Assembly: GCF_002563965.1 (NCBI RefSeq)
Contig: NZ_PDJF01000001.1
Span: forward strand, 930,001 to 994,000
Source of the DNA: Corynebacterium renale
GTDB taxonomy: Bacteria > Actinomycetota > Actinomycetes > Mycobacteriales > Mycobacteriaceae
DNA length: 64,000 nucleotides
Direction of reading: 5' to 3'
Within the stretch, counting starts at the first letter, position 1, and each line of letters begins with the position of its first letter. Positions 1 to 64,000 of this stretch are shown one piece after another. The notes under the pieces were generated by a model. That model worked only from the letters and a program-made list of their open reading frames with translations. It ran no database searches and was not told where the DNA came from. Made by a program: the position numbers and the translations under genes.

Positions 1-1
1 G

Positions 2-553
2 AAGAATGCCGACGACTACTTAAGCACCCCCTCCATGCAGGACTTCCCCGAAACCATGGCCCGTGGCATGGCGAACAATGATGGCCAAGTCATGCAGGTC
101 CGCTTCGGTGAGGATGAGTACACGTACTCGTGGATCACGATTCCGCGCGAGCCCGGCAACGACGCCCCCCTGACCGTATACATGCTCAACCTGGGCATGA
201 TCGCCATGAACTCCCCGCTGGAGGCGCGCGTGCTGGACACCGTGGGTTTGGCTACCCCGCTGGCGGCCCGCCAACCCCGGATTGAGGGCGCGCGCATCGG
301 GCACGATAAGTGGCTGCCGACGGAATACCAGTTGGCGGATTCGCCCGTCGATATGCAGCACCTGCCGGACTTTGTTGATGCGCAGGACGTGGCCGCAGCG
401 CGGGTGGCTTTGCAGGATCCGGAGATTCAGGAATTGTTGAACTCCATCCGCGAACCGTTGACATGGGACCGCTTTGTGCGAAACATCAAGTTCTCGCTCA
501 CTGGTGGCCGGACCCTCGAAATTTCTGAAGACCCCTACGACTACCTGCGATAG
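2..553 (+). CDS. aftB: Arabinofuranosyltransferase AftB, C-terminal part (cut by window edge)
   Basis: The reading frame is open from the first bases and ends in TAG at 551-553, leaving about 183 residues of a longer protein. AftB is a membrane GT-C enzyme that adds the terminal beta-1,2 arabinofuranose residues of arabinogalactan and lipoarabinomannan from decaprenyl-phosphoryl arabinose; the missing N-terminal part would hold the membrane helices. What remains is the soluble extracytoplasmic tail with an AftB-like stretch, GLATPLAARQPR followed by RIGHDKWLPTE. Its position directly upstream of a mycolyltransferase matches the aftB-fbpA order of M. tuberculosis and aftB-cmt2 of C. glutamicum. 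The identification rests on tail motif and gene order, so moderately sure. Confidence 0.8.
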   Translation, partial: KNADDYLSTPSMQDFPETMARGMANNDGQVMQVRFGEDEYTYSWITIPREPGNDAPLTVYMLNLGMIAMNSPLEARVLDTVGLATPLAARQPRIEGARIGHDKWLPTEYQLADSPVDMQHLPDFVDAQDVAAARVALQDPEIQELLNSIREPLTWDRFVRNIKFSLTGGRTLEISEDPYDYLR

Positions 554-620
554 GGCTCCTCACCAGCCGGCCGGCACGCGGCGAGGTTACGAGAAGGTCT
601 CGGGAAGGTAACTTTTTAGT

Positions 621-648
621 TTTAACCTGAGCAGATATGCGGTACACT
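621..648 (+). promoter_or_regulatory. Candidate promoter of the first mycolyltransferase gene
   Basis: TTTAAC at 621-626 and TACACT at 643-648 are 16 bases apart. TACACT fits the corynebacterial -10 pattern TANANT. Transcription would start near 655, leaving a leader of about 80 bases before the ATG at 733. Found by eye only. Confidence 0.4.
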
Positions 649-732
649 GACGCGAGTATTATCCGCAGAGTTTTGTGCTCGAAATAAGCCGTACCATTGC
701 AGGCGGCTCAGGAGCATAGCCAAAGGAGAATT

Positions 733-1758
733 ATGTCTTTCCTCAATGGTGTGCGCACCATGAGCCGCAAGGTTGTCGCGGCCATTACCGCAGTGGCAAC
801 CGCGGGTGTCCTCATGGTCGCCGGCGGCGGTGTCGCATCGGCGGGCCCGCGTGACTGGCTGCGCCCGGACGCGACCGGCCACTGCGAGTGGGACCAGGTT
901 GGTTTCTGGGTCCAGCGTTGCGACGTCTGGTCGGAGGCCACCGGCGCCAACATCACCGTGCAGATCCAGCCCGCACAGCGCGGCGGTAACGCGGGCCTCT
1001 ACCTGCTCGACGGTCTGCGCGCCACGAACCACTCCAGCGCATGGCTCGTTGATGTGAACGCAGCGGAAAAGTTCAAGGATCACAACATCACCCTGGTCAT
1101 GCCAGTCGGTGGCGCAGCATCCTTCTACGCTGACTGGGACTCCCCAGCGACGTACAACCTGCAGAACCCGGTGACCTACAAGTGGGAAACCTTCCTGACC
1201 AAGGAGCTGCCCGCCTACCTGGAGCAGCACTTCGGCGTTGCGCGCAACAATAACTCGATCGCCGGCCTGTCCATGGGTGGCACCGCCGCAATGAATTTGG
1301 CTGCGCAGCACCGCGACCAATTCCGCCAGGTCCTGTCCTACTCGGGCTACCTCACCATGACGCTGCCAGGTATGCAGACCGCACTGCGTCTTGCGCTTCT
1401 CGACGCCGGCGGCTTCAACGTCAACGCCATGTATGGATCGATCATCAACCCCCGTCGTTTCGAAAACGATCCTTTCCTGAACATGGAAGGTCTGCGCGGG
1501 GCTGACGTCTACGTCTCCGCCGCATCGGGCCTCCCGGCTCGTGAAGACGCGGGCATTCCTGCGAAGTACATCATTCCTGGCGCACTGCTGGAGCTCCTGT
1601 CGAACATCTCCACCAAGCTGTGGGCTGCCAAGGCCCGCGGTGCTGGTATCGGCGTGGAGACCAACTTCCCAGGTACCGGCGTCCACAACTGGAACCAGTT
1701 CGGTTACCAGCTGGACATCACCAAGGGCCGCATCCTTGACGTGATGAACGCCTGGTAA
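733..1758 (+). CDS. cmt2: Secreted corynomycolyltransferase (antigen 85 family)
   Basis: Transfers corynomycolate between trehalose monocorynomycolate molecules, or onto arabinogalactan, in the outer envelope. The protein has 341 residues. A Sec signal peptide (about residues 1-37) ends in VASA before GPRDWL. The alpha/beta-hydrolase nucleophile lies in GLSMGG (Ser180) and the catalytic His in GVHNW (His318). The Ag85-type block LYLLDGLRA is near residue 90. There is no LGFP extension, unlike the next gene. The start at 733 is chosen over an in-frame codon at 697 because AAAGGAG sits 5-10 bases upstream of it and the signal peptide then begins correctly. Equivalent position: fbpA in M. tuberculosis, cmt2 in C. 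glutamicum. A rho-independent terminator follows. Confidence 0.92.
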   Translation: MSFLNGVRTMSRKVVAAITAVATAGVLMVAGGGVASAGPRDWLRPDATGHCEWDQVGFWVQRCDVWSEATGANITVQIQPAQRGGNAGLYLLDGLRATNHSSAWLVDVNAAEKFKDHNITLVMPVGGAASFYADWDSPATYNLQNPVTYKWETFLTKELPAYLEQHFGVARNNNSIAGLSMGGTAAMNLAAQHRDQFRQVLSYSGYLTMTLPGMQTALRLALLDAGGFNVNAMYGSIINPRRFENDPFLNMEGLRGADVYVSAASGLPAREDAGIPAKYIIPGALLELLSNISTKLWAAKARGAGIGVETNFPGTGVHNWNQFGYQLDITKGRILDVMNAW

Positions 1759-1774
1759 TCCCAGCCTCGTACAG

Positions 1775-1801
1775 AAGCCACCCTTCGGGGTGGCTTTTTT
1801 C
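1775..1801 (+). terminator. Rho-independent terminator after the mycolyltransferase gene
   Basis: A perfect 9-bp stem, AAGCCACCC/GGGTGGCTT, with a TTCG tetraloop is followed by a T run. It starts 16 bases after the stop codon, so the two mycolyltransferase genes are separate transcription units. Confidence 0.9.
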
Positions 1802-1827
1802 GTTTGCCGATTGCAGCGCGTGATAGG

Positions 1828-1902
1828 AAAAAGACATTCTGCGGGTTAAATGACATTAAATTGCCAGGTGGATTTTCTCAGCCGGCCACAGAATGTCTTT
1901 TT
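1828..1902. repeat. Intergenic inverted repeat 1, 14-bp perfect arms
   Basis: AAAAAGACATTCTG at 1828-1841 is matched by its exact reverse complement at 1889-1902, with 47 bases between. The outer ends are A and T runs, so it could act as a terminator in either direction. Both this repeat and the next one, 43 bases further on, contain CATTCTG in the left arm and CAGAATG in the right. No coding potential is convincing here. Confidence 0.85.
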
Positions 1903-1944
1903 CGTATCGTTGCCAAGCTCTTGCCTTCTGGGAATATCCCGGGA

Positions 1945-2033
1945 TGTCGCTTAGCCTCCATTCTGCGCGGTAGTGCGGGGCCAACCTGCAGGTGAATTTT
2001 TCGAACCCTGTGCAGAATGGAGGCTAAGCGACA
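1945..2033. repeat. Intergenic inverted repeat 2, 22-bp perfect arms
   Basis: The arms at 1945-1966 and 2012-2033 are exact reverse complements over 22 bp, beginning TGTCGCTTAGCC and ending GGCTAAGCGACA, with a 45-base loop. There is no T run and no target-site duplication at the edges. The size (89 bp) and long terminal inverted arms resemble a miniature mobile element or a structured RNA. The rest of the 1759-2319 gap holds the terminator, repeat 1, a small hairpin CACCCG/CGGGTG (2044-2061) and the cop1 leader. Confidence 0.85.
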
Positions 2034-2182
2034 ATCACGCAGACACCCGGGTTTTCGGGTGCGAATTCGGCCCCGGCCCCTAATTCACACGAGTCACAAT
2101 TATCTCCAATTATTACACCCGTCCCGCGTGTCACTTCCAAAAGTCTCAAGTAGAGCTTAAGCTTGGGCGGTGAAACATACAT

Positions 2183-2252
2183 CTGCGTGACGCAGCCATG
2201 CACACGACAGCCTTCACGAGGTCGGGTGTCCTAGGAGCGGGGAACTCCTAGG
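2183..2252 (+). other. Structured leader upstream of cop1
   Basis: Two stem-loops lie in the presumed 5' leader: CTGCG-TGA-CGCAG at 2183-2195, and an 8-bp stem CCTAGGAG/CTCCTAGG at 2230-2237 and 2245-2252 with a 7-base loop. The start codon is 67 bases beyond the second. No known riboswitch class was recognised; they may simply stabilise the mRNA of a highly expressed surface enzyme. Confidence 0.4.
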
Positions 2253-2319
2253 GCCGGTGATACCGAACTCGCGGGCTTGTGCCGGCCTCGCACGCCTTAA
2301 CCTGGTAAAGGATTCCTCC

Positions 2320-4278
2320 ATGCGCGATACCGCATCCCGGACCAACCGCAGCGTTCGGCGACGTTCCCTCCTTATTGCAGCAACCCTGCCCACGACCTTC
2401 GCGTTGGGTGCCTCCCTGGCCGCGCCAGCAAGCGCGCAGACCGAGGTCCCGGGCTTAAGCTCTTTGAGCAGCCTTGGTTCTTCGGGCTTGTCCGATTCCA
2501 TCAAGCCGGGTGAACCTGCCCCGAAGAATCCGATGCGCGTCGAGCACCCGGAAATCGGCGGCCTGCCTGCCGGCGTGGATGTGGAGCGTGTGGAGTGGCT
2601 GACTAACCGTCGCGTCGCGCTGTTTATCCGCTCTGCCGCTATGCCGGAGCAGCTCATGCAGGTCCAGATCCTGTTGGCCCGCGACTGGCACCGCGACCCC
2701 AGCCGCACCTTCCCGGAGGTGTGGGCTCTCGACGGGCTGCGCGCGCGTGACGACGAAAACGGGTGGACCATCGAAACCAACATCGAGCAGTTCTACGCTG
2801 ACAAGAACGTCAACGTTATTCTGCCGGTCGGCGGCGAGTCTTCCTTCTACTCGGACTGGCAGCGTCCGGACAATGGCAAGAATTACAAGTGGGAAAGCTT
2901 CCTTATTAATGAGCTGATCCCGATTCTGCACAACGGTTACCGTTCCAACGGAAAGCGTGCCGTCGTCGGTATTTCTATGGGTGGCACCGCTGCAGTGAAC
3001 CTGGCGCACCGTCACCCGGAGTACTTCGACTTCGTCGGTTCCTTCTCCGGGTACCTGGACACCACCTCCATGGGCATGCCGGCTGCGATCAGCGCCGCGC
3101 TGCAGGACGGCGGCGGATACAATGCGTCGGCGATGTGGGGTGCCCCGGACCACCCGGACTGGGACGCACATGACCCGAAGCAGCATGTCGACAAGCTGAA
3201 GAACATGTTCGTGTACGTGTCCTCGGGATCGGGCAAGGATGACTTTGGCAACCCAGAGTCCATCGCCAAGGGGCCGGCCAACATGGCTGGTGTCGGCTTG
3301 GAGGCGATCTCGCGTATGACGTCGCAGACCTTCGTCAACCGCGCCCGCGAGGCAGGCGTTGCAGTCGAGGCCGTATTCCGCCCATCCGGTGTCCACTCCT
3401 GGGAATACTGGCAGTTCGAAATGGCCAACGCATGGCCGAAGATCGCGGACTCCCTCGGTCTGTCCAAGGAAGATCGCGGAGCAGACTGCCAGCCGATCGG
3501 CGCAATCGCCGAAGCAACCCGCAGCGGCGTGATCGGCACCTGCACCACCAACGAATACGACTCCGGCGCAGGTAAGGCGCAGGACTTCACCGCGGGCACC
3601 GCATACTGGTCCCCAGAGACTGGCACGAAGACCCTGATCGGTCGCATCAACGCCAAGTACGCGGAACTCGGCGGCCCCACCTCCTGGCTGGGCTTCCCGG
3701 TCACCAACGAGCTGACCACTCCAGACGGTGGCGGTAAGTTCGTGCACTTCCAGCACGGTTCCATCTACTGGACCCACCAGACCGGCGCCTTCGCCATCCC
3801 GAAGGACATGGTCGAAGCGTGGGGTACTAACGGCTACGAGCAGGGCGACCTGGGCTACCCAGTCGCGGAAGCCCGCGGCATCAACGGTGGCCTGGTGCAG
3901 GAATTCCAGCACGGCCTGGTCACCCGCGCAGCTGACGGCAAGACCGCCTGGGTTCGCGGCGCTATCGCCGACAAGTACAAGGACCTGGGCACCGCAAATT
4001 CCGCTCTTGGTTTCCCGACCTCCAACGAGATCATGATCAACGGCGGCGCATTCCAGCAGTTCGAAAACGGCAACATTTACTGGTCGCCACGCACCGGCGC
4101 GAAGTTCATCCTGTACGGAGACATCTTCGACGCCTGGGGCAAGCGCGGTTACGAGCAGGGCGAGTTCGGTTTCCCCACCGAGGACCAGGCCAATATTCCG
4201 GCTGGTGGGCTTGTTGTGGAGTTCCAGAATGGGACCATCAAGCAGGTCAACGGCCGCGTGATTGAGGAGAAGAAGTAG
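2320..4278 (+). CDS. cop1: Corynomycolyltransferase with C-terminal LGFP repeats (PS1/Cop1 type)
   Basis: A 652-residue secreted mycolyltransferase. The signal peptide is twin-arginine-like (RRRSLLIAA) and ends in APASA near residue 40. The Ag85-type esterase domain covers about residues 65-380 with nucleophile Ser219 in GISMGG and His359 in GVHSW. Residues about 400-650 hold LGFP-type repeats, seen as [22 protein letters not shown] and GEFGFPT, thought to tether the enzyme to the cell wall. The start at 2320 is preferred over an in-frame GTG at 2257 because AAAGGA lies 7 bases upstream and the signal peptide begins there. It matches PS1/Cop1 of C. glutamicum in layout and place. The stop overlaps the next start by one base (TAGTG). 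Confidence 0.93.
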
Positions 4279-4751
4279 TGGGCCGGAAGGGCGTCGCAAA
4301 GCTGAGTGTCCTTGCCTGTGCCGCACTGCTGACCGCCTGTGGTGGGGAAGCGACCGTGGATAACACGGACCCCACCGCGACGGTGACCCCGCTGACCCGC
4401 CCCAGCTCTGGGGCGACGGGGACAGCAACCGCGACGCAGCGCAGCGAAGCGGCACGCCCCACCCAGTCCGTGGGCCGGGACATGCCGGGCCGGGAAATCT
4501 CCGAGGCCCCCGCGTCCCCGTACTCCGAGCAGGAGCAGGCCTACCTGGACGGCCTGAAGGACAAGGGTGTGAAGGTCGACGGCGTCGAGGGCCCGCTGAT
4601 TGGGGCTGCCATCGACGTGTGCGGTGAAAATGGCGGAGGGGTCGTAACTAACGCGATTGCCGGCCAGCTCATTGAGCAAAATCGCACCGAACTCACAGCG
4701 GCGGATGCGGCGCAACTCATCACCGAGCAAGCGAAGAAAGCGTACTGTTAG
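4278..4751 (+). CDS. DUF732-type lipoprotein
   Basis: 157 residues with a GTG start overlapping the cop1 stop. The N-terminus is a lipoprotein signal with lipobox LLTAC (Cys about residue 21), followed by a Thr/Ser/Pro-rich linker. The C-terminal 75 residues read like a DUF732 helical domain: YLDGLKDKGVKVD, a Cys in DVCGENGGG and a last-residue Cys, which could form a disulfide. Function is unknown. Tight coupling to cop1 and to the next gene suggests a role at the mycolate-bearing surface. The family call comes from pattern recognition only. Confidence 0.75.
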   Translation: MGRKGVAKLSVLACAALLTACGGEATVDNTDPTATVTPLTRPSSGATGTATATQRSEAARPTQSVGRDMPGREISEAPASPYSEQEQAYLDGLKDKGVKVDGVEGPLIGAAIDVCGENGGGVVTNAIAGQLIEQNRTELTAADAAQLITEQAKKAYC

Positions 4752-4754
4752 CGC

Positions 4755-5690
4755 ATGCGTAAATTCCTGACGATTCTGGCCGTGGTCATCGTTGTCATCG
4801 CCATCGGCGTGGGCGTTTCCCGCTGGCTCAGCGACGACACCCCCGACACCGGGAGCAGCTCCGACGATTCTGGTATCGCAGAACCCCCGGAGCAGCCCGA
4901 CTGGTGCCCCGCAGTGCAAGTCATTGCGGCGCCGGGCACGTGGGAGTCCTCCGCGGACGACGACCCCCTCAACCCGCAGGCGAACCCATACTCCTTCATG
5001 CTGTCTATCACCCAGCCCCTGCAGGAGCGGTACGCCGGCCAGAACGTCACGGTATGGACGCTGCCGTACACCGCCGAATTCAAAAACATCGACGGCGGGC
5101 TCGGGCAGATGAGCTACGACGACTCCCGCCAGGAAGGCGTGGAGAAAACCAACGCTGAACTGGCGTACGTCCACGGCCAGTGCCCGGCCACCAAATTCAT
5201 CTTGACCGGTTTCTCCCAGGGCGCGGTCCTGCTCGGCGACATCACCAGCGACATCGGCAACGGCCGCGGCGTGGTGCCCGCTGATGCCATCCTGGGCACG
5301 GCGCTTATTGCCGACGGCCGCCGCCTGCCCACCGAAGGCCAGCTGCCTGAAGGGCACGTGGAGCTGACCGGCATCGGTGCGGAGATCACCCTGCACCCGC
5401 TGAACGCCCTCATCCAGCCAATCGTGCCCGGCGCCACGATGCGCGGCGTCCGCGACGGCGGCTTCGGCAGCCTCGACGCCGCCACGTTCCAGATCTGCGC
5501 CGCCGACGACACCATCTGCGACGCCCCAGAAAACGTGAGCAGCGCCATCGAACGCGTGCGCTCCATGATCGACGCCAACGGCATCCACGCCCAATACGCC
5601 ACGAACCCCAACGTCATCGCAGGCACGACGGCTAATCAGTGGGTCGTCGACTGGGCTTCTGGGCTTATCGACGGCGCGGTGGCGCGCTAG
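4755..5690 (+). CDS. Rv3802c-like cutinase-family lipase/thioesterase
   Basis: 311 residues; one N-terminal membrane helix (about 5-25) and an extracytoplasmic alpha/beta-hydrolase domain. The nucleophile is Ser154 in GFSQG; Asp in CAADDTICD and His278 in GIHAQY complete a probable triad, and paired cysteines flank the Asp as in cutinases. Rv3802c, the M. tuberculosis counterpart in the same place between the mycolyltransferases and fadD32, is an essential phospholipase/thioesterase linked to mycolate synthesis. The gene starts 3 bases after the lipoprotein stop, so cop1, the lipoprotein and this gene form one operon. Confidence 0.85.
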   Translation: MRKFLTILAVVIVVIAIGVGVSRWLSDDTPDTGSSSDDSGIAEPPEQPDWCPAVQVIAAPGTWESSADDDPLNPQANPYSFMLSITQPLQERYAGQNVTVWTLPYTAEFKNIDGGLGQMSYDDSRQEGVEKTNAELAYVHGQCPATKFILTGFSQGAVLLGDITSDIGNGRGVVPADAILGTALIADGRRLPTEGQLPEGHVELTGIGAEITLHPLNALIQPIVPGATMRGVRDGGFGSLDAATFQICAADDTICDAPENVSSAIERVRSMIDANGIHAQYATNPNVIAGTTANQWVVDWASGLIDGAVAR

Positions 5691-5810
5691 CGCACCCCCG
5701 CGTTAGTTTTGGACACCTAGTTTTGTGCAGTAACACGCTACACTTATGGGCCGATAGACCCAGCAGTTAACGCTACGAGCCGGAACCCCGGCGAAGAACC
5801 AGGAGTTTTT

Positions 5811-7649
5811 ATGGATATTGCAGCAGCGCTGAAGCAGTTCTACAACGAAAAAGGTGAAATCCAACTCGCCCCACAGCTCACGCTGGCTGGCCTGGCCGAG
5901 TTGCTCTACCAGGCCGACTTCGCCCAGGGTGGCGGGCAGCGCCACGTCTTGCGCTTCTGGGACTTCTCCGAAGGGGAGGGCACCCCGCGCGATTTCACCC
6001 GCACCGAAGTGAACACGCGCATCAAGGCTGTGGCAGCGCGCCTGCAGCAGGTCGCCACGATTGGTGACCGCGCCGCGATCCTAGCCGGCAACTCGCCGGA
6101 GTACCTCTTCGCTTTCCTGGGCGCCCTGTACGCCGGCGTTGTCCCGGTTCCGTTGTATGACCCGAACGAGCCTGGCCATGCGGACCACCTCAAGGCCGTG
6201 TTCAACGATTCGGAGCCGAAGGTCGTGCTCACGAACTCCGCGTCGGCGGCGTCGGTGCGCGCCTACTTCGCGGATCTGCCGGGCCGCGAGCGTCCGCGCG
6301 TACTCTCCGTGGATTCGCTGCCAGATTCTTTGGCGGCGTCGTGGGTGAACCCGGCGATGACCCTGGCCGGCCAGCAGCTGGCCGCCACCGCGCAGACCCA
6401 GCCGGTGGATTCGACCGCGTTCCTGCAATACACCTCCGGTTCCACCCGCACCCCGGCGGGCGTGGCGCTGACCAACCGTTCCATCCTGACCAACGTCCTG
6501 CAGATCTTCCAGGGCGCCCGCCTGAAGATGCCGCTGCGCCTGGTGTCCTGGCTGCCACTGCACCACGACATGGGCATTATCCTGGCGGCGTTCGTCACGC
6601 TGCTCGGCGTGGAGCATGAACTGTTTACCCCGCGCGACTTCATCCAGCGCCCGTCGCGGTGGACCAACCTGATCGCCCGCCGCGGCGACGAGGACGTGGC
6701 CACCTACGCCGTCATCCCGAACTTTGCCCTCGAGTTGGCGGCCCGCTACGGCAAGCCGGAGGAGGGCCAGGACTTCTCGAACGTGGACGGTGTCATCGTC
6801 GGCTCAGAGCCGGTCACCCGCCCGGCGTTGGAAAACTTCCTGGAGATCTTCGGCGCCCACGGGCTGAAGCGTGAGGTCGTGCGCCCGTCGTACGGCTTGG
6901 CGGAGGCGTCGCTGCTGGTGACCACCCCGCAGACTGCGGAGCGCCCATTCTTCCGTTCCTTCGACCGCGCGGCCCTGGCTGAGGGGCGCGCCGTCGTCGT
7001 CGAGGATGGCGCGGACAATGGCGTGGTCTTCGTGTCCAACGGCCAGGTTGTCCCGAACCAGACGCTGGTCGTCGTGGACCCAGAGACCCGCGCCGAGGTC
7101 GAAGACGGCACCATCGGTGAGCTGTGGGCGCACGGCCAGAACATGGCCGCCGGCTACCTGAACCGCCCGGAGGAAACCGCCGCGACCTTCGCCAACACCC
7201 TGGCCTCCCGCCTGCCGGAGGGCTCCCACGCGGGCACCGCCCCGGACGAGGGGTGGATGGCCACAGGCGACTTGGGCACCATCGTCGACGGCCACACCTA
7301 CATCACCGGCCGCCTCAAGGACCTGATCGTTATTGCCGGCCGTAACCACTACCCGCAAGACATTGAGGTCACGGTGGGCCAGGCCACGGACCACGTGAAC
7401 CCTGTCGCGATTGCGGCTTTCTCGGTGGAAGGTGATGACGTCGAGAAGCTCATCATCTTGGCCGAGCGCGCTGATAACGCCGACCCCGCCGGCGACGATA
7501 CAGCCATTGAGACAATTCGCGGTGCCGTTAATGCTGCACACGGTGTAGCACCGGCGGACATCCGGATTCTGGGTGCTGGTGAGATTGCGCGTTCTTCCTC
7601 GGCGAAGATTGCGCGCCGGGTAGCTCGTAAGAATTACTTGGAACAGTAA
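5811..7649 (+). CDS. fadD32: Long-chain fatty-acyl-AMP ligase FadD32
   Basis: Activates the meromycolate-equivalent fatty acid as acyl-AMP and loads it on the N-terminal carrier domain of Pks13. 612 residues, the usual length for FAAL32. The adenylation signature YTSGST is near residue 207, SYGLAEASLLVTT near 360, TGDLG near 485 and GRLKDLIVIAGRNHYPQDIE just after it. AGGAG precedes the ATG by 6 bases. The 120-base gap upstream has a -10-like TACACT at 5739 with no good -35 and a GCCGG/CCGGC hairpin (5779-5792), so it may have its own promoter. Followed by pks13 and accD3, as in other Corynebacteriales. Confidence 0.96.
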   Translation: MDIAAALKQFYNEKGEIQLAPQLTLAGLAELLYQADFAQGGGQRHVLRFWDFSEGEGTPRDFTRTEVNTRIKAVAARLQQVATIGDRAAILAGNSPEYLFAFLGALYAGVVPVPLYDPNEPGHADHLKAVFNDSEPKVVLTNSASAASVRAYFADLPGRERPRVLSVDSLPDSLAASWVNPAMTLAGQQLAATAQTQPVDSTAFLQYTSGSTRTPAGVALTNRSILTNVLQIFQGARLKMPLRLVSWLPLHHDMGIILAAFVTLLGVEHELFTPRDFIQRPSRWTNLIARRGDEDVATYAVIPNFALELAARYGKPEEGQDFSNVDGVIVGSEPVTRPALENFLEIFGAHGLKREVVRPSYGLAEASLLVTTPQTAERPFFRSFDRAALAEGRAVVVEDGADNGVVFVSNGQVVPNQTLVVVDPETRAEVEDGTIGELWAHGQNMAAGYLNRPEETAATFANTLASRLPEGSHAGTAPDEGWMATGDLGTIVDGHTYITGRLKDLIVIAGRNHYPQDIEVTVGQATDHVNPVAIAAFSVEGDDVEKLIILAERADNADPAGDDTAIETIRGAVNAAHGVAPADIRILGAGEIARSSSAKIARRVARKNYLEQ

Positions 7650-7661
7650 CCATTGAAGAAA

Positions 7662-7715
7662 TCAGCCCACCGTCTTTGAGCACAGCCCCCGCGCTGGCTT
7701 AGACTGGTGGGCTGA
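7662..7715 (+). promoter_or_regulatory. Candidate pks13 promoter inside a 10-bp inverted repeat
   Basis: TTGAGC at 7676-7681 and TAGACT at 7700-7705 (18 bases apart) make a good corynebacterial promoter. It is flanked by perfect arms TCAGCCCACC (7662-7671) and GGTGGGCTGA (7706-7715), the second of which covers the expected start site. This could be a regulator site or a fadD32 3' hairpin. Confidence 0.5.
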
Positions 7716-7748
7716 ACTGTGCTTTATATATAAGGAGAGTGGTCGACG

Positions 7749-10700
7749 GTGGCCGAGTCGGGAAAGATGTCTGTGCCGGAGCTGCGGGAATGGATCCGCG
7801 CGTGGATTATTGACGTCACGGGTCTTCCCGAGGCCGAGGTCACGGACGATAAGCCAATGGAATCCTTCGGGCTGTCGTCCCGGGACGTCGTGATCCTGTC
7901 CGGCGAGTTGGAGAACCTGCTGGGCGTGCACCTGGACGCCACCATCGCCTACGAGTACCCCACGATCAAGGCGCTGGCTACCCGACTGATTGAAGGGGAG
8001 CCGGAGCGCACTCTCGCTTCTCGACGTCTGCCTGACCGCCTGCGGACCTCAGGCACAGACAACATCGCGGACCACGACATCGCCATCGTCGGCATGTCCA
8101 CTCGTTTCCCCGGTGCCGGGGACTTGGATGAGATGTGGGATCTTCTGGTCACCGGCCGCACCGAGGTGGGCGAGCCGCCGATTGGCCGCTGGTCGGAGTA
8201 CGCGTCCGACGAGGTCATGTCCGCCAAGATGGCTAACCAGAACTTGACCGGCGGCTACCTGCACGACATCGCCTCCTTCGATGCCGAATTCTTCGGCTTG
8301 TCCCCGGTTGAGGCCACGAATATGGACCCGCAGCAGCGCCTGGTGCTGGAGTTGGCGTGGGAAGCTCTCGAGGATGCCGGTGTTCCGGCCAATGAACTGC
8401 GCGGCGAGTCCGTGGGCGTGTTCATCGGTTCCTCGAACAATGACTACGGCATGCTCATCTCCGGCGACCCCGCCGAGGCCCACCCGTACGCGCTGACCGG
8501 TACGTCGTCGGCCGTGATCCCGAACCGTGTGTCCTACGTCTTCGACTTCCGCGGCCCGTCCGTGAACGTGGATACCGCGTGCTCCTCCTCGCTGGTGGCG
8601 GTCCACCAGGCGGTGCGCGCGCTTCGCGACGGCGACGCCGACGTCGCCCTGGCCGGCGGCGTCAACATCCTGGCCAGCCCCTTCGTGTCCACCGCCTTCG
8701 GGGAGCTCGGCGTGTTTTCCCCGACCGGTGCCATCCACGCGTTTTCCGATGACGCCGACGGCTTCGTCCGCTCCGACGGCGCCGGCCTCCTGGTGCTCAA
8801 ACGCGTGTCGGATGCCCGCGCCGCCGGCGATAACATCGTCGCCGTCATCAAGGGTTCGGCCGTGAACTCCGACGGCCACTCCAACGGCCTGACCGCCCCG
8901 AACCCCGACGCGCAGGTGGACGTCCTGCAGCGCGCATACCTGGACGCCGGCGTTGACCCGCTGGACGTGGATTACATCGAAGCCCACGGCACCGGCACCA
9001 TCCTGGGCGACCCCATCGAGGCCACCGCCCTCGGCGCCGTCCTGGGCCGCGGCCGGGAGAACGCGAAGCCAACCCTGCTGGGATCCGCGAAATCAAACTT
9101 TGGGCACTCCGAATCAGCCGCCGGCGCCGCCGGCCTGATCAAGGTTGCGTTGGCGATGCGCCACGCCACCATCCCGCCCTCCATCAACTACGCGGGCCCC
9201 AACCGCTACATAGACTTCGACGCCGAACACTTGGAAATCGTCGAGGACCCACGCGAGTGGCCCGAATACTCCGGCCGCAAGGTCGCTGGCGTCTCCGGTT
9301 TCGGTTTCGGCGGCACGAACGCGCACGTGGTCGTAGCCGAATACGTGGCCGAAGACTACGACATCCCCGTCAACGAGCAACCAGCGCAGCTGCCAGGGGA
9401 GACCGCCACACTCGCGGTCAGTGGTTTGCTGCCGTCGCGGCGTCGTAAAGCAGCTGCCATGGTGGCCGACTACCTCGAAGCCCACCCCGACACCGACCTC
9501 ATCGCCCTAGAGCGCACGCTGGCCGGGCGCAACCACGGGCGCTCGCGCGCGGTCGTGCAGGCAGCCACCCACGAAGACGCGCTCAAGCGCATGCGCCAAG
9601 TCGCCGACGGCGTGAAATCCGTGGGCATCTTCGCCGCCGATTCGCCCGCAGCTCAGGGCCCGGTCTTCGTGTACTCCGGCTTCGGCTCTCAGCACCGAAA
9701 GATGGCCAAGGACCTGATGGCGGACTCGCCGCTGTTCGCCGCCCGGATGCGCGAACTCGACGAGATCGTGGACTTCGAATCCGGCTGGTCCATGATCGAA
9801 CTCATCGAGGACGACTCCCAGACCTACAACACCGAAACCGCGCAGGTCACCATCACCGCGATCCAGATTGCGCTAACCGACGTCCTCGCGGCCGCCGGCG
9901 CCACACCCGCAGCCGTGACCGCCATGTCCATGGGCGAAATCGCCGCCGCCTACGCCGCCGGCGGTTTGAGCGCGCAGGATGCGATGCTCGTGGCCTGCCA
10001 CCGCGCCCGCCTCATGGGCGAAGGTGAACAATCCCTGTCCGAAGACCAGCAGGGCGCGATGGCCGTGGTGGAATGCGCCGACTTCGAGGCAGAGATCGCG
10101 GCCGTGCCGGAATACGAAGGCATCGAGCCCGCCGTGTACACGTCCGCTGCGATGCTCACGGTCGGTGGGCCACGCGGTCCCGTCGAGAAGCTCGTCGCCG
10201 ACCTCGAGGAAGCCGGCAAGTTCGCCCGCCTCCTCAACGTCAAGGGCGCCGGCCACACCTCCATGCTCGACCCGATCATGGGCGAACTCGCCGGCGAAAT
10301 CGCAGGTATCGAGGCCCGCCCGCTGCACACCCCGCTGTTTAGCTCCGTGGATCGGGGCCGCGTCTACGAGGCCGGCGAAACCGTCCACGACGCCGACTAC
10401 TTCCTGCGGTGTACCCGTCAGCAGGTGTACTTCGTGGACGCCATCGAAGCGTGCTTCGCCAACGGCTACATGACGTTCGTCGAGGTCTCCCCGCACACCA
10501 TCGCGCTGATGGGCATGATGCCCACCGCGTTTGCCGTCGGCAAGTCCGACGCCCAACTCCTGTACACCCTCAAGCGCAAGGAACCCGCCGCCGACTCGCT
10601 GCGCACCTTACTCGGCCAGCTGTATGCCCAAGGCCAGCCCATCGACCTGGGATTCATCCACGGCGCCGGCGCACACACCGACCTGCCGCACACCCCGTGG

Positions 10701-12521
10701 GACCGCCGCCACTACTGGACTGCCGCCCGCCCCAACTCCGGGGCCGCCACCGGCATGCCGGGCGTGCGCGTCACGCTTCCCGACGGCACCATCGCCTTCT
10801 CCATGAAGGCCGAAGAAGCACCGTCCGGGCTGGCAGTCGTGGAAGCAGCGGTACGCGCCGTTGACGCCGACGCCACCCTCGCCGCCGCCGAAGAACGCGG
10901 CGTCCTGCCTGCCGAAGGCACCCTGACCACGCTGGTCACCCGCAACCTCGGCGGCTTGAGCGTAGCCGTCCACGCCCTCGAACCGGCAAAACTGATCGCC
11001 GAAGGCTTCGCCTCCACCCTGGGCGGCGGTGCCGTAGCGACCCCGGGCGTACAGGAGGTGGCGCCTTCGGCACCCCTGACCGCGGCCGAGGCCGAAACCG
11101 CCGGCCTTGACGTCGAAGCCCGGCATTGGGACCCCGAATCCGGCGAATCTGTCGAAGACCGCCTGCGCGCCATCGTCTCCGAATCGATGGGCTACGCAGT
11201 CGACGACCTGCCGCTGGAACTCCCGCTCATCGACCTGGGCCTGGACTCCCTGATGGGCATGCGGATCAAGAACCGCATCGAAAACGACTTCCAAATCCCG
11301 CCGCTGCAGGTGCAGGCACTACGCGACGCCTCCGTCGCCGACGTCATCACCATGGTCGAGGACCTCGTCGCCGGCCGGGAACCCGTTGCCGCGGCCGCGC
11401 CGGCCGCACCGGAGAAGACCGAATCCACCGTCACCGGCGGCGTGGGCGTAGCCCCGCGCGACGCCTCCGAACGCATGGTCTTCGGCACGTGGGCCGGCAT
11501 CACCGGCGCCGCGCTAGCCGGCGTGACCACGCCGCTTCCTCACGTTGAGGAGGAGGTCCGGGAGGACGTCGCAAAGCGGTTGAGTGAGCGCTCCGGCGCC
11601 GAGATTACCGCCGCTGACGTCGCCTCCGCCGAAACGCTGGCCGAGCTCGCCGACCTGGTACGCGAAGGCCTCGAAGACGAAGTCGACGGCAACGTCCGCG
11701 TCCTGCGCCCCCGCCCCGAAGGATCGCAGCGCCCGGCCGTGATCATGTTCCACCCGGCCGGCGGCTCGTCCGTGGTCTACCAGCCACTCATGCGCCGCCT
11801 GCCCGACGACGTCCCCGTCTACGGCATCGAACGCCGCGAAGGCTCCCTAGAGGAACGCGCCGCCGCGTACCTCGACGACGTCCGCGAGATCGCCGGCGAC
11901 CACCCCGTCATCCTTGGCGGCTGGTCCTTCGGCGGTGCCCTAGCCTACGAAGTCGCACACCAGTTGCAAGGCTCCGACGTCGACGTGGCCGCCATCGCAC
12001 TGCTGGACACCGTCCAGCCCGCCAACCCCGCCCCGGACACCCCCGAGGAGACGAAGAAGCGGTGGGAACGCTACGCAGCGTTCGCCAAGAAGACCTACGG
12101 CCTGGACTTCCCCGTCCCGTTCGAACTACTCGAGACCGCCGGCGAAGAAGCCCTGCTGGGCATGCTCGCCGAATTCCTGGCCACCACCGACGCCTCCGAA
12201 CACGGCCTCGCCGCCGGCGTCCTGGAACACCAGCGCGCCAGCTTCGTGGACAACCGCATCCTGGACAAGCTCGACTTCGCCCGCTGGGCCGACGTCGACG
12301 TGCCGGTGATTCTGTTCCGCGCCGAGCGCATGCACGACGGCGCCATCGAACTCGAGCCCGCCTACGCGCACGTCAACCTGGACGGCGGCTGGGGTGTCAT
12401 CGTCCGCGACCTGGAGATTGTGCAGTTGCACGGCGACCACCTGGCGATCGTCGACGAGCCAGAAATCGGTACGGTGGGTGCAGTGCTGCAACGCCGCATC
12501 GAGCAGATTGAAGGAAAGTAA
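7749..12521 (+). CDS. pks13: Polyketide synthase Pks13, mycolate condensing enzyme
   Basis: Performs the Claisen-type condensation that joins two fatty acyl chains to give the 3-oxo precursor of corynomycolate and transfers it to trehalose. 1590 residues with GTG start; AAGGAG lies 11 bases upstream. Domains in order: N-terminal carrier (Ser44 in GLSS); ketosynthase with Cys278 (DTACSS), His413 (EAHGTGT) and His453 (NFGHSE); acyltransferase with Ser727 (SMGE); second carrier with Ser1167 (GLDSL); C-terminal thioesterase with Ser1393 (GWSFGG) and a His in LHGDH. No reductive domains, as expected. The stop overlaps the accD3 start by one base. Confidence 0.97.
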   Translation: MAESGKMSVPELREWIRAWIIDVTGLPEAEVTDDKPMESFGLSSRDVVILSGELENLLGVHLDATIAYEYPTIKALATRLIEGEPERTLASRRLPDRLRTSGTDNIADHDIAIVGMSTRFPGAGDLDEMWDLLVTGRTEVGEPPIGRWSEYASDEVMSAKMANQNLTGGYLHDIASFDAEFFGLSPVEATNMDPQQRLVLELAWEALEDAGVPANELRGESVGVFIGSSNNDYGMLISGDPAEAHPYALTGTSSAVIPNRVSYVFDFRGPSVNVDTACSSSLVAVHQAVRALRDGDADVALAGGVNILASPFVSTAFGELGVFSPTGAIHAFSDDADGFVRSDGAGLLVLKRVSDARAAGDNIVAVIKGSAVNSDGHSNGLTAPNPDAQVDVLQRAYLDAGVDPLDVDYIEAHGTGTILGDPIEATALGAVLGRGRENAKPTLLGSAKSNFGHSESAAGAAGLIKVALAMRHATIPPSINYAGPNRYIDFDAEHLEIVEDPREWPEYSGRKVAGVSGFGFGGTNAHVVVAEYVAEDYDIPVNEQPAQLPGETATLAVSGLLPSRRRKAAAMVADYLEAHPDTDLIALERTLAGRNHGRSRAVVQAATHEDALKRMRQVADGVKSVGIFAADSPAAQGPVFVYSGFGSQHRKMAKDLMADSPLFAARMRELDEIVDFESGWSMIELIEDDSQTYNTETAQVTITAIQIALTDVLAAAGATPAAVTAMSMGEIAAAYAAGGLSAQDAMLVACHRARLMGEGEQSLSEDQQGAMAVVECADFEAEIAAVPEYEGIEPAVYTSAAMLTVGGPRGPVEKLVADLEEAGKFARLLNVKGAGHTSMLDPIMGELAGEIAGIEARPLHTPLFSSVDRGRVYEAGETVHDADYFLRCTRQQVYFVDAIEACFANGYMTFVEVSPHTIALMGMMPTAFAVGKSDAQLLYTLKRKEPAADSLRTLLGQLYAQGQPIDLGFIHGAGAHTDLPHTPWDRRHYWTAARPNSGAATGMPGVRVTLPDGTIAFSMKAEEAPSGLAVVEAAVRAVDADATLAAAEERGVLPAEGTLTTLVTRNLGGLSVAVHALEPAKLIAEGFASTLGGGAVATPGVQEVAPSAPLTAAEAETAGLDVEARHWDPESGESVEDRLRAIVSESMGYAVDDLPLELPLIDLGLDSLMGMRIKNRIENDFQIPPLQVQALRDASVADVITMVEDLVAGREPVAAAAPAAPEKTESTVTGGVGVAPRDASERMVFGTWAGITGAALAGVTTPLPHVEEEVREDVAKRLSERSGAEITAADVASAETLAELADLVREGLEDEVDGNVRVLRPRPEGSQRPAVIMFHPAGGSSVVYQPLMRRLPDDVPVYGIERREGSLEERAAAYLDDVREIAGDHPVILGGWSFGGALAYEVAHQLQGSDVDVAAIALLDTVQPANPAPDTPEETKKRWERYAAFAKKTYGLDFPVPFELLETAGEEALLGMLAEFLATTDASEHGLAAGVLEHQRASFVDNRILDKLDFARWADVDVPVILFRAERMHDGAIELEPAYAHVNLDGGWGVIVRDLEIVQLHGDHLAIVDEPEIGTVGAVLQRRIEQIEGK

Positions 12522-14065
12522 TGGCAACCACCGCCGAAAAACTACAAGACCTGCAGGCCCGCCTAGAGAAAGCACAAGATCCGGGCTCCGAACGCTCACG
12601 CGCTAAACGCGACGCGGCCGGCCATACCACACCTCGCCAGCGGATTGCCGCGCTTCTCGACGAAGGCTCCTTCGTCGAAATCGGGGCGCTCGGCAAAACG
12701 CCCGGCGACCCCGACGCCATCTACTCCGACGGCGTCGTGACCGGGTACGGGCGCGTCGACGGGCGGCCCGTCGCCGTGTACGCGCACGACAAGACCGTCT
12801 ACGGCGGATCCGTCGGCGTGACCTTCGGCCGCAAGGTCGTCGAAGTCATGGACATGGCAATTAAGGTGGGCTGCCCGGTCATCGGCATCCAGGATTCCGG
12901 CGGCGCCCGCATCCAGGACGCGGTGACCTCGCTGGCCATATACTCCGAGATCGCCCGCCGCCAGCTGCCCCTGTCCGGGCGGACCCCACAGATCTCGATC
13001 ATGCTGGGCAAGTGCGCCGGCGGCGCCGTATACGCGCCCGTGACCACCGACTTCGTGATCGCGGTGGAGGACCAGACGGAAATGTACGTCACCGGCCCCG
13101 CCGTGATCAAAGAAGTCACGGGTGAGGACATCACGTCCGCCGAACTGGGCGGCGCGCGCCAGCAGGAATTGGCCGGCAACATTTCGGCGGTCGTCGCCAG
13201 TGAAGACGAGGCCTTCGAATACACCCGCGAACTGCTCGGCCACCTGCCGACCACCTGCTTCGACCCCGCGCCCGTGGCACCCGCGCCCACCGACGAGGAG
13301 GTCGCCGACGACGCCGCGCTGGACAGCTTCATGCCCGACGACTCCAACGCCGGCTACGACATGCTCGACCTGCTCGCCCAACTCGGCGACGACCCCGAAC
13401 TCCTCGAAGTACAAGAAAACTACGGCGCCAACCTGATCTGCGCCTTCGGGCGTATCGACGGCCGCACCGTCGGCTTCGTAGCCAACCAGCCCATGGTGTA
13501 CGCCGGCTGCATCGACGCCGACGCCGCCGACAAGGGCGCCCGCTTCATCCGCACCTGCGACGCCTACAACATCCCCCTGGTCTTCGTCGTGGACACCCCC
13601 GGCTACCTGCCCGGCGTGGAACAGGAACGCCAGGGCCTGATCCACCGCGGCGCGAAACTCGCGTTCGCCCTGGTCGAGGCCACGGTCCCGAAGGTCACGC
13701 TCATCGTGCGCAAAGCCTACGGCGGCGCGTACGCGGTCATGGGCTCCAAGAACCTGACCGGCGACATCAACCTGGCGTGGCCGACCGCCCAGATCGCGGT
13801 CATGGGCTCCGCGGCGGCCGTCGTGATGATCCAGGGCAAACAGATCGCCGCCGCCCCCGAGGACCAGCGCCCGGCGATGAAGAAAATGTTCATGGACTTC
13901 TACGACCAGAACATGACCAGCCCTTACGTCGCCGCCGAACGCGGCTTCATCGACGCGATGATTCAACCACGCGACACGCGCCTAGCGCTGCGCCGTGCCC
14001 TCCGGCAACTCGCGGACAAGCAGGAACGCGACCTGCCGAAGAAGCACACGATCGCCCCGCTTTAA
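12521..14065 (+). CDS. accD3: Acyl-CoA carboxylase beta subunit (mycolate carboxylase)
   Basis: Carboxyltransferase subunit of the biotin-dependent complex that makes the carboxylated acyl-CoA extender for Pks13. 514 residues. The N-terminal half has GGSVGVTFGRK and IQDSGGARIQD (acyl-CoA binding and oxyanion hole); the C-terminal half has VDTPGYLPGVEQE and KAYGGAYAVMGSK (carboxybiotin side). The start is translationally coupled to pks13 (TAATG). Called accD3 in C. glutamicum and accD4 in M. tuberculosis at the same place. It ends tail-to-tail with the next gene, sharing 4 bases. Confidence 0.93.
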   Translation: MATTAEKLQDLQARLEKAQDPGSERSRAKRDAAGHTTPRQRIAALLDEGSFVEIGALGKTPGDPDAIYSDGVVTGYGRVDGRPVAVYAHDKTVYGGSVGVTFGRKVVEVMDMAIKVGCPVIGIQDSGGARIQDAVTSLAIYSEIARRQLPLSGRTPQISIMLGKCAGGAVYAPVTTDFVIAVEDQTEMYVTGPAVIKEVTGEDITSAELGGARQQELAGNISAVVASEDEAFEYTRELLGHLPTTCFDPAPVAPAPTDEEVADDAALDSFMPDDSNAGYDMLDLLAQLGDDPELLEVQENYGANLICAFGRIDGRTVGFVANQPMVYAGCIDADAADKGARFIRTCDAYNIPLVFVVDTPGYLPGVEQERQGLIHRGAKLAFALVEATVPKVTLIVRKAYGGAYAVMGSKNLTGDINLAWPTAQIAVMGSAAAVVMIQGKQIAAAPEDQRPAMKKMFMDFYDQNMTSPYVAAERGFIDAMIQPRDTRLALRRALRQLADKQERDLPKKHTIAPL

Positions 14066-15264
14066 AGCTCGCGTCGGAGGGTCTCCTCTGACACAGTCGA
14101 CGCGGCTATAAGCCGTTCCAGCTCACGCTGCTGCGCCGCGGAGAACCGCAGGCTGGGGTCCTGCTTGCGGCGCATCAGGTCGAGGGCCTGGACGCGGATG
14201 CGCTGCTCGACGGTCATCTTCGAACGCCCACGCAGCCACGCGACCGTCACCACCAGGATCAGGAAGAGGCCCAGGTAGCCCAGCAGCGGGTACACGAACC
14301 CGATAAGTTTCTGGAATCCGATGAAACTCAACACGAACCCGATCACACACGCGGCGGCGAACGTGGGGTAGAAGCGCTTGGGGGAACGCTTGGTCAGCCG
14401 CTTGCCCAGGGCGTAGAACATGGAGATCGCGGTGTTGAAGATCATGCCGTAGATTGCCACCGCCATGAGCCACCCGAGGACCGGGTTGATCTCGTTGATC
14501 AGTGTTAGGGCGGGCATGTCGTCCCCGTTGACCAGCTCGACTTCGAAGAAGAGGCCGACGGCCAGCAGCAGGAGCAGAATCAGGTAGATGAGGCCGCCGA
14601 GCAGGCCACCCCACCCGGCAACCTTCGAATCCAGGAACGTGCCGCCGATGACGATCGCCATCGACGCCGCCACGATCACGTTGAAGCCGGTGTAGTTCAG
14701 CGCGGAGATCCACCAGTTCGGCAGGGTGGTGTTGACCTCATGGGACGCCACGTTCAGCGAGGCGATGTCCGCGCTGGCGGTGATGATCGCGTAGCCGCAG
14801 GCGATGACGATGAATATGAAAATAAACGGTGTCATTGCGCCGATAACGTAGGTGACGCGGTCGACGTCGAGAAGCCCAGCGACGAGCACGAGCACCAACA
14901 TCAGCCCGCCACCAATCCACGTGGACAGCCCGAACTGCTGGTTCAGGTTCGCACCCGCGCCGGCAAACATGATGAAACCGACGGCGAACAGGGTGATCGT
15001 GGTGGAAATGTCCAGGATCAGGGAGACGGTGCGCCCCGAAATCGAACTCAGCACGGAGAGGTGCTCACGCGCCTGGTAGTAGCTGCCCAGCTGCATGAGG
15101 GACACGCCGGCGATGATCATCACTATCGACGACACCACCGCCCCGGACAGCCCCCACGAACCGAACGCCACGAAGTACTGCATCGTCTCCTGGCCAGACG
15201 CGAACCCGGCACCGATAATGATGCCCACAAACGCCATCCCGATACTAATAACCTGTCGAATCAT
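14062..15264 (-). CDS. YkvI-like membrane transporter
   Basis: 400 residues with about 11-12 membrane helices and a cytoplasmic tail of about 60 charged residues. The start IGMAFVGIIIGAGFASGQE is typical of the YkvI family, a branch of the APC/amino-acid transporter superfamily whose substrate is unknown. The start at 15264 is chosen because GGAGGTG lies 5 bases upstream; a longer frame beginning at 15324 would add a polar N-terminus before helix 1. It is divergent from the 31-codon gene at 15408 and convergent with accD3. No terminator is visible between the two convergent genes. Confidence 0.8.
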   Translation of the reverse strand: MIRQVISIGMAFVGIIIGAGFASGQETMQYFVAFGSWGLSGAVVSSIVMIIAGVSLMQLGSYYQAREHLSVLSSISGRTVSLILDISTTITLFAVGFIMFAGAGANLNQQFGLSTWIGGGLMLVLVLVAGLLDVDRVTYVIGAMTPFIFIFIVIACGYAIITASADIASLNVASHEVNTTLPNWWISALNYTGFNVIVAASMAIVIGGTFLDSKVAGWGGLLGGLIYLILLLLLAVGLFFEVELVNGDDMPALTLINEINPVLGWLMAVAIYGMIFNTAISMFYALGKRLTKRSPKRFYPTFAAACVIGFVLSFIGFQKLIGFVYPLLGYLGLFLILVVTVAWLRGRSKMTVEQRIRVQALDLMRRKQDPSLRFSAAQQRELERLIAASTVSEETLRREL

Positions 15265-15333
15265 TTCACACCTCCAAAGAATTTTGTTCATCATAGACCA
15301 GCGGAAGTGTGAGAGCAACCACATGTTTAGTGC

Positions 15334-15371
15334 TACCTAGGTAACGTTGGGGCCGGGTAGTCCGATACAGT
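15334..15371 (+). promoter_or_regulatory. Promoter of the 31-codon gene with adjacent palindrome
   Basis: GATACAGTGG at 15364-15373 matches the extended corynebacterial -10 pattern (TANANT preceded by G at -2 and followed by G). Upstream, TACCTAGGTA (15334-15343) is a 10-bp perfect palindrome midway between the divergent YkvI gene and the small gene, a possible operator for one or both. No strong -35 is seen. Confidence 0.45.
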
Positions 15372-15407
15372 GGCTAGAGTTCAACAATCGACTACAGGAG
15401 GGAACGC

Positions 15408-15503
15408 ATGCTCAGCATCGCACTTGACCTAGGAACCGAAATCGTCAACTGGGTCTTCATGCTCGTGAACCTTGTCGCGAACGGATTGTCCTCGGCCCTC
15501 TAA
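15408..15503 (+). CDS. 31-residue hydrophobic peptide, possible small envelope peptide
   Basis: A complete unit: extended -10 at 15366, AGGAGGGA 4-11 bases before ATG, 31 codons, TAA, then a strong terminator 14 bases later. The peptide starts MLSIALDLGTEIV and ends NGLSSAL, is largely hydrophobic/amphipathic and has no signal peptide. Corynebacterial pore-forming peptides PorA and PorH (45-57 residues) are also tiny, lack signal peptides and can be O-mycoloylated on Ser, so the location next to mycolate genes is suggestive. It could instead be a leader peptide or a small regulatory membrane peptide. Function is not established. Confidence 0.6.
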   Translation: MLSIALDLGTEIVNWVFMLVNLVANGLSSAL

Positions 15504-15513
15504 GCCGACACCT

Positions 15514-15540
15514 AAAACCCGCCTCCGGGCGGGATTTTTT
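15514..15540. terminator. Bidirectional terminator between the small peptide and DUF3054 genes
   Basis: Stem CCCGCC (15518-15523)/GGCGGG (15528-15533) with a TCCG loop, preceded by AAAA and followed by a run of six T. It serves the 31-codon gene on the plus strand and DUF3054 on the minus strand; the minus stop codon lies inside the T run. Confidence 0.88.
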
Positions 15541-15895
15541 ATGCCTTCTTGCGCAACAGCAGGCGCCACGCGAAAAGCAGCAACGCCGACATGACCGAAG
15601 CAACCAGGATGAACGACCAGTGCGGAACAGCACTGTGGCGGATCCCCCAGATCGCCAGGCCCGTGCCCACGGTAATCAGCCACACGGCCACGCCAGCAGG
15701 CTTGAGCTTCAGGGCGTTCCAGTCCACGGCGATGAGCACGATGTAGGCCAACCCCACGCCGAGCAAGAATGGCCAGTAGGTGGACCACCAGGCGGGGACG
15801 GTCAAGGGCATGTCGTCGGAGCGGTGCGCCACGCGCGCCAGGAAGGCGAAGAGGGCGATGGCGACGGCGTCGTAGGCAAGAGGGAGTAGTTTCAT
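15539..15895 (-). CDS. DUF3054 membrane protein
   Basis: 118 residues, four predicted membrane helices, ending RLLLRKKA. The pattern (short N-terminus, helix, WW near the second helix, IVLIAVDW) resembles DUF3054, a small actinobacterial family without known function. ATG at 15895 is chosen over longer frames because the first helix starts immediately afterwards. It begins 5 bases after the flippase-like gene and is the last gene of the mmpL3-type operon, so a supporting role in envelope lipid handling is conceivable but unproven. Confidence 0.75.
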   Translation of the reverse strand: MKLLPLAYDAVAIALFAFLARVAHRSDDMPLTVPAWWSTYWPFLLGVGLAYIVLIAVDWNALKLKPAGVAVWLITVGTGLAIWGIRHSAVPHWSFILVASVMSALLLFAWRLLLRKKA

Positions 15896-15900
15896 GCGCC

Positions 15901-16908
15901 TTACTCTACCCGCTTCACCTGCCCGATCAGGAAGAGCAGCCACCCGACGGCTGTCACGCCGACGAAGCTGATGAGCCGGAAAATGATCACGGCGGCGAGG
16001 ACTTCATTCATGGGAAGTTCCGCAAGGGGGACGAGCATGGAGGTTAAGGCGACGTCGACAGGCCCCAACCCGCCGGGGGTGACCTGCACCTGCCCGACCA
16101 GTTTCGCGCCCAGGAACGCCAACGCCACACCGGCGATGGCAGGTTCGCCGCCGACGGCGCGGATGCACAGCCACAGGCAGGCCATCTCGGTAATCCAGTT
16201 CGCCACCGACCAGCCCAGCGCCAACCCCACGCGGCGCAGCGGCACGTCCACCGCCGACAACTGGGAGGTCAGGGAGTGCACGGAATCGACCCACCGGTCC
16301 GGGTCCGCCTTGGTGACGCGGTTCCACCAGCGCACGACCGCCAGGGCAGCGGCCTCCACGCGCTGCGGATTGTGGGCCAGCCACGACACCAGCCACAGGG
16401 TAGCAACCAGGCCGAGCAGGGAGAACGCGATGGTAGCAGGCTGGATTTTCGCCCCGTAGAAGAACACCGCCGGCAGGGCCAGGAGCGCCATACCCGCCCC
16501 GGCCAGCACGCCGGAGACCACGAGGTACCAGGAGGCGACTACCGACGACGCCCCCCACTTCAGCTGCTCCCGGAAAATCATCGCCGCCGAGACCGCCGGC
16601 CCGCCGGGCAGGGAAGCGGACCAGGCGTTCGCTTCCCAGCCCAACAGGTTGGCCCGCGCCCGGGGGACGTCGACGCCAGTGGCGCGCAGCAGCACCACCA
16701 TCACTTCTGCTTGGCAGAACATGGTGATAACGGCGACGGCGCACGCGCCGAGGATGTACCACGGGTTGGCGTCGGCGACGTGGCGGAGGCCGTCGCGAAG
16801 ATAGTCGCCGTTGGTGGCCACGACCCCCACGAGGAACGCGATGAGCACAGCGATTGCTGCCCACCGCACCCACGGCTTTGCGACGAACCTCCGGACCGAA
16901 TCCAGCAT
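15901..16908 (-). CDS. LPG-synthase-like flippase domain membrane protein (YbhN/UPF0104 type)
   Basis: 335 residues with about eight membrane helices. The pattern of N-terminal helix, GWEANAWSASLPGGPAVSAAMIFR, and later GAKLVGQVQVTPGGLGPVDVAL matches the transmembrane domain found in lysylphosphatidylglycerol synthases/flippases and in stand-alone YbhN-like proteins; no aminoacyl-transferase domain is present. The start overlaps the mmpL stop by one base (TAATG), so the two are translated together. That coupling makes it a candidate partner in moving mycolate glycolipid or another lipid across the inner membrane. Substrate is unknown. Confidence 0.78.
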   Translation of the reverse strand: MLDSVRRFVAKPWVRWAAIAVLIAFLVGVVATNGDYLRDGLRHVADANPWYILGACAVAVITMFCQAEVMVVLLRATGVDVPRARANLLGWEANAWSASLPGGPAVSAAMIFREQLKWGASSVVASWYLVVSGVLAGAGMALLALPAVFFYGAKIQPATIAFSLLGLVATLWLVSWLAHNPQRVEAAALAVVRWWNRVTKADPDRWVDSVHSLTSQLSAVDVPLRRVGLALGWSVANWITEMACLWLCIRAVGGEPAIAGVALAFLGAKLVGQVQVTPGGLGPVDVALTSMLVPLAELPMNEVLAAVIIFRLISFVGVTAVGWLLFLIGQVKRVE

Positions 16909-19250
16909 TAGTCCCTTTCAGCCGGCGGCAGTTGGCCGCGCTCCCGGTACTCGAGTTCGGCCATGAGCTGGCTGAACGGGATGAGGTCCTGGTCCTCCTC
17001 GGTGGTGCGTCCGCCGCGGACGGCTTCGTCTTCGTCGATGACGGTGGCCTGCTCGGCGGGAATGGCCGCGTGGTCGTAGACGACGTACGTTTCGGCCTCG
17101 GCCTCGGCGGGGGCGGAGGCAGGCTCGGGTTCGTGGTGGCCGAGTACAGCGTAGGCCTTCTTCACCCAGCGTGGTGCCCACCAGTTGTCTTCGCGCAGCA
17201 GGTGCATGACGGCGGGGACCAGCAGCATGCGGATGACGGTGGCGTCGAGGAAGAGCGCGGCGATCATGCCGAAGGCGATGTACTTCATCATGACGATGTC
17301 CGAGAACCCGAACGCCCCGGCGACCACGATCATGATCAGCGCCGCGGCGGTGATGATGCTGCCGGTGTGGGCGGTGCCGTCCTTGATGGCGTCGTCGGTG
17401 GAGGCACCCCGATCGCGGGCTTCCACCATGCGGGAGACCAGGAAGACCTCGTAGTCGGTGGACAGCCCGTAGACGATCGCGATGATGAGCACGAGGACTG
17501 GGCTCATGAGCGGGCCGGCGGTGAAGTTGAACAGGCCGGCGCCCACGCCGTCGACGAACAGGAGCGTCAGGATTCCCAGCGTTGCACCCAACCCCAGGAT
17601 CGACATGATCACGGCCTTCGCCGGCAGAATCAGCGAGCCGAAGACTAAGGCCATGAGGATGAACGTGGCGACCACGATGTAGAGCGCCATCCACGGCAGC
17701 GTCCCGAGGAGTGCTTCGATGGATTCGACTTCCATCGCCGGGGTGCCCGCGATGTAGACGTTCACGCCCTCCGGCGGGGTGATCTGGCGCAGTTGGTCGA
17801 TCACGGACTCGTTGAGCGAGCGGTCTTCGATGCCGGCGGACAGGACGGTGGTGCCGTCCTTTGTGGCCTGCGACGGGGAGAACCGTCCCGTCAGGCCTTC
17901 CACCTGGTTGGCTTGCTGGTACACGTCCACCAGCTGTTGGTTTGTGGCGCCTGTGACTACCAGCTTGATTGGTTCGGTGCGGAATTCGGGGAAGGAGTCG
18001 TCGAAAAGCGACTGTGCTTGGCGCGTCTCATTGTCCGGCGGCAGGTAGGTTTCGTTGATGCCGCCGAATTTGATGCCGACCAGCGGCAGGGTCAGGCCGA
18101 TGAGCACCAGCGCCACACCCGCGGTGACCACCTTCGCGTGCCGCATCGCCCAGGCGGGGACGCGGTACCAGATCGTGTCCTCCAGGCGGCGGGCGGTGCG
18201 CGCGGTGCGGCGGACGGACCACGTGTCGATGCGCGGGCCGATCATGCCGAAGATCGCGGGCAGCACCGTCACCGACAGCAGCGCAGCCAGGCCGACGGCG
18301 GCGATTGCCCCGTAGGCCACCGACTTCAGGAAGGCCTGCGGGAAGATCATGAGGCCGGACAGGGCGACGGCGACCATCGCCGCAGAGAACACCACCGTCT
18401 TGCCGGCGGTCGCGGTCGTGGTGGCCACCGCTTGGGGGACGGCCTCGCCCTTATCCATCTCTTCACGGAAGCGCGACACCATGAACAGGCCGTAGTCGAT
18501 GGCCAGGCCCAGGCCCAGCAGCGTGACCACGGACTGGGCGAACACGTTGACCTGCGCCACCCCGGCCAACAGTGACAGGATTCCCAGGGAACCCAGGATC
18601 GACAGGATGCCCACGATCAAGGGCATCGCCGCCGCCACGACGGACCCGAAGACGAACAGTAACAGGACCGCCACCAGCGGTAACGCCACCAGTTCGGCGC
18701 GCTGGATGTCGCGGGCCATGCCCTCGTCGAGGGCGTCGGCAACGGCGGTCGCGCCCGCAACGTGCGCGGTCACGCCTTCGGGCAGGTCTTGGGAGTGCAG
18801 GGAATCTTCGATGGCGCGGAAGTCGCGCAAGGTCTGTTCCCCGTCGCCGGCCAGGCCGATCGCGGCGAAAGCGCGCGTCCCGTCCTGTGTGAGCAGCTTC
18901 GCGTTGCGTGTATCAAAGTAGCTGGTCACGTGGGCGATCTCGGCCGGGTGCTCGGCCTTGAGGGCGGATAGTTCGTCGGCGATCGCGGTGAAGCGCGCCG
19001 GGTCGCTCAGTGGGCCGGAGGTGGATTCGTAGACCACCACGACGTCGCCACTGTTGTCGCGCCCGAACGTCTCCAGTTCGATCTGCGCGCCGATCGTGGA
19101 GTCGGCACCGGGGTCTTCCCACCCTTCCTGGCTGAGCCGATTGCCCAGCTGGGTGCCCCATATGCCGTAGAGGGCCACGATGATCGCGACCACCACGATG
19201 GGAATAATCCGTCGGTGACGGTAGGAAAAGTGCCCCCATTTTTCAAACAT
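16908..19250 (-). CDS. cmpL1: MmpL3-type trehalose mycolate exporter
   Basis: RND-family proton-driven exporter of trehalose monocorynomycolate to the periplasm. 780 residues, with two repeats of a large periplasmic loop plus a helix bundle. The proton-relay Asp-Tyr pairs are visible in LAIDYGLFMVSRF (about Asp252/Tyr253) and STDYEVFLVSRM (about Asp599/Tyr600). A cytoplasmic tail of about 90 acidic residues follows the last helix. AAGGAG precedes the ATG. The neighbourhood (trmB, NYN gene, then this gene) reproduces the mmpL3 locus Rv0208c-Rv0206c, which points to the MmpL3/CmpL1 ortholog rather than another MmpL. Confidence 0.9.
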   Translation of the reverse strand: MFEKWGHFSYRHRRIIPIVVVAIIVALYGIWGTQLGNRLSQEGWEDPGADSTIGAQIELETFGRDNSGDVVVVYESTSGPLSDPARFTAIADELSALKAEHPAEIAHVTSYFDTRNAKLLTQDGTRAFAAIGLAGDGEQTLRDFRAIEDSLHSQDLPEGVTAHVAGATAVADALDEGMARDIQRAELVALPLVAVLLLFVFGSVVAAAMPLIVGILSILGSLGILSLLAGVAQVNVFAQSVVTLLGLGLAIDYGLFMVSRFREEMDKGEAVPQAVATTTATAGKTVVFSAAMVAVALSGLMIFPQAFLKSVAYGAIAAVGLAALLSVTVLPAIFGMIGPRIDTWSVRRTARTARRLEDTIWYRVPAWAMRHAKVVTAGVALVLIGLTLPLVGIKFGGINETYLPPDNETRQAQSLFDDSFPEFRTEPIKLVVTGATNQQLVDVYQQANQVEGLTGRFSPSQATKDGTTVLSAGIEDRSLNESVIDQLRQITPPEGVNVYIAGTPAMEVESIEALLGTLPWMALYIVVATFILMALVFGSLILPAKAVIMSILGLGATLGILTLLFVDGVGAGLFNFTAGPLMSPVLVLIIAIVYGLSTDYEVFLVSRMVEARDRGASTDDAIKDGTAHTGSIITAAALIMIVVAGAFGFSDIVMMKYIAFGMIAALFLDATVIRMLLVPAVMHLLREDNWWAPRWVKKAYAVLGHHEPEPASAPAEAEAETYVVYDHAAIPAEQATVIDEDEAVRGGRTTEEDQDLIPFSQLMAELEYRERGQLPPAERD

Positions 19251-19269
19251 GGTTCTCCTTCATGCTTTA

Positions 19270-19293
19270 CGACGCCCTTACGGAGGGGCGTCG
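19270..19293. other. Hairpin between the NYN and mmpL genes
   Basis: CGACGCCC (19270-19277) pairs with GGGCGTCG (19286-19293) around an 8-base loop, without a T run. It may mark an RNA processing point or weak attenuator in the trmB-NYN-mmpL transcript. Its arm overlaps a copy of the dispersed 11-mer (19289-19299), the only copy lying between genes. Confidence 0.5.
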
Positions 19294-19305
19294 AGAAGCA
19301 AAAAA

Positions 19306-20001
19306 TTAGTCCAGCAGTGCTGACAGCGGGCGGAACGGTTGCAGCCAGGCACCCTCGTCGGGCAGGTTGTCCAGGTTGATGCGCGGCAGCGGCTCGCGGA
19401 AGACGCCGGGGATGTCCTCCAGGTCCACGAATTCGATGGTGGGATCTGCGACTGCCCAGGCGGCATGCTCGTGGAAGCCGAGCACCGTCACCGGGATATC
19501 CTGGCTGGCCAGGGTCTGGATCGTGGAGTGGAAATTCTGGCCGTCGGCGCTTGCGACGACCACTCCGGTCAGCCCGCCTTCTTCGAAGCGGCGGCGGATG
19601 TGGGCCACCATGTCCGGGTCCACGTCCGAATCTTCGCTGAGCTTCGGCTTTGCGAACACCGCGAAACCCACGTTACGCAGCGCCTCCACCCACGAGCGGA
19701 TCGATTCCGCCCCGCCCGGGGTGACGTTGGTAAAGACCGTGGCCTCCGGCTCTACCGGCGTGCCCACCTGGTCGGCGCGCGCAGCGGCACGGCCTACCAG
19801 CCAGCGGCCCACCGCGTCGAAGCGGGGACGAAATGTGGCGTTCGGGCGCCCGCCCAGGATCGCCCCCAGGCCCATGTCTAGGTTTGGGGCGTCCCACACG
19901 AGCAGGAGGTTCTTCGCTGCATGCTCCTCCCCGAGGCGCGGCGTATGCGGGTGGCCGGCCTCGGCGGAGTAGTTGTGCATCGTTGCGTGAATATCGCTCA
20001 T
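19306..20001 (-). CDS. NYN-domain (PIN-like) putative ribonuclease
   Basis: 231 residues. NLLLVWDAPNLDMGLGAIL near residue 33, an acidic SEDSDVDPDM, and VVASADGQNFHSTIQ near residue 150 fit the acidic metal-binding positions of the NYN/PIN nuclease fold, typically an RNA-cleaving or RNA-processing enzyme. The equivalent gene (Rv0207c) sits between trmB and mmpL3 in mycobacteria, so the arrangement is old. It is cotranscribed with the exporter 55 bases downstream. Actual substrate is unknown. Confidence 0.78.
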   Translation of the reverse strand: MSDIHATMHNYSAEAGHPHTPRLGEEHAAKNLLLVWDAPNLDMGLGAILGGRPNATFRPRFDAVGRWLVGRAAARADQVGTPVEPEATVFTNVTPGGAESIRSWVEALRNVGFAVFAKPKLSEDSDVDPDMVAHIRRRFEEGGLTGVVVASADGQNFHSTIQTLASQDIPVTVLGFHEHAAWAVADPTIEFVDLEDIPGVFREPLPRINLDNLPDEGAWLQPFRPLSALLD

Positions 20002-20066
20002 AGTTAAAGGCCTTGTATTAAATAGGAAATAGAGACTTCCCTACGAGCATACTTTGTACACGGCGA

Positions 20067-20828
20067 TTATTTCTTCTCCCACAGGAATTCTGTAATGGTG
20101 TGATCCAGGTCCAGGCCGCGGCCTTCGAACTTGGTGATGACCTGCCGGTCCGTCAGAATCGGGCAGTCCGGCCAGTCCGCCACCGAGCCGCGGAATTCCA
20201 GGGCAGGTTCCACGTTCACGAGCTCTGAAATCCACTCGGCGTAGTCGGCGTGGTCGGTGGCCACGTGCAGGACGCCACCCTTCTTCAGGCGGCTGGCAAT
20301 AAGGTTGAGGGGCCCGGATTGGATGATGCGTCGCTTGTGGTGGCGGGCCTTCGGCCACGGGTCGGGGAAGAAGATGCGCACGCCGTCCAGCGACTCGGGC
20401 GCGATCATGCGGTTGAGCACCTCGATGCCGTCGCCGCGGACCATGCGCACGTTATCGGAACCCTGGCGCAGCAAGGCTCCCATGAGTTTGGCCAGGCCCG
20501 GCTTGTAAATCTCGACCGCGATCACGTTGGTGTCCGCCTCGAGCGGTGCCATGGCGGCGGTGGAGGTGCCGGTGCCGGAACCAATTTCGACGATCGTCTT
20601 TTCGGCGTCGCGGCCGAACCAGGCGGGGACGTCGATAAGCTGATCTTCGACCAGGCGGCCCCACTGTGGCCACCACGTCTCCCACATTTCCTCCTGGTTA
20701 GGGGTCAGGGTGCCGCGGCGGAAGGACATGGAGCCGAGGCGCGGGTAGTCGAGCCCGTCGTTGAATTCGGATTGCAGGGGGCGGCCGTGGGGAAGTTCGC
20801 CCACTCCGCGGGTGTTGTCAGTACTCAT
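20067..20828 (-). CDS. trmB: tRNA (guanine-N7)-methyltransferase TrmB
   Basis: Makes m7G46 in the variable loop of tRNAs using S-adenosylmethionine. 253 residues. SAM-binding motif [10 protein letters not shown] near residue 80 and the TrmB signature [16 protein letters not shown] near residue 150 are clear. The N-terminal 30 residues are an ordinary lineage-specific extension. First gene of the trmB-NYN-mmpL-flippase-DUF3054 series; 53 bases separate it from the divergent gene at 20882. Confidence 0.94.
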
Positions 20829-20881
20829 CGCTGCTTATTGTTCCCTGCTACCCTAGGTGGAGACAACTCGAGGGGGAAAGA

Positions 20882-21928
20882 GTGCTTATCGACGACTGGC
20901 TCGCCCAGCACACCACAAACACCGACGTCACGCGCGCGCTGGCCGCCGCGCGTTCCGACCTGCGCGGCCCGCTCCGCGTAGGAGCCTGCACCCTGGACGG
21001 CCCCGCCCCATGCGCGGCCGCCCCGGTGCACGTCACCTGGCCGGTCCTGGGCACGGGAACCGGCATTGACCTGTGCTTTATCATCCACGCCGGGCGTTTG
21101 CCCGCGGCGGCCGCCGCCCGGTTACGCGCGCCGGTCCCCGGGCCGGTGCTACACGTCGTGGACTCCGCGGCCGCGATCACGCCCGACCTTATCGACTCGC
21201 TGCGCCCCGCCGTGGACCAGGCCCGCGAAGCCATGCTGGCCGCCCAGTGCGAGGCCCTGGCCTACCGGTTCCCGGCCGCGCGCGGACTGGCGGCGTTCAC
21301 CGCCCCGAGGCCGGTCGGGCCGACGCGCACCGTCGTGGTGACCGGCCCGCCCGACGCGCCCGTCGCCGAGGTGGCGGAGTCGCTGCGCGGGGTAGTGGTC
21401 GTCGCCGATGTTCCCGACCCCGACTGCGTCATCGCCGTCGCCCCGCCGGGCGGCTGGGACGGCGCGGAACTCGCGGACCTGCCCCGACCCCTGGTCTCCA
21501 CCGCGCCCGGGCCTTCCGACGTCACCTTCTGCCCCGTCGAGCGCCTCCCAACCTGGCTACCCGACTACCTGGCCCGCGAAGCCCCGCGAGCACCCGCTGT
21601 GCCCGCCCGGGCGTGGCGCCACGCAGCCCGCACGCTGACCACCTGGTCTGCGGCCGCCGTCCCCGCGCCCGGGTGGGGTGCCGTCGTGTGCCACGCCCCC
21701 GTCCAGAGTGGCGTCGCGCTCGCCCTGGGTCTGTTGGCGTGTGCCGTCATCGGCACGTGGTGGGCGCCCGCCGTCGGAACGCTCGTCGGTGGGGCGCGGT
21801 GGTGGATGGTCTACCGGGCCGCCCGCGCCGAACTCCACGCTCACCTGCGCGACACCGCCCTCCTGCAGCCGGGGCCCGCCGTCGAATGGCTGCGCCACAA
21901 CGCCACCAAAGCCGCCACCTATATATAA
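20882..21928 (+). CDS. Uncharacterised protein with C-terminal membrane hairpin (Rv0209 position)
   Basis: 348 residues, GTG start after AGGGGGA. Residues 1-240 are soluble, rich in Ala, Pro and Val with no recognised motif; two hydrophobic segments lie near residues 278-310 (VALALGLLACAVIGTWW, VGTLVGGARWWMVYRAA), followed by a polar tail. It lies divergent from trmB and upstream of pckG, like Rv0209/Rv0210 between trmB and pckA in M. tuberculosis; equivalence is positional only. One copy of the dispersed 11-mer covers codons 1-5 (MLIDD). Confidence 0.75.
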   Translation: MLIDDWLAQHTTNTDVTRALAAARSDLRGPLRVGACTLDGPAPCAAAPVHVTWPVLGTGTGIDLCFIIHAGRLPAAAAARLRAPVPGPVLHVVDSAAAITPDLIDSLRPAVDQAREAMLAAQCEALAYRFPAARGLAAFTAPRPVGPTRTVVVTGPPDAPVAEVAESLRGVVVVADVPDPDCVIAVAPPGGWDGAELADLPRPLVSTAPGPSDVTFCPVERLPTWLPDYLAREAPRAPAVPARAWRHAARTLTTWSAAAVPAPGWGAVVCHAPVQSGVALALGLLACAVIGTWWAPAVGTLVGGARWWMVYRAARAELHAHLRDTALLQPGPAVEWLRHNATKAATYI

Positions 21929-21936
21929 GGACAATC

Positions 21937-22158
21937 ATGGACTTCCTCGACCACTTCACCGAATTCGCAGATTTTTCCGGCGACCTGGAGCACGACGCCT
22001 CCGACTCCTTGGCCCTGACCACCTCCGATGGCCTGACCCTGTTCTCCGACTTGGACGGCGACGGTATCGCTGACCATGCCGTTCACATCGACGCCGATGG
22101 CAACACCACCGAGTTCCGCACACCCACCACCTGGATCACCCCCGAATTGGGGCAGTAG
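21937..22158 (+). CDS. Small acidic Asp-rich protein
   Basis: 73 residues starting 8 bases after the previous stop, with a purine-rich ATAAGGACA ribosome site. Strongly acidic; it contains DLDGDGIAD and IDADGNT, which resemble calcium-binding DxDxDG loops seen in EF-hand, dockerin or FG-GAP-like segments. No signal peptide or helix is seen, so it may be a cytoplasmic partner of the preceding membrane protein. Function is unknown. Confidence 0.7.
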   Translation: MDFLDHFTEFADFSGDLEHDASDSLALTTSDGLTLFSDLDGDGIADHAVHIDADGNTTEFRTPTTWITPELGQ

Positions 22159-22258
22159 GGGCCCGATTTCGGACACATAGACCACAGCCGGGTGCGTGGC
22201 TGTTTATCCGCAACCTGCATTTTCCCCATCTCCTGTGACCGCCGACACGTGGGTAGTT

Positions 22259-22298
22259 TTCACACTTTGTTTAACAAATAGATAATCTCGAGTGTGAA
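22259..22298 (+). promoter_or_regulatory. pckG promoter with nested inverted repeats
   Basis: TTCACA (22259-22264) and GATAAT (22281-22286), 16 apart, form a likely promoter. Nested around it are perfect arms TTCACACT (22259-22266)/AGTGTGAA (22291-22298), and between the promoter boxes TTTGTT-T-AACAAA (22267-22279). Both look like regulator sites for a gluconeogenic gene that is expected to respond to carbon source. Which regulator binds cannot be read from the sequence. Confidence 0.55.
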
Positions 22299-22336
22299 GA
22301 AGCCTTTTGCTGCACCCTCGACAACAGGAGATGTAC

Positions 22337-24157
22337 ATGACCTCTGGCATTAAAGGACTCGTAGGCGAAGCTCCTACTCAGAACCAGGAAATGCTTTCCT
22401 GGATCGCAGAATCCGTAGAACTCTTCCAACCAGAGCGGGTCGTATTTGCTGACGGTTCCGACGAAGAATGGGAGCGCCTGACCTCCGAACTCGTCGAGGC
22501 CGGAACGCTCATCAAACTCAACGAGGAAAAGCGCCCGAACAGCTTCCTCGCCCGTTCCAACCCATCCGACGTCGCCCGCGTCGAATCCCGCACCTTCATC
22601 TGCTCCGAAAAAGAAGAAGACGCAGGCCCCACCAACAACTGGGCCCCACCTGCGGCGATGAAGGAAGAAATGCTGGAGCACTTCCGCGGCTCCATGCGTG
22701 GACGCACCATGTACGTCGTCCCATTCTGCATGGGCCCAATCAGCGACCCTGACCCCAAGCTGGGCATCCAGCTCACCGACTCCGCTTACGTAGTGCTGTC
22801 GATGCGCATCATGACCCGCATGGGCGCCGAGGCCCTCGACAAGATCGGGCCAAACGGCGATTACGTCCACTGCCTCCACTCCGTCGGCGCACCACTGGAA
22901 CCAGGCGAAGAAGACGTCCCATGGCCATGCAACGACACCAAGTACATCACCCAGTTCCCGGAAACCAAGGAAATCTGGTCCTTCGGCTCCGGCTACGGCG
23001 GCAACGCCATCCTGGCGAAGAAGTGCTACGCGCTGCGCATCGCCTCCGTCATGGGCCGCGAGGAAGGCTGGATGGCTGAGCACATGCTCATCCTGAAGCT
23101 CACCTCCCCAGAGGGCAAGGTCTACCACGTGACCGGCGCCTTCCCATCCGCCTGCGGCAAGACCAACCTCGCGATGATCACCCCGACCATCGACGGCTGG
23201 TCCGCGGAAGTCGTCGGCGACGACATCGCCTGGCTGACCCTCCGCGAAGATGGCCTCTACGCCGTCAACCCCGAAAACGGCTTCTTCGGCGTCGCGCCGG
23301 GCACCGACTACAAGTCCAACCCGATCGCCATGAAGACCATGGAGCCAGGCAACACCCTGTTCACCAACGTTGCGCTCACCGACGACGGCGACGTCTGGTG
23401 GGAAGGCATGGGTGAAGCCCCCGACCACCTCATCGACTGGAAGGGCCGCGACTGGACCCCGGACTCTGACGAGAAGGCCGCCCACCCGAACTCCCGCTAC
23501 TGCGTCGCAATCTCCCAGTGCCCAACCGCAGCCCCAGAGTTCGACGACCCACGCGGCGTGAAGATCGACGCCATCCTCTTCGGCGGACGTCGCCCGGACA
23601 CCGTCCCGCTGGTCACCGAGGCGAACAGCTGGGAACACGGCACCATGATCGGCGCCCTCTTGGCTTCCGGCCAGACGGCCGCCGCCGAGGGCACGGTCGG
23701 CGCGCTGCGCCACGACCCGATGGCGATGCTGCCGTTCATCGGCTACAACGCCGGCGAGTACCTGCAGAACTGGATCGACATGGGTGAGAAGGGCGGCAAC
23801 AAGCTGCCGAAGATTTACCTGGTCAACTGGTTCCGCCGCGGCGACGACGGCCGCTTCCTGTGGCCTGGCTTCGGCGAGAACTCCCGCATCCTGAAGTGGA
23901 TCGTGGACCGCATCGAGGGCAAGGTTGGCGCAGAGGAGACCATCGTCGGTCAGACGGCCCGCGCCGAGGACCTAGACCTGGACGGTCTGGACACCCCGAT
24001 CGAGGACGTGCGCGAGGCTCTGTCTGCGCCGGCGTCCGACTGGTCGAACGAGGTCGACGACAATTCCGCATGGCTGACCTTCTTGGGCCCACGTGTTCCG
24101 CAGGAAGTGTGGAGCCAGTTCGAGGAACTGAAGAAGCGCATCGCCGCAGCAAGCTAG
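22337..24157 (+). CDS. pckG: Phosphoenolpyruvate carboxykinase (GTP)
   Basis: Converts oxaloacetate and GTP to PEP, CO2 and GDP; main gluconeogenic entry in corynebacteria. 606 residues, the normal length. The nucleotide-binding kinase loop with its reactive Cys is [12 protein letters not shown] (Cys273), followed by VVGDDIAWL. The start at 22337 is chosen over ATG 22331 and an in-frame TTG at 22307 because AGGAG (22326-22330) is then 6 bases away. The stop overlaps that of the convergent HNH gene by 3 bases (within GCTAGCTAGC). Confidence 0.97.
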
Positions 24158-25170
24158 CTAGCGTTGGCGTTTACTGACCCCCGCTCCGTGCGGGGGTTTC
24201 CTGCGTTTGCGTACGCGTAAGGGGAGATCCACACGGTTCCGTCGGCGGTGCGTTCGATGTAGCCGCGGCCGTTGCCGAGGCGGGCGTCGTCGTTAATGCT
24301 GTTGTGGTATTCGCATAGTTTGACCAGGTTTTTCATGTTGGTGTCGCCGCCGTCTTTCCATGCTGTGATGTGGTGGACTTGGCAAAAGTCGGCGCCTTTG
24401 TTGCAGTCTGGCCAGGCGCAGGTGGGGTTTTCGGCGGCGGCCATTTCCCGTTGTTTGTCGCTGGCGAACCGGGAGAGTCGGTACAGGTTGACGGGCCCTT
24501 GTTCGGGGTGGGCGAGCATGAGGTAGCCGCGGTCGGCGAGCACGCGGTTGACGTAGTCGGCGCCGGTGATGGTGGCGCCGTTGGTCAGGCGGATGGTGAT
24601 TTCTTCGCCGTCGCCGTCGATGATTTGGTCCAGTTCATCCAGGGTCAGGACGGCTGTGGTGGTGGTGGGTTGGCGGGAGAGGTTGCCGTCGAAAAGCTTC
24701 TCGACGTCATCGTAATCATGGATATGCGCCCGCAAGTCATGGATTGTGGCGTTGTCGCCGGTGATAGTCATGGAGGCCATGCCGTCGGAGTAGTGCTTTG
24801 TGGTGACCTCCGGGGTGCGTGCTGGCGGCGGTTCGAGGGCCTCGCGGCGGGTGCGGATGTGCGCGTACATCTTCGTGGCGTCCGGTTCCATGCGGCAGAG
24901 TTCCTCGCGGACTTGCCACGCGTGGAGTTCTTTCTTGAAGTTTGCGCCGGCGATGATCGCCAGGGTTGCTAGCGTGTGCCCGTTTTTGCGCGCGGAGGCG
25001 AGGCAGCGTTGTTGGTAGCGGCTAAAGCGGGTGCGTTTGAAGAAGACTTCGTGGCCTTTGGTCAGGGTGGTGATCCAGGTGGTCGGCAGGCCGAGCGCTT
25101 TCAAATAATCCTTGTTGGCGGCGGCTTCGAAGAGGGCTAAGGGCTGTGTGAGGGGTGTAAAAATATCCAT
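24154..25170 (-). CDS. DUF222-HNH endonuclease-family protein (13E12 type)
   Basis: 338 residues. The N-terminal two thirds is a DUF222-like helical region; the C-terminus is an HNH motif, [21 protein letters not shown] with [20 protein letters not shown], carrying the zinc Cys pairs, the paired His and the final His-Asn. Such proteins are abundant and multicopy in actinobacteria, often called REP13E12 family, with undefined cellular role. Start at the ATG 25170; the frame is open further upstream but runs through the DnaA-box region and into the divergent gene. It carries an overlapping inverted pair of the dispersed 11-mer at 24687-24706. Confidence 0.82.
24177..24199 (+). terminator. Terminator of pckG
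   Basis: ACCCCCGC/GCGGGGGT stem with a TCCGT loop followed by TTC, 20 bases after the pckG stop. It lies inside the 3' end of the convergent HNH gene. Confidence 0.75.
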
Positions 25171-25221
25171 ACCGTTGACGCTAACCACTTTTGCCAGCGC
25201 GCGTCGGCGGGGCGGCGAAAA

Positions 25222-25260
25222 CCTGTGGATAATGGTACGAACAGGGTAGTTATCCACAGG
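25222..25260. promoter_or_regulatory. Facing pair of consensus DnaA boxes
   Basis: CCTGTGGATAA (25222-25232) and TTATCCACAGG (25250-25260) are perfect inverted copies 17 bases apart. Each contains the consensus DnaA box TTATCCACA. They lie between the divergent HNH and amidohydrolase genes, where DnaA binding could regulate either gene or titrate DnaA. Confidence 0.7.
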
Positions 25261-25279
25261 CTTGCTAGAGTTGGTGCCT

Positions 25280-26488
25280 ATGACGACCCCCGAAATTTTT
25301 CGCCAGGACGCCGCCGAACTCCTGCCTGAACTGCAAGAATTCCGCCGCGACCTGCACCGCAACCCTGAACTCGGTAATAACCTGCCCCGGACGCAGCAAA
25401 AAGTGCTCGACGCGCTCGAGGGGCTGCCGCTAGAGATTACGGTCGGCGAGAAAATCACGTCCGTGACCGCCGTGCTGCGTGGCGGAAAGTCCACCGGCGC
25501 ATCCGTCCTGCTGCGCGGGGACATGGATGCGCTGGCCGTCCAGGAGGAGACGGACGAACCTTTCGCCTCCGAGATCGACGGCCTCATGCACGGGTGCGGC
25601 CACGACATGCACACAGCCGGACTGGTCGGGGCGGCGCGTCTGCTGTGCGCGCACCGCGACGAGCTCGCCGGCGACGTCATCTTCATGTTCCAGCCTGGCG
25701 AGGAGGGCCCCGGCGGCGCGGAGCCGATGATCCAGGAGGGTGTGCTGGAGGCGTCGGGTTCCCGCCCGATTGCCGCATACGCCCTGCACGTGGGCCCGCA
25801 GGACAAGGGCACCTTCCACTACATTGACGGGCCGGTGACGTCGGCGACGAACAACGTCACGATCACCGTCCACGGCGTGGGCGGGCACGCGTCGAACCCG
25901 TCGGCCGCCCTGGACCCGGTGACCATCGCCGCGGAGATCATCCTGGCCTTCCAGACCGGGATCACGCGTGGCTTGTCGGCGCTGCGTCCGGTGGTCATTT
26001 CGGTGACGAACCTGCGTTCCGGCGACGGCGCCTACAACGCCATCCCGCGCGAGGTGGTTATGGGGGCCTCGGTGCGGGTCCTGCACAACGAGGACGTGGA
26101 CCTCGTCGAGGAGCGCATGCGCCGCATCGCCGAGGGTGTTGCTGCTGCCCACGGAGCCACGGTGACCGTGGACTTTGACCGCTTGTACCCGGCGGCGGCG
26201 ACGGACCCGGCGGAGAATCAGTTCGCTGCCCGCCTCTTCGGCGAGATGTTCGGCGAGGAGTGCCTGCGCCCGCTGGACGTCCCGTACATGGGCTCGGAGG
26301 ATTTCGGCTACGTGCTCAAGGAGATTCCGGGCACGTTCATGTTCTATGGCGCCGGCTACGAGCACATCCCGGAGTCGGAGCGCGAGTGGAACCATTCCCC
26401 GTACGCGAAGTTCGACGATTCCGTCCTGGGCGACCAGGCCGCGGCGTTGGCAGCGGTGGCGTTTGAGCGTCTAAAGCACAATCAGTAG
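25280..26488 (+). CDS. M20-family amidohydrolase
   Basis: 402 residues. A two-metal peptidase-like enzyme of the M20 family (hippurate hydrolase/N-acyl-amino-acid amidohydrolase branch), removing acyl groups from amino acids or small amides. Metal ligands are visible in MHGCGHDMH (near residue 105), EEGPGG (near residue 145), HVGPQDKG and the late MGSEDFGY; the dimerisation domain with GVGGHAS lies near residue 205. ATG 25280 is used; the frame could extend to a TTG at 25262. No strong ribosome site is present, so the leader may be very short. Substrate cannot be fixed. It overlaps the convergent YwiC gene by 18 bases. Confidence 0.85.
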   Translation: MTTPEIFRQDAAELLPELQEFRRDLHRNPELGNNLPRTQQKVLDALEGLPLEITVGEKITSVTAVLRGGKSTGASVLLRGDMDALAVQEETDEPFASEIDGLMHGCGHDMHTAGLVGAARLLCAHRDELAGDVIFMFQPGEEGPGGAEPMIQEGVLEASGSRPIAAYALHVGPQDKGTFHYIDGPVTSATNNVTITVHGVGGHASNPSAALDPVTIAAEIILAFQTGITRGLSALRPVVISVTNLRSGDGAYNAIPREVVMGASVRVLHNEDVDLVEERMRRIAEGVAAAHGATVTVDFDRLYPAAATDPAENQFAARLFGEMFGEECLRPLDVPYMGSEDFGYVLKEIPGTFMFYGAGYEHIPESEREWNHSPYAKFDDSVLGDQAAALAAVAFERLKHNQ

Positions 26489-27226
26489 CACGGCCACCGA
26501 GCACAGCAGCAGCAGGGGCACGTCGCGCATGCCCACCTGCCGGGGCGTGATTTTCTCGCCGGCGCGCTGCTGCTTGGGGTAGTACCAGGCGCGCCACAGT
26601 GCCCATACCATCGCAATCGTGCCGCTTATCGACGTCGCCAGCACCGCACACATCACTGCCGCCACTGCGTGGTAGGCGATGGAGCCACGCCAGTAGGCGT
26701 CGTTGCGACGTTCGCGGATCATGGACTTCACGTAGGGGACGATGCCCGTGAAGTAGGCCGCGAGTAGGAAGGTGGCCTGGAAGGCTTCGCGGCCGAGGGG
26801 GAGGCCGGCGACCTGCATGAGGACGGGTAGGAGGAGGGCGGAGGCGATGGTCGTCGCGACGCCGGAGAGCGTGGAGCGGGCTCGGCCACGCAGTGTTTCC
26901 CACACGGCGATGGCCACGAGTGGCCCGAACCCGCACGCCCACCAGATCAACTCGGGTTGCAGGGCCAGGGCGGCGATGATCGCGACGAACGCGACGGCCC
27001 CGTACACGAGCACCGGCGGCAGGTAGTCGCGGCGGCGCGCCGCCGTGCGGGCGCGGGCGACCAGTCCGAAGGCGAAGAACGTGAAGTAGCCGAAGAACCA
27101 CGACGCCATGATTGCCAGCCACGGCCACCCCACGGCTCCTTGCGCGACCACGACCACCGTGCCCAGGATTGCGGGGGTGACGAGCATCGCCCACGCCCCG
27201 TGTTGGTTCGGAACCCAGCCCTTCAT
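26471..27226 (-). CDS. YwiC-like membrane protein
   Basis: 251 residues with about seven to eight membrane helices. The start MKGWVPNQHGAWAMLVTP is the family hallmark of YwiC-like proteins. Function is unknown. It starts 5 bases after the stop of the methyltransferase gene, so it is cotranscribed with it; its last six codons run antisense to the amidohydrolase end. Confidence 0.82.
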   Translation of the reverse strand: MKGWVPNQHGAWAMLVTPAILGTVVVVAQGAVGWPWLAIMASWFFGYFTFFAFGLVARARTAARRRDYLPPVLVYGAVAFVAIIAALALQPELIWWACGFGPLVAIAVWETLRGRARSTLSGVATTIASALLLPVLMQVAGLPLGREAFQATFLLAAYFTGIVPYVKSMIRERRNDAYWRGSIAYHAVAAVMCAVLATSISGTIAMVWALWRAWYYPKQQRAGEKITPRQVGMRDVPLLLLCSVAVLLIVL

Positions 27227-27231
27227 AACTC

Positions 27232-27975
27232 CTACTTTCGTTTGACGACGAGGACTAGGTTACTCGTCAGGAATTCCCGCACACCCGGCACCCGTACCAC
27301 CGGCCACGCCCACGACGGGTGGTAGCGCGGAAACGCAGCCACCACGTCGTAGTTGGAAGCCCAGCGGAGGCCGGCGGCGGCGGAGACGTCGAAAAGCGAA
27401 GTGCCGAACACGTTTTTTGGGTGGTGCCCGTGCTTGCGGGTGTACCGGTCGCGGGCGTACTCGCCGCCGAGGTAGTGCCACAGGCCGGTCTCGTGGCCGC
27501 CGAACGGGCCGAGCCACACCGTGTAACTCAGGACGACCAGGCCCCCGGGGCGGGTCACGCGCAGCATTTCCTCGCCCATCGCCCACGGCTTCGCGACGTG
27601 CTCCGCCACATTCGACGAATACGTCACATCAAACGCCTCGTCCCGGAACGGCAGCTCCAGCCCCGAACCGCGCACCGAAGCATGGCCCGTGATCCCGGCG
27701 GCGGCCATCTCCCCAACGTCCGGCTCCACCGACACGTACTCCGCCCCGCGCGCGGCGAACTCGGCGGCGAAGTACCCGGGCCCGCCGCCAACGTCGAGGA
27801 CCCGGCCGAGGGGGACGGCGCAGTCGTCGCAGAGCGCGGCCACTAACTCGGCGGTGTCGGCGGCGAGGTGCCCGTAAAAACGGTCCGGGTCCGACTGCTC
27901 GAAACGGAAGTCGCTGAGCAGCCCGAACGCGCGGCGCAGCGTGGCAAAGCGGGCGGTGCGGGGAAGTTTGGCCAT
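27232..27975 (-). CDS. mtrP: Class I SAM methyltransferase, MtrP/Rv0224c-like
   Basis: 247 residues. Rossmann SAM site VLDVGGGPGYFAAEF (near residue 65), acidic loop YVSVEPD, motif FDVTYSSNVAEHV and post-motif VTRPGGLVVLSY are all present. In C. glutamicum the ortholog NCgl2764 (MtrP) was reported to be needed for efficient membrane transport of trehalose mycolates, and M. tuberculosis Rv0224c has the same divergent glycosyltransferase neighbour. Start at ATG 27975 (MAKLPRTARF); an upstream in-frame start at 28035 would run into the divergent gene. Only 28 bases separate the two divergent start codons. Confidence 0.82.
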   Translation of the reverse strand: MAKLPRTARFATLRRAFGLLSDFRFEQSDPDRFYGHLAADTAELVAALCDDCAVPLGRVLDVGGGPGYFAAEFAARGAEYVSVEPDVGEMAAAGITGHASVRGSGLELPFRDEAFDVTYSSNVAEHVAKPWAMGEEMLRVTRPGGLVVLSYTVWLGPFGGHETGLWHYLGGEYARDRYTRKHGHHPKNVFGTSLFDVSAAAGLRWASNYDVVAAFPRYHPSWAWPVVRVPGVREFLTSNLVLVVKRK

Positions 27976-28003
27976 GCCCACCAGGCTACTAGGATGGGCA
28001 AAG

Positions 28004-29077
28004 ATGAAAATTATTCTGTTGTGCTGGCGCGACACCGCACACCCGCAAGGCGGCGGCTCGGAACGCTACCTGGAGCGCGTCGGGGAGTACCTGGCACGGC
28101 AGGGCCACGAGGTGATCTTCCGGTCCGCGGCGTTCACCGACGCGAAACGCCAGCTGCAGCGCGGCGGCGTCACTTTCCAGCGCGCGGGCGGCAAGTACAC
28201 GGTGTATCTGCGGGCGCTGGTGTCGTTGGCGGTGGGCCGGCTGCGGGGGGCGGACGTGGTCGTCGATACGCATAATGGGATCCCGTTTTTTGCGCGCCTG
28301 GCCACGCGGGCGCCGGTTGTGGTGCTCACGCACCATTGTCACAAGGAGCAGTGGCCGGTGGCGGGTCCGCTGCTGGGGCGGGTCGGGTGGTTTCTGGAGT
28401 CGCAGGTGGTCCCGCGCGTGTACCGGCGGGCGCGGTGGGTGACGGTCTCGCAGGCTAGCCGCGCCGAGCTGCCCGCGGTCCGCGACGTGACGGTGATCGG
28501 CAATGGGGTGGATCCGCTGCCTAACTTCCCGCGCCTGCCCAGTGATGGCCGCCGCCACCTGGTTACGTTGTCGCGTCTGGTGCCGCACAAGCAGATCGAG
28601 CACGCGATCGACGTGCTGGCACACCTGCCGGACGACGTGGTCCTCGATGTGATTGGTTCCGGCTGGTGGGCCGATGATCTGCGCGAATACGCGGCCCCGC
28701 TGAGTGATCGGGTGGTTTTCCACGGCCACGTTTCTGAATCGTTCAAGCACGCGTTGCTCGACCGCGCCGAACTCCACCTCATGCCGTCACGCAAGGAAGG
28801 CTGGGGGCTGGCGGTCACCGAAGCCGCGCAGCACGGCGTCCCCACCGTGGGTTACCGCAGCTCAGGCGGGTTGCAAGACTCAATCGACGACGGGGTCACC
28901 GGAGTGCTCGTGGACGTAGGTTCGCTTACCGACGCCGTCGTGAAGCTTCTTGACGACCCCACCCGCAGGAAACGCCTCGGCGCGGCGGCCAAGCAGAAGG
29001 CGGCCGGCATGTCGTGGAAGGAAACCGGCCGCGCTTGGGAGGAACTACTGCGTGACGTGCACGTGAATTCTTGGTAA
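28004..29077 (+). CDS. GT4 family glycosyltransferase (Rv0225-like)
   Basis: 357 residues, GT-B fold, cytosolic. N-terminal acceptor domain begins MKIILLCWRDTAHPQGGGSERY; the donor domain contains the GT4 signature SRKEGWGLAVTEAAQHGVPTVGY with the expected Glu near residue 285. The likely donor is a nucleotide sugar; the acceptor is unknown. Location beside mtrP and upstream of the tmaT/aftD cluster suggests envelope glycan or lipid synthesis. ATG 28004 is chosen: the frame is open to 27941 but that would overlap mtrP. Confidence 0.85.
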   Translation: MKIILLCWRDTAHPQGGGSERYLERVGEYLARQGHEVIFRSAAFTDAKRQLQRGGVTFQRAGGKYTVYLRALVSLAVGRLRGADVVVDTHNGIPFFARLATRAPVVVLTHHCHKEQWPVAGPLLGRVGWFLESQVVPRVYRRARWVTVSQASRAELPAVRDVTVIGNGVDPLPNFPRLPSDGRRHLVTLSRLVPHKQIEHAIDVLAHLPDDVVLDVIGSGWWADDLREYAAPLSDRVVFHGHVSESFKHALLDRAELHLMPSRKEGWGLAVTEAAQHGVPTVGYRSSGGLQDSIDDGVTGVLVDVGSLTDAVVKLLDDPTRRKRLGAAAKQKAAGMSWKETGRAWEELLRDVHVNSW

Positions 29078-29144
29078 CGAACCCTGCGGACGGCCCGCAA
29101 ACCGGATAGACACATAAGACGTACTACTTTTCTAGGAGGATTTT

Positions 29145-31121
29145 GTGTCTACTCTTCGTCGCGCCGTCGCCGTCGCCACCGCATGCGCCGCGGCAGCACT
29201 TGGAACGCAGGTCGCTGCCGCCCAGGGGCCGGCCCGTTTCACTATTTCCAACATCACCGATTTCCACGGCCACATCGAACTGGTCACGGATAAGAACGGC
29301 AACATCACCGAACCGGGCGCCGAACGCCTAAAGTGTGCCGTCGACCGCGCCACCGCCGGCAAGGCTTCCGCGTTCGTGTCCTCGGGCGACAACGTGGGCG
29401 GAACGCCGTTCGTGTCCGCGATCCTGGATGACGCGCCAACGATCGACATCCTCAACGCCATGGGACTGGAGGCGACGGCGGTGGGCAACCACGAATTCGA
29501 CAAGGGCACCGCCGACCTGCGCGACCGTATCATGCCGGAGTCCAACTTCCCGACCCTCGGCGCCAACGTCGACGGCCTGGACATGCCCCCGTACTGGATC
29601 AAGGAGATGGACGGCGTCAAGGTCGCGTTCATTGGCACCGTCACCGACGACACCAAAAACCTGGTCTCCCCCGGCCTGATCGACGACGTCTCCTTCCGCG
29701 ATGCCGTCACCGTGACCAACCAGCTTGCCGACGAACTCACCGCCTCCGGGGCCGCCGACGTCATCGTGGCGCTCATCCACGAAGGCGCCATGGAGACCAA
29801 GACGTTCTCCCCGAACGTCGACGTGGTCTTCGCCGGCCACTCGCACCTGGAGGTCCCGCCGACGGGCACCCAGCCGCTGGTTGTGCAGGCCGGCTCGTAC
29901 AGTAAAAACCTGGCCAACGTTGACCTCGCCTACGACCGCGCCACCGACACGGTGACCGTCGAAAAGGCAGAAGTCCTGGGAGTGGACCAGATCGCCGACT
30001 GCCTCACCCCCTACCCGGAGATCGCGGCCCTCGTGCAGGAAGCCCAAGCCGCCGCTGACGTCGAAGGTTCCAAGGTCGTCGCCCAGTCCCCGGCGGCGTT
30101 CTACCGCGGGAAGAACGAAGGCGGCGACTCGGGCTCCAACCGCGGGGTGGAATCCACGCTCAACAACCTGCTCGCGGAGGTCGCGAAAGCGGGGATCACT
30201 AAGAACACCACCGTCACCGCGGACATCGGCGTCATGAACGCGGGCGGCGTGCGCGACGACCTGCCCGCCGGGGAGATCACGTACAAGGACGCGTTCTCCG
30301 TCCAACCGTTCGGTAACGACATCACCTACACCCGGCTAAGCGGCGCCGCCTTCAAGGAGGCACTGGAACAGCAGTGGAAGGACCCGGCCGCCGACCGCCC
30401 CGTCCTCTCCCTGGGAGTTTCCAACAACGTGTCCTACACCTACGACCCGAAAGCCCCGCAGGGTAGCCGCATCACCTCGGTGACCGTCGACGGCCAACCG
30501 CTCGACCCGGCCAAGGAGTACGTTGTGGCGGGCTCCACCTTCCTGCTCGGCGGCGGGGATAACTTTAAAGCTTTCACGAAGGGCACCCCGCTGCCGTCGA
30601 CAGGCTTCATCGACGTGACCGCCTTCAACGAGTACCTGGCGGGTACGCCGGACCTCGCGCCCCGCGGCGGCCAGTCCAACGTGGGTATTCACCTGCCGGA
30701 GGCCGTCCGGGCTGGCGAGGAGGTGACCGTCGAGCTGAATTCGTTGATGTACACGCAGGGCGAGACGGCCCAGCAGGTCACCGTGGAGCTCGCCGGCGCG
30801 ACCGCAACCGCCGACATCACCCCCGATTTCGGCCCGGCAGGCTACGGGGAGGCCGGCACAGCGACCGTCACCCTCCCGGTCCCGGCGGACGCGGCAGGCG
30901 AGCAGGTTCTTCGCGTCACGACGGACGCCGGCACCGACGTCACCCTCCCTGTGGACGTGAGCGGCGGGGATTCCAACGATTTCCTCACCGGTTCCGCGGT
31001 CGGCTCATCGGCGGGCGTGTTCTCTGTGGTGGCGGTGGTGTTTGGCCTGATCGCAGCCGCTGCACCGTTGATTGCGGACCGCGTGCGCCCGATTTTGGGG
31101 CAGTTCGGGATCCGGATTTAG
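29145..31121 (+). CDS. Secreted 5'-nucleotidase/2',3'-cyclic phosphodiesterase, membrane anchored
   Basis: 658 residues, GTG start after AGGAGGA. Signal peptide ends in QVAAAQ near residue 27. Metallophosphatase motifs in order: ITDFHGH, SGDNVGG, GNHEFDKG, HEG and GHSHLE (residues about 35-240), then the 5'-nucleotidase C-terminal substrate domain (about 320-520) with GGVRDDLP and GGGDNF. A beta-rich segment and one C-terminal helix with a short tail ending FGIRI follow. It would release nucleosides and phosphate outside the cell. The stop overlaps that of the convergent gene by 4 bases. The stretch 29078-29144 has only its ribosome site. Confidence 0.9.
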   Translation: MSTLRRAVAVATACAAAALGTQVAAAQGPARFTISNITDFHGHIELVTDKNGNITEPGAERLKCAVDRATAGKASAFVSSGDNVGGTPFVSAILDDAPTIDILNAMGLEATAVGNHEFDKGTADLRDRIMPESNFPTLGANVDGLDMPPYWIKEMDGVKVAFIGTVTDDTKNLVSPGLIDDVSFRDAVTVTNQLADELTASGAADVIVALIHEGAMETKTFSPNVDVVFAGHSHLEVPPTGTQPLVVQAGSYSKNLANVDLAYDRATDTVTVEKAEVLGVDQIADCLTPYPEIAALVQEAQAAADVEGSKVVAQSPAAFYRGKNEGGDSGSNRGVESTLNNLLAEVAKAGITKNTTVTADIGVMNAGGVRDDLPAGEITYKDAFSVQPFGNDITYTRLSGAAFKEALEQQWKDPAADRPVLSLGVSNNVSYTYDPKAPQGSRITSVTVDGQPLDPAKEYVVAGSTFLLGGGDNFKAFTKGTPLPSTGFIDVTAFNEYLAGTPDLAPRGGQSNVGIHLPEAVRAGEEVTVELNSLMYTQGETAQQVTVELAGATATADITPDFGPAGYGEAGTATVTLPVPADAAGEQVLRVTTDAGTDVTLPVDVSGGDSNDFLTGSAVGSSAGVFSVVAVVFGLIAAAAPLIADRVRPILGQFGIRI

Positions 31122-32218
31122 CGCTGCGACACGTCGCCGGTTAGCCGCGCCACGGACGCGAAGACCGACGGACGCAGGGCCGCCACAAAGCCTCCCGTGA
31201 ACACGGCTACGACTAGGAACATCACCAGCCCGGTGAAACCTTCCTGGTTCGTGGCCGCAAACATGTGATTCAGGTTGGTCAGTGCCCCGGTCAAGAAGAC
31301 GAGCGCCACGTGCACCACGATGAACACGACGAAGAACACCATGACCGGGAAGTGCAGCACGCGGGCCTGGTCCTTGGTGAAGAACGTCCACTTCGCCGGC
31401 CAGAGGGGGCTCAGGCGCAGGCCGGACACGATCGCCAGCGGGGCGGCGATGAAAATCACCGCAAAGTACATCAGCTGCTGGAGTCCGTTGTAGTGGATCC
31501 AACTGTCGTGGGTGGGCCAGTCGAGGCTCGCGTATTGCAGGCCGGCGGACAGGGCGTTCGGGAAAACTTCCCAACTGGAGGGAACCACGCGCGCCCACTG
31601 GCCCGTCACTATGAGGAGAATGACGAAAATGACGCCGTTGAGGAGCCAGAGGGCGTCGATAAGCATGTGGAACCAGGTGGTCAGGGTCAGTTTCGGGCGC
31701 GTTTTCCCGCGGGGGCGCCAGTAGCCGGCCGGACGGGTTTCGCGGCGCACGATGATGCCCGTGCGGATGATCCCGGCCATCAGGAAAATATTCAGCGCGT
31801 GTGCCCACGACGCCCACCACGGCACCCCGACCGGCGCGTCGGCAGGCATGGGGGCGGCGCCGTCGTAGCGGTCCAGGAATGCGGCGCCGGCGTCGGTGCC
31901 CAACCACCAGCGCGAACCCAGCACCGCGGCAGCCAGCAGCACGACGGCGCCGACAATCCACGGCCACACTGCCCGCTTCTCGACGACCGGTTCCTCCGGC
32001 GTCGCCGCCGGTTCTGGAGTTGGCGCGACGGGAGTGGGGGCGGGCGCGGCCGCGGGCGGCGCGGCGGCCGGCGGAACCGCAGCAGGCGGGACCGCAGCGG
32101 GCGGGACAGCGGCCGGCGGCGCGGCAGCCGGCGGCGCGGCAGCAGGAGGAACGGCTGGCGGCGGGACGGCGGCTCCCGGCGGGGTGGGTGCCGGTGGGGT
32201 TGGGCGGTTGTCGGTCAC
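31118..32218 (-). CDS. Cytochrome b-type membrane protein with Pro/Ala repeat tail
   Basis: 366 residues, GTG start overlapping the previous gene by 4 bases (GTGA). Residues 18-75 are a Pro-Ala repeat; then a first helix (WPWIVGAVVLLAAAV) and a four-helix bundle with candidate haem His in WASWAHALNIF, TTWFHMLIDALW, HYNGLQQ and VLHFPVMVFF/VVHVALVF. This looks like a cytochrome b561/formate-dehydrogenase-gamma type di-haem subunit, but no partner redox enzyme lies next to it. Electron donor and acceptor are unknown. Confidence 0.75.
   Translation of the reverse strand: MTDNRPTPPAPTPPGAAVPPPAVPPAAAPPAAAPPAAVPPAAVPPAAVPPAAAPPAAAPAPTPVAPTPEPAATPEEPVVEKRAVWPWIVGAVVLLAAAVLGSRWWLGTDAGAAFLDRYDGAAPMPADAPVGVPWWASWAHALNIFLMAGIIRTGIIVRRETRPAGYWRPRGKTRPKLTLTTWFHMLIDALWLLNGVIFVILLIVTGQWARVVPSSWEVFPNALSAGLQYASLDWPTHDSWIHYNGLQQLMYFAVIFIAAPLAIVSGLRLSPLWPAKWTFFTKDQARVLHFPVMVFFVVFIVVHVALVFLTGALTNLNHMFAATNQEGFTGLVMFLVVAVFTGGFVAALRPSVFASVARLTGDVSQR
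32041..32164. repeat. Degenerate 15-bp tandem repeat encoding Pro-Pro-Ala-Ala units
   Basis: Near-perfect copies of a 15-base unit encode PPAAA/PPAAV blocks about eight times in the N-terminal tail of the cytochrome b gene. The high identity of the units suggests slippage and length variation between strains. Confidence 0.75.
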
Positions 32219-33639
32219 CGTTGTGTCCTTCCTCTGGTCGCGGTTAAAGCCCTTCTACTGTATCCGGCGGTTAGCGGTATGACCAGCCACCAGGCTGCCA
32301 GGAGAAGGAGGGCGGGCCAGCGTGTGGGTGGTTTTCCGCCGGGTTTGGCTAAACATTCACCGGTCGCCGGGTCCACGACGGTGCCAACCCCGAGCTCGTG
32401 CAGCCGGGCCAGGTCGCGGGCTTCCCACGCGGCGTCGGCGTCGGCCCACTCCGGGGTGGGCTTATCGACGACCACGCCATCCACTCGCAGGCCCCCGGGG
32501 TAGAGGGCGTCGGTGGTTTTGAACCAGGGGTTGATGAGGGGCCCGTCGATAAGCGTGGTCGCGCCGGGCAGGAATACGGTGCCTTCCGCGCACGCGCTGT
32601 GCGGGGTGTCTAGCGCGGCGGGGCGCAGGGCGGCGAGTTGGGCGGGCGCGCCGACGAGATTCGCGCACGCCAGCACCAGCCCTATCGCGGCGACGGGTGC
32701 CGGCCGGATGTGCGCGGCCAGGATGACCGCCGCCGGGATGCCCAGGAGGAGGAATTTGTGGGCGTCGCGGGCCAAACCGGCCCCGGGGATCGTGGTGAGG
32801 ACCCATTCCCACGCCCCGGGCGCGAGCACCGCGAAAAGTGGAACGCCGATGGCCACCACGCCCAGGAACGCCGCGCTTGCGGGAAGTCCCCGCCACCCGG
32901 CCAGCAGGACGCACGCCAACGCCACCCCGACCCACACCGGCACCCCGGCGATTAAGTCCGCGTTCCAGATCCCGGACCCGCCGAACAATGCCCACCCGTC
33001 GCGGGGCGCGAACGCCCGCACCGATTCCGCGCTCACCGGCGCGCCGGGGGAGACCAGCGAAGGCACCAGCCACGGCAGGCACAGGACCACGCCCACGGGA
33101 AGGGCGCGCCCCCGGGAGGATACTACGCCTGCCAGCACGGCGAAGACGGCGCCCGTCGGGCTAAGCGTTGCCGGCCACATGAGCGCCCACTGGGCGAGAT
33201 GACGCCTGGTCACGCCCAGGTAGACGATCCCGGGGAGCAGCCACCCGCACAGCACCAGCGACCAGTGGCCCTGCGCCAACCTCTCCAGAACGGCGGGCGA
33301 CCAGCAGGCCACGAGCATGGCAAGGGCCGTGGCCCACGGTCCGGCGGCCGCGCGGCGCGCCCACGCGACCGCAGCGCCCACAGCTGCGCACGCCCCGGCT
33401 ACCAGGAGCAGGCGCACCACCCACGACGCCGGCACCACCGCGCCGATCACCGCGAGGACGGCGTCTTGGGGGGTGGCGCGGGCGGCGTCGTGAAGCCCGA
33501 GAGCGTGCCCGGTCAGCCCCGGGTGATCGAGGACCAGCATGTCCCTGTGCGCGAGCACCCCCGGCCCCGCCAGCACGAGCGCGAGTGGCCCGACGAGAAT
33601 GGTGGCCCACGCCCACAGCAGGATCACCCGCGCGGACAT
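32215..33639 (-). CDS. Polytopic membrane protein, Rv0226c-like
   Basis: 474 residues with 10 or more membrane helices and a C-terminal periplasmic segment with Cys (CAEGTVFLPG, TGECLAKPGG). Its ATG follows the DUF3068 stop directly (TAAATG). The position between the DUF3068 gene and downstream genes equals Rv0226c in M. tuberculosis. The topology resembles GT-C glycosyltransferases, but no sure catalytic Asp motif was identified, so only a membrane envelope protein is claimed. Confidence 0.75.
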   Translation of the reverse strand: MSARVILLWAWATILVGPLALVLAGPGVLAHRDMLVLDHPGLTGHALGLHDAARATPQDAVLAVIGAVVPASWVVRLLLVAGACAAVGAAVAWARRAAAGPWATALAMLVACWSPAVLERLAQGHWSLVLCGWLLPGIVYLGVTRRHLAQWALMWPATLSPTGAVFAVLAGVVSSRGRALPVGVVLCLPWLVPSLVSPGAPVSAESVRAFAPRDGWALFGGSGIWNADLIAGVPVWVGVALACVLLAGWRGLPASAAFLGVVAIGVPLFAVLAPGAWEWVLTTIPGAGLARDAHKFLLLGIPAAVILAAHIRPAPVAAIGLVLACANLVGAPAQLAALRPAALDTPHSACAEGTVFLPGATTLIDGPLINPWFKTTDALYPGGLRVDGVVVDKPTPEWADADAAWEARDLARLHELGVGTVVDPATGECLAKPGGKPPTRWPALLLLAAWWLVIPLTAGYSRRALTATRGRTQR

Positions 33640-34836
33640 TTACAGGCTTCCGCGGCGATTACGCAAAATCTCGACGACCGCCCGCGCCACAACCACGAGC
33701 AGCAGGAACTTGCACACCCACGACAGCAAAGCCAGGTTGCGCTTCGTGGAGATCACGTCTTGGGCGTAGGCCTCCTGGGTGGCGCGGGTTTCGGCGTCCC
33801 AGTTGAGGTTCGCGGAGAAGGCGGAGCGGCTGGAGTGCGGCTTCAAAGCGTCACCGTGGGCGTCTTCGTCGTCGGCGGCGAGGTAGAGGTGCATGATTTC
33901 GTGGCTGTCCACGATCTCGCCGGACTGTGGTTCCACGAGGAGTTCGCGGGTGGCCGTGTAGTAGGTGTTGACCTCCACCAGGTCCTCGGGTTTGAGGCCG
34001 CGGCGGGTGCGCTCGGGGGCGTCGAAAAGCTGGGCGGCGGGCAGTTCCATGGTGGAGAAATTGATGTTGGACACCCGGTGGTCGGGCTGGCCTTCGTAGA
34101 CGACGCGCCGCGGTTCAAGGGTTTGGGCGAACCGGTAGACCGTCATCCCGGAGTCGGTGGTGGTTTCTTCGACGAAGTCCAGCGGCTCAGAGGTCATGGC
34201 CAGCCGGTCGTAGTATTCGTAGGACTTCTTCTCCGTCACGGAGGGGAAGAAGTATTGGACGCCGTCGCGGGTGGAGTTGCTCATCAGCATGCCACTGCTG
34301 GCGCGTGGGATGGAGATCATCAGGGACGCGTCGGGTTCAGCGACCGGCATCCGGGAGCTCTTTTCCAGGCGGACCTGGTCGGTGAGCTCGGCGACGGCAG
34401 TATCGCCGTTCTTGACGCGGATGAGGGCGTTGATGTCGACTTCGTCAGATTCCTCGGCTTCGACGGTGACGGCGTCGTACGCAATGTGCAACACCCCGGG
34501 GTCGGACCAGCAGTGCAGGGGAGAAAGGTAGCCCTTGTCGCAGCCGGGTTGGTCTTTGGCCCAGGTTGGGACGTCGTCGAGGGCGTGCGCGCTGAGCGCC
34601 AGGACGGTGGTTTTCGTCGGCTCCATGGTCACGTGCCGGGAAATGCCGACCGGAAGTTGCGACATATTTTGCAACCGCCACCGCGGGATCACGTCGCCTG
34701 CCAGCAATAACAGCACGGCACTGATGGCCAGGTACACAAGGACGAGCCGACACTTGCGGCTCAAGCGGCCGCGCAGCGCCTCGACGGGCCCCGGCTGCAC
34801 ACCGGCGTATTCCGGCATGCGTGAGTCAGTGCTCAT
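33640..34836 (-). CDS. DUF3068 membrane protein, Rv0227c-like
   Basis: 398 residues: a cytoplasmic start, one helix (about 32-50), a large extracytoplasmic beta-rich domain of roughly 310 residues, and a C-terminal helix (about 370-388). DUF3068 proteins are conserved across mycolate-containing actinobacteria at this position; some databases label them PorA family but no pore activity is implied here. It heads a minus-strand operon with the Rv0226c-like and cytochrome b genes, and is divergent from tmaT with 59 bases between. A role in mycolate glycolipid handling is an inference from context. Confidence 0.82.
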   Translation of the reverse strand: MSTDSRMPEYAGVQPGPVEALRGRLSRKCRLVLVYLAISAVLLLLAGDVIPRWRLQNMSQLPVGISRHVTMEPTKTTVLALSAHALDDVPTWAKDQPGCDKGYLSPLHCWSDPGVLHIAYDAVTVEAEESDEVDINALIRVKNGDTAVAELTDQVRLEKSSRMPVAEPDASLMISIPRASSGMLMSNSTRDGVQYFFPSVTEKKSYEYYDRLAMTSEPLDFVEETTTDSGMTVYRFAQTLEPRRVVYEGQPDHRVSNINFSTMELPAAQLFDAPERTRRGLKPEDLVEVNTYYTATRELLVEPQSGEIVDSHEIMHLYLAADDEDAHGDALKPHSSRSAFSANLNWDAETRATQEAYAQDVISTKRNLALLSWVCKFLLLVVVARAVVEILRNRRGSL

Positions 34837-34895
34837 GGACCAGGGGCTCCTTTTTTACTTGTGCTGGGCGTTCTTGCACGTATCCTAGTAGAACT

Positions 34896-35936
34896 ATGGT
34901 CAATCCTCCCAACGCCCGGTTTAATGCCCACTTGCAGGGGGTACGCGCGGTGGCCGCGGTGGGGGTACTGGTGACGCACGTGGCGTTCCAGACGGGCCTG
35001 GACGCCCGGTTTCCGGTGCTGGGCCGGTTAGATTTTTTCGTGGCCGTTTTCTTCGCGCTGTCGGCTTTCGTGCTGTGGCGGGGGAAGCGGCGTTCGGTGT
35101 CTAGCTATTATCGACGCCGCTTCGCCCGCCTTGCGCCCGCCTACCTGACGTGCGTGGTCCTGGTGCTGGCACTGTTCCCGGTGGCGTTTGGTGCCACCCC
35201 GGCGCAGGTGTTTGCCCAGCTGACGGGAACCCAGATTTACGTGCCGCACGGCCTGGTCGGGGGTTTGACGCACCTGTGGTCCCTGTGTGTGGAGTTCGCG
35301 TTTTACCTGGTGTTCCCGCTGCTGCTCCGGTTGCCGGTGTGGTTGGTGCTGGTTGGCGGGGCGGCTGGTTTTGTGTGGCCGTGGATGATTCCGGCGGACC
35401 CGGGGTCGGTGAACCTGCAGATTTGGCCGCCGTCCTACGCGCCGTGGTTTGCGGTTGGGATTCTTGCCGCCGAGCTGGAGCGGCGTGGGGTTCCGTCCTG
35501 GTTGCGGGCCGTGCTGCGCCCGCGGGCCGCGTGGTGGGCCGCAGCGGCGCTGGTGGCGTGGGTGGCTAGCCGCGAGTGGTTCGGGCCCGTGGGTTTGGAG
35601 CACCCGACGCCGGCGGAATTCAACGCCCGCATCGCGGCCGGGACGGTGTTCGCGGTGGCGGTCGTCTGGCCGTACGCGCTCGTGCCGCGCGGCGGGAGCC
35701 TCCTGACTACCGCGCCGGTGCAGAAAGTAGGCGACTGGTCCTATTCCTTATTCCTCTGGCACGTCGCGGTGTTGTCGGTGGCGTTCCCGGTGGTCGGCGT
35801 GCCCGAATTTAGTGGGTCGTTCCTACCGGTCCTTGCGGTGACTCTTGCCGGCTCGTTGGTGGTGGCGGCGTTGTTCTACGAGGTGGTGGAACAGCGCACG
35901 CGACCGCGGCAAGGCCCAGTAGAGCCAGCGCCGTAG
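34896..35936 (+). CDS. tmaT: Membrane acyltransferase 3, TmaT-like (trehalose mycolate acetylation)
   Basis: 346 residues, about ten helices. The acyltransferase-3 start LQGVRAVAAVGVLVTHVAF carries the conserved His (about residue 28), followed by GRLDFFVAVFFALSAFVLW and RRFARLAPAYL. In C. glutamicum, TmaT (NCgl2759) acetylates trehalose monocorynomycolate, a step needed for MmpL-dependent export; Rv0228 is the mycobacterial counterpart beside Rv0227c. ATG 34896 gives the normal N-terminus; the frame continues up to 34821. The last 43 codons run antisense to the end of aftD. Confidence 0.85.
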   Translation: MVNPPNARFNAHLQGVRAVAAVGVLVTHVAFQTGLDARFPVLGRLDFFVAVFFALSAFVLWRGKRRSVSSYYRRRFARLAPAYLTCVVLVLALFPVAFGATPAQVFAQLTGTQIYVPHGLVGGLTHLWSLCVEFAFYLVFPLLLRLPVWLVLVGGAAGFVWPWMIPADPGSVNLQIWPPSYAPWFAVGILAAELERRGVPSWLRAVLRPRAAWWAAAALVAWVASREWFGPVGLEHPTPAEFNARIAAGTVFAVAVVWPYALVPRGGSLLTTAPVQKVGDWSYSLFLWHVAVLSVAFPVVGVPEFSGSFLPVLAVTLAGSLVVAALFYEVVEQRTRPRQGPVEPAP

Positions 35937-38715
35937 TGTGCCCGGCGTAGTTGTCGGCCGGCCACGGGGCGCGCGCCAACCAGGTCGCGGCGATGCCAAG
36001 CAGCACGCAGGTTAGTGGGGCGGCGCGCAGCGTGGTCCAGCGCAGCACAGCCCACGTGCCCAGGACGGCGGCGAGCCCGGCCCAACCACTGATCGCCGCG
36101 CCGGCCACCGCGACGAGCACCGGCGCGACCCAACCCGGCAGCGCGCCCTCGCCCACGGCAGCCGGCCGGCGTGCTCCCCACGCGCACACGGCCACGGCAA
36201 TCAGGGCCAACGCGCCGCCGCCGAGCAGCGACCACCGGTACCAGGAGTTGCCGGCGAAGTCGGCGCCCACGGTGGCTTCCGGGTCGGCGGTGGGGAGGGC
36301 GCGGACGTGGGCGTCGATAAGCGTTCCGGGCAGCCCGGGACCGGCGGCGCGTTGCGTCACCCAGACAGGCTCGGCGGCGGGGGCGGGCGTGTCGGTGTCC
36401 AGCCACACCCAGGCGGAGTCGGTGCGCAGTTCGTGGCGGCCGTCCAGGCGCAGGCTCGCGCCGGGTTCCACTTCGCGGCCGTCGATGGTGACGGGCCCGG
36501 GCGCGCGGAGGGTGTAGTCGCCGTGGGCGGTGACGATCCGGTGCAGGTGCCCGGTGCGCGGCAGCAGGTCCTGCAGGATGATGTCGCCCGGCCCTTCGAC
36601 CTCGATGACGCGCCGCAGCGGGCTGACCTCGGCGATCCCGACCCGCTCGGTGAGCGTGATCCGCCCCGCCGGCACGTCGCGGGGGATGCCGCCCCGCAGG
36701 TGGGTGGGGGTATCTCCCACGAGGACGGTGGTGTCGTCGGTGGCTGTGATGCTTATCGACGACCCCGCCTCCACCTCTATCCACTCGCCCGCACCGGCGC
36801 CGGCGGTTGGCCACCACGCGGTGTCGGGGTTGCCGTCGGCGAGCGCATTCAGCGACTGGCCTGGGTTGGGCCCGCCGAAGCTGGTGGCGTCTGCCGCGGA
36901 GCTGCTGGCGCGCACGTGGCCGCCGGTTTCGGTGACGGGGATGGGGTCGGCGTGGCTGGGGTAGTCGGCCACCCGGTTGGCCACGTCCGCGCCCTCCGAC
37001 GGGTGGGCCAGCGGCGCGGACGCGTCGCCGGAGCCGTAGTTGCGCGCCACGAGCAGCGGCGTGTCCGTGGTGATGTGCGCCGGCTCGCCGGGGCCGGCCA
37101 GGCGCATGTGTTCGGTCCCGGTGATGGCGCGCACGAGGGCGACGGCTTCCTCGCCGCCGGCGACGGTCGGGTAGTCGCGCGCCCACGTCGGGCCCGCGCC
37201 CGAGTCGACGACCACCACGTCCACCTCCCCAAACCGGTGCACGTCCCCCAGTTCGTGCAAGCGTTCCCGCTGCTCATCGGGGGTGTCCTCGCGCAGGACC
37301 AGGATCCCGAACCCGGCCGCGGTCAGCGCGGTGGCCTGGCCCTCTGGTGGTAGGGAATCCTCGGCGAGGACGGCCATAAGACCGTCGAGGCCGCGGATCG
37401 CTTCCGGCGCGATAAGCGGCACCGCGTCGCGGGTGGCCCACGGCACGTCCAGCAGGGGTTGGAGGACTTCGTCGCGCGTCCACCCCCAGTCCTGGCGGGC
37501 AAAAGGCGCGGGCGGGACGATGAGCGTGCGCGTCTCCTGGCCGTGCTCGTTAATGAAGTTCGCGGCCTCCTGCCAATAGGCGGGGACCTGCGCGTAGTGG
37601 CCCTCCGGGAGGAGGCGGCCGGTCCACGCCGGCGCGCACGCCACCGCCACGACCGCCACCCCGGCCGCGAACTTGACCGGGCGCAGCCCGTGGACCACCG
37701 CCGCGAAGCCGACCGCCAGGGGCAGCCGGATCAGGGGGTCGAATTTGTGGACGTTGCGGAAGGCGGCCAGCGGGCCGTCGAGAAGCGGGATGGGGAGCGC
37801 GCACACCGCAATCAGCCCTACGGCCAGCATGGCCACCCACATCGGGCGGCGGCGCACACCCACCAGACCGACGGCGGCGACGGCGATCGTGGCGACCACG
37901 AACACCGGCGACGTCACCAGCAGGTGGCCGGCGGCGCGCTCGGTGTCCACGAACGGCGTCCAATGCGTGACCCCGCGGAGCACTTCGACCGGGTTCGTCC
38001 ACGCGGTGGTCACGGTCGCGGATTCGATAAATTCCGTGAACGGGGCGGCGAAACGGCCCATGACCAGCAGCGGGCCGATCCACCAGGCGCTCACCGCTAC
38101 GCAGCCGGCACCCCAGGCGAGGAAACCGCGCCATCGCTTCGACCACAGCAAGACCACGGCCGCGGGTACGCACGCGGCGATCGTCGCGGTGGCGTTGACC
38201 GCGCCCATACACGCCACCGCCAGCAGCGAACGCGCCAGCGCCGGCCAGCCGCGCGCCCTAATCAGTGGGGCCACGACCCACGGCGCCAGCATCACCGGCC
38301 ACGTCTCCGACGAGATCGCGGTCAACGTGGTGAGAGTACGGGGGCTCAGCACATACACCGCCGCCGGCAGCAGCGCCCCCCAGCCGCGGAACCCCAGGCG
38401 CCCCAGCAGTACCAGCATGCCGGAGAAGCCGACCCCTACAACCAGGGTCCACCAGCAGCGTTGCGCTACCCAGTCGGGGAGGAAATCAGTCAGCGCAAAG
38501 AAAAGGCCCTGCGGCCACAGGTAGCCGTAGGCCTGATTTTGGATTTGCCCGAGGGTAAAAACGTCCGTGTACGCGGACGCTGCGCCGGCCAGGAAGCCCC
38601 ACGGGTCGGCGGCGAGGTCGTGTTTTGTGTCGGCGGCGACGCGCCCCCACGGTTGCGTCCACGCGATGAGCGCAGCGAGCAGCCAGGCGGCGGCGTGCCG
38701 CGCCCCCGCGCGCAT
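35809..38715 (-). CDS. aftD: Arabinofuranosyltransferase AftD
   Basis: GT-C membrane enzyme that adds alpha-1,3 arabinofuranose branches to arabinogalactan/lipoarabinomannan. 968 residues, clearly shorter than the roughly 1400 of M. tuberculosis AftD. The N-terminal GT-C core is a helix bundle with the first-loop acidic motif ADTKHDLAADP near residue 28; the middle is extracytoplasmic (about 410-790), with a carbohydrate-binding-like part containing NALADGNPDTAWWPT; helices follow and the tail is Pro/Arg-rich. The final 43 codons, including stop, overlap tmaT on the other strand. Its ATG touches the DUF2613 stop (TAAATG). Confidence 0.9.
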   Translation of the reverse strand: MRAGARHAAAWLLAALIAWTQPWGRVAADTKHDLAADPWGFLAGAASAYTDVFTLGQIQNQAYGYLWPQGLFFALTDFLPDWVAQRCWWTLVVGVGFSGMLVLLGRLGFRGWGALLPAAVYVLSPRTLTTLTAISSETWPVMLAPWVVAPLIRARGWPALARSLLAVACMGAVNATATIAACVPAAVVLLWSKRWRGFLAWGAGCVAVSAWWIGPLLVMGRFAAPFTEFIESATVTTAWTNPVEVLRGVTHWTPFVDTERAAGHLLVTSPVFVVATIAVAAVGLVGVRRRPMWVAMLAVGLIAVCALPIPLLDGPLAAFRNVHKFDPLIRLPLAVGFAAVVHGLRPVKFAAGVAVVAVACAPAWTGRLLPEGHYAQVPAYWQEAANFINEHGQETRTLIVPPAPFARQDWGWTRDEVLQPLLDVPWATRDAVPLIAPEAIRGLDGLMAVLAEDSLPPEGQATALTAAGFGILVLREDTPDEQRERLHELGDVHRFGEVDVVVVDSGAGPTWARDYPTVAGGEEAVALVRAITGTEHMRLAGPGEPAHITTDTPLLVARNYGSGDASAPLAHPSEGADVANRVADYPSHADPIPVTETGGHVRASSSAADATSFGGPNPGQSLNALADGNPDTAWWPTAGAGAGEWIEVEAGSSISITATDDTTVLVGDTPTHLRGGIPRDVPAGRITLTERVGIAEVSPLRRVIEVEGPGDIILQDLLPRTGHLHRIVTAHGDYTLRAPGPVTIDGREVEPGASLRLDGRHELRTDSAWVWLDTDTPAPAAEPVWVTQRAAGPGLPGTLIDAHVRALPTADPEATVGADFAGNSWYRWSLLGGGALALIAVAVCAWGARRPAAVGEGALPGWVAPVLVAVAGAAISGWAGLAAVLGTWAVLRWTTLRAAPLTCVLLGIAATWLARAPWPADNYAGHTTALALLGLAAVACAVPPPRRTTPPPPTSRQESPQGPVGTTH

Positions 38716-38916
38716 TTATTCGCCGCGGGAGCCGTATTCGGGGCCGCCTTGGACGGCCTGGTCGGCGGGGACGGCGTGGCCCTGCGGGACGGAGTCGGAG
38801 GTACTGAAGGTTGCGATTCCGAAGATAGCCACGACTCCGAGGCCGGCGCCGACGATTGCGCTGGCCAGCGCGGGGCCGGTGGTGCGGCGGGTCAGTGAGT
38901 CTGTGACAAAAGGCAT
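38716..38916 (-). CDS. DUF2613 small membrane/secreted protein
   Basis: 66 residues: TTGPALASAIVGAGLGVVAIFGIAT is a single hydrophobic segment near residues 12-36, followed by a polar tail. The tiny gene directly upstream of aftD is conserved (Rv0236A in M. tuberculosis, DUF2613) and could be an AftD accessory subunit. ATG 38916 is chosen because the longer frame from 39018 adds an arginine-rich stretch and overlaps the upstream gene. Short intergenic spacing (17 bases) and contact with aftD support one operon. Confidence 0.8.
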   Translation of the reverse strand: MPFVTDSLTRRTTGPALASAIVGAGLGVVAIFGIATFSTSDSVPQGHAVPADQAVQGGPEYGSRGE

Positions 38917-38933
38917 GGTAGCTAGCCTAGCAT

Positions 38934-39413
38934 TTAGTCTTCGTCGTCTTCGGGCGGGACGACGAGGATGGGGATGCCCGCGTTTTTCACCAGGGAGTCG
39001 GCGGTGGAGGTCCGCCACCAGGAGGAGACGCCGCTGATGGCTTTGGTGCCGGTGACTAGGCAGGTGGGTTGGAGTTGTTCGGCGGCGTCGAGGATGGCGG
39101 ACCAGACAGACGAGGCCGTTTCCACGATGTGGGCCCGCGCGGACAGGCCCAGTTCCTCGGCCAGTGCTTGGCCGTCGCGGGCGACGTCGCGGGCAATTTC
39201 GAAGGCGGGGTCGCCGCCGTCGGTGCTGTGGGTCCAGTCGCCTTGGTGCATGCCGCTCATGCCGGCGGAGCGGGCGGCTTGGCGGGCGGCGGGTTCCCAG
39301 ACGGTGAGGATGTCTACGTGGTCGGTTTTCAGGAGCTGGGCGGCCCAGGTGAGGGCGCGGCGTGCTTCCTCGGAGCCGTCGTAGGCGATAAGGGTGGTGT
39401 TTGTGGAATTCAT
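38934..39413 (-). CDS. Universal stress protein (UspA family)
   Basis: 159 residues, one Usp domain. Begins TTLIAYDGSEEARRAL (nucleotide-binding Asp near residue 11) and ends with GTKAISGVSSWWRTSTADSLVK and PILVVPP, close to the ATP-binding G-x2-G-x9-G(S/T) pattern but with altered spacing. It heads the series Usp-DUF2613-aftD. The divergent lpqI gene starts 24 bases away. Confidence 0.88.
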   Translation of the reverse strand: MNSTNTTLIAYDGSEEARRALTWAAQLLKTDHVDILTVWEPAARQAARSAGMSGMHQGDWTHSTDGGDPAFEIARDVARDGQALAEELGLSARAHIVETASSVWSAILDAAEQLQPTCLVTGTKAISGVSSWWRTSTADSLVKNAGIPILVVPPEDDED

Positions 39414-39437
39414 CGCAAACGAGTGTAATGAGTGTTT

Positions 39438-40532
39438 ATGGGCGTTTCAGGGAAATCGGTATTGGTGCAGGTCACTGTGGTGGCCGCGCTGGTGGGAGGG
39501 TGCGGGTCCCCGGACCGCTTCTCGACGCCCCCAGCGCCCGAAACTACCGCCGCTTCCCAGCTCACGGACCCTGCCGAACTGCGCGCGACGTTGGCGTCCT
39601 TATTAATAGTGGGCGTCACGGACTTCGATTCCGCGCGCGCCGCCCTGGAACAGGGGGTGGGCGGGATTTTTATTCCTAGTTGGGCTGACCCGGCCCTGCT
39701 TACCGAACCTGGCCGCGACATTGCAGCGCTGAAGGAGGCGGTGGGCCGCGAGTTTGATGTGGCCATCGACTTCGAGGGCGGCCGGGTGCAGCGCCACGCG
39801 GAGGTGCTCGGCGGTTCGCCGGCGGCGCGTACCCTCGGCGACTCTAAGACGGCCGACGAAGTCCGCGACGCCGCCCGCGCCGTCGGGGAGCGCCTGCGCG
39901 CCCGGGGGATCACGGTAGATTTTGCGCCCGTCGCGGATGTAGACACCGCGGGCCTGGACATCGTGGGTGACCGTGCTTTCGGCAACGAAGCCGCCAAGGT
40001 GGGCCAATACGCCGGGGCGTTCGCTTCCGGGTTGGAGGATGCGGGGGTGGATGCCGTCATGAAGCACTTTCCGGGGCACGGCGCCGCCAGCGGGGATACC
40101 CACCTGGGGCCGGCCGTCACCCCGCCTGTGGAACAGCTCGCCCGCCTCGACGGGGCGGCGTTCGCACAACTGCTCACCGAACACCCAGACGTGGGCGTGA
40201 TGATGGGCCACCTCAACGTGCCGGGCTTAAGCACCGGGGACCTGCCCGCCACCGTGGACCCCGCCGTCTACGAGTACCTGCGCTCCGGCGCGTACGGCGG
40301 GCCCGCCTACACCGGCGTGGTGTACACCGATGACCTCTCCGGCATGGCCGCCATCACCGACCGGATGTCCACCCCGCAGGCCGTGCTCGCCGCCCTGAAA
40401 GCGGGGGCCGACCGCGCCCTGTGGTCCACCGGCGACCAGGTCCAGGAAACCGTGGACCTCCTCGAGCAGGCCGTCACTTCTGGGGAGCTGCCCATTGAGC
40501 GCGTGGTGGCTGCCCGCGACGCCGGCGAGTAG
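39438..40532 (+). CDS. lpqI: Lipoprotein beta-N-acetylglucosaminidase, GH3 family
   Basis: 364 residues. Lipobox LVGGC near residue 22 anchors it outside the membrane. GH3 NagZ-type features: DFEGGRVQR, KHFPGHGAASGDTH (the His-Asp acid/base pair) and VVYTDDLSGM with the nucleophile Asp. It likely trims N-acetylglucosamine from muropeptides during wall turnover, as LpqI does in mycobacteria (Rv0237, same place after the aftD region). Start could instead be the GTG 6 bases earlier; neither has a strong ribosome site. Confidence 0.88.
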   Translation: MGVSGKSVLVQVTVVAALVGGCGSPDRFSTPPAPETTAASQLTDPAELRATLASLLIVGVTDFDSARAALEQGVGGIFIPSWADPALLTEPGRDIAALKEAVGREFDVAIDFEGGRVQRHAEVLGGSPAARTLGDSKTADEVRDAARAVGERLRARGITVDFAPVADVDTAGLDIVGDRAFGNEAAKVGQYAGAFASGLEDAGVDAVMKHFPGHGAASGDTHLGPAVTPPVEQLARLDGAAFAQLLTEHPDVGVMMGHLNVPGLSTGDLPATVDPAVYEYLRSGAYGGPAYTGVVYTDDLSGMAAITDRMSTPQAVLAALKAGADRALWSTGDQVQETVDLLEQAVTSGELPIERVVAARDAGE

Positions 40533-40542
40533 CCTGTACAGG

Positions 40543-42207
40543 GTGCAGAAGACGTTTAAAGTACTGGCAGGGATCATCGTAGGCCTGATCGGCATCGCCG
40601 GATTGGCCTATGCCGCAGACGTTCTCACGTCTCAAGGCGCTGTTCCCCGCGGCGCTACCGTCGGCGGCGTGGCCATCGGAGGTATGGACCGCGACGAAGC
40701 CGCCGCCACCCTCGAGCGCGAACTCGGCGACGCCAACACCCAACCGGTGATCGTCCGCGCCGGCGAATTGGACTCCCGCGTGGTTCCCGCCACCGCGGGC
40801 ATCAGCCCCAACTGGGAGGCCACTGTCGAAGGGGCCGGCCAGCAGTCGTGGAACCCGGTCACCCGGTTGCGCGGATTCTTTGCCACGTACGAGGTGCCGG
40901 TGGCATCGGACGTCGATAAGCAGGCCCTGGAGCCGGAGCTCGACCGCCTCACCGCCGACCTGCAGCGCGAACCCCGCGACGGCGCCGTCTGGCTCGACGG
41001 CGGGCAGGTCCGCACCGAGGAACCGTTGGACGGGCAGAACGTCGACCGCATGGACCTGACCTCCGCGCTCGTCGAAGGGTGGGCCGACCCCGAGGGAGTG
41101 CTTCTCGACGCCACCACCACCGCCCCCGCCATCGGCGAAGACGCAGTCAACGCCGCCGCCGAAGGGCCCGCTGCCGCCGCCGTCTCCGCGCCGCTGGTAG
41201 CCCACGGCCGCGACGGCGTCGACGGCACCATCCCTACGGAGCGCATGGGGGAAGTCGTCACTTTCGTCCCCGACGGCACCACCCTGCGCACCGACGTCAA
41301 CCGCGACCACGCCCAAGGCATCCTCGCGGAAACACTTGCCGCGACCGAGCAGCCGAAACGCAACGCCGGCATCTCCTACGCCGGCGGCGGGAAAACTGTT
41401 ACCCCACACGTCGACGGCGTGAAAATTGATTGGGACGCCACCCTCGGCGACCTCACCGCCCGCATCATCGGCGACGACCCCAAGGAATTCGACGTCGCCT
41501 ACATCGACGAACCGGCCACCTTCACCACCCTCGACGCCGAACACGCCACCTTCGACCAGGTCGTCGGCGAATTTACGACCTCCGGGTACTCGGCAACCTC
41601 CGGCACGAACATTGCCCTGACCGCCCGGACCGTCAACGGGGCGATCGTCGCCCCCGGCGACACGTTCTCCCTCAACGGCTACACCGGCCCCCGCGGCCGC
41701 GCCCAAGGCTACGTCGAAGGCGGCATCATTTTGAACGGGCGCGCCGACACCGCCGTCGGCGGCGGCATCTCCCAGTTCGCCACCACCTTGTACAACGCCG
41801 CCTACTTCGCCGGCATGGAAGACGTGGCGCACACCCCGCACTCCTACTACATCTCCCGCTACCCGGCAGGCCGCGAAGCCACAGTCTACGAAGGGGCCAT
41901 CGACCTGGTCTTCCGCAACACATCCCCGTACCCGGTACGCATCGACACGTCCGTCGGCGGCGGGTCCGTCACCGTCCGCCTCATGGGCGTGAAGACGGTC
42001 AACGTGGAATCCATCAACGGCGGCCGCTGGGCACAGACCGCCCCACAGACGCGCAGCGTGTCCGGCGGATCCTGCGTCCCATCCGGTGGCGCGCCCGGGT
42101 TCACCACCTCGGATACCCGCATCATCCGCGACCTCGCCGGCGCGGAAATCTCCCGCGAAACGCAGACCACCGTCTACGATCCGCAGCCGATCATTCGTTG
42201 TAGTTAA
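40543..42207 (+). CDS. VanW-family protein with peptidoglycan-binding-like domains
   Basis: 554 residues from GTG 40543. N-terminal membrane helix (about 5-25), two repeated domains of the type often labelled PG_binding_4 (about 35-330), then a VanW domain (about 360-500) with ALTARTVNGAIVAPGDTFSLN and VGGGISQFATTLYNAAYFAGM, and a Cys-containing tail. VanW proteins accompany some vancomycin-resistance clusters but are mostly wall-associated housekeeping proteins of unknown activity. The start is assigned by the position of the membrane helix; the frame is open to 40495. It begins 10 bases after lpqI. Confidence 0.85.
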   Translation: MQKTFKVLAGIIVGLIGIAGLAYAADVLTSQGAVPRGATVGGVAIGGMDRDEAAATLERELGDANTQPVIVRAGELDSRVVPATAGISPNWEATVEGAGQQSWNPVTRLRGFFATYEVPVASDVDKQALEPELDRLTADLQREPRDGAVWLDGGQVRTEEPLDGQNVDRMDLTSALVEGWADPEGVLLDATTTAPAIGEDAVNAAAEGPAAAAVSAPLVAHGRDGVDGTIPTERMGEVVTFVPDGTTLRTDVNRDHAQGILAETLAATEQPKRNAGISYAGGGKTVTPHVDGVKIDWDATLGDLTARIIGDDPKEFDVAYIDEPATFTTLDAEHATFDQVVGEFTTSGYSATSGTNIALTARTVNGAIVAPGDTFSLNGYTGPRGRAQGYVEGGIILNGRADTAVGGGISQFATTLYNAAYFAGMEDVAHTPHSYYISRYPAGREATVYEGAIDLVFRNTSPYPVRIDTSVGGGSVTVRLMGVKTVNVESINGGRWAQTAPQTRSVSGGSCVPSGGAPGFTTSDTRIIRDLAGAEISRETQTTVYDPQPIIRCS

Positions 42208-42218
42208 AATGGCGCGGT

Positions 42219-43064
42219 ATGTCGCACTACAACCTCTACGAGCACCTGAACCTGGACCCGACGCACAGCGGTGAGGAGTTGGCCGCCCAACTCCAACCGC
42301 GCCTGGCGGAACTGCGCGCCGCCGGCCGCGACCTGTCCGACCCAGAGCTCCACGAGGTACAAACCGCCTACAACATCTTCAGCGACCCCGCGAAGAAAGA
42401 GCTCTACGACACCAGGCTTGCCGACGACACCCGCAGCCCCATCGTCATCCGCGACCTCGTCCGCCTCGCCGGCACCTCCGAACACGTGCCCACCCGCAGC
42501 CACGCGGCCGGAATGACACGCCGCGTCCGACGCCCCGCCCCAGACCTGGGCCCACGCCCGCGAGTCGGCGTCCTCCTGAAGAACGCGCCCCGGCCGGCGC
42601 GCGTCACCGTGTACCTGGGAAGTGCGCTTGCTCTCCTGGGCTTCATCGTCACCGGCTACTTGGCGCTGACGCTGGCGATTTACGGCGCGTCCGGCAGGGG
42701 CGTCGAATCCGCACAGTACGTCGACCTTGGAAGCATTTTCGCCGAAGTGGACCTGGCGCTCATGTTCCAGGCCGTGTTCACCAGTTTTGTCGGCTGGTTC
42801 GGGATTACGGCCTTCGGGATTTACCTCACGATGACGGCGCTGCGGGCGTCGTCGCCAGTCAGTTGGGTGAGCGTCGTGGCGATGAGTGTCCTCATGATCC
42901 TGTGGATGGTGGGCATCCCCGACATTTCCTTGTTCATCGCGCTGGTGCGGATTGTCGCGCTGGTGATCGTGCTCGTGGCGCTGGCGATGCTGTTGCTGCC
43001 CGTGACCCGCGTCTGGTTCGAAGGACTCATCGAAGTAGAGGAGCCGGTCGAGCCGGAAGTTTAA
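42219..43064 (+). CDS. Membrane protein with degenerate J-domain
   Basis: 281 residues. Residues 1-68 look like a J-domain: HYNLYEHLNLDPTHSGEEL for helix I and AYNIFSDPAKKELYDTRL for helix III, but the HPD tripeptide that stimulates DnaK is absent. Four hydrophobic segments follow (about 130-275). It may use the fold as a protein-protein contact rather than as a co-chaperone. It starts 11 bases after the VanW gene, so the lpqI-VanW-J-like genes may be one transcript. Confidence 0.75.
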   Translation: MSHYNLYEHLNLDPTHSGEELAAQLQPRLAELRAAGRDLSDPELHEVQTAYNIFSDPAKKELYDTRLADDTRSPIVIRDLVRLAGTSEHVPTRSHAAGMTRRVRRPAPDLGPRPRVGVLLKNAPRPARVTVYLGSALALLGFIVTGYLALTLAIYGASGRGVESAQYVDLGSIFAEVDLALMFQAVFTSFVGWFGITAFGIYLTMTALRASSPVSWVSVVAMSVLMILWMVGIPDISLFIALVRIVALVIVLVALAMLLLPVTRVWFEGLIEVEEPVEPEV

Positions 43065-43129
43065 GGGTGCTTCCCTAGAATTCACCTGAATGTGGCCGGG
43101 CCGCTACTTTCGTGGGGCACAGTGAGGGC

Positions 43130-44857
43130 ATGAGAAAATATGTTGTCGCCCTGGCCAGTGCGTGCGCGCTGGCTGCCCCCGCTGCCCACGCCGTCGAACT
43201 TGCCCCGGTGGGCACCTACGCTTCGGGCGTGTTTGGGAAATCTGCCGCTGAGATCGTGGCCTTCCACGCTAGCTCGCAGCGGATCCTGACCGTGAATGCG
43301 CAGAGCGGGCAGGTCGATGTCCTCGATGCCGCTGACGTGTCGAACCTGAGCAAGGTGGGCACTATCTCTGCTGGTGGGGACAAGGAGATCAACTCGGTGG
43401 CGGTGCGTGCCGACGGCCTCGCGGTCGCCGCCGTGCAGCAGGGAGATAAGACGGCGGCAGGCGAGGCGTTGTTCTTTGACGTCACCACGTTGACCGAGCT
43501 GGGGCGCGTGTCGGTGGGGTCGCTGCCGGACAACGTGCACATCACTGCCGACGGCCGCTTCGCCCTAGTGGCCAATGAGGGGGAGCCCTCCGACGAGATG
43601 GATGCCACCGGGGAGGCGTACGCCGTCGATCCGGAGGGTTCGGTTTCTGTGATTACGCTTCCGGGCGGGATTGCGGCGCCGGCGCAATCCGACGTACGTA
43701 CCGCCGACTTCCGAGCCTACGACGGCAACGTTCCGGCTGGTGTCCGCGTCTTCGGTCCCGCGGGCCACCATAATCTGGCGTCGCGCGATTTTGAGCCGGA
43801 GTACATTTCTTCTGTCGGTGGAACGGCGTTCGTGACGCTGCAAGAAAACAACGCTATCGCGATGGTTGACATCGAGAACGCTGAGGTCACCGACGTCGTT
43901 CCGGCGTATGTGACCGACCACCGGCAGGTGCCGTTGGACCCGTCGAACAAGGACGGGAAAGTAGAGTTGCGCACCCAACCGGTGAAGGGCCTGTCTATGC
44001 CGGATTCCATCGCCGCGTTTGAGGTCGGCGGGGCAACCTATTTCGCCACCGCCAACGAGGGCGACGCCCGCGAGTGGGGCGGCTACACCGATGAGGTGGA
44101 GTTCAAGGACCTGGTCAAAGAAAATCTGGTCTGTGAAGACGCAGTCGCAGGCTGGGACCTCAAAGAGCTGGCGGCCAAGGAGCAGATGGGCAACCTGAAG
44201 CTGACCAACGCTTCCGGCTGGAACGAAGAGCGCGGGTGCTTCGATGATCTCCACGCTTATGGTTCCCGGAGCTTCAGCATTTACGACGCCGCCGGCAACG
44301 TCGTCTTCGATTCCGGTTCAGATTTCGAGCGCATCACCGCCGACCTGCACGCGCAAGGCAAGCTGAACTTCAACGCGAATAACGACGACAATGAGTTCGA
44401 CGACCGTTCCGACAACAAGGGCCCAGAGCCAGAGGCGTTGACCGTGGGCCAGGTAGGTGAGCGCACCTACGCGTTCATCGGCGCTGAGCGCGTCGGTGGC
44501 GTCTTCGTCTACGACATCACCACCCCGGCATCCGCCGAGTTCGTGACCTACGTGAATAACCGCGACTTCAACGCATCCCCAGGGACCGCAGCTGCAGGCG
44601 ACCTCGGCCCGGAGGGCTTCGCATTCGTTCCCGCCGCTGATTCTCCCAACGGGGAGGCGTTGCTGATCGTCGGCAACGAAGTCTCAGGTACGACCACCGT
44701 GTTTGAGGTCCGTCAGCTCGCCGGTCAGGACGCGGATGGTTCCTCGCGTGGCGGCACAATCGCTGGTGCCGTCATTGGTGTCCTTGCGGCCTTGCTGGGC
44801 GCCTTGGGTCTGGCTAACCACTTCATGCCACAGCTGCTGGAGCATTTCCGCTTCTAA
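43130..44857 (+). CDS. Secreted choice-of-anchor I beta-propeller protein, membrane anchored
   Basis: 575 residues. Signal peptide ends in AAHA near residue 22. The body resembles the choice-of-anchor I domain, a beta-propeller-like region with VTLPDN-type repeats, seen as SLPDNVHITADGRFALVANEGEPS, and a later PEALTVGQVGERTYAFIGAERVGG. Some relatives accompany alkaline phosphatases or phytases, but no nuclease or phosphatase motif was identified here. The C-terminus has one helix (about 545-565) and the short tail QLLEHFRF. The start is the ATG after GTGAGGG. A strong terminator follows. Confidence 0.8.
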   Translation: MRKYVVALASACALAAPAAHAVELAPVGTYASGVFGKSAAEIVAFHASSQRILTVNAQSGQVDVLDAADVSNLSKVGTISAGGDKEINSVAVRADGLAVAAVQQGDKTAAGEALFFDVTTLTELGRVSVGSLPDNVHITADGRFALVANEGEPSDEMDATGEAYAVDPEGSVSVITLPGGIAAPAQSDVRTADFRAYDGNVPAGVRVFGPAGHHNLASRDFEPEYISSVGGTAFVTLQENNAIAMVDIENAEVTDVVPAYVTDHRQVPLDPSNKDGKVELRTQPVKGLSMPDSIAAFEVGGATYFATANEGDAREWGGYTDEVEFKDLVKENLVCEDAVAGWDLKELAAKEQMGNLKLTNASGWNEERGCFDDLHAYGSRSFSIYDAAGNVVFDSGSDFERITADLHAQGKLNFNANNDDNEFDDRSDNKGPEPEALTVGQVGERTYAFIGAERVGGVFVYDITTPASAEFVTYVNNRDFNASPGTAAAGDLGPEGFAFVPAADSPNGEALLIVGNEVSGTTTVFEVRQLAGQDADGSSRGGTIAGAVIGVLAALLGALGLANHFMPQLLEHFRF

Positions 44858-44876
44858 GTCCTAGCGCACAACAAGA

Positions 44877-44916
44877 GGGCAGCATCCGGAGCAACCTTCC
44901 GGACGCTGCCCCTTTT
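44877..44916. terminator. Terminator between convergent genes
   Basis: Two-part stem GGGCAGC+TCCGGA (44877-44883, 44885-44890) with TCCGGA+GCTGCCC (44898-44903, 44905-44911), one internal mismatch, followed by CTTTT. It ends 4 bases before the stop of the CadD-like gene. Confidence 0.85.
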
Positions 44917-44919
44917 CGG

Positions 44920-45525
44920 CTACCTGCCCAGTAGTGAAACTAGGTGCGCGAAGGTGCCATTTTCGGCCAGGATGTAGATGCCCAGCCCCACGAAAACCAC
45001 GGGCACAATAAACTTCTCGTACTTTTCCACGGTTTCCCCGATGGCCGGCACCGCCGCCAAGCGTTGTGAAAGCTGACACAGTAGGAAGATGCCCATCGCA
45101 AAAATTACCAGGACTAATCCGATCTGAGCTGGACTCTGGCCAGTGAAGTAGGGGACGTAGATCCCCAGATTATCTCCACCGAGAGCAATCGTAAGCCCAG
45201 TAAACGCCAGCGCCTTCGAACCCTGACCGCGGAGCTTCTCAGAGATGTCGTCTTCGTCTACATCCTCGTCCACGAAGACTGCGCGCACGCCCAGTGCGAT
45301 TGGGATCAGTCCCAGCAAACCGATAATCCAGTCTTGCGGGATCAAATTTAGGAAATAGGCCGCCACCAGGCTTATTGCGACGAGCGCCGCGGTTCCTAGA
45401 TACTGGCCTAAATAGATGGAGCGCACATATTTTTTGCCCTGTGTGGCGAACAGAATGGTCAGAACCACGAGGTAGTCGATGGAGGTAGATACGAAGACCA
45501 GCGGCGCGGATACTAGGGTGTCCAT
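44920..45525 (-). CDS. CadD-family membrane transporter
   Basis: 201 residues, about six helices, with two conserved half motifs: [20 protein letters not shown] and [20 protein letters not shown]. This matches the CadD/cadmium resistance transporter family, related to LysE-type exporters. An acidic loop VDEDVDEDD could bind metal. Substrate is uncertain; no ArsR/CmtR regulator is adjacent, so cadmium resistance is not assured. Confidence 0.83.
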
Positions 45526-45551
45526 GTTTATCCTCTCTCGGGCAGCAAAAG

Positions 45552-45622
45552 AGCCGGCGACGAGAATCGAACTCGCACTCTCAGCTTGGGAAGCTGATGT
45601 TCTACCACTAAACTACGCCGGC
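45552..45622 (-). tRNA. tRNA-Gly, anticodon CCC
   Basis: Minus-strand cloverleaf of 71 nt: acceptor stem GCCGGCG/CGCCGGC, D-arm with AGTGGTAGA, anticodon stem TCAGC/GCTGA with loop TTCCCAA giving anticodon CCC, T-loop TTCGATT, discriminator U. CCA is not encoded. It lies between the CadD-like gene and dcd. Confidence 0.93.
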
Positions 45623-45695
45623 GCAGACCTTGTTCAGGGTGCGATGTTTTACTATACACCCGTCGTAAAGCAGTCTGGAAATGAGGGCGGGTAGC

Positions 45696-46268
45696 ATGGT
45701 GGGCGTGTTGCTTTCAGATCATGATCTTCGTGCCGCCATCGACGCTGGGGATTTGGGCATTGAACCATTTGACCCGCAGCTCGTTCAGCCGTCGAGCGTA
45801 GATGTTCGCCTGGACAAGTACTTCCGTGTGTTCAACAACTCCAAGTACACGCACATCGACCCCAAGCAGCAGATGGAGGATTTGACCACGCTCGTGGAGG
45901 TGGATCCGGAGGATTCCTTCGTCCTGCACCCTGGCGAGTTCGTGCTGGCGTCCACGCTGGAGAAGTTCACCTTGCCACACAACCTTGCCGGCCGCTTGGA
46001 GGGGAAGTCGTCGCTGGGGCGCCTGGGCTTGCTCACGCACTCGACGGCAGGCTTCATTGACCCGGGCTTTTCTGGGTACATCACCCTGGAGTTATCCAAC
46101 GTGGCAAATCTGCCCATCGTGTTGTATCCAGGCATGAAAGTAGGCCAGCTGGCTATTTTCCAGATGAGTTCGCCTGCCGACGTCCCCTACGGTTCCGCAG
46201 CCCTGGGATCGAAGTATCAGGGGCAGCGCGGTCCGACGCCATCCAAGGCGTATCTGAATTTCCAATAG
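45696..46268 (+). CDS. dcd: dCTP deaminase
   Basis: Converts dCTP to dUTP (possibly straight to dUMP in the bifunctional class) for thymidylate supply. 190 residues from ATG 45696. Core motif [31 protein letters not shown] holds the catalytic and phosphate-binding residues. GAGGG precedes ATG 45696 at a good distance; the GTG at 45705 would give the usual family N-terminus MLLSDHDL, so that start is also possible. dcd beside a tRNA-Gly and ugd matches other Corynebacteriales. Confidence 0.95.
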
Positions 46269-46329
46269 TTTGCTTTGAGGCAATGAAGCGGCCACGTCTC
46301 GTTCACGGGTTGGGGCTATAACTTAAGCC

Positions 46330-47610
46330 ATGCGAATTTCGGTAATTGGCGCGGGTTACCTTGGTGTAACGCACGCGGCGTGCATGGCGGAATTGGGTCA
46401 CGAGGTTGTGGCCTGTGATGTCGACGCAGCAAAGATTGAAATCCTCAAGCAGGGGCGCGTCCCCTTTTTCGAGCCCGACCTTGCACAGCTGGTTGCCAAG
46501 CACACGGCGTCGGGGCAAGTGCGCTGGGAAACCGATCCCGCGGAGGCCATCGCCGCCGGCGCGCAGCTGCACTTCATCTGTGTGGGGACCCCGCAGCAGG
46601 CGGGCTCGCCGGCGGCGGACGTGAGTGCGGTGTTCGCGGCGGTCGATGGCCTGGCTTCGCATATTAGGGCGGCGGGGGAGTCGGGGCACGTGATTGTGGG
46701 GAAGTCGACGGTCCCGGTGGGTACGGCGGCGGCGTTGCAGGAGCGCGTCGGTGATGTTGCGGAGGTCGTGTGGAATCCGGAGTTCCTCCGGGAGGGCCAC
46801 GCGGTGGGGGACACGTTAAACCCGGATCGGATCGTGACCGGCACCCGCGACGGTGCCCCGAGCTCGGCGCTGCGGGAGGTGTATGCCCCGCTGGCAGACG
46901 TGCCGTGGATTGAGACGGACATCCCCACCGCGGAGCTGATCAAGGTCAGTGCGAATACGTTCTTGGCGGCGAAGATTTCCCTGCTCAACCTAGTGGGCGA
47001 GGTGTGCGAGGCCGCCGGCGCGGACGTGCACACGGTGTCCCGGGCCCTGGGTTTCGACGCCCGCATCGGCAACAAGCACATGCGCGCGGGCCTGGGTTTC
47101 GGCGGCGGTTGCCTGCCGAAGGATATTCGCGCGTTCGCGCACCGCGGGGAGGAGTTGGGGGTGGATATGTCGTTGGTGCATGCGGTGGATGCGGTGAATC
47201 AGCGGCGCCGCGCCCGGGTGGTGGGGTGGGCTGGCGAGATGTTGGGCGGGGTGCAGCGTCGCCGGATCACGGTGTTGGGTGCGGCGTTTAAGCCGAATTC
47301 GGATGACGTCCGCGATTCGCCGTCGTTGGCGGTCGCCCGGGCGCTGGTCACGGCGGGAGCGCGCGTGACGGTCTACGACCCGAAAGCCACGGTCAGCGAC
47401 CTTCCGCAGGCGGAGTCGGTCCGGGCGGCGCTTCTGGACGCGGAATTGGTGATCATCGGCACGGATTGGCCGCAGTTCGCCGACTTGAAGCCCAAAAAGG
47501 TAGGCAAATGGGTCTCCCGCAGATTGCTTATCGACGCCCGCGCCGTCCTGCCCACCGCCACCTGGCAGGAGGCCGGGTGGGAGGTGCGCACTATCGGGCG
47601 TGGTTACTGA
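46330..47610 (+). CDS. ugd: UDP-glucose 6-dehydrogenase
   Basis: Oxidises UDP-glucose to UDP-glucuronate with two NAD+. 426 residues. N-terminal NAD site ISVIGAGYLGVTHA; substrate-domain motif NPEFLREGHAV; catalytic Cys261 in GGGCLPKD; C-terminal UDP-binding domain with GAAFKPNSDDVRDSPS. UDP-glucuronate would feed envelope glycolipids or polysaccharide. It overlaps the convergent alaT gene by 7 bases. Confidence 0.94.
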   Translation: MRISVIGAGYLGVTHAACMAELGHEVVACDVDAAKIEILKQGRVPFFEPDLAQLVAKHTASGQVRWETDPAEAIAAGAQLHFICVGTPQQAGSPAADVSAVFAAVDGLASHIRAAGESGHVIVGKSTVPVGTAAALQERVGDVAEVVWNPEFLREGHAVGDTLNPDRIVTGTRDGAPSSALREVYAPLADVPWIETDIPTAELIKVSANTFLAAKISLLNLVGEVCEAAGADVHTVSRALGFDARIGNKHMRAGLGFGGGCLPKDIRAFAHRGEELGVDMSLVHAVDAVNQRRRARVVGWAGEMLGGVQRRRITVLGAAFKPNSDDVRDSPSLAVARALVTAGARVTVYDPKATVSDLPQAESVRAALLDAELVIIGTDWPQFADLKPKKVGKWVSRRLLIDARAVLPTATWQEAGWEVRTIGRGY

Positions 47611-48833
47611 CGGTAGGAAGACAGGAAGTTGCCCAGGCGTTCGATCGCCTCGGAGAGGTCGTCGGCGGAGGGGAGCATGACGACGCGGAAGTAGCCTGGG
47701 GTTTCCCAGTTGAACCCGTTGCCACCGACGAGCAGGATCTTTTCCTGTTCGAGGATGTCCATCATGAGTTTGGCGTCGTCGTGGATTTCGATCATGTCGG
47801 GGTTAATCCGCGGGAATGCGTAGAGGGCGCCCATCGGTTTGACTACGTCGATGGCGTCGATGGCGTTCAGCTTGTCGTAGGTGACGTTGCGCTGCTCGGC
47901 CAGGCGGCCGTCGGAAGTGAGGTCGAAGATGTCCTGCTTGCCGCCGAGTGCGCCGATGAGTGCCTGTTGTCCTGGGTAGTTGGGGCACAGGCGCATGCCT
48001 GCCAGGAGTTCCATGCCGGCGATGAAACCCTTGGCTTCGTCGGTGGGTCCGGTGATGACCATCCAGCCGGAACGGTAGCCGCATACCCGGTAGGCCTTGG
48101 ACAGGCCGTTGTAGGTGAGGGTGAGTACGTCGGGGGCAATGGACGCCATGGAGTAGGTGGGCGTGTTGTCGTAGGTGATGCGGTCGTAGATTTCGTCGGC
48201 GCAGATGATCAGGTTGTGCGTGCGCGCCAGGTCCGCGATCTGTTCGAGGGTTTCGCGGGTGTAGACCGCGCCCGTCGGGTTGTTCGGGTTGATGACCACG
48301 ATCGCCTTGGTTTTGTCGGTGATCTTGGAGGCCATGTCGGCGACGTCGGGGTTCCATCCGTCTTCTTCGATGCAGCGGTAGTGTACGGCGGTGCCGCCGC
48401 TCATGGTGACGGCCGCGGACCACAGCGGGTAGTCGGGGGAGGGGACCAGGACTTCGTCGCCACGGTTGATCATGGCTTGGGTGGTCATCTGGATTAGTTC
48501 GGAGACGCCGTTGCCGAGGAAGATGTCGTCAACATCGAAGGCGGGGAAGTCGGGGTCGGATTCGTACCGCTTGACCACGGCTTCGCGGGCTTCGATGGTG
48601 CCGCGGGAATCGGTGTACGCGTGGGATGTATCCAGGCGCGGCTCCAGGTAAGAGAGCACGTCTTCTGGGACTGTGAAGCCGAAGGATGCGGGGTTACCGG
48701 TGTTGAGCTTGAGGACTTTCTCCCCGTCCCGGATCATCTTGTTCGCCTTGACGGACAGTGGTCCGCGCAGTTCGTAGGTGACGTTGTTCAGGCGGTCGGC
48801 GGTTGGAAACTTGCCAGAAGATGTGTCAGACAT
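47604..48833 (-). CDS. alaT: Alanine/aspartate-type aminotransferase (class I, AlaT-like)
   Basis: PLP enzyme, 409 residues from ATG 48833. Substrate and cofactor motifs: LNTGNPASFGF, VINPNNPTGAVY, ADEIYDRI and the PLP lysine in YNGLSKAYRVCGYRSGWM. It belongs to the AlaT/AspAT Rv0337c-like group, which mainly transfers amino groups between alanine/pyruvate and glutamate. Three clustered ATGs (48845, 48842, 48833) exist; GGAGGG lies between them. The start region overlaps the stop of the upstream DUF1707 gene, pointing to coupled translation, and the nearest ATG to that stop was chosen. Confidence 0.9.
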   Translation of the reverse strand: MSDTSSGKFPTADRLNNVTYELRGPLSVKANKMIRDGEKVLKLNTGNPASFGFTVPEDVLSYLEPRLDTSHAYTDSRGTIEAREAVVKRYESDPDFPAFDVDDIFLGNGVSELIQMTTQAMINRGDEVLVPSPDYPLWSAAVTMSGGTAVHYRCIEEDGWNPDVADMASKITDKTKAIVVINPNNPTGAVYTRETLEQIADLARTHNLIICADEIYDRITYDNTPTYSMASIAPDVLTLTYNGLSKAYRVCGYRSGWMVITGPTDEAKGFIAGMELLAGMRLCPNYPGQQALIGALGGKQDIFDLTSDGRLAEQRNVTYDKLNAIDAIDVVKPMGALYAFPRINPDMIEIHDDAKLMMDILEQEKILLVGGNGFNWETPGYFRVVMLPSADDLSEAIERLGNFLSSYRQ

Positions 48834-49374
48834 GCCCTCCATCATGCCACTTGCGTTTCTCTAGAGCCCCTTTGGCCACGTTATAGGCCTGATTGGTAAT
48901 TTCATTCCATTGGTCTCGACGTTGTGCGCGCTTTTCCACCTGGGCGAGTTTCGCGCGCTGCCGCGCCAACTTCGCGGGCGACGGTGTGTACCAGGAGTCG
49001 GGGCCGATCTTCATCACGTAGAGCAGGATGGCCAGCGCGGCCACGACCGCGAAGGCAATAATCAGCGCCTCGTCCCCGATGAGGGCGCCGATGGTCAGGG
49101 CTGCGATCGTCGATAAGCCAAAGACGCCGGCGCGGGTTTTCTTGCCCTGTTGGTGGGCAACCTGCAGTTCAGAGGCGGTGAAGGTGGGCTCGTCGGTGCG
49201 CGGCAGGTCGGCGAACAGGGCGCCCAGCTGGCCCTGGTATTCGGCGCGGGCGACGGCGGTGCAGCGGCGGTCGAACTCGTCCATGGTCAACCGGCCGTTG
49301 CCCAACGATGCCGCCAGCGCGTCTAAAGCGGCGCTGCGTTCCTGGTCACTGAGGCGAACGTTCGGGTCATACAT
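48826..49374 (-). CDS. DUF1707 (SHOCT-like) membrane protein
   Basis: 182 residues. N-terminal DUF1707 domain: VRLSDQERSAALDALAASLGNGRLTMDEFDRRCTAVARAEYQGQL. Two helices follow (about 90-125), then a basic Lys/Arg/Gln-rich tail of about 50 residues. DUF1707 is common at the membrane in actinobacteria, with no defined activity. ATG 49374 is used since the domain starts there; the frame is open to 49395. Confidence 0.82.
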   Translation of the reverse strand: MYDPNVRLSDQERSAALDALAASLGNGRLTMDEFDRRCTAVARAEYQGQLGALFADLPRTDEPTFTASELQVAHQQGKKTRAGVFGLSTIAALTIGALIGDEALIIAFAVVAALAILLYVMKIGPDSWYTPSPAKLARQRAKLAQVEKRAQRRDQWNEITNQAYNVAKGALEKRKWHDGGHV

Positions 49375-49429
49375 GCGCCCCAGCATAGCGGCCAACCCCG
49401 CGCCGGGGCATCAGGTGAAACCCTGATTT

Positions 49430-49618
49430 TTAGCGGGTGCGGCTGGCCGCCCGATCTTCGGCCGCAGCCCATGCGACGCACGCCGCCGCGCCCACGACGC
49501 ACAGCCACCCACCCAGCGAGAGTAGTGAATTGGTCCAATCCTGGGTGGCGGTTTGCACGATGGTGAGCACTACCCCAACCAGCGTCACGGCGATGAGTAC
49601 AAAGCCAAGTGCCTTCAT
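49430..49618 (-). CDS. Small two-helix membrane protein
   Basis: 62 residues: helices at about 3-22 and 32-52, polar tail DRAASRTR. AAAGGA lies 9 bases before ATG 49618; the frame is open to 49675 but that part is polar and precedes the ribosome site. Function is unknown. It is divergent from the FadR-type regulator gene. Confidence 0.7.
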   Translation of the reverse strand: MKALGFVLIAVTLVGVVLTIVQTATQDWTNSLLSLGGWLCVVGAAACVAWAAAEDRAASRTR

Positions 49619-49705
49619 GATCTGCGTTCCTTTCTTCAGGCCAGCATTCCAGAAACCCCCACTTCTGGTTATCATAATGGCGCGTATGAATTAAGGAGGA
49701 CGCAC

Positions 49706-50395
49706 ATGGCTAGGGATTTGGTCTCACAGGGCGTGGAGACCATGTTGCGTGCGATTGCGGAGGGCCAATTCCAACCGGGCGTGCTCCCGCCAGAAGGTGA
49801 ACTCGTGGATTTTCTGGGCTGTTCGCGGGCCACGGTCCGGGAGGTGATCCGCACGCTCTCCGACCGGGGGATCGTGGTGGTCCAGCACGGGCGCGGCACG
49901 TATCTGCAACCGCAGGACCAGTGGATTGATATGCGGTCCCTGGTGGAGGTGGCGTTGCAGTCGCGCACGCCGAAGGATGTGTCGCGCAACCTCATCGAGA
50001 TTCGCCGCATGATTGAGGTCGGCTCCTGCGGCCATGCCGCCGCCCGCGCCACCGAGGAGAACTTGCAGGCCATGGAGGCACAACTAGCGCTTTACGACGA
50101 CGCTGCCGCCCGCAACGACGCCGCCGCCTGCGCCTCCGCGGACGTGGCGTTCCACCAGGAGATTTTTAAGGCCACCGGCAACCCATTCCTCTTGGCGATT
50201 GTGCAGCCGTTGGAGTCGGCGATGCGCCGCTCGCGGGAGTTGACGTCGTCGGTGCCGGAGGTGCGCGAGCGTGCGCAGCAGCACCATCGGGAGATTTTCG
50301 CCGCGTTGCGCGCGGGGGATGAGGAGGGCGCGAAGAATGCGATGCGCTCTCACATGGCGCAGACCCGCGGGGATATTGAGGGTTACGTTCAGTAA
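49706..50395 (+). CDS. FadR-subfamily GntR transcriptional regulator
   Basis: 229 residues. N-terminal winged helix (about 5-70) with EGELVDFLGCSRATVREVIRTLSDRGIVVVQHGRGTYL; C-terminal FCD ligand domain (about 90-220) with the metal-binding pattern IRRMIEVG, ADVAFHQEIF and HHREIFAAL. AAGGAGG precedes the ATG. It stands directly upstream of the sugar-acid kinase, dehydrogenase and permease genes on the same strand and is very likely their local regulator, sensing a sugar acid. Confidence 0.88.
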   Translation: MARDLVSQGVETMLRAIAEGQFQPGVLPPEGELVDFLGCSRATVREVIRTLSDRGIVVVQHGRGTYLQPQDQWIDMRSLVEVALQSRTPKDVSRNLIEIRRMIEVGSCGHAAARATEENLQAMEAQLALYDDAAARNDAAACASADVAFHQEIFKATGNPFLLAIVQPLESAMRRSRELTSSVPEVRERAQQHHREIFAALRAGDEEGAKNAMRSHMAQTRGDIEGYVQ

Positions 50396-50398
50396 ATG

Positions 50399-50422
50399 CA
50401 CCCCCGCGGGGGTGAACTTTTT
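50399..50422 (+). terminator. Terminator after the regulator gene
   Basis: The 16-bp perfect palindrome CACCCCCGCGGGGGTG is followed by AACTTTTT. It separates the regulator from the catabolic genes. Confidence 0.8.
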
Positions 50423-50473
50423 GTCAGGCAATACGGTCGTTCCGTAGGGTGACTCCTAAGACATCAGACGTCT
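50421..50473 (+). promoter_or_regulatory. Promoter and candidate operator of the threonate-type operon
   Basis: TTGTCA (50421-50426) and TAGGGT (50445-50450), 18 apart, form a plausible promoter. AGACGTCT (50466-50473), a perfect 8-bp palindrome just downstream, is a good place for repressor binding by the FadR-type regulator. Confidence 0.45.
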
Positions 50474-50484
50474 AAGGAGTGGAT

Positions 50485-51903
50485 ATGAGAACCCTCGAAG
50501 AACTCACCGCCGGCTACCCCGACCCCGTCGACGTAGCCGCCGCCGACGTCCGCGCCGCCGCGGGCCGCGACGCGGAACCCATCTTTATCGTGCTCGACGA
50601 CGACCCCACCGGCACCCAATCCGTGGCAGACCTTCCCGTCCTGACGCGCTGGCAGCCCGAGGACCTGGCCTGGGCCTTTGAGCAGGGCAAGCCCGCGATC
50701 TACGTGATGACGAACTCGCGTTCCCTCGCGCCGGAAGACGCCGAGCAGATTAATAAGGACGTCGCTGCAGCCGCCTACGCCGCCGCTGAGCAGCGCGGAA
50801 TCCGCGTGGCATTCGTGTCGCGTTCCGATTCGACTTTGCGCGGCCACTTCCCGCTCGAGCCCTATACCTTGGCCGACATGGCCGCCCAGCATGGCCAGGA
50901 CACCGACGGCATCGTCATCGTGCCCGCGTTCGGCGACGCCGGCCGCATCACCGTCGGCGGCGTGCATTACGCCGGCGGCGCGGGCGGGTACACCCCCGTT
51001 GGTGAAACGGAATTCGCCCAGGATGCAACCTTTGGGTTCGCGTCCAGCAACCTCGCGGAGTGGGTGGAAGAAAAGACCGGCGGCGACGTCCCCGCGGACC
51101 GCGTCCTGCACCTCGACCTGGCGACCGTGCGCGCCGGCGCGGATGCTATCGCCGCAGCCCTGGCCGGGGTGGCTGACCGCCAGCCGGTCACCGTGGACAT
51201 CGTCACCGAAGAGGACTTGCGCCTACTCTCCCTGGGGCTGATCAAGGCTGAGGAGTCAGGCAAGACGTTCATCTACCGCGTCGGCCCGCCTTTCGTGCGG
51301 GCCCGCATCGGCCAGGAGATCCCGGAACCGCTGACCGCCCAGGCCGTCGCCGAGTCCCGCACCACGGAGCCGACCGTCCCCGGCGGGCTCATTGTGGTCG
51401 GCTCGCACGTGCCCACCACGACCCGCCAGCTCGGCGCGCTGCTCGACGCGGAGCTTGCGGAGGTCGTCGAACTTGACGTCGCCCGCGCGCTCGACGAGGG
51501 CGATTCCTACCTGGACAGCCTGGCGAAAACCGTCCAGGAGAAGCTGGCCGGCGGCAACGTCGTGGTGCACACCTCCCGCACGCTGATCACGGGGGCTGAC
51601 AAGCAGGAGTCGTTGGCTATCGCGCGGCGGGTGTCGCAGGCGGTGGTGGACGTCGTTAATGCCACTGCACACGCGCTGACCCCGCGGTTCGTGATCGCCA
51701 AGGGTGGCATCACGAGTTCGGACGTCGCGTCGAAGGGCCTGGAGATGGGCCATGCCACCGTGATCGGGCCGATGCAGCCGGGGATCATCTCGCTGTGGCG
51801 GCTTGACGACGGCCCCGCCGCCGGCGTCCCATACATCGTTTTCGCAGGCAACGTGGGCAATGACAAGTCCCTCGTTGAGGTCACCGCAACACTATCGAAG
51901 TAA
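50485..51903 (+). CDS. Four-carbon acid sugar kinase (DUF1537)
   Basis: 472 residues. N-terminal substrate domain with IFIVLDDDPTGTQSVADLPVL and the Ser/Arg motif SRSDSTLRGHFPLE; C-terminal nucleotide-binding domain with FVIAKGGITSSDVASKGLEM. These are the signatures of DUF1537 kinases, which phosphorylate D-threonate, L-threonate or D-erythronate at the 4 position. AAGGAG lies 5 bases before ATG 50485, better than the GTG at 50479. Substrate stereochemistry cannot be read from the sequence. Confidence 0.87.
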   Translation: MRTLEELTAGYPDPVDVAAADVRAAAGRDAEPIFIVLDDDPTGTQSVADLPVLTRWQPEDLAWAFEQGKPAIYVMTNSRSLAPEDAEQINKDVAAAAYAAAEQRGIRVAFVSRSDSTLRGHFPLEPYTLADMAAQHGQDTDGIVIVPAFGDAGRITVGGVHYAGGAGGYTPVGETEFAQDATFGFASSNLAEWVEEKTGGDVPADRVLHLDLATVRAGADAIAAALAGVADRQPVTVDIVTEEDLRLLSLGLIKAEESGKTFIYRVGPPFVRARIGQEIPEPLTAQAVAESRTTEPTVPGGLIVVGSHVPTTTRQLGALLDAELAEVVELDVARALDEGDSYLDSLAKTVQEKLAGGNVVVHTSRTLITGADKQESLAIARRVSQAVVDVVNATAHALTPRFVIAKGGITSSDVASKGLEMGHATVIGPMQPGIISLWRLDDGPAAGVPYIVFAGNVGNDKSLVEVTATLSK

Positions 51904-51915
51904 AGGACAAAAATT

Positions 51916-52806
51916 ATGAGCACAATTACCGTCGTCGGGCTGGGCGCAATGGGCCTTCCCATGGCCACCAACCTGGCTGAAAAGTTCACCGTCCGCGGTG
52001 TGGACATCGCCGAAGCCCGCCTCGAGCTGGGCAAAGAAGCCGGCTTGGAAACCTACACCGACTCCCGCGAGGCCGCCAGCGGCGCGGACTTCGTGCTGTT
52101 GGCCGTGCGTTCGCAGGCCCAGCTGCAGGAAGCCCTCTTCGGCGCCAACGGTATCGCGGACGTCATGAGCGAAGGCTCGTGCGTTATCGTGACCTCCACC
52201 GTGGGCATCGACGCCATCGCCTCCGTCGTGCCGGGCCTACGTAATCGTGGCATTTTGCTTGTCGACGCCCCCGTCTCCGGCGGGCCGGCGCGCGCCGGCA
52301 AGGGCGACCTGCTGGTGACCGTCGGCGCGGACGACACCGCCTGGGACACCGCCCACGACGTGCTGGACACCATGGCGTCGACCCTGGTGCGCGTCGGCGA
52401 CGAGGCCGGCAAGGGCCAGGCCATGAAGACTGTCAACCAGCTGCTCTGCGGCATTCACATCGCCGCCGCCGGCGAGGCGCTCGCGCTGGCCAACCGCCTG
52501 GGCCTCGACGAGGCTGCCGCCCTCGACGCGTTGATGAGCGGCGCTGCGTCGTCCTTCATGCTCGGCGACCGTGGCCCGCGCATGCTGCAGGCGTACGGCG
52601 AGGAGCCCGTGGAGGTGAAGAGCCGCCTGGACATCTTTGTTAAGGACATGGGCATCGTCACCGACGCTGCCCGCAAGGCCGGCATCGGCGTACCGCTGGC
52701 TGCCGCCGCGGAGCAGGTCTACCTGAACGGCTTGACCCGCCGCATGGGCGCGCAAGACGATTCGTCTGTTATCCGCCTGGTCTCCCCAGAAAGGCTCGAC
52801 GGATGA
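51916..52806 (+). CDS. Beta-hydroxyacid dehydrogenase, threonate dehydrogenase type
   Basis: 296 residues. NAD(P) site TVVGLGAMGLPMATNLA; substrate motif DAPVSGGPARAGKGDLLV; catalytic Lys in GKGQAMKTVNQLL; C-terminal helical domain with KDMGIVTDAA. In sugar-acid pathways this enzyme oxidises threonate or erythronate at C2 or C3 before phosphorylation by the neighbouring DUF1537 kinase. It starts 12 bases after the kinase with AAAGGAC as ribosome site, and overlaps the permease by 4 bases. Confidence 0.87.
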   Translation: MSTITVVGLGAMGLPMATNLAEKFTVRGVDIAEARLELGKEAGLETYTDSREAASGADFVLLAVRSQAQLQEALFGANGIADVMSEGSCVIVTSTVGIDAIASVVPGLRNRGILLVDAPVSGGPARAGKGDLLVTVGADDTAWDTAHDVLDTMASTLVRVGDEAGKGQAMKTVNQLLCGIHIAAAGEALALANRLGLDEAAALDALMSGAASSFMLGDRGPRMLQAYGEEPVEVKSRLDIFVKDMGIVTDAARKAGIGVPLAAAAEQVYLNGLTRRMGAQDDSSVIRLVSPERLDG

Positions 52807-54137
52807 CGGGCGGGGCCCTCATCGGGCTAGGGCTAGCGGCAGTCGCGGTACTGCTTGCACTCGTGATTTGGGTGAAGATGCCCGCGTTCGTCGCCTTGCT
52901 CGTGGTGTCCATCGGGACCGCGATCCTCTCCGGCGTCCCGCTCGCCGAATCGGTGGGCGTAGTCACCGGTGGTATCGGTAAGACACTGAGCTCGGTGATC
53001 GTAGTCGTGGGCCTCGGCGCGATGCTGGGACGCCTCATCGAAGTGTCCGGCGGCGCCGACGCCCTGGCCCGCTACTTCACGGAGAAGTTGGGCCCGAAGA
53101 AGGTCGCTGCCGCCGTGACGGCCGCCGCATTCATCCTGGGTATCCCGGTATTCTTCGACGTTGGCTTCATCATCTTGGCACCCATCGTGTTCGGGTTCGC
53201 CCGCACTGCCGGCATCCACCCCATGAAGTTGGGCCTGCCGGTGGCCGGCACGCTACTGACCGTGCACGTGGTCCTGCCACCGCACCCGGGCCCGGTGGCG
53301 ACCGCCGAACTGGTCGGCGCCGAAATCGGGACCGTCCTCGCGTGGGGCCTGCCGCTGGCTGCGGTGACTGCCGTGGGTGGTTACTTCGCGGCAAAACTGT
53401 TCAAGACCGACGCCATCGTGCTCGGCGAATCACCCGCCACGGAAGAAGCCCCACCGGCGGAAAACCCACCCGGGCCGTGGACTGTTATCGGCCTGATTCT
53501 CCTGCCAATCGTCCAAATCCTGCTGGGCACCGGCGGTGTCCTCATGACGGAAGAAGGTTCCACGGCGCACTCGGTGCTGTCGTTCGTCGGTTCCGCGCCG
53601 GTAGCTTTGCTCACGGCGGTATTGGTGGCGTGGGCGGTCGTCGGCACGCAACAAGGGTGGTCGCGGGATAAGGGTTCCTCGGTCCTGGACTCCTCCCTGC
53701 CCGCTGTGGCGGTCATCATCTTTGTGACGGGCGCGGGTGGTGGCTTCGCGGCCGTGCTGGTGGAGTCGGGGATTGGGAAGGTGCTTTCCGACCTGCTGGT
53801 CAGCATGAACATGCCGCTGATTCTCATGGCCTACTTGCTGTCGCTGGCGCTGCGCGCATCGCAGGGCTCCGCGACGGTGGCCATGCTCACCACGGCCGGC
53901 CTGCTGGCGACCCCCATCGTGGAGGCGGGCTTGTCCGGGACGCAGACGGCGCTGGTCACGATTGCGATTGGCTTCGGCGCGCTCGGCCTTTCGCACATCA
54001 ACGACTCCGGCTTCTGGATCGTGACTAAGTACCAGGGCCTGAGCGTCAAACAAGGCCTGCAAACTTGGACTGTCTTATCGACGATCTTCTCGCTTGTCGG
54101 ATTCGCCGCCACCGCGGCAGTGTACGCTCTGGTCTAA
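52803..54137 (+). CDS. GntP-family sugar-acid permease
   Basis: 444 residues with about 12 helices; motifs GIPVFFDVGFIILAPIVFGFAR, VHVVLPPHPGPVATAEL and the C-terminal RASQGSATVAMLTTAGL and SHINDSGFWIV are typical of GntP/GntT gluconate:H+ symporters. The substrate is presumably the same four-carbon sugar acid. The start overlaps the dehydrogenase stop (ATGA). No aldolase or isomerase gene follows before the terminator. Confidence 0.9.
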   Translation: MTGGALIGLGLAAVAVLLALVIWVKMPAFVALLVVSIGTAILSGVPLAESVGVVTGGIGKTLSSVIVVVGLGAMLGRLIEVSGGADALARYFTEKLGPKKVAAAVTAAAFILGIPVFFDVGFIILAPIVFGFARTAGIHPMKLGLPVAGTLLTVHVVLPPHPGPVATAELVGAEIGTVLAWGLPLAAVTAVGGYFAAKLFKTDAIVLGESPATEEAPPAENPPGPWTVIGLILLPIVQILLGTGGVLMTEEGSTAHSVLSFVGSAPVALLTAVLVAWAVVGTQQGWSRDKGSSVLDSSLPAVAVIIFVTGAGGGFAAVLVESGIGKVLSDLLVSMNMPLILMAYLLSLALRASQGSATVAMLTTAGLLATPIVEAGLSGTQTALVTIAIGFGALGLSHINDSGFWIVTKYQGLSVKQGLQTWTVLSTIFSLVGFAATAAVYALV

Positions 54138-54148
54138 ATGCGGCTGAA

Positions 54149-54173
54149 GGCCCGCAGCGTAGTGCTGCGGGCC
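54149..54173. terminator. Strong hairpin between convergent genes
   Basis: GGCCCGCAGC/GCTGCGGGCC, a perfect 10-bp stem with loop GTAGT, between the permease stop and the convergent surface-protein stop. The T run is poor (GTT), so termination strength is uncertain. Confidence 0.65.
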
Positions 54174-54182
54174 GTTCGCATG

Positions 54183-55199
54183 TTAGCGCAGGTTGAAGAA
54201 CCAGTGCACCGCCAATCCTAGAGCGGTGGCGATACTACTGAGCAGGCCGAACAAGACCATCGGCAACCACTGCGGCTTCTCAGCAGCAGGTTTGTCCTCG
54301 GACTGGTCCTGGTCGGTTTTCTTGTCCGTGTCCTTCTCCGGCGCCGGCTTGGTGTCCGGCTTCGGATCTGGTTCCGGTGCAGGCGCCGGAGCTTCCTCTA
54401 CTGCCGGCTCCGGGAACGTGCCGTGCCACGATTCCAGGAGCGCCAGGTTTGTGGCGCCGTCGGTCGTCGTGGTGGCGGGGAGTCCGGCTTCGGTGGTCGT
54501 GTGGGTGACCGTGAGTTTCATGGTGTCAGTGCCGGCAACATGATGCTCTTCCAGGACGGGCTGAAGGTATTTTTCGTTGACGCCCCAGTCGACGATGGCG
54601 AACGCGGAGACTTCGCGGACGCCTGTGCCGGCGGTGATTTCGTCGACAAGTTCTTCGAGCCTGCCTGCGCCTTCGCTGAACATCTTCGACCGGGACTTCC
54701 AGGTGTTGGCCAGCGGGTCGGTGGAGTCGATGCTCCAGGAGATGGAGCGCGCTTCTTCGTACGCGGCTTTCAGGATGGGTAGCGCTTTTTGGGTTTCGGC
54801 CAGGTCGATGCCCACTTTGCTGAGGTCCAGGGCGCGGGCCTCGGCGTTGCCTTCCATCTTCATAGTGGCAAGCGCCAGGCGTGCCTTGGCGGCGTAGCAG
54901 GCTTGTTCGGACCAGAGGTGGGCGTCGCGCTGTGCTTGGGTGGAGGTGTAGTAGTTGTCGAACTTCTCGTTGCCCGTAGCGGTGTGGTACGCGTGCCGGT
55001 AGGAGGCCACCTGCGAAAATGCGGTGACTTCGCCGAGGTAGGTGTCGGCGTCGGCGGCCTTTTTCACCGCGTACACCATGGGCATCTGGTCGCTCGTGTG
55101 TGCCGACGCGACGGCCGCGAAGGGGCTGGCCAGGGGCACCGCGACTACTCCGCCGGCGACGGCCAGGGCGGTGGTTCCTGCGAGGATGATTCGTTTCAT
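54183..55199 (-). CDS. Secreted protein with C-terminal membrane anchor, unknown function
   Basis: 338 residues. Signal peptide ends in VASA near residue 33. A helical extracellular domain follows (about 35-250), rich in His/Tyr near RHAYHTATGNEKFDNYY, which could be ligand binding. Then a Pro/Glu/Lys linker (about 262-310), one helix (315-333) and the tail HWFFNLR. AAGGAG precedes the ATG. It starts 10 bases after the HtaA-domain gene and shares its presumed iron control, so a haem or iron surface role is likely but not shown by any known motif. Confidence 0.75.
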   Translation of the reverse strand: MKRIILAGTTALAVAGGVVAVPLASPFAAVASAHTSDQMPMVYAVKKAADADTYLGEVTAFSQVASYRHAYHTATGNEKFDNYYTSTQAQRDAHLWSEQACYAAKARLALATMKMEGNAEARALDLSKVGIDLAETQKALPILKAAYEEARSISWSIDSTDPLANTWKSRSKMFSEGAGRLEELVDEITAGTGVREVSAFAIVDWGVNEKYLQPVLEEHHVAGTDTMKLTVTHTTTEAGLPATTTTDGATNLALLESWHGTFPEPAVEEAPAPAPEPDPKPDTKPAPEKDTDKKTDQDQSEDKPAAEKPQWLPMVLFGLLSSIATALGLAVHWFFNLR

Positions 55200-55209
55200 T
55201 GCTTACTCC

Positions 55210-57132
55210 TTACCGAATCCCAAGAAACTGCAGCGCGCCCGCAATGGCGGCGATGAGCCCGCCAAGGCCCAGCGCGGAGAACACTGCGATCAGGATGTTG
55301 GAAACATTCCAGGTCTTGTCTTTACTGCTTTGCGACGGCTCCTTCTTCACATCCGGGGTCTTAGCCTTGTCGTCCGCCTTCGGCTGCTCGGGCTTCGGCG
55401 CAACGTAGTCGTTGTTGATGATGTGTCGCAGCAAGAACGCGCCGCCGCGCCAGGAGCCCCCGTTTTCGTCTTGGGTTGCCACGTAGTAGCCGCGTTCAGC
55501 TGGCAGGAGCGACTGGTGTAGCGGCTTGTTGGTGCGCTGGCCGTTGGGGACCTGCGCCAGGGTGGTGGCGTTGAGGTCGGAGTCGATGGCCACGAGGTTG
55601 CCGTTCACAGAATCCAGGGCGTAGATGGTGCCGTCCTTGATGGTCACGTCTGCGACGGTGTTGACCCCGGCGACTGGCTTGGCCTCGGTCTTTGGTGTCA
55701 GCGTGCCGTTGTCGTAGGTCAGGACCTGGAAGATGGAGCCGGCTCCGTCCAAGTTGTTGTAGCGGACGACGGTAGTGCCGTCGGTACGCAGGGCGCTGTA
55801 GTAGCGGTTGCTTTCCTTTTCTGCGGTGCCAGGGACCACGGCCGCGGCTTCCGCCGGGGTAGTCGCGTCTGGGTTGAGGCGCAACAGGGTGCCTTTGACA
55901 GTGGAGTCGATGCCTTCGGCGTAGACGTCGGCGTTGGTATTGAACAGGAAGGTGCCGTCGCTGACTGGGGCTAATTCCTGGATGTCATCGTTGCGGAAGG
56001 AGGCGGTGTAGGCGTTGGAGTACTGCTCCTGAAGCGGGAAGTCGAAGAGTTCTGCGGTGGTCGGCAGTGCCTGGTCACGCAGCTGGGTGCCTTCCAACGT
56101 GGAGAGGTAGGCGGACTTGTCGTCCTTCTGGGAGAGGGCGGAGAGTTTGCCGGTCTTCGGGTGGACTGCCAGTGCCTGGACGATGCCGGGTGCTTGCCCG
56201 ACGGTAACTGGCTCGCCGAGCGCTGCGGCCGCAGGCACGACGTCGATGGACTTGATCTCCGGGGTGTTGCGTTCGGCGAAGTAGAGCACGCCGGTCGCCG
56301 GGTTGAAGGCGGAGACGTTATCGCGGGTGATCGGCGCTTCCTTCAAGGCGATCTGCTTCGCGGTGTGGTCCAGCAAGGCCACGCCCTGTTCCGCGACGAC
56401 TGCCACGATGTAATCCCCGTACGCGAAAGTGCGGGTGACGTCAGCGTATGTACCTGGCGACGTCCACGCCTCCCCGACGCTGAGTCCCGTCTTCCTCGCA
56501 GCCCCTGGGCCTTCGCCGGTGTAGTGGAAGGATACGGGCGCTAGCGCCTCGCCGACCTCGTAGAATTCGGAGAACATCTTCCAGCCCTCTTGGGTGAGGG
56601 TGGAGGAGATGTTTTCCCACTTCACGGTGCCGTTGGTATTGGTGTAGTTCGCGGCGTCGGTGTTGAGCGTAGCCACCTTGACGGGCTTACCCGGTGCGAA
56701 GACGCCACCCTTGGGGTACTGCTTGGAGGAGACGGTGCCTTCGAGGTAGGAGCCGTCGTCATCGATGACAACTTTCGGGTCCTTGAATGTGAGGTCCAAA
56801 GCGCAGTTTGGGTCGGTTGCCGGTTCCTTGGTGGGGCAGTATTGCTTGTACACGACACGTCCGCTGAATTGGGCTTCGACGCGGTTCTCGGCGGCGTCGT
56901 AGGTGTGGGATTTCAGCGGGAAAGAGAATGTCCCGGTGACGGGTTGGGTGGCGCCTTCGTCGATGATGGTCGGGCCGCCGGTGTAGCTGTTGAAGCTGGG
57001 GCGTAGTCCCCATTCGAGGGCGCCGGTGGTGGCGTCGGCGTGCGCGATGGTGGTGGGGAGCAGCGCGAATGTGGTTACTACGGCAAGTGCTGCGCGTCGC
57101 ATGTGGCGACGTGGCTGGGCAAGAGCGGGCAC
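55210..57132 (-). CDS. Secreted HtaA-domain protein with propeller-like region (haem uptake type)
   Basis: 640 residues from GTG 57132, with AAAGGA 6 bases upstream. Signal peptide ends in IAHA near residue 32. Residues about 35-200 read like an HtaA (haem-binding CR) domain: TGALEWGLRPSFNSYTGG, a Cys pair in QYCPTKEPATDPNCALDL, and the closing pattern LTQEGWKMFSEFYEVGEALAPVSF; the Tyr in SFNSY is the usual haem ligand position. Residues about 215-570 are beta-propeller-like repeats. A Lys/Pro linker, helix and tail FLGIR end it. The DtxR-like box upstream supports iron repression. HtaA proteins bind haem or haemoglobin at the cell surface. Confidence 0.82.
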   Translation of the reverse strand: MPALAQPRRHMRRAALAVVTTFALLPTTIAHADATTGALEWGLRPSFNSYTGGPTIIDEGATQPVTGTFSFPLKSHTYDAAENRVEAQFSGRVVYKQYCPTKEPATDPNCALDLTFKDPKVVIDDDGSYLEGTVSSKQYPKGGVFAPGKPVKVATLNTDAANYTNTNGTVKWENISSTLTQEGWKMFSEFYEVGEALAPVSFHYTGEGPGAARKTGLSVGEAWTSPGTYADVTRTFAYGDYIVAVVAEQGVALLDHTAKQIALKEAPITRDNVSAFNPATGVLYFAERNTPEIKSIDVVPAAAALGEPVTVGQAPGIVQALAVHPKTGKLSALSQKDDKSAYLSTLEGTQLRDQALPTTAELFDFPLQEQYSNAYTASFRNDDIQELAPVSDGTFLFNTNADVYAEGIDSTVKGTLLRLNPDATTPAEAAAVVPGTAEKESNRYYSALRTDGTTVVRYNNLDGAGSIFQVLTYDNGTLTPKTEAKPVAGVNTVADVTIKDGTIYALDSVNGNLVAIDSDLNATTLAQVPNGQRTNKPLHQSLLPAERGYYVATQDENGGSWRGGAFLLRHIINNDYVAPKPEQPKADDKAKTPDVKKEPSQSSKDKTWNVSNILIAVFSALGLGGLIAAIAGALQFLGIR

Positions 57133-57491
57133 AGGGGTCCTTTCTCATGAGGTTAAAGGGAAAGGGGATGAAGCAAGTGGGAGTGTCCTGGCAAGCCCCG
57201 CGCGAAATATTTAAGGTGAGGCTTGCCTTGCTGCGCAAGAGTATCGTCTGCCCGGTCCGGCCACAATGTGATATCGCTTATAAAACTTTAGGCCAATAGG
57301 TGTGCCGGCGGGCACAACCCAAAGCTGCTATTTACATTCATGTCCAGCGTCCGGTGAATGAAAATTAGACCAGCAGGTATGGCCTTGAACTGGCTAAATG
57401 CTATCAATCGAACCGAACGGTCTACTTGCCGTGAACCGGTCCGTCTACTTGAATGTGTGCAACGAACTCGCACCACGCACAGGAGTAGACC
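57133..57491. other. Divergent control region between the haem locus and the cys operon
   Basis: A 359-base gap without a convincing gene. It holds the ribosome site and DtxR-like box for the minus-strand HtaA gene, and for cysI two direct copies of GTCTACTTG (57420-57428 and 57443-57451, 23 apart), a GTAGAC at 57485, and TAGAC at 57366. GTCTA/TAGAC are half-sites of McbR, the corynebacterial sulfur repressor (TAGAC-N6-GTCTA), but none are spaced as a full site here. Confidence 0.5.
57212..57230 (-). promoter_or_regulatory. DtxR-like iron-repressor box
   Basis: TAAGGTGAGGCTTGCCTTG matches the DtxR consensus TWAGGTTAGSCTAACCTWA at 15 of 19 positions, including the central GGCT-type core. It lies 80 bases upstream of the HtaA-domain gene, so that gene and its neighbour should be induced when iron is scarce. 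Confidence 0.65.
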
Positions 57492-59158
57492 ATGGCAGTA
57501 ACCACCCGGCGCCGCCCGCGGGCCAAGAAGTCCGACGGCCAGTGGAAAGTAGATGGGCGCACCCCCCTTAACCACGACGAAGAGGTCAAGCAGGAGCAGG
57601 AAGTCCTCCAGGTTTATGACCGGATCGTCAACATTTATTCCAAGCAGGGTTTTGCATCGATCCCGGCGGATGACCTCGCGCCACGTTTTAAGTGGCTGGG
57701 AATTTATACCCAACGCCGCCAAGATTTAGGCACCGAATTCACTGGCCAGGACAATGCGGTTCTGCAGGACCAGTACTTCATGATGCGCGTGCGCTTCGAC
57801 GGCGGCCGCGTCACCCCGGAGCAGCTGCGGGTGGTGGGCGAAATTTCCCGCGAGTATGCCCGCTCGACCGCGGACTTTACGGACCGGCAGAACATTCAGC
57901 TGCACTGGCTGCGCATCGAAGACATCCCGGCAATCTTCGACAAGCTAGACGCCGTGGGCCTTTCCCCGCTGTTGGGCTGCGGCGATGTGCCCCGCGTTAT
58001 CTTGGGGTCCCCGGTCGCGGGAGTGGCCGCCGACGAAATCATCGACGCCACCCCGCCATCGAAGCGATCAAAGAAAAGTATCTCTTCGACCCGCAGTTCC
58101 ATAACCTGCCCCGCAAATTTAAGTCCGCCATCTCCGGCAACGCCCGCCAGGACGTCACCCACGAAATTCAGGACTTGGCCTTCATCGGATCCGTTCACCC
58201 GGAGCACGGCCCGGGCTTCGAGTGCTTCGTCGGTGGCGGCCTGTCCACCAATCCGATGCTCGGCCATAGCCTGGGCGCCTGGATCCCACTTGAGGAGGTC
58301 CCGGAGGTGTGGGCCGGCGTGCTCAGCATCTTCCGCGATTACGGTTTCCGCCGCCTGCGCAACCGGGCACGCCTGAAGTTCCTGGTCAAGGAGTGGGGAA
58401 TCGAAAAATTCCGGAGCGTGCTGGAGGAAGAATACCTGGGGCGTCCGCTTCTCGACGGCCCCCACAACGAAACCAACACCGGGTACCGCGACCACATCGG
58501 GGTACATCGCCAGCGCAACGGCAAGTTTTATGTGGGCGTGAAGCCAACCGTGGGGCATTCCACGGGCGAGCAGTTGGTGGCGATCGCGGATATTGCGCGT
58601 CAGTTTGGCGTCGAGAAGCTGCGGACCACGCCTTACAAGGAACTGCTTTTCCTCGACGTCGACCACGGCAACGTTGCTGCGCTGCAGAAAGCCCTCGACG
58701 AGGTGGGCCTGTACTCGCGGCCGAGTGAATGGCGGCGCAACATCCTGTCCTGCACGGGCATGGAGTTCTGCAAGCTGGCGCACACGACCACGAAGTCACG
58801 GGCGATTGAGCTGGTCGACATCCTCGAGGACCGCCTCGGCGAGGTTGACGTGCCGATCTTAATCGCGCTGAACGGTTGCCCGAACTCGTGCGCCCGCACC
58901 CAGGTCGCCGACATCGGCTTCAAGGGGCAGACGCTTACCGACGCCGACGGCACCCGACGCGAAGGCTTCCAAGTACACCTAGGCGGTTCCATGAGCCTGA
59001 ATCCCAACTTTGGCCGCAAACTCAAAGGCCACAAGGTGTTCGCCGATGACGTCGCCGACTACGTCACCCGCGTGGTCACCCACTTCACGCAGCAGCGCGA
59101 AGAGGGCGAAACGTTCCAACACTGGGTACAACGCGCCGCCGAGGAGGACCTGCAATGA
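57492..59158 (+). pseudogene. cysI: Sulfite reductase (ferredoxin) CysI, frameshifted
   Basis: Reduces sulfite to sulfide with ferredoxin. Two frames together give a full-length protein of about 555 residues: the first runs from 57492 to about 58054 (ending ADEIIDATP) and the second takes over at 58055 (AIEAIKEKYLFD) to TGA at 59158. One base is missing in or after the C run at 58051-58054; a fifth C would restore TPAIEAIK. The second part holds the siroheme/4Fe-4S ligands CTGMEFC and CPNSC. Without correction, translation stops at 58376 and lacks the cofactor site. It could be a real mutation or a sequencing error in a C run. First gene of the cys operon. Confidence 0.88.
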
Positions 59159-59394
59159 GTTTCCGCCGCCCCCCGAACCCGAACCGCAACCATCCCTTGT
59201 ACTGCCCGTATTGCGCCAGCGAGGACCTGACCCCGAATGAGGAAACGGACTTTGCCTGGAAGTGCGGCGACTGCCTGCGCATCGTATCGGTGCAGTACCA
59301 CGGCCAGGACGATCCGCCACACCGGCCCGCGCCGGCGCGGTCAACCAGCCAGGCCCTGAAAAATTCGCTAGCGAAACACGGGGTCACACTGTGA
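59155..59394 (+). CDS. cysX: CysX, small four-cysteine protein
   Basis: 79 residues; LYCPYCASEDL and WKCGDCLRI give two CxxC pairs, a zinc-ribbon- or ferredoxin-like arrangement. CysX of C. glutamicum lies at the same place and is thought to serve electron transfer to sulfite reductase. Start overlaps the cysI stop (ATGA). Confidence 0.88.
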   Translation: MSFRRPPNPNRNHPLYCPYCASEDLTPNEETDFAWKCGDCLRIVSVQYHGQDDPPHRPAPARSTSQALKNSLAKHGVTL

Positions 59395-60158
59395 TCAACT
59401 TTCTCAATACCGCCACCTACCAGGACCCGGACGTGTCCCCCGCGCAGGAACCGCCACGGCCCCTTGACACTGCCACCGCCGCCCGCAACAAGCAGCTGGT
59501 AGAGCAGTGGGCTGACACGCTTTTCGACGCCCCCGCCGAAGACATCCTCACCTGGGCGCACGAACACGCGCCCGGACCGCTGGCCATCACCTTGTCCATG
59601 GAGAACACCGTCCTGGCACACCTGGGCCACGAATACCTCCCGGACGCGAAATTCCTGTTCCTGGACACCGGATATCACTTCCAGGAAACGCTCGACGTCG
59701 CCGACGCCGTGGACACGCGGTACCCCGGGCGCCTCCTGACCATCCGGCCGGTGCTCAGCCGCGCCGAACAAGACGCCACCTATGGACCCAGCCTCTACCG
59801 CAGCAACCCCACGGCCTGTTGCCGAATGCGCAAAGTCGAACCCTTAGGCCAGGCACTCGCCGAATTCGCCGGGTGGGTGACCGGAGTCCGCAGGGACGAC
59901 GGGCCAACCAGGGCGAAGGTGCCGTCGATAAGCATCGACGCGGCCGGGCGCCTCAAGATCTCCCCCCTGGTGACCTGGACGCTGGAAGACACCGACGCCT
60001 ACATCGCCGAACACGGCCTCATCGAACACTCCCTGACCAGCCAAGGGTATCCCTCCATCGGGTGCGCCACCTGCACCGCACCCGTAGCCCCCGGGGCCGA
60101 CCCGCGCTCCGGACGCTGGGCAGGACAAGCCAAAACAGAATGCGGACTGCACACATGA
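59391..60158 (+). CDS. cysH: Adenylylsulfate reductase CysH (4Fe-4S type)
   Basis: Reduces APS to sulfite and AMP. 255 residues from GTG 59391, overlapping the cysX stop by 4 bases. Both iron-sulfur Cys pairs are present (TACCRMRKVEPL and GCATCTAPV), which marks the APS-reductase class rather than the PAPS class; the catalytic Cys is in the last residues, ECGLHT. Substrate-binding ITLSMENTVLAHL is near residue 65. No CysC (APS kinase) is seen in the operon, consistent with direct APS reduction. Confidence 0.92.
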   Translation: MINFLNTATYQDPDVSPAQEPPRPLDTATAARNKQLVEQWADTLFDAPAEDILTWAHEHAPGPLAITLSMENTVLAHLGHEYLPDAKFLFLDTGYHFQETLDVADAVDTRYPGRLLTIRPVLSRAEQDATYGPSLYRSNPTACCRMRKVEPLGQALAEFAGWVTGVRRDDGPTRAKVPSISIDAAGRLKISPLVTWTLEDTDAYIAEHGLIEHSLTSQGYPSIGCATCTAPVAPGADPRSGRWAGQAKTECGLHT

Positions 60159-61054
60159 ACTCACTATCCCCACACCTACGCGACCTAGAAAACGAATCCC
60201 TCCACATCCTGCGCGAAGTCGCCGGCCAATGCGACACCGTCGGCCTGCTCTTCTCCGGGGGCAAAGACTCCGTCGTGGTCTACGAACTCGCCCGCCGCGC
60301 CTTCGCACCCGCCGCGGTGCCGTTTGAGCTCATCCACGTGGACACCGGCCACAACTTCCCGGAAGTGATCGACTTCCGCGACCAGCTCGCAGCCCGCGAC
60401 GGCGTGCGCCTCCACGTGGCCAAAGTACAAGACTGGATCGACTCCGGCGCACTCCACGAACGCCCCGACGGCACACGCAACCCCCTGCAAACCGTGCCGC
60501 TGGTAGAAACCATCGCCAACCGCGGCTACGACGCCGTCCTCGGCGGAGCCCGCCGCGACGAAGACCGCGCCCGCGCCAAAGAACGCATCTTCTCCGTCCG
60601 CGACTCCTTCGGCGGCTGGGACCCCCGCCGCCAACGACCCGAACTGTGGGACCTCTACAACGCAGGCCACCTACCCGGCGAAAACATCCGCGTCTTCCCC
60701 ATCTCCAACTGGACGGAACTGGACATTTGGGAGTACATCGCAGCCCGGGGCATCGAACTCCCGCCCATCTACTACGCCCACCAACGCGAAGTGTTCAACC
60801 GCGACGGCATGTGGCTTGCGCCCGGGCAGTGGGGCGGGCCGCGCGCCGGGGAGGAACTGGTGACCAAGACAGTGCGGTACCGCACCGTCGGCGACATGTC
60901 GTGCACCGGGGCTGTGGAATCCACGGCCGCCACCACAGCTGACGTGATCGCCGAGATCGCGACCTCCACCATCACCGAACGCGGCGCCACCCGGGCCGAT
61001 GACCGGCTCAGCGAATCCGCAATGGAAGACCGCAAGAAGGAAGGCTACTTCTGA
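60155..61054 (+). CDS. cysD: Sulfate adenylyltransferase subunit 2 (CysD)
   Basis: Adenylates sulfate to APS. 299 residues starting at ATG 60155, overlapping cysH by 4 bases. The PP-loop LLFSGGKDSVV is near residue 31, and the C-terminal TVRYRTVGDMSCTGAVES matches CysD enzymes. Works as a heterodimer with CysN. Confidence 0.95.
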   Translation: MNSLSPHLRDLENESLHILREVAGQCDTVGLLFSGGKDSVVVYELARRAFAPAAVPFELIHVDTGHNFPEVIDFRDQLAARDGVRLHVAKVQDWIDSGALHERPDGTRNPLQTVPLVETIANRGYDAVLGGARRDEDRARAKERIFSVRDSFGGWDPRRQRPELWDLYNAGHLPGENIRVFPISNWTELDIWEYIAARGIELPPIYYAHQREVFNRDGMWLAPGQWGGPRAGEELVTKTVRYRTVGDMSCTGAVESTAATTADVIAEIATSTITERGATRADDRLSESAMEDRKKEGYF

Positions 61055-62310
61055 TGACTACCCCTCTGACCCCTGGCGGCGATGCAATCGCCGCCGCCGC
61101 CGCGTTGGCCGGCCGCGAAACCTTAAGGCTGTGCACCGCCGGGTCTGTCGACGACGGCAAGTCCACGTTCGTCGGCAGGCTGCTCCACGACACGAAGTCC
61201 GTGCTGGCGGACACGTTAGAGCAGGTCACGGCGGCTTCCGCGCGGCGTGGTTTCCAGGGCCTGGATTTGTCGCTGCTCGTCGACGGGCTGCGCGCCGAAC
61301 GCGAGCAGGGCATCACGATCGATGTGGCGTACCGCTATTTCTCGACCCCGAAGCGTTCCTTTATTTTGGCCGATACCCCAGGTCACGTGCAGTATACGCG
61401 CAACACGGTTACCGGTATTTCCACCTCCCAGGTGGTGGTCTTGCTCGTTGATGCCCGCCACGGCGTGGTGGAGCAGACGCGCCGCCACCTCACGGTCGCG
61501 GGCCTGTTGGGCGTGAAGACTGTGGTGCTGGCGGTGAACAAGATTGACCTGGTTGATTACTCCAGGGAAGTGTTCTCCCAGATCGAGGCCGAGTTCACGG
61601 CGGCTGCGCGCGAGGCCGGCATCGCCGAACCGCACGCGGTGCCGATTTCAGCCCTCCACGGTGATAATGTGGCCCACCCGAGTTCGGCGATGGACTGGTA
61701 CACCGGCCCCACGGTCCTGGAATTGTTGGAAACCATCGAGGTGAACCGCGGCCGCGCCGACGACCTGGATTTCCGGTTCCCCATCCAGTACGTCATCCGC
61801 GAACACGCCCTGGACTACCGCGGCTACGCGGGCCGGGTGAAAGCTGGGGCGATTGAGGTGGGCGATACCGTGGACACCCCGCACGGCACCACCACGGTCA
61901 CCGCAATCGACGGCACTGATGGCCCACAGCAGGAGGCCCGCACCGGTGATTCTGTGGTGCTGCGTCTCGCGGACGACATCGACCTCACCCGCGGCGACCT
62001 GCTCGCCGTGCGCCGCCCCGCCGATGCGACGCGCCTGCGTGCGCACTTCGTGGGTCTGACGCAGCAGGCGATCCCGCCGAACGCGATCGTCAAGGTCCGC
62101 TACGGAACCGCGCTGGTCAAGGCCCGTGTGCAGCCCACTCAGCCGATCGAACTCAACGACATCACCGAGGCCACCGTCCAGCTCGCCCAGCCACTGCCGG
62201 TGGAAAAGTACCAGGCCCGGGGAGCGGTGGGCTCACTGTTGCTTATCGACGCCTCCTCCGGCAACACGCTTGCCGCCGGCCTGGTCACCATCGCGGAGGT
62301 GCAGGAATGA
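61054..62310 (+). CDS. cysN: Sulfate adenylyltransferase subunit 1, GTPase (CysN)
   Basis: 418 residues, EF-Tu-like GTPase that drives APS formation. G1 GSVDDGKSTFVGRLL, G3 DTPGHVQYTRN and G4 NKIDL are clear. No CysC kinase domain is fused. Its start overlaps the cysD stop (TGATG). Confidence 0.95.
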   Translation: MTTPLTPGGDAIAAAAALAGRETLRLCTAGSVDDGKSTFVGRLLHDTKSVLADTLEQVTAASARRGFQGLDLSLLVDGLRAEREQGITIDVAYRYFSTPKRSFILADTPGHVQYTRNTVTGISTSQVVVLLVDARHGVVEQTRRHLTVAGLLGVKTVVLAVNKIDLVDYSREVFSQIEAEFTAAAREAGIAEPHAVPISALHGDNVAHPSSAMDWYTGPTVLELLETIEVNRGRADDLDFRFPIQYVIREHALDYRGYAGRVKAGAIEVGDTVDTPHGTTTVTAIDGTDGPQQEARTGDSVVLRLADDIDLTRGDLLAVRRPADATRLRAHFVGLTQQAIPPNAIVKVRYGTALVKARVQPTQPIELNDITEATVQLAQPLPVEKYQARGAVGSLLLIDASSGNTLAAGLVTIAEVQE

Positions 62311-62966
62311 CGATCGCATTAATTACCTTGGCGCACGGCTCACGCCACCCCGGCGCCTCGACTCACGCTGTGGCGCGCGCGGCAGGCCAGGCGGCGGGGT
62401 TGGACGCGGATGCTGTGGGGGCGGCGAATTTGGAGTTGGCGCGGCCGTCGTTAAGCGAAGTGGCAGCCGACCTGGTTGCCGCAGGGCACCACCGGGCTGT
62501 CGTGGTGCCCCTGCTGTTTACGGAGGCCTACCACTCCACCTGGGATGTGCCCGCGGCGGTGGCGCGCGCTCAGGATGAGACCGGCATCAGCCTGCGCATC
62601 GCCGGCGGCCTGGGCACCGGCCCCGACATCTCCGCCGTCCTGGAGAAGCAGGCCCCGGCGGGTAAGCGCACCGTGTTGTACGCGGTGGGCTCCTCGCACG
62701 AGCCGGCCAACGCGGCCGTGACGGGCCTGGCGCGCAGCCTGGGCTGGGAGGTGGCGTTCGCTACCCGCAGCCCCCGCTTGGAGGGGCCCGCTCATGTGGT
62801 CCCGCTGTTTGTTACGGATGGCCTGCTCTTGGACAAAGCCCGCCACGTGCCCGGGACGCATGTTGCCCCGCCGTTGGGGGAGGCGCTCGCACAGGTCGTG
62901 GCTGACCGCTATTTTACGGAGGTGGGGGCATGGTTACGCTCTTCTTCATTAGTATTGCCGGCCTAG
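62307..62966 (+). CDS. cysY: Sirohydrochlorin chelatase-like CysY
   Basis: 219 residues. CbiX/SirB-type fold with LAHGSRHPGAS carrying the metal-binding His (residue 10), VVVPLLFTEAYHSTWDVP in the first half and a shorter second half. It inserts iron into sirohydrochlorin to make the siroheme of sulfite reductase. The start overlaps cysN by 4 bases; its 3' end overlaps cysZ by 37 bases. Confidence 0.88.
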   Translation: MTIALITLAHGSRHPGASTHAVARAAGQAAGLDADAVGAANLELARPSLSEVAADLVAAGHHRAVVVPLLFTEAYHSTWDVPAAVARAQDETGISLRIAGGLGTGPDISAVLEKQAPAGKRTVLYAVGSSHEPANAAVTGLARSLGWEVAFATRSPRLEGPAHVVPLFVTDGLLLDKARHVPGTHVAPPLGEALAQVVADRYFTEVGAWLRSSSLVLPA

Positions 62967-63826
62967 CGGCCCAGCTTGTCGACGGTGGACTCGGCATGGG
63001 TTTCGGCGTGACGTCCACAACAATGCTCATCACGCTCGCCGGTGTGACCCCGGCGGCGGCGTCCGCGATCGTGCACGTCGCCGAACTGGGGACCACTGCG
63101 GTCTCCGGGGCCTCGCACTGGAAATTGGGCAACGTGGAATGGAAAGTGGTGGCGCGCCTAGCGATCCCCGGCGGGATCGGTGCCTTCACCGGGGCGACGC
63201 TGCTCAGCAACGTGGATGCCTCGGCCGCCAAGCCGTGGATGTCCGCCATCCTGATCGGTATCGGGCTGTGCCTGATGGTCCGATTCCTGCGGCCCCGCCG
63301 GCCGTCCGGGCGCAGCCACTCCACCCCGTTTCTGGCCGGGTTGGGGCTCTTCGGGGGCTTTATCGACGCCTCCGGTGGCGGCGGCTGGGGCCCGGTGACC
63401 ACGTCCACGCTGCTGGGCCTGGGGAAGCTGGAGCCGCGCAAAGTCATCGGCACGGTGAACACGGCGGAATGCATCGTGGCGCTCGCCGCGACGCTCGGGT
63501 TCGTCGCCGGGCTGTGGGACGAACTCCTCGACCACTTACCGGCGGTACTGGCTCTGCTCGTCGGTGGCTGTATCGCCGCGCCGATAGCGGCGTGGCTGGT
63601 CAGCCGTATTAACCCGGCCGCTTTGGGGAGTTTCGTGGGGTCGCTGATCGTGGCGCTGAACATTCCGCGCCTGATCGGCGGGCAGTACGCCGCGGTAGCC
63701 GTGGTGGCGGTCCTGGTCATCGGCGTGGTCTTGGCCGTGACGTCCTATAAGCGCTCCCGGTTGCGCATCGTTGCCGAGACCAGCCCGGCACGGGAACCGT
63801 CGCTTGTCAGTGATTCCTTGGTTTAG
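62930..63826 (+). CDS. cysZ: CysZ, TauE/SafE-family sulfate permease
   Basis: 298 residues with about eight helices, of the TauE/SafE (DUF81) family; starts VTLFFISIAGLAAQLVDGGLGMGFG, with the repeated half GGFIDASGGGGWGPV. The C. glutamicum CysZ of the same position imports sulfate. Overlap with cysY implies coupled translation. Two long inverted repeats follow within 160 bases. Confidence 0.9.
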   Translation: MVTLFFISIAGLAAQLVDGGLGMGFGVTSTTMLITLAGVTPAAASAIVHVAELGTTAVSGASHWKLGNVEWKVVARLAIPGGIGAFTGATLLSNVDASAAKPWMSAILIGIGLCLMVRFLRPRRPSGRSHSTPFLAGLGLFGGFIDASGGGGWGPVTTSTLLGLGKLEPRKVIGTVNTAECIVALAATLGFVAGLWDELLDHLPAVLALLVGGCIAAPIAAWLVSRINPAALGSFVGSLIVALNIPRLIGGQYAAVAVVAVLVIGVVLAVTSYKRSRLRIVAETSPAREPSLVSDSLV

Positions 63827-63847
63827 CGCTGTGCTTAAGAGCTAGCC

Positions 63848-63901
63848 TTAATATCCCAGGTCGCTGGCTTCCCCGTGGAGGCGCGCGACCTGGGATATTA
63901 A
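63848..63901. repeat. Inverted repeat downstream of cysZ, 17-bp perfect arms
   Basis: TTAATATCCCAGGTCGC (63848-63864) and its exact complement (63885-63901) with a 20-base loop. There is no T run beyond the natural A/T ends. Likely end of the cys transcript or part of a structured element. Confidence 0.8.
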
Positions 63902-63931
63902 CCGTGGGCGATAATTATGCAGGTTTCCGCC

Positions 63932-63982
63932 AACGCCGAAGGCCCTGCCGAACGTTGCGTGTTCGGCAGGGCCTTCAGCGTT
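63932..63982. repeat. Long hairpin after cysZ, 22-bp arms with one mismatch
   Basis: Arms at 63932-63953 and 63961-63982 match 21 of 22 positions around GAAGGCCCTGCCGAAC with a 7-base loop. Very stable hairpin; no T tail on either side. It lies 30 bases after the preceding repeat, echoing the tandem pair at 1828-2033. Confidence 0.85.
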
Positions 63983-64000
63983 CGCGCTCTAGGTGGTGAG

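Follow-up and report, generated by a model that had tools for sequence, protein, structure and literature searches.

The window, by which we mean the whole 64,000-nt stretch of Corynebacterium renale DNA that was analysed, carries 35 exact copies of the word GCTTNTCGACG, 18 on the + strand and 17 on the - strand, between positions 1395 and 62984. The first-pass annotation of this DNA reported 30 copies (15 per strand) ending at 62251 and proposed a genome-wide signal sequence; the over-representation stands, while the count and the end point needed correction. Its estimate of well under one copy by chance agrees with 100 dinucleotide shuffles of the window, which contained a mean of 0.17 and at most 2 copies.

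Genes in the window were called with a simple gene caller made for this analysis, and on these genes 21 of the 35 copies read as sense CTT-NTC-GAC, 10 are antisense, 3 lie in other sense frames and 1 is intergenic. The spelling GCTTCTCGACG lies in sense frame 2 at 1395..1405 (+), 12652..12662 (+), 14865..14875 (-), 37776..37786 (-), 41100..41110 (+) and 58447..58457 (+), and antisense at 7439..7449 (-), 10181..10191 (-), 24696..24706 (+), 31975..31985 (+) and 58609..58619 (-). The spelling GCTTATCGACG is found in sense frame 2 at 5663..5673 (+), 20630..20640 (-), 20884..20894 (+), 31654..31664 (-), 32544..32554 (-), 36312..36322 (-), 47526..47536 (+) and 62241..62251 (+), and antisense at 26624..26634 (+), 32460..32470 (+), 36751..36761 (+), 40911..40921 (-) and 59923..59933 (-). 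All copies of GCTTTTCGACG (17999..18009, 24687..24697, 27387..27397 and 34020..34030, each -, and 59519..59529, +) and of GCTTGTCGACG (52257..52267 and 62974..62984, both +) are in sense frame 2. Four further copies had been singled out in the first-pass annotation as off-frame or intergenic, and are so placed here: GCTTCTCGACG at 8016..8026 (+, sense frame 0), 39517..39527 (+, sense frame 1) and 19289..19299 (-, intergenic), and GCTTATCGACG at 49108..49118 (-, sense frame 1). Its figure of at least nine copies off the main frame was right in kind and too low, 14 of 35 being counted.

The fuller form of the word consists of the scaffold GCTTNNCGACG, in which position 6 is also free, followed by C at +12; this C is present in 21 of 23 intergenic copies and in 59 of the 74 copies that are not in the main frame. 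Scaffold forms in the window are GCTTTGCGACG, always antisense (4292..4302, -; 11567..11577, -; 16875..16885, +; 55327..55337, +); GCTTCGCGACG (8621..8631, +, sense frame 2; 27588..27598, +, antisense); GCTTTACGACG (9441..9451, -, antisense; 19264..19274, +, intergenic; 45661..45671, -, intergenic; 50089..50099, +, sense frame 2); GCTTACCGACG (28924..28934 and 58933..58943, both +, sense frame 2); GCTTCACGACG (28936..28946, -, antisense; 33486..33496, -, sense frame 2); and GCTTAACGACG (62446..62456, -, antisense). Those of GCTTCCCGACG (10775..10785), GCTTGCCGACG (29723..29733 and 42416..42426) and GCTTGACGACG (51801..51811) are on the + strand in sense frame 2. Nine close pairs of words were counted, 7 of them inside genes; inverted pairs in the window include the intergenic pair with left arm 19264..19274 and right arm 19289..19299, the overlapping pair at 24687..24697 and 24696..24706, and the pair at 28924..28934 and 28936..28946.

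Over the whole C. renale genome GCTTNTCGACG occurs 820 times (428 forward, 392 reverse), as against 15 occurrences (6 forward, 9 reverse) of the reversed word used as a control. Each of the 16 possible central dinucleotides exceeds its expectation (1 to 66 copies vs. 0.3 to 1.6), and other single changes to the word stay about twofold or less from Markov expectation, with the exception of the third base, at which changed forms are 3- to 5-fold in excess; judged from these variant counts, recognition of the word is sharp. Its architecture is short, bipartite and non-palindromic, with nine fixed bases and two free centre bases. The proposal of a genome-wide signal thus holds, and is extended here by the free position 6, the C at +12, a spread through the genus, gaps in that spread and a second dialect.

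Among 242 Corynebacterium genomes, 173 carry mainly GCTTNNCGACG and 18 mainly GCTTNNCGATG, two species-dependent spellings distinguished by a C or a T as tenth base; the other 51 of 242, about one genome in five, have neither form. Most Corynebacterium chromosomes examined contain hundreds to nearly two thousand copies, the highest loads being 1,964 scaffold copies of GCTTNNCGACG (genome G218; 64 copies of the reversed word) and 1,337 copies of GCTTNNCGATG. Outside the genus, 149 genomes sampled across the remainder of the order did not show the word, which reached at most 2.1 times the control. A k-mer search for dialects, covering two 20 kb stretches from each of 20 motif-poor genomes, gave a clear result in 3 of 20 at first, and larger samples together with a scaffold count added further dialect genomes. 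The 51 genomes without either form may have lost the word, may never have had it, or may use a dialect that went unseen.

The word is conserved at orthologous places between aligned genomes, and the two dialects replace each other site by site. Over a 47.8 kb alignment, 18 C sites in C. tuberculostearicum could be matched to a T-dialect relative, in which 13 of them are T words and none is a C word, whereas background C in the same genome pair is kept at 36 of 58 positions; a lockstep switch is clear from this alignment. A smaller alignment of the pks13 region (about 24 kb per locus) is by itself suggestive only; between L146 and L114, for example, 0 of 7 motif sites retain C as the dialect base vs. 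9 of 21 other sites, with sites counted where the other four bases are kept. The switched base appears as Asp GAC/GAT in sense copies and as Ala GCG/GCA in antisense copies.

Genes for DNA-import machinery are nearly universal in the genus: ComEC genes were identified in 241 of 242 genomes, a ComEA-type HhH match in all 242 (231 over the family's cut-off) and TadA genes in 236. As all three are also found in species without the word, the presence of this machinery does not predict the word, and its absence is ruled out as the cause of motif-less species. The word is absent from 30 of 30 genomes with a divergent, low-scoring TadA vs. 20 of 206 others, a comparison in which the threshold was set after the data had been viewed, shared descent is ignored, fragmentary low hits (G020, G053, G110) are counted among the others and six genomes with no match are left out. 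Gene content of the tad locus is not supported as the difference, as six genomes taken at that point as motif-less (G047, G133, G143, G167, G225 and G247) keep tad genes; G247 was later classed as weak C, and TadE was not called in it. A valine in the ComEA hairpin is present in 14 of 14 T-dialect vs. 4 of 44 C-dialect genomes; because the C-dialect C. tuberculostearicum complex carries it as well, this residue is a clade marker rather than the determinant of dialect. Comparison of ComEA and the Tad pilins across dialects revealed no receptor for the word, with nothing convincing among the pilins. Among the titles and abstracts listed in literature searches, none reports that a Corynebacterium is naturally transformed, and a search with the letters of the word returned no title on Corynebacterium genomes among the matches listed.

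The frequency of Leu-x-Asp readings raises the question of whether the word is a side effect of protein sequence and codon choice, with Leu-x-Asp written in favoured codons; in a larger sample, 93 of 167 copies are in this frame. Over 464 kb of genome, however, 143 coding copies were observed vs. 9.1 expected (maximum 15) when synonymous codons were permuted within genes and 7.6 (maximum 15) under a pooled codon null that keeps the next base (100 runs each). The first-pass annotation had suggested that the DNA and not the peptide is kept, and had named as its refutation a codon-aware model yielding about 30 copies in the window; these nulls fall far short of the observed number. Sense frames 0 and 1 also hold more copies than expected, as do antisense frames 1 and 2; 23 of the 167 are intergenic; and CTT, which ranks fourth of the six Leu codons overall, comes first within Leu-[ILFV]-Asp (120 of 261). 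Together with the GAC/GAT and GCG/GCA switch, the codon nulls and the off-frame and intergenic copies refute the codon explanation, to which we assign next to no probability; the word is maintained as DNA, not as peptide.

Among explanations that act on DNA, a site for an abundant intracellular protein that organises or segregates DNA, structuring the chromosome at about one site per 1.5 kb, is unlikely. A short bipartite word does suit a DNA-binding protein, and a word that is genome-wide, on both strands, kept at the DNA level and conserved at orthologous places would be expected of such a site; against this, the gaps between words are close to random rather than regular (CV 0.88), 51 of 242 congeners have neither form, and the dialect switch would require many hundreds of mostly genic sites to follow one protein by site-by-site selection. 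We consider slightly less probable again a Chi-like site through which a nuclease of double-strand-break repair (AdnAB/RecBCD/AddAB type) would be regulated and recombination promoted. Chi sites number several hundred per genome and their words differ between lineages, both of which match the Corynebacterium word, and absence from phage DNA would fit too. Chi acts in one orientation, however, and as a rule favours the leading strand, whereas the word shows no local strand polarity (strands are balanced in the window and 20 stretches, and chi-squares add up to 9.0 over 21 stretches), and we know of no clean dialect switch in Chi in which the other bases stay fixed. The same local balance is at odds with the strong polarity toward dif of the FtsK-orienting KOPS, as the first-pass annotation had argued from even strand numbers. 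A DNA methyltransferase site, or a repair-linked repeat like cyanobacterial HIP1, would account for a very abundant word within one lineage and is nevertheless highly improbable, as avoidance of restriction sites is more usual than amplification and as the word, with its nine fixed and two free bases, is no palindrome (GCTTNNCGAYG is not self-complementary). Chi, KOPS and HIP1 thus resemble the Corynebacterium word as frequent short genome-wide words, but the word lacks both the replichore orientation of Chi and KOPS and the palindromic form of HIP1. Of the options listed in the first-pass annotation, the recombination hot-spot and the nucleoid-protein site are therefore weaker and the methylase site fits poorly, and the uptake signal is best supported, by the two dialects, the conversion at 13 of 18 sites, the missing polarity and the machinery genes.

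Preference for a word in DNA uptake has been described, in the portions of the literature consulted, for Neisseriaceae and Pasteurellaceae (PMC1939737). The features that mark these uptake sequences recur here, namely extreme genomic excess, dialects between related species (by genome counts and the tree), maintenance as DNA on both strands without polarity, a host with import machinery (by gene presence) and rarity in mobile DNA. The last comes from a small sample: one prophage, a single element with borders set by eye and one more site just outside, holds 3 word sites vs. 17.2 expected, and phages phi673 (44 kb) and BFK20 (22 kb), which represent one host group, contain 0 copies as a raw count. 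According to Frye et al. (2013, PMC3630211), the Neisseriaceae DUS is likewise a short word in very high copy; its dialects follow phylogeny, its core is invariant while other positions change, and some relatives have no word at all. The Corynebacterium word differs in being unrelated in sequence, in having only two clear dialect classes, in being known here from genomes alone, and in its actinobacterial host with Tad/Flp-type pilus genes instead of type IV pili and ComP. The Pasteurellaceae USS AAGTGCGGT, with about 1300 copies in H. influenzae (PMC5217627, in the part consulted), is similar in copies per genome and in forming inverted pairs, but is unrelated in sequence and machinery; the inverted pairs of H. 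influenzae are often terminators, by the same source, whereas the close pairs counted here lie mostly inside genes. Micrococcus luteus, also an actinobacterium, is transformed via Tad/Flp pili and ComEA/ComEC and shares TadA, TadE/TadF, Flp, ComEA and ComEC with Corynebacterium; the portions of PMC6370729 and PMC6667448 from which this is taken do not refer to an uptake word in M. luteus.

Uptake words are known from these two other, unrelated bacterial families, and the Corynebacterium word is most likely a recognition tag of the same kind. GCTTNNCGACG(NC) is thus probably the DNA uptake sequence of Corynebacterium, serving as a watermark of self-recognition, and we regard an uptake sequence with dialects, Neisseriaceae-like but unrelated in sequence, as the best explanation and a likely one. 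Under this proposal, a surface DNA-binding part of the Tad-pilus/ComEA/ComEC machinery would prefer word-bearing DNA, so that DNA of relatives would be preferentially imported and recombined. Each such event would tend to swap imperfect sites for perfect ones, and copies would therefore build up chromosome-wide on both strands, mostly where protein tolerates the word (Leu-x-Asp). Dialects, with a tenth base of C or T, would arise when a change in receptor preference converts the entire site set, and the set would disappear from lineages that had lost or retuned the system. With somewhat less assurance, we favour natural transformation of Corynebacterium that is sequence-specific, driven by the Tad pilus and guarded by the uptake word in its dialects. 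Receptor changes would then lie behind both the move from C to T at the root of one clade and the later reversion of the C. tuberculostearicum complex to C, and would have raised barriers to mating among sister species.

If true, self-recognising DNA uptake would have arisen independently outside Proteobacteria: given the signature of the word in a large genus of actinobacteria that has a mycolate envelope and another kind of pilus, uptake preference would have evolved again. The dialect pair caught in mid-conversion would make the spread and change of uptake words testable by genome comparison. The proposal would also predict natural competence in many Corynebacterium species and would offer, in tagged DNA, a direct handle for laboratory genetics.

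The first-pass annotation had singled out an over-represented 11-mer as a possible genome-wide signal, a reading that genome counts bear out: GCTTNTCGACG has 820 copies (428/392 on the two strands) in the single-contig, 2.35 Mb genome, versus 15 for the word read backwards, and 35 copies (18+/17-) in the window (bases 930,001-994,000), versus 0.17 in shuffles. Of the 10- and 11-mers that occur 12 times or more in the window, its two commonest spellings are the most strongly enriched, at 29 to 122 times the expectation of an order-4 Markov model. With GCTTNNCGACG as reference, every one of the 16 central dinucleotides is over-represented, AT and CT the most; other changes deviate from expectation by no more than about twofold, the third base (3- to 5-fold) being the exception. 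The corresponding scaffold, GCTTNNCGAYG, occurs in two dialects, with C (C form) or T (T form) at the tenth base, and has 54 copies in the window (30+/24-). The proposed non-polar nature of the word also held, as strand use is even within 21 stretches (sum of chi-squares 9.0) and thus gives no sign of replichore polarity. The gaps between words have a CV of 0.88, and the nine close pairs in 464 kb (starts less than 60 bp apart) are all inverted; seven are intragenic, and one of the other two lies at window 19264-19299. The window also carries a mycolate locus at 5811-19250 (FadD32, Pks13, carboxyltransferase, MmpL3), where the FadD32_Coryne and Pks13 profiles match above curated cut-offs and another gene has MmpL3 as its best sequence match among solved structures. 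These matches identify the host as a Corynebacterium.

Reading frames were compared in 464 kb, comprising the window and twenty 20-kb stretches of the genome, with genes from a simple purpose-made caller. The sense frame CTT-NTC-GAC holds 93 of the 167 copies of GCTTNTCGACG; the others are antisense in two frames (30 and 7), in other sense frames (6 and 6), intergenic (23) or at gene edges (2). Permutation of synonymous codons within genes yielded 9.1 coding copies, and pooled permutation with the following base retained yielded 7.6 (maximum 15 in 100 runs for each), versus 143 observed. For sense frames 0 and 1 and antisense frame 1 these nulls predict 0.0 to 0.3 copies, again fewer than observed. 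These results uphold the earlier suggestion that the DNA and not the peptide is kept. A C at position +12 follows 21 of the 23 intergenic copies and 59 of all 74 copies off the main frame. Among mobile elements, a prophage-like region of the same genome (about 465-492.75 kb), which carries an integrase (491531-492751), a KilAC phage antirepressor and an IrrE-like gene, contains 3 scaffold words versus 17.2 expected (P 3.5e-5), with borders placed by eye and one more word just beyond. Raw counts for phages phi673 (44,000 bases) and BFK20 (22,163 bases) are zero.

Within the genus, taken as the 242-genome group around the window's genome, exact GCTTATCGACG ranges from 0 to 782 copies per genome (reversed control, 0 to about 6). 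By thresholds of a minimum of 110 copies and 2.5 times control for C, and of 140 copies and 5 times control for T, 173 genomes are predominantly C, 18 predominantly T (G062, in which both forms are present, and 17 others) and 51 neither, with border cases arbitrary and the T counts of 77 genomes used by the classing script. Copy number is below 300 in eight C-class genomes. By inspection, T-form counts in C-class genomes range from 12 to 165 (134 in C. tuberculostearicum, G005), and the C form in T-dialect genomes reaches at most 1.7 times control, except in G062. Three genomes (G062, with 1337 T and 352 C; G073; G087) show an excess of both dialects and are candidates for a dialect switch under way. 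The scaffold recurred in tad-region samples from further genomes, and among 20 motif-poor genomes (2 x 20 kb each) related words were prominent in three: GCTTTGCGACG, GCTTGCCGATGCC and CTTG[AT]CGATGCC. Outside the genus, the pooled scaffold reached at most about 2.1 times control in 149 sampled genomes of the order, and GCTTNTCGACG at most about 1.8 times in 16 genomes.

Around pks13 (60 loci, 57 from Corynebacterium, up to about 25 kb each), C words numbered 22 in C. minutissimum (17 in a second record), 19 in C. glaucum, 18 in C. pilosum, 17 in C. aurimucosum, 15 in C. bouchesdurhonense, 11 in C. silvaticum, and 10 and 13 in C. tuberculostearicum. Only T words were found in C. macginleyi (5) and strain ACRPS (9), and J010B-136 had 9 T and 2 C; the C. 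jeikeium group (5 loci), C. phocae, C. spheniscorum and C. mastitidis had 0 to 2 words of both forms together. A genome that is perhaps C. mastitidis (G137) has a weak genome-wide C signal (195 versus 20 in the control). On a 61-row Pks13 tree the motif-less label, carried by 17 rows (3 from other genera), requires 9 changes, and absence is thus scattered rather than confined to one clade.

Some individual genomes showed other repeated words. In G247, taken as C. uropygiale, the genome-wide C count is weak (116 versus 42) and one sampled stretch (L102) has a possible further dialect, GGGCTCGACG (reverse CGTCGAGCCC; 6 versus 0.3 expected in 20 kb). In G128 (L025-L026, L069-L074, L092) the commonest word core is GGCATCGGCA (66 versus 1.1 in 180 kb), which may or may not carry the GCTT end, and words such as GCGGGGATGA (36 to 41 copies) form a CRISPR-like repeat. 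In G014 (L005-L006), DnaA-box-like GTTATCCACA is clustered (9 versus 0.1 expected in 40 kb sampled), perhaps marking a replication origin.

The dialects replace each other at the same places. Around pks13, seven word sites are common to the C-dialect C. tuberculostearicum complex (8 loci) and the T-dialect C. macginleyi/ACRPS (76-77% identity) but carry a different dialect base, and one of these is mixed within the complex (some members C, others T). The change is Asp GAC/GAT where the word is in sense (five sites) and Ala GCG/GCA where it is antisense (two sites), and in this small sample the dialect-base excess over background is suggestive only. A larger comparison aligned 47.8 kb of C. tuberculostearicum G005 with the T-dialect genome G006 (79.7% identical). 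At 18 aligned C sites of G005, G006 has 13 T words, no C words and 5 of neither form (4 further sites unaligned); at 25 aligned T sites of G006, G005 has 13 C words, 2 T words and 10 of neither (3 unaligned). As background, non-motif CGACG sites whose other four bases are unchanged retained their C in 36 of 58 cases and had T in 19; the difference from the 13 conserved motif sites has a Fisher P of 2.5e-5 for retention of C and 6e-6 for T. Several of the motif sites differ in the free centre bases, the remainder of the word being constant. All 12 T rows of a 46-row Pks13 tree fall within one 17-row clade (SH-aLRT 100), together with four C rows from the C. tuberculostearicum complex and with C. 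minutissimum, whose locus is C, a pattern that would fit either a single T origin in this sample with return to C or multiple T origins.

The candidate import machinery is widespread: ComEC was found in 241 of the 242 genus genomes, a ComEA-type HhH match in all 242 (231 above cut-off) and TadA in 236 (232 above cut-off) as well as in all 24 named genomes searched, motif-less ones included. Its presence fails to separate motif-rich from motif-less species. In the window's genome comEA adjoins comEC, and natural transformation of M. luteus works with this Tad and ComEA/ComEC combination, according to extracts of PMC6370729 and PMC6667448. In 30 genomes, all of the neither class, TadA is divergent and scores low (E 1e-109 to 1e-125), an association that may reflect descent or real loss of function. 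Competence genes are interrupted or split in G153 (comEC) and G046 (ComEA-type match), both in the neither class (G153, 102 versus 45), and comEC appears as two matches in G053, G001 and G246, which retain the C word. The sequence G-x-G-x-V-T-A in the first ComEA HhH hairpin is shared by 14 of 14 T and 4 of 44 C genomes, and by the 46-row tree it is a clade marker.

A literature search found no description of a Corynebacterium DNA uptake word, which is weak evidence of novelty with most subscription journals outside the search; among the matches listed, titles and abstracts described no natural competence in Corynebacterium, and the entries no uptake word in Actinobacteria. Extracts of a motif-pair screen naming C. 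aurimucosum, C. jeikeium and C. urealyticum give CRISPR pairs for these (PMC5217627). DNA uptake sequences (DUS) of Neisseriaceae, as extracts of PMC3630211 describe them, comprise eight dialects distributed along the phylogeny around a common core, with some relatives lacking any; the Corynebacterium word likewise has dialects and relatives without it. For a structural DNA-binding protein, with sites selected one by one, it would be harder to explain how about a thousand individually trivial sites track a change of preference. Under uptake drive, by comparison, all of these sites would follow one change of preference. Because the word is kept at the DNA level, numerous, non-polar, confined to one of the sampled genera, infrequent in the one prophage studied and converted between dialects at the same places, it matches the description of the Neisseriaceae DUS, and a role in DNA uptake in Corynebacterium is probable by this analogy.
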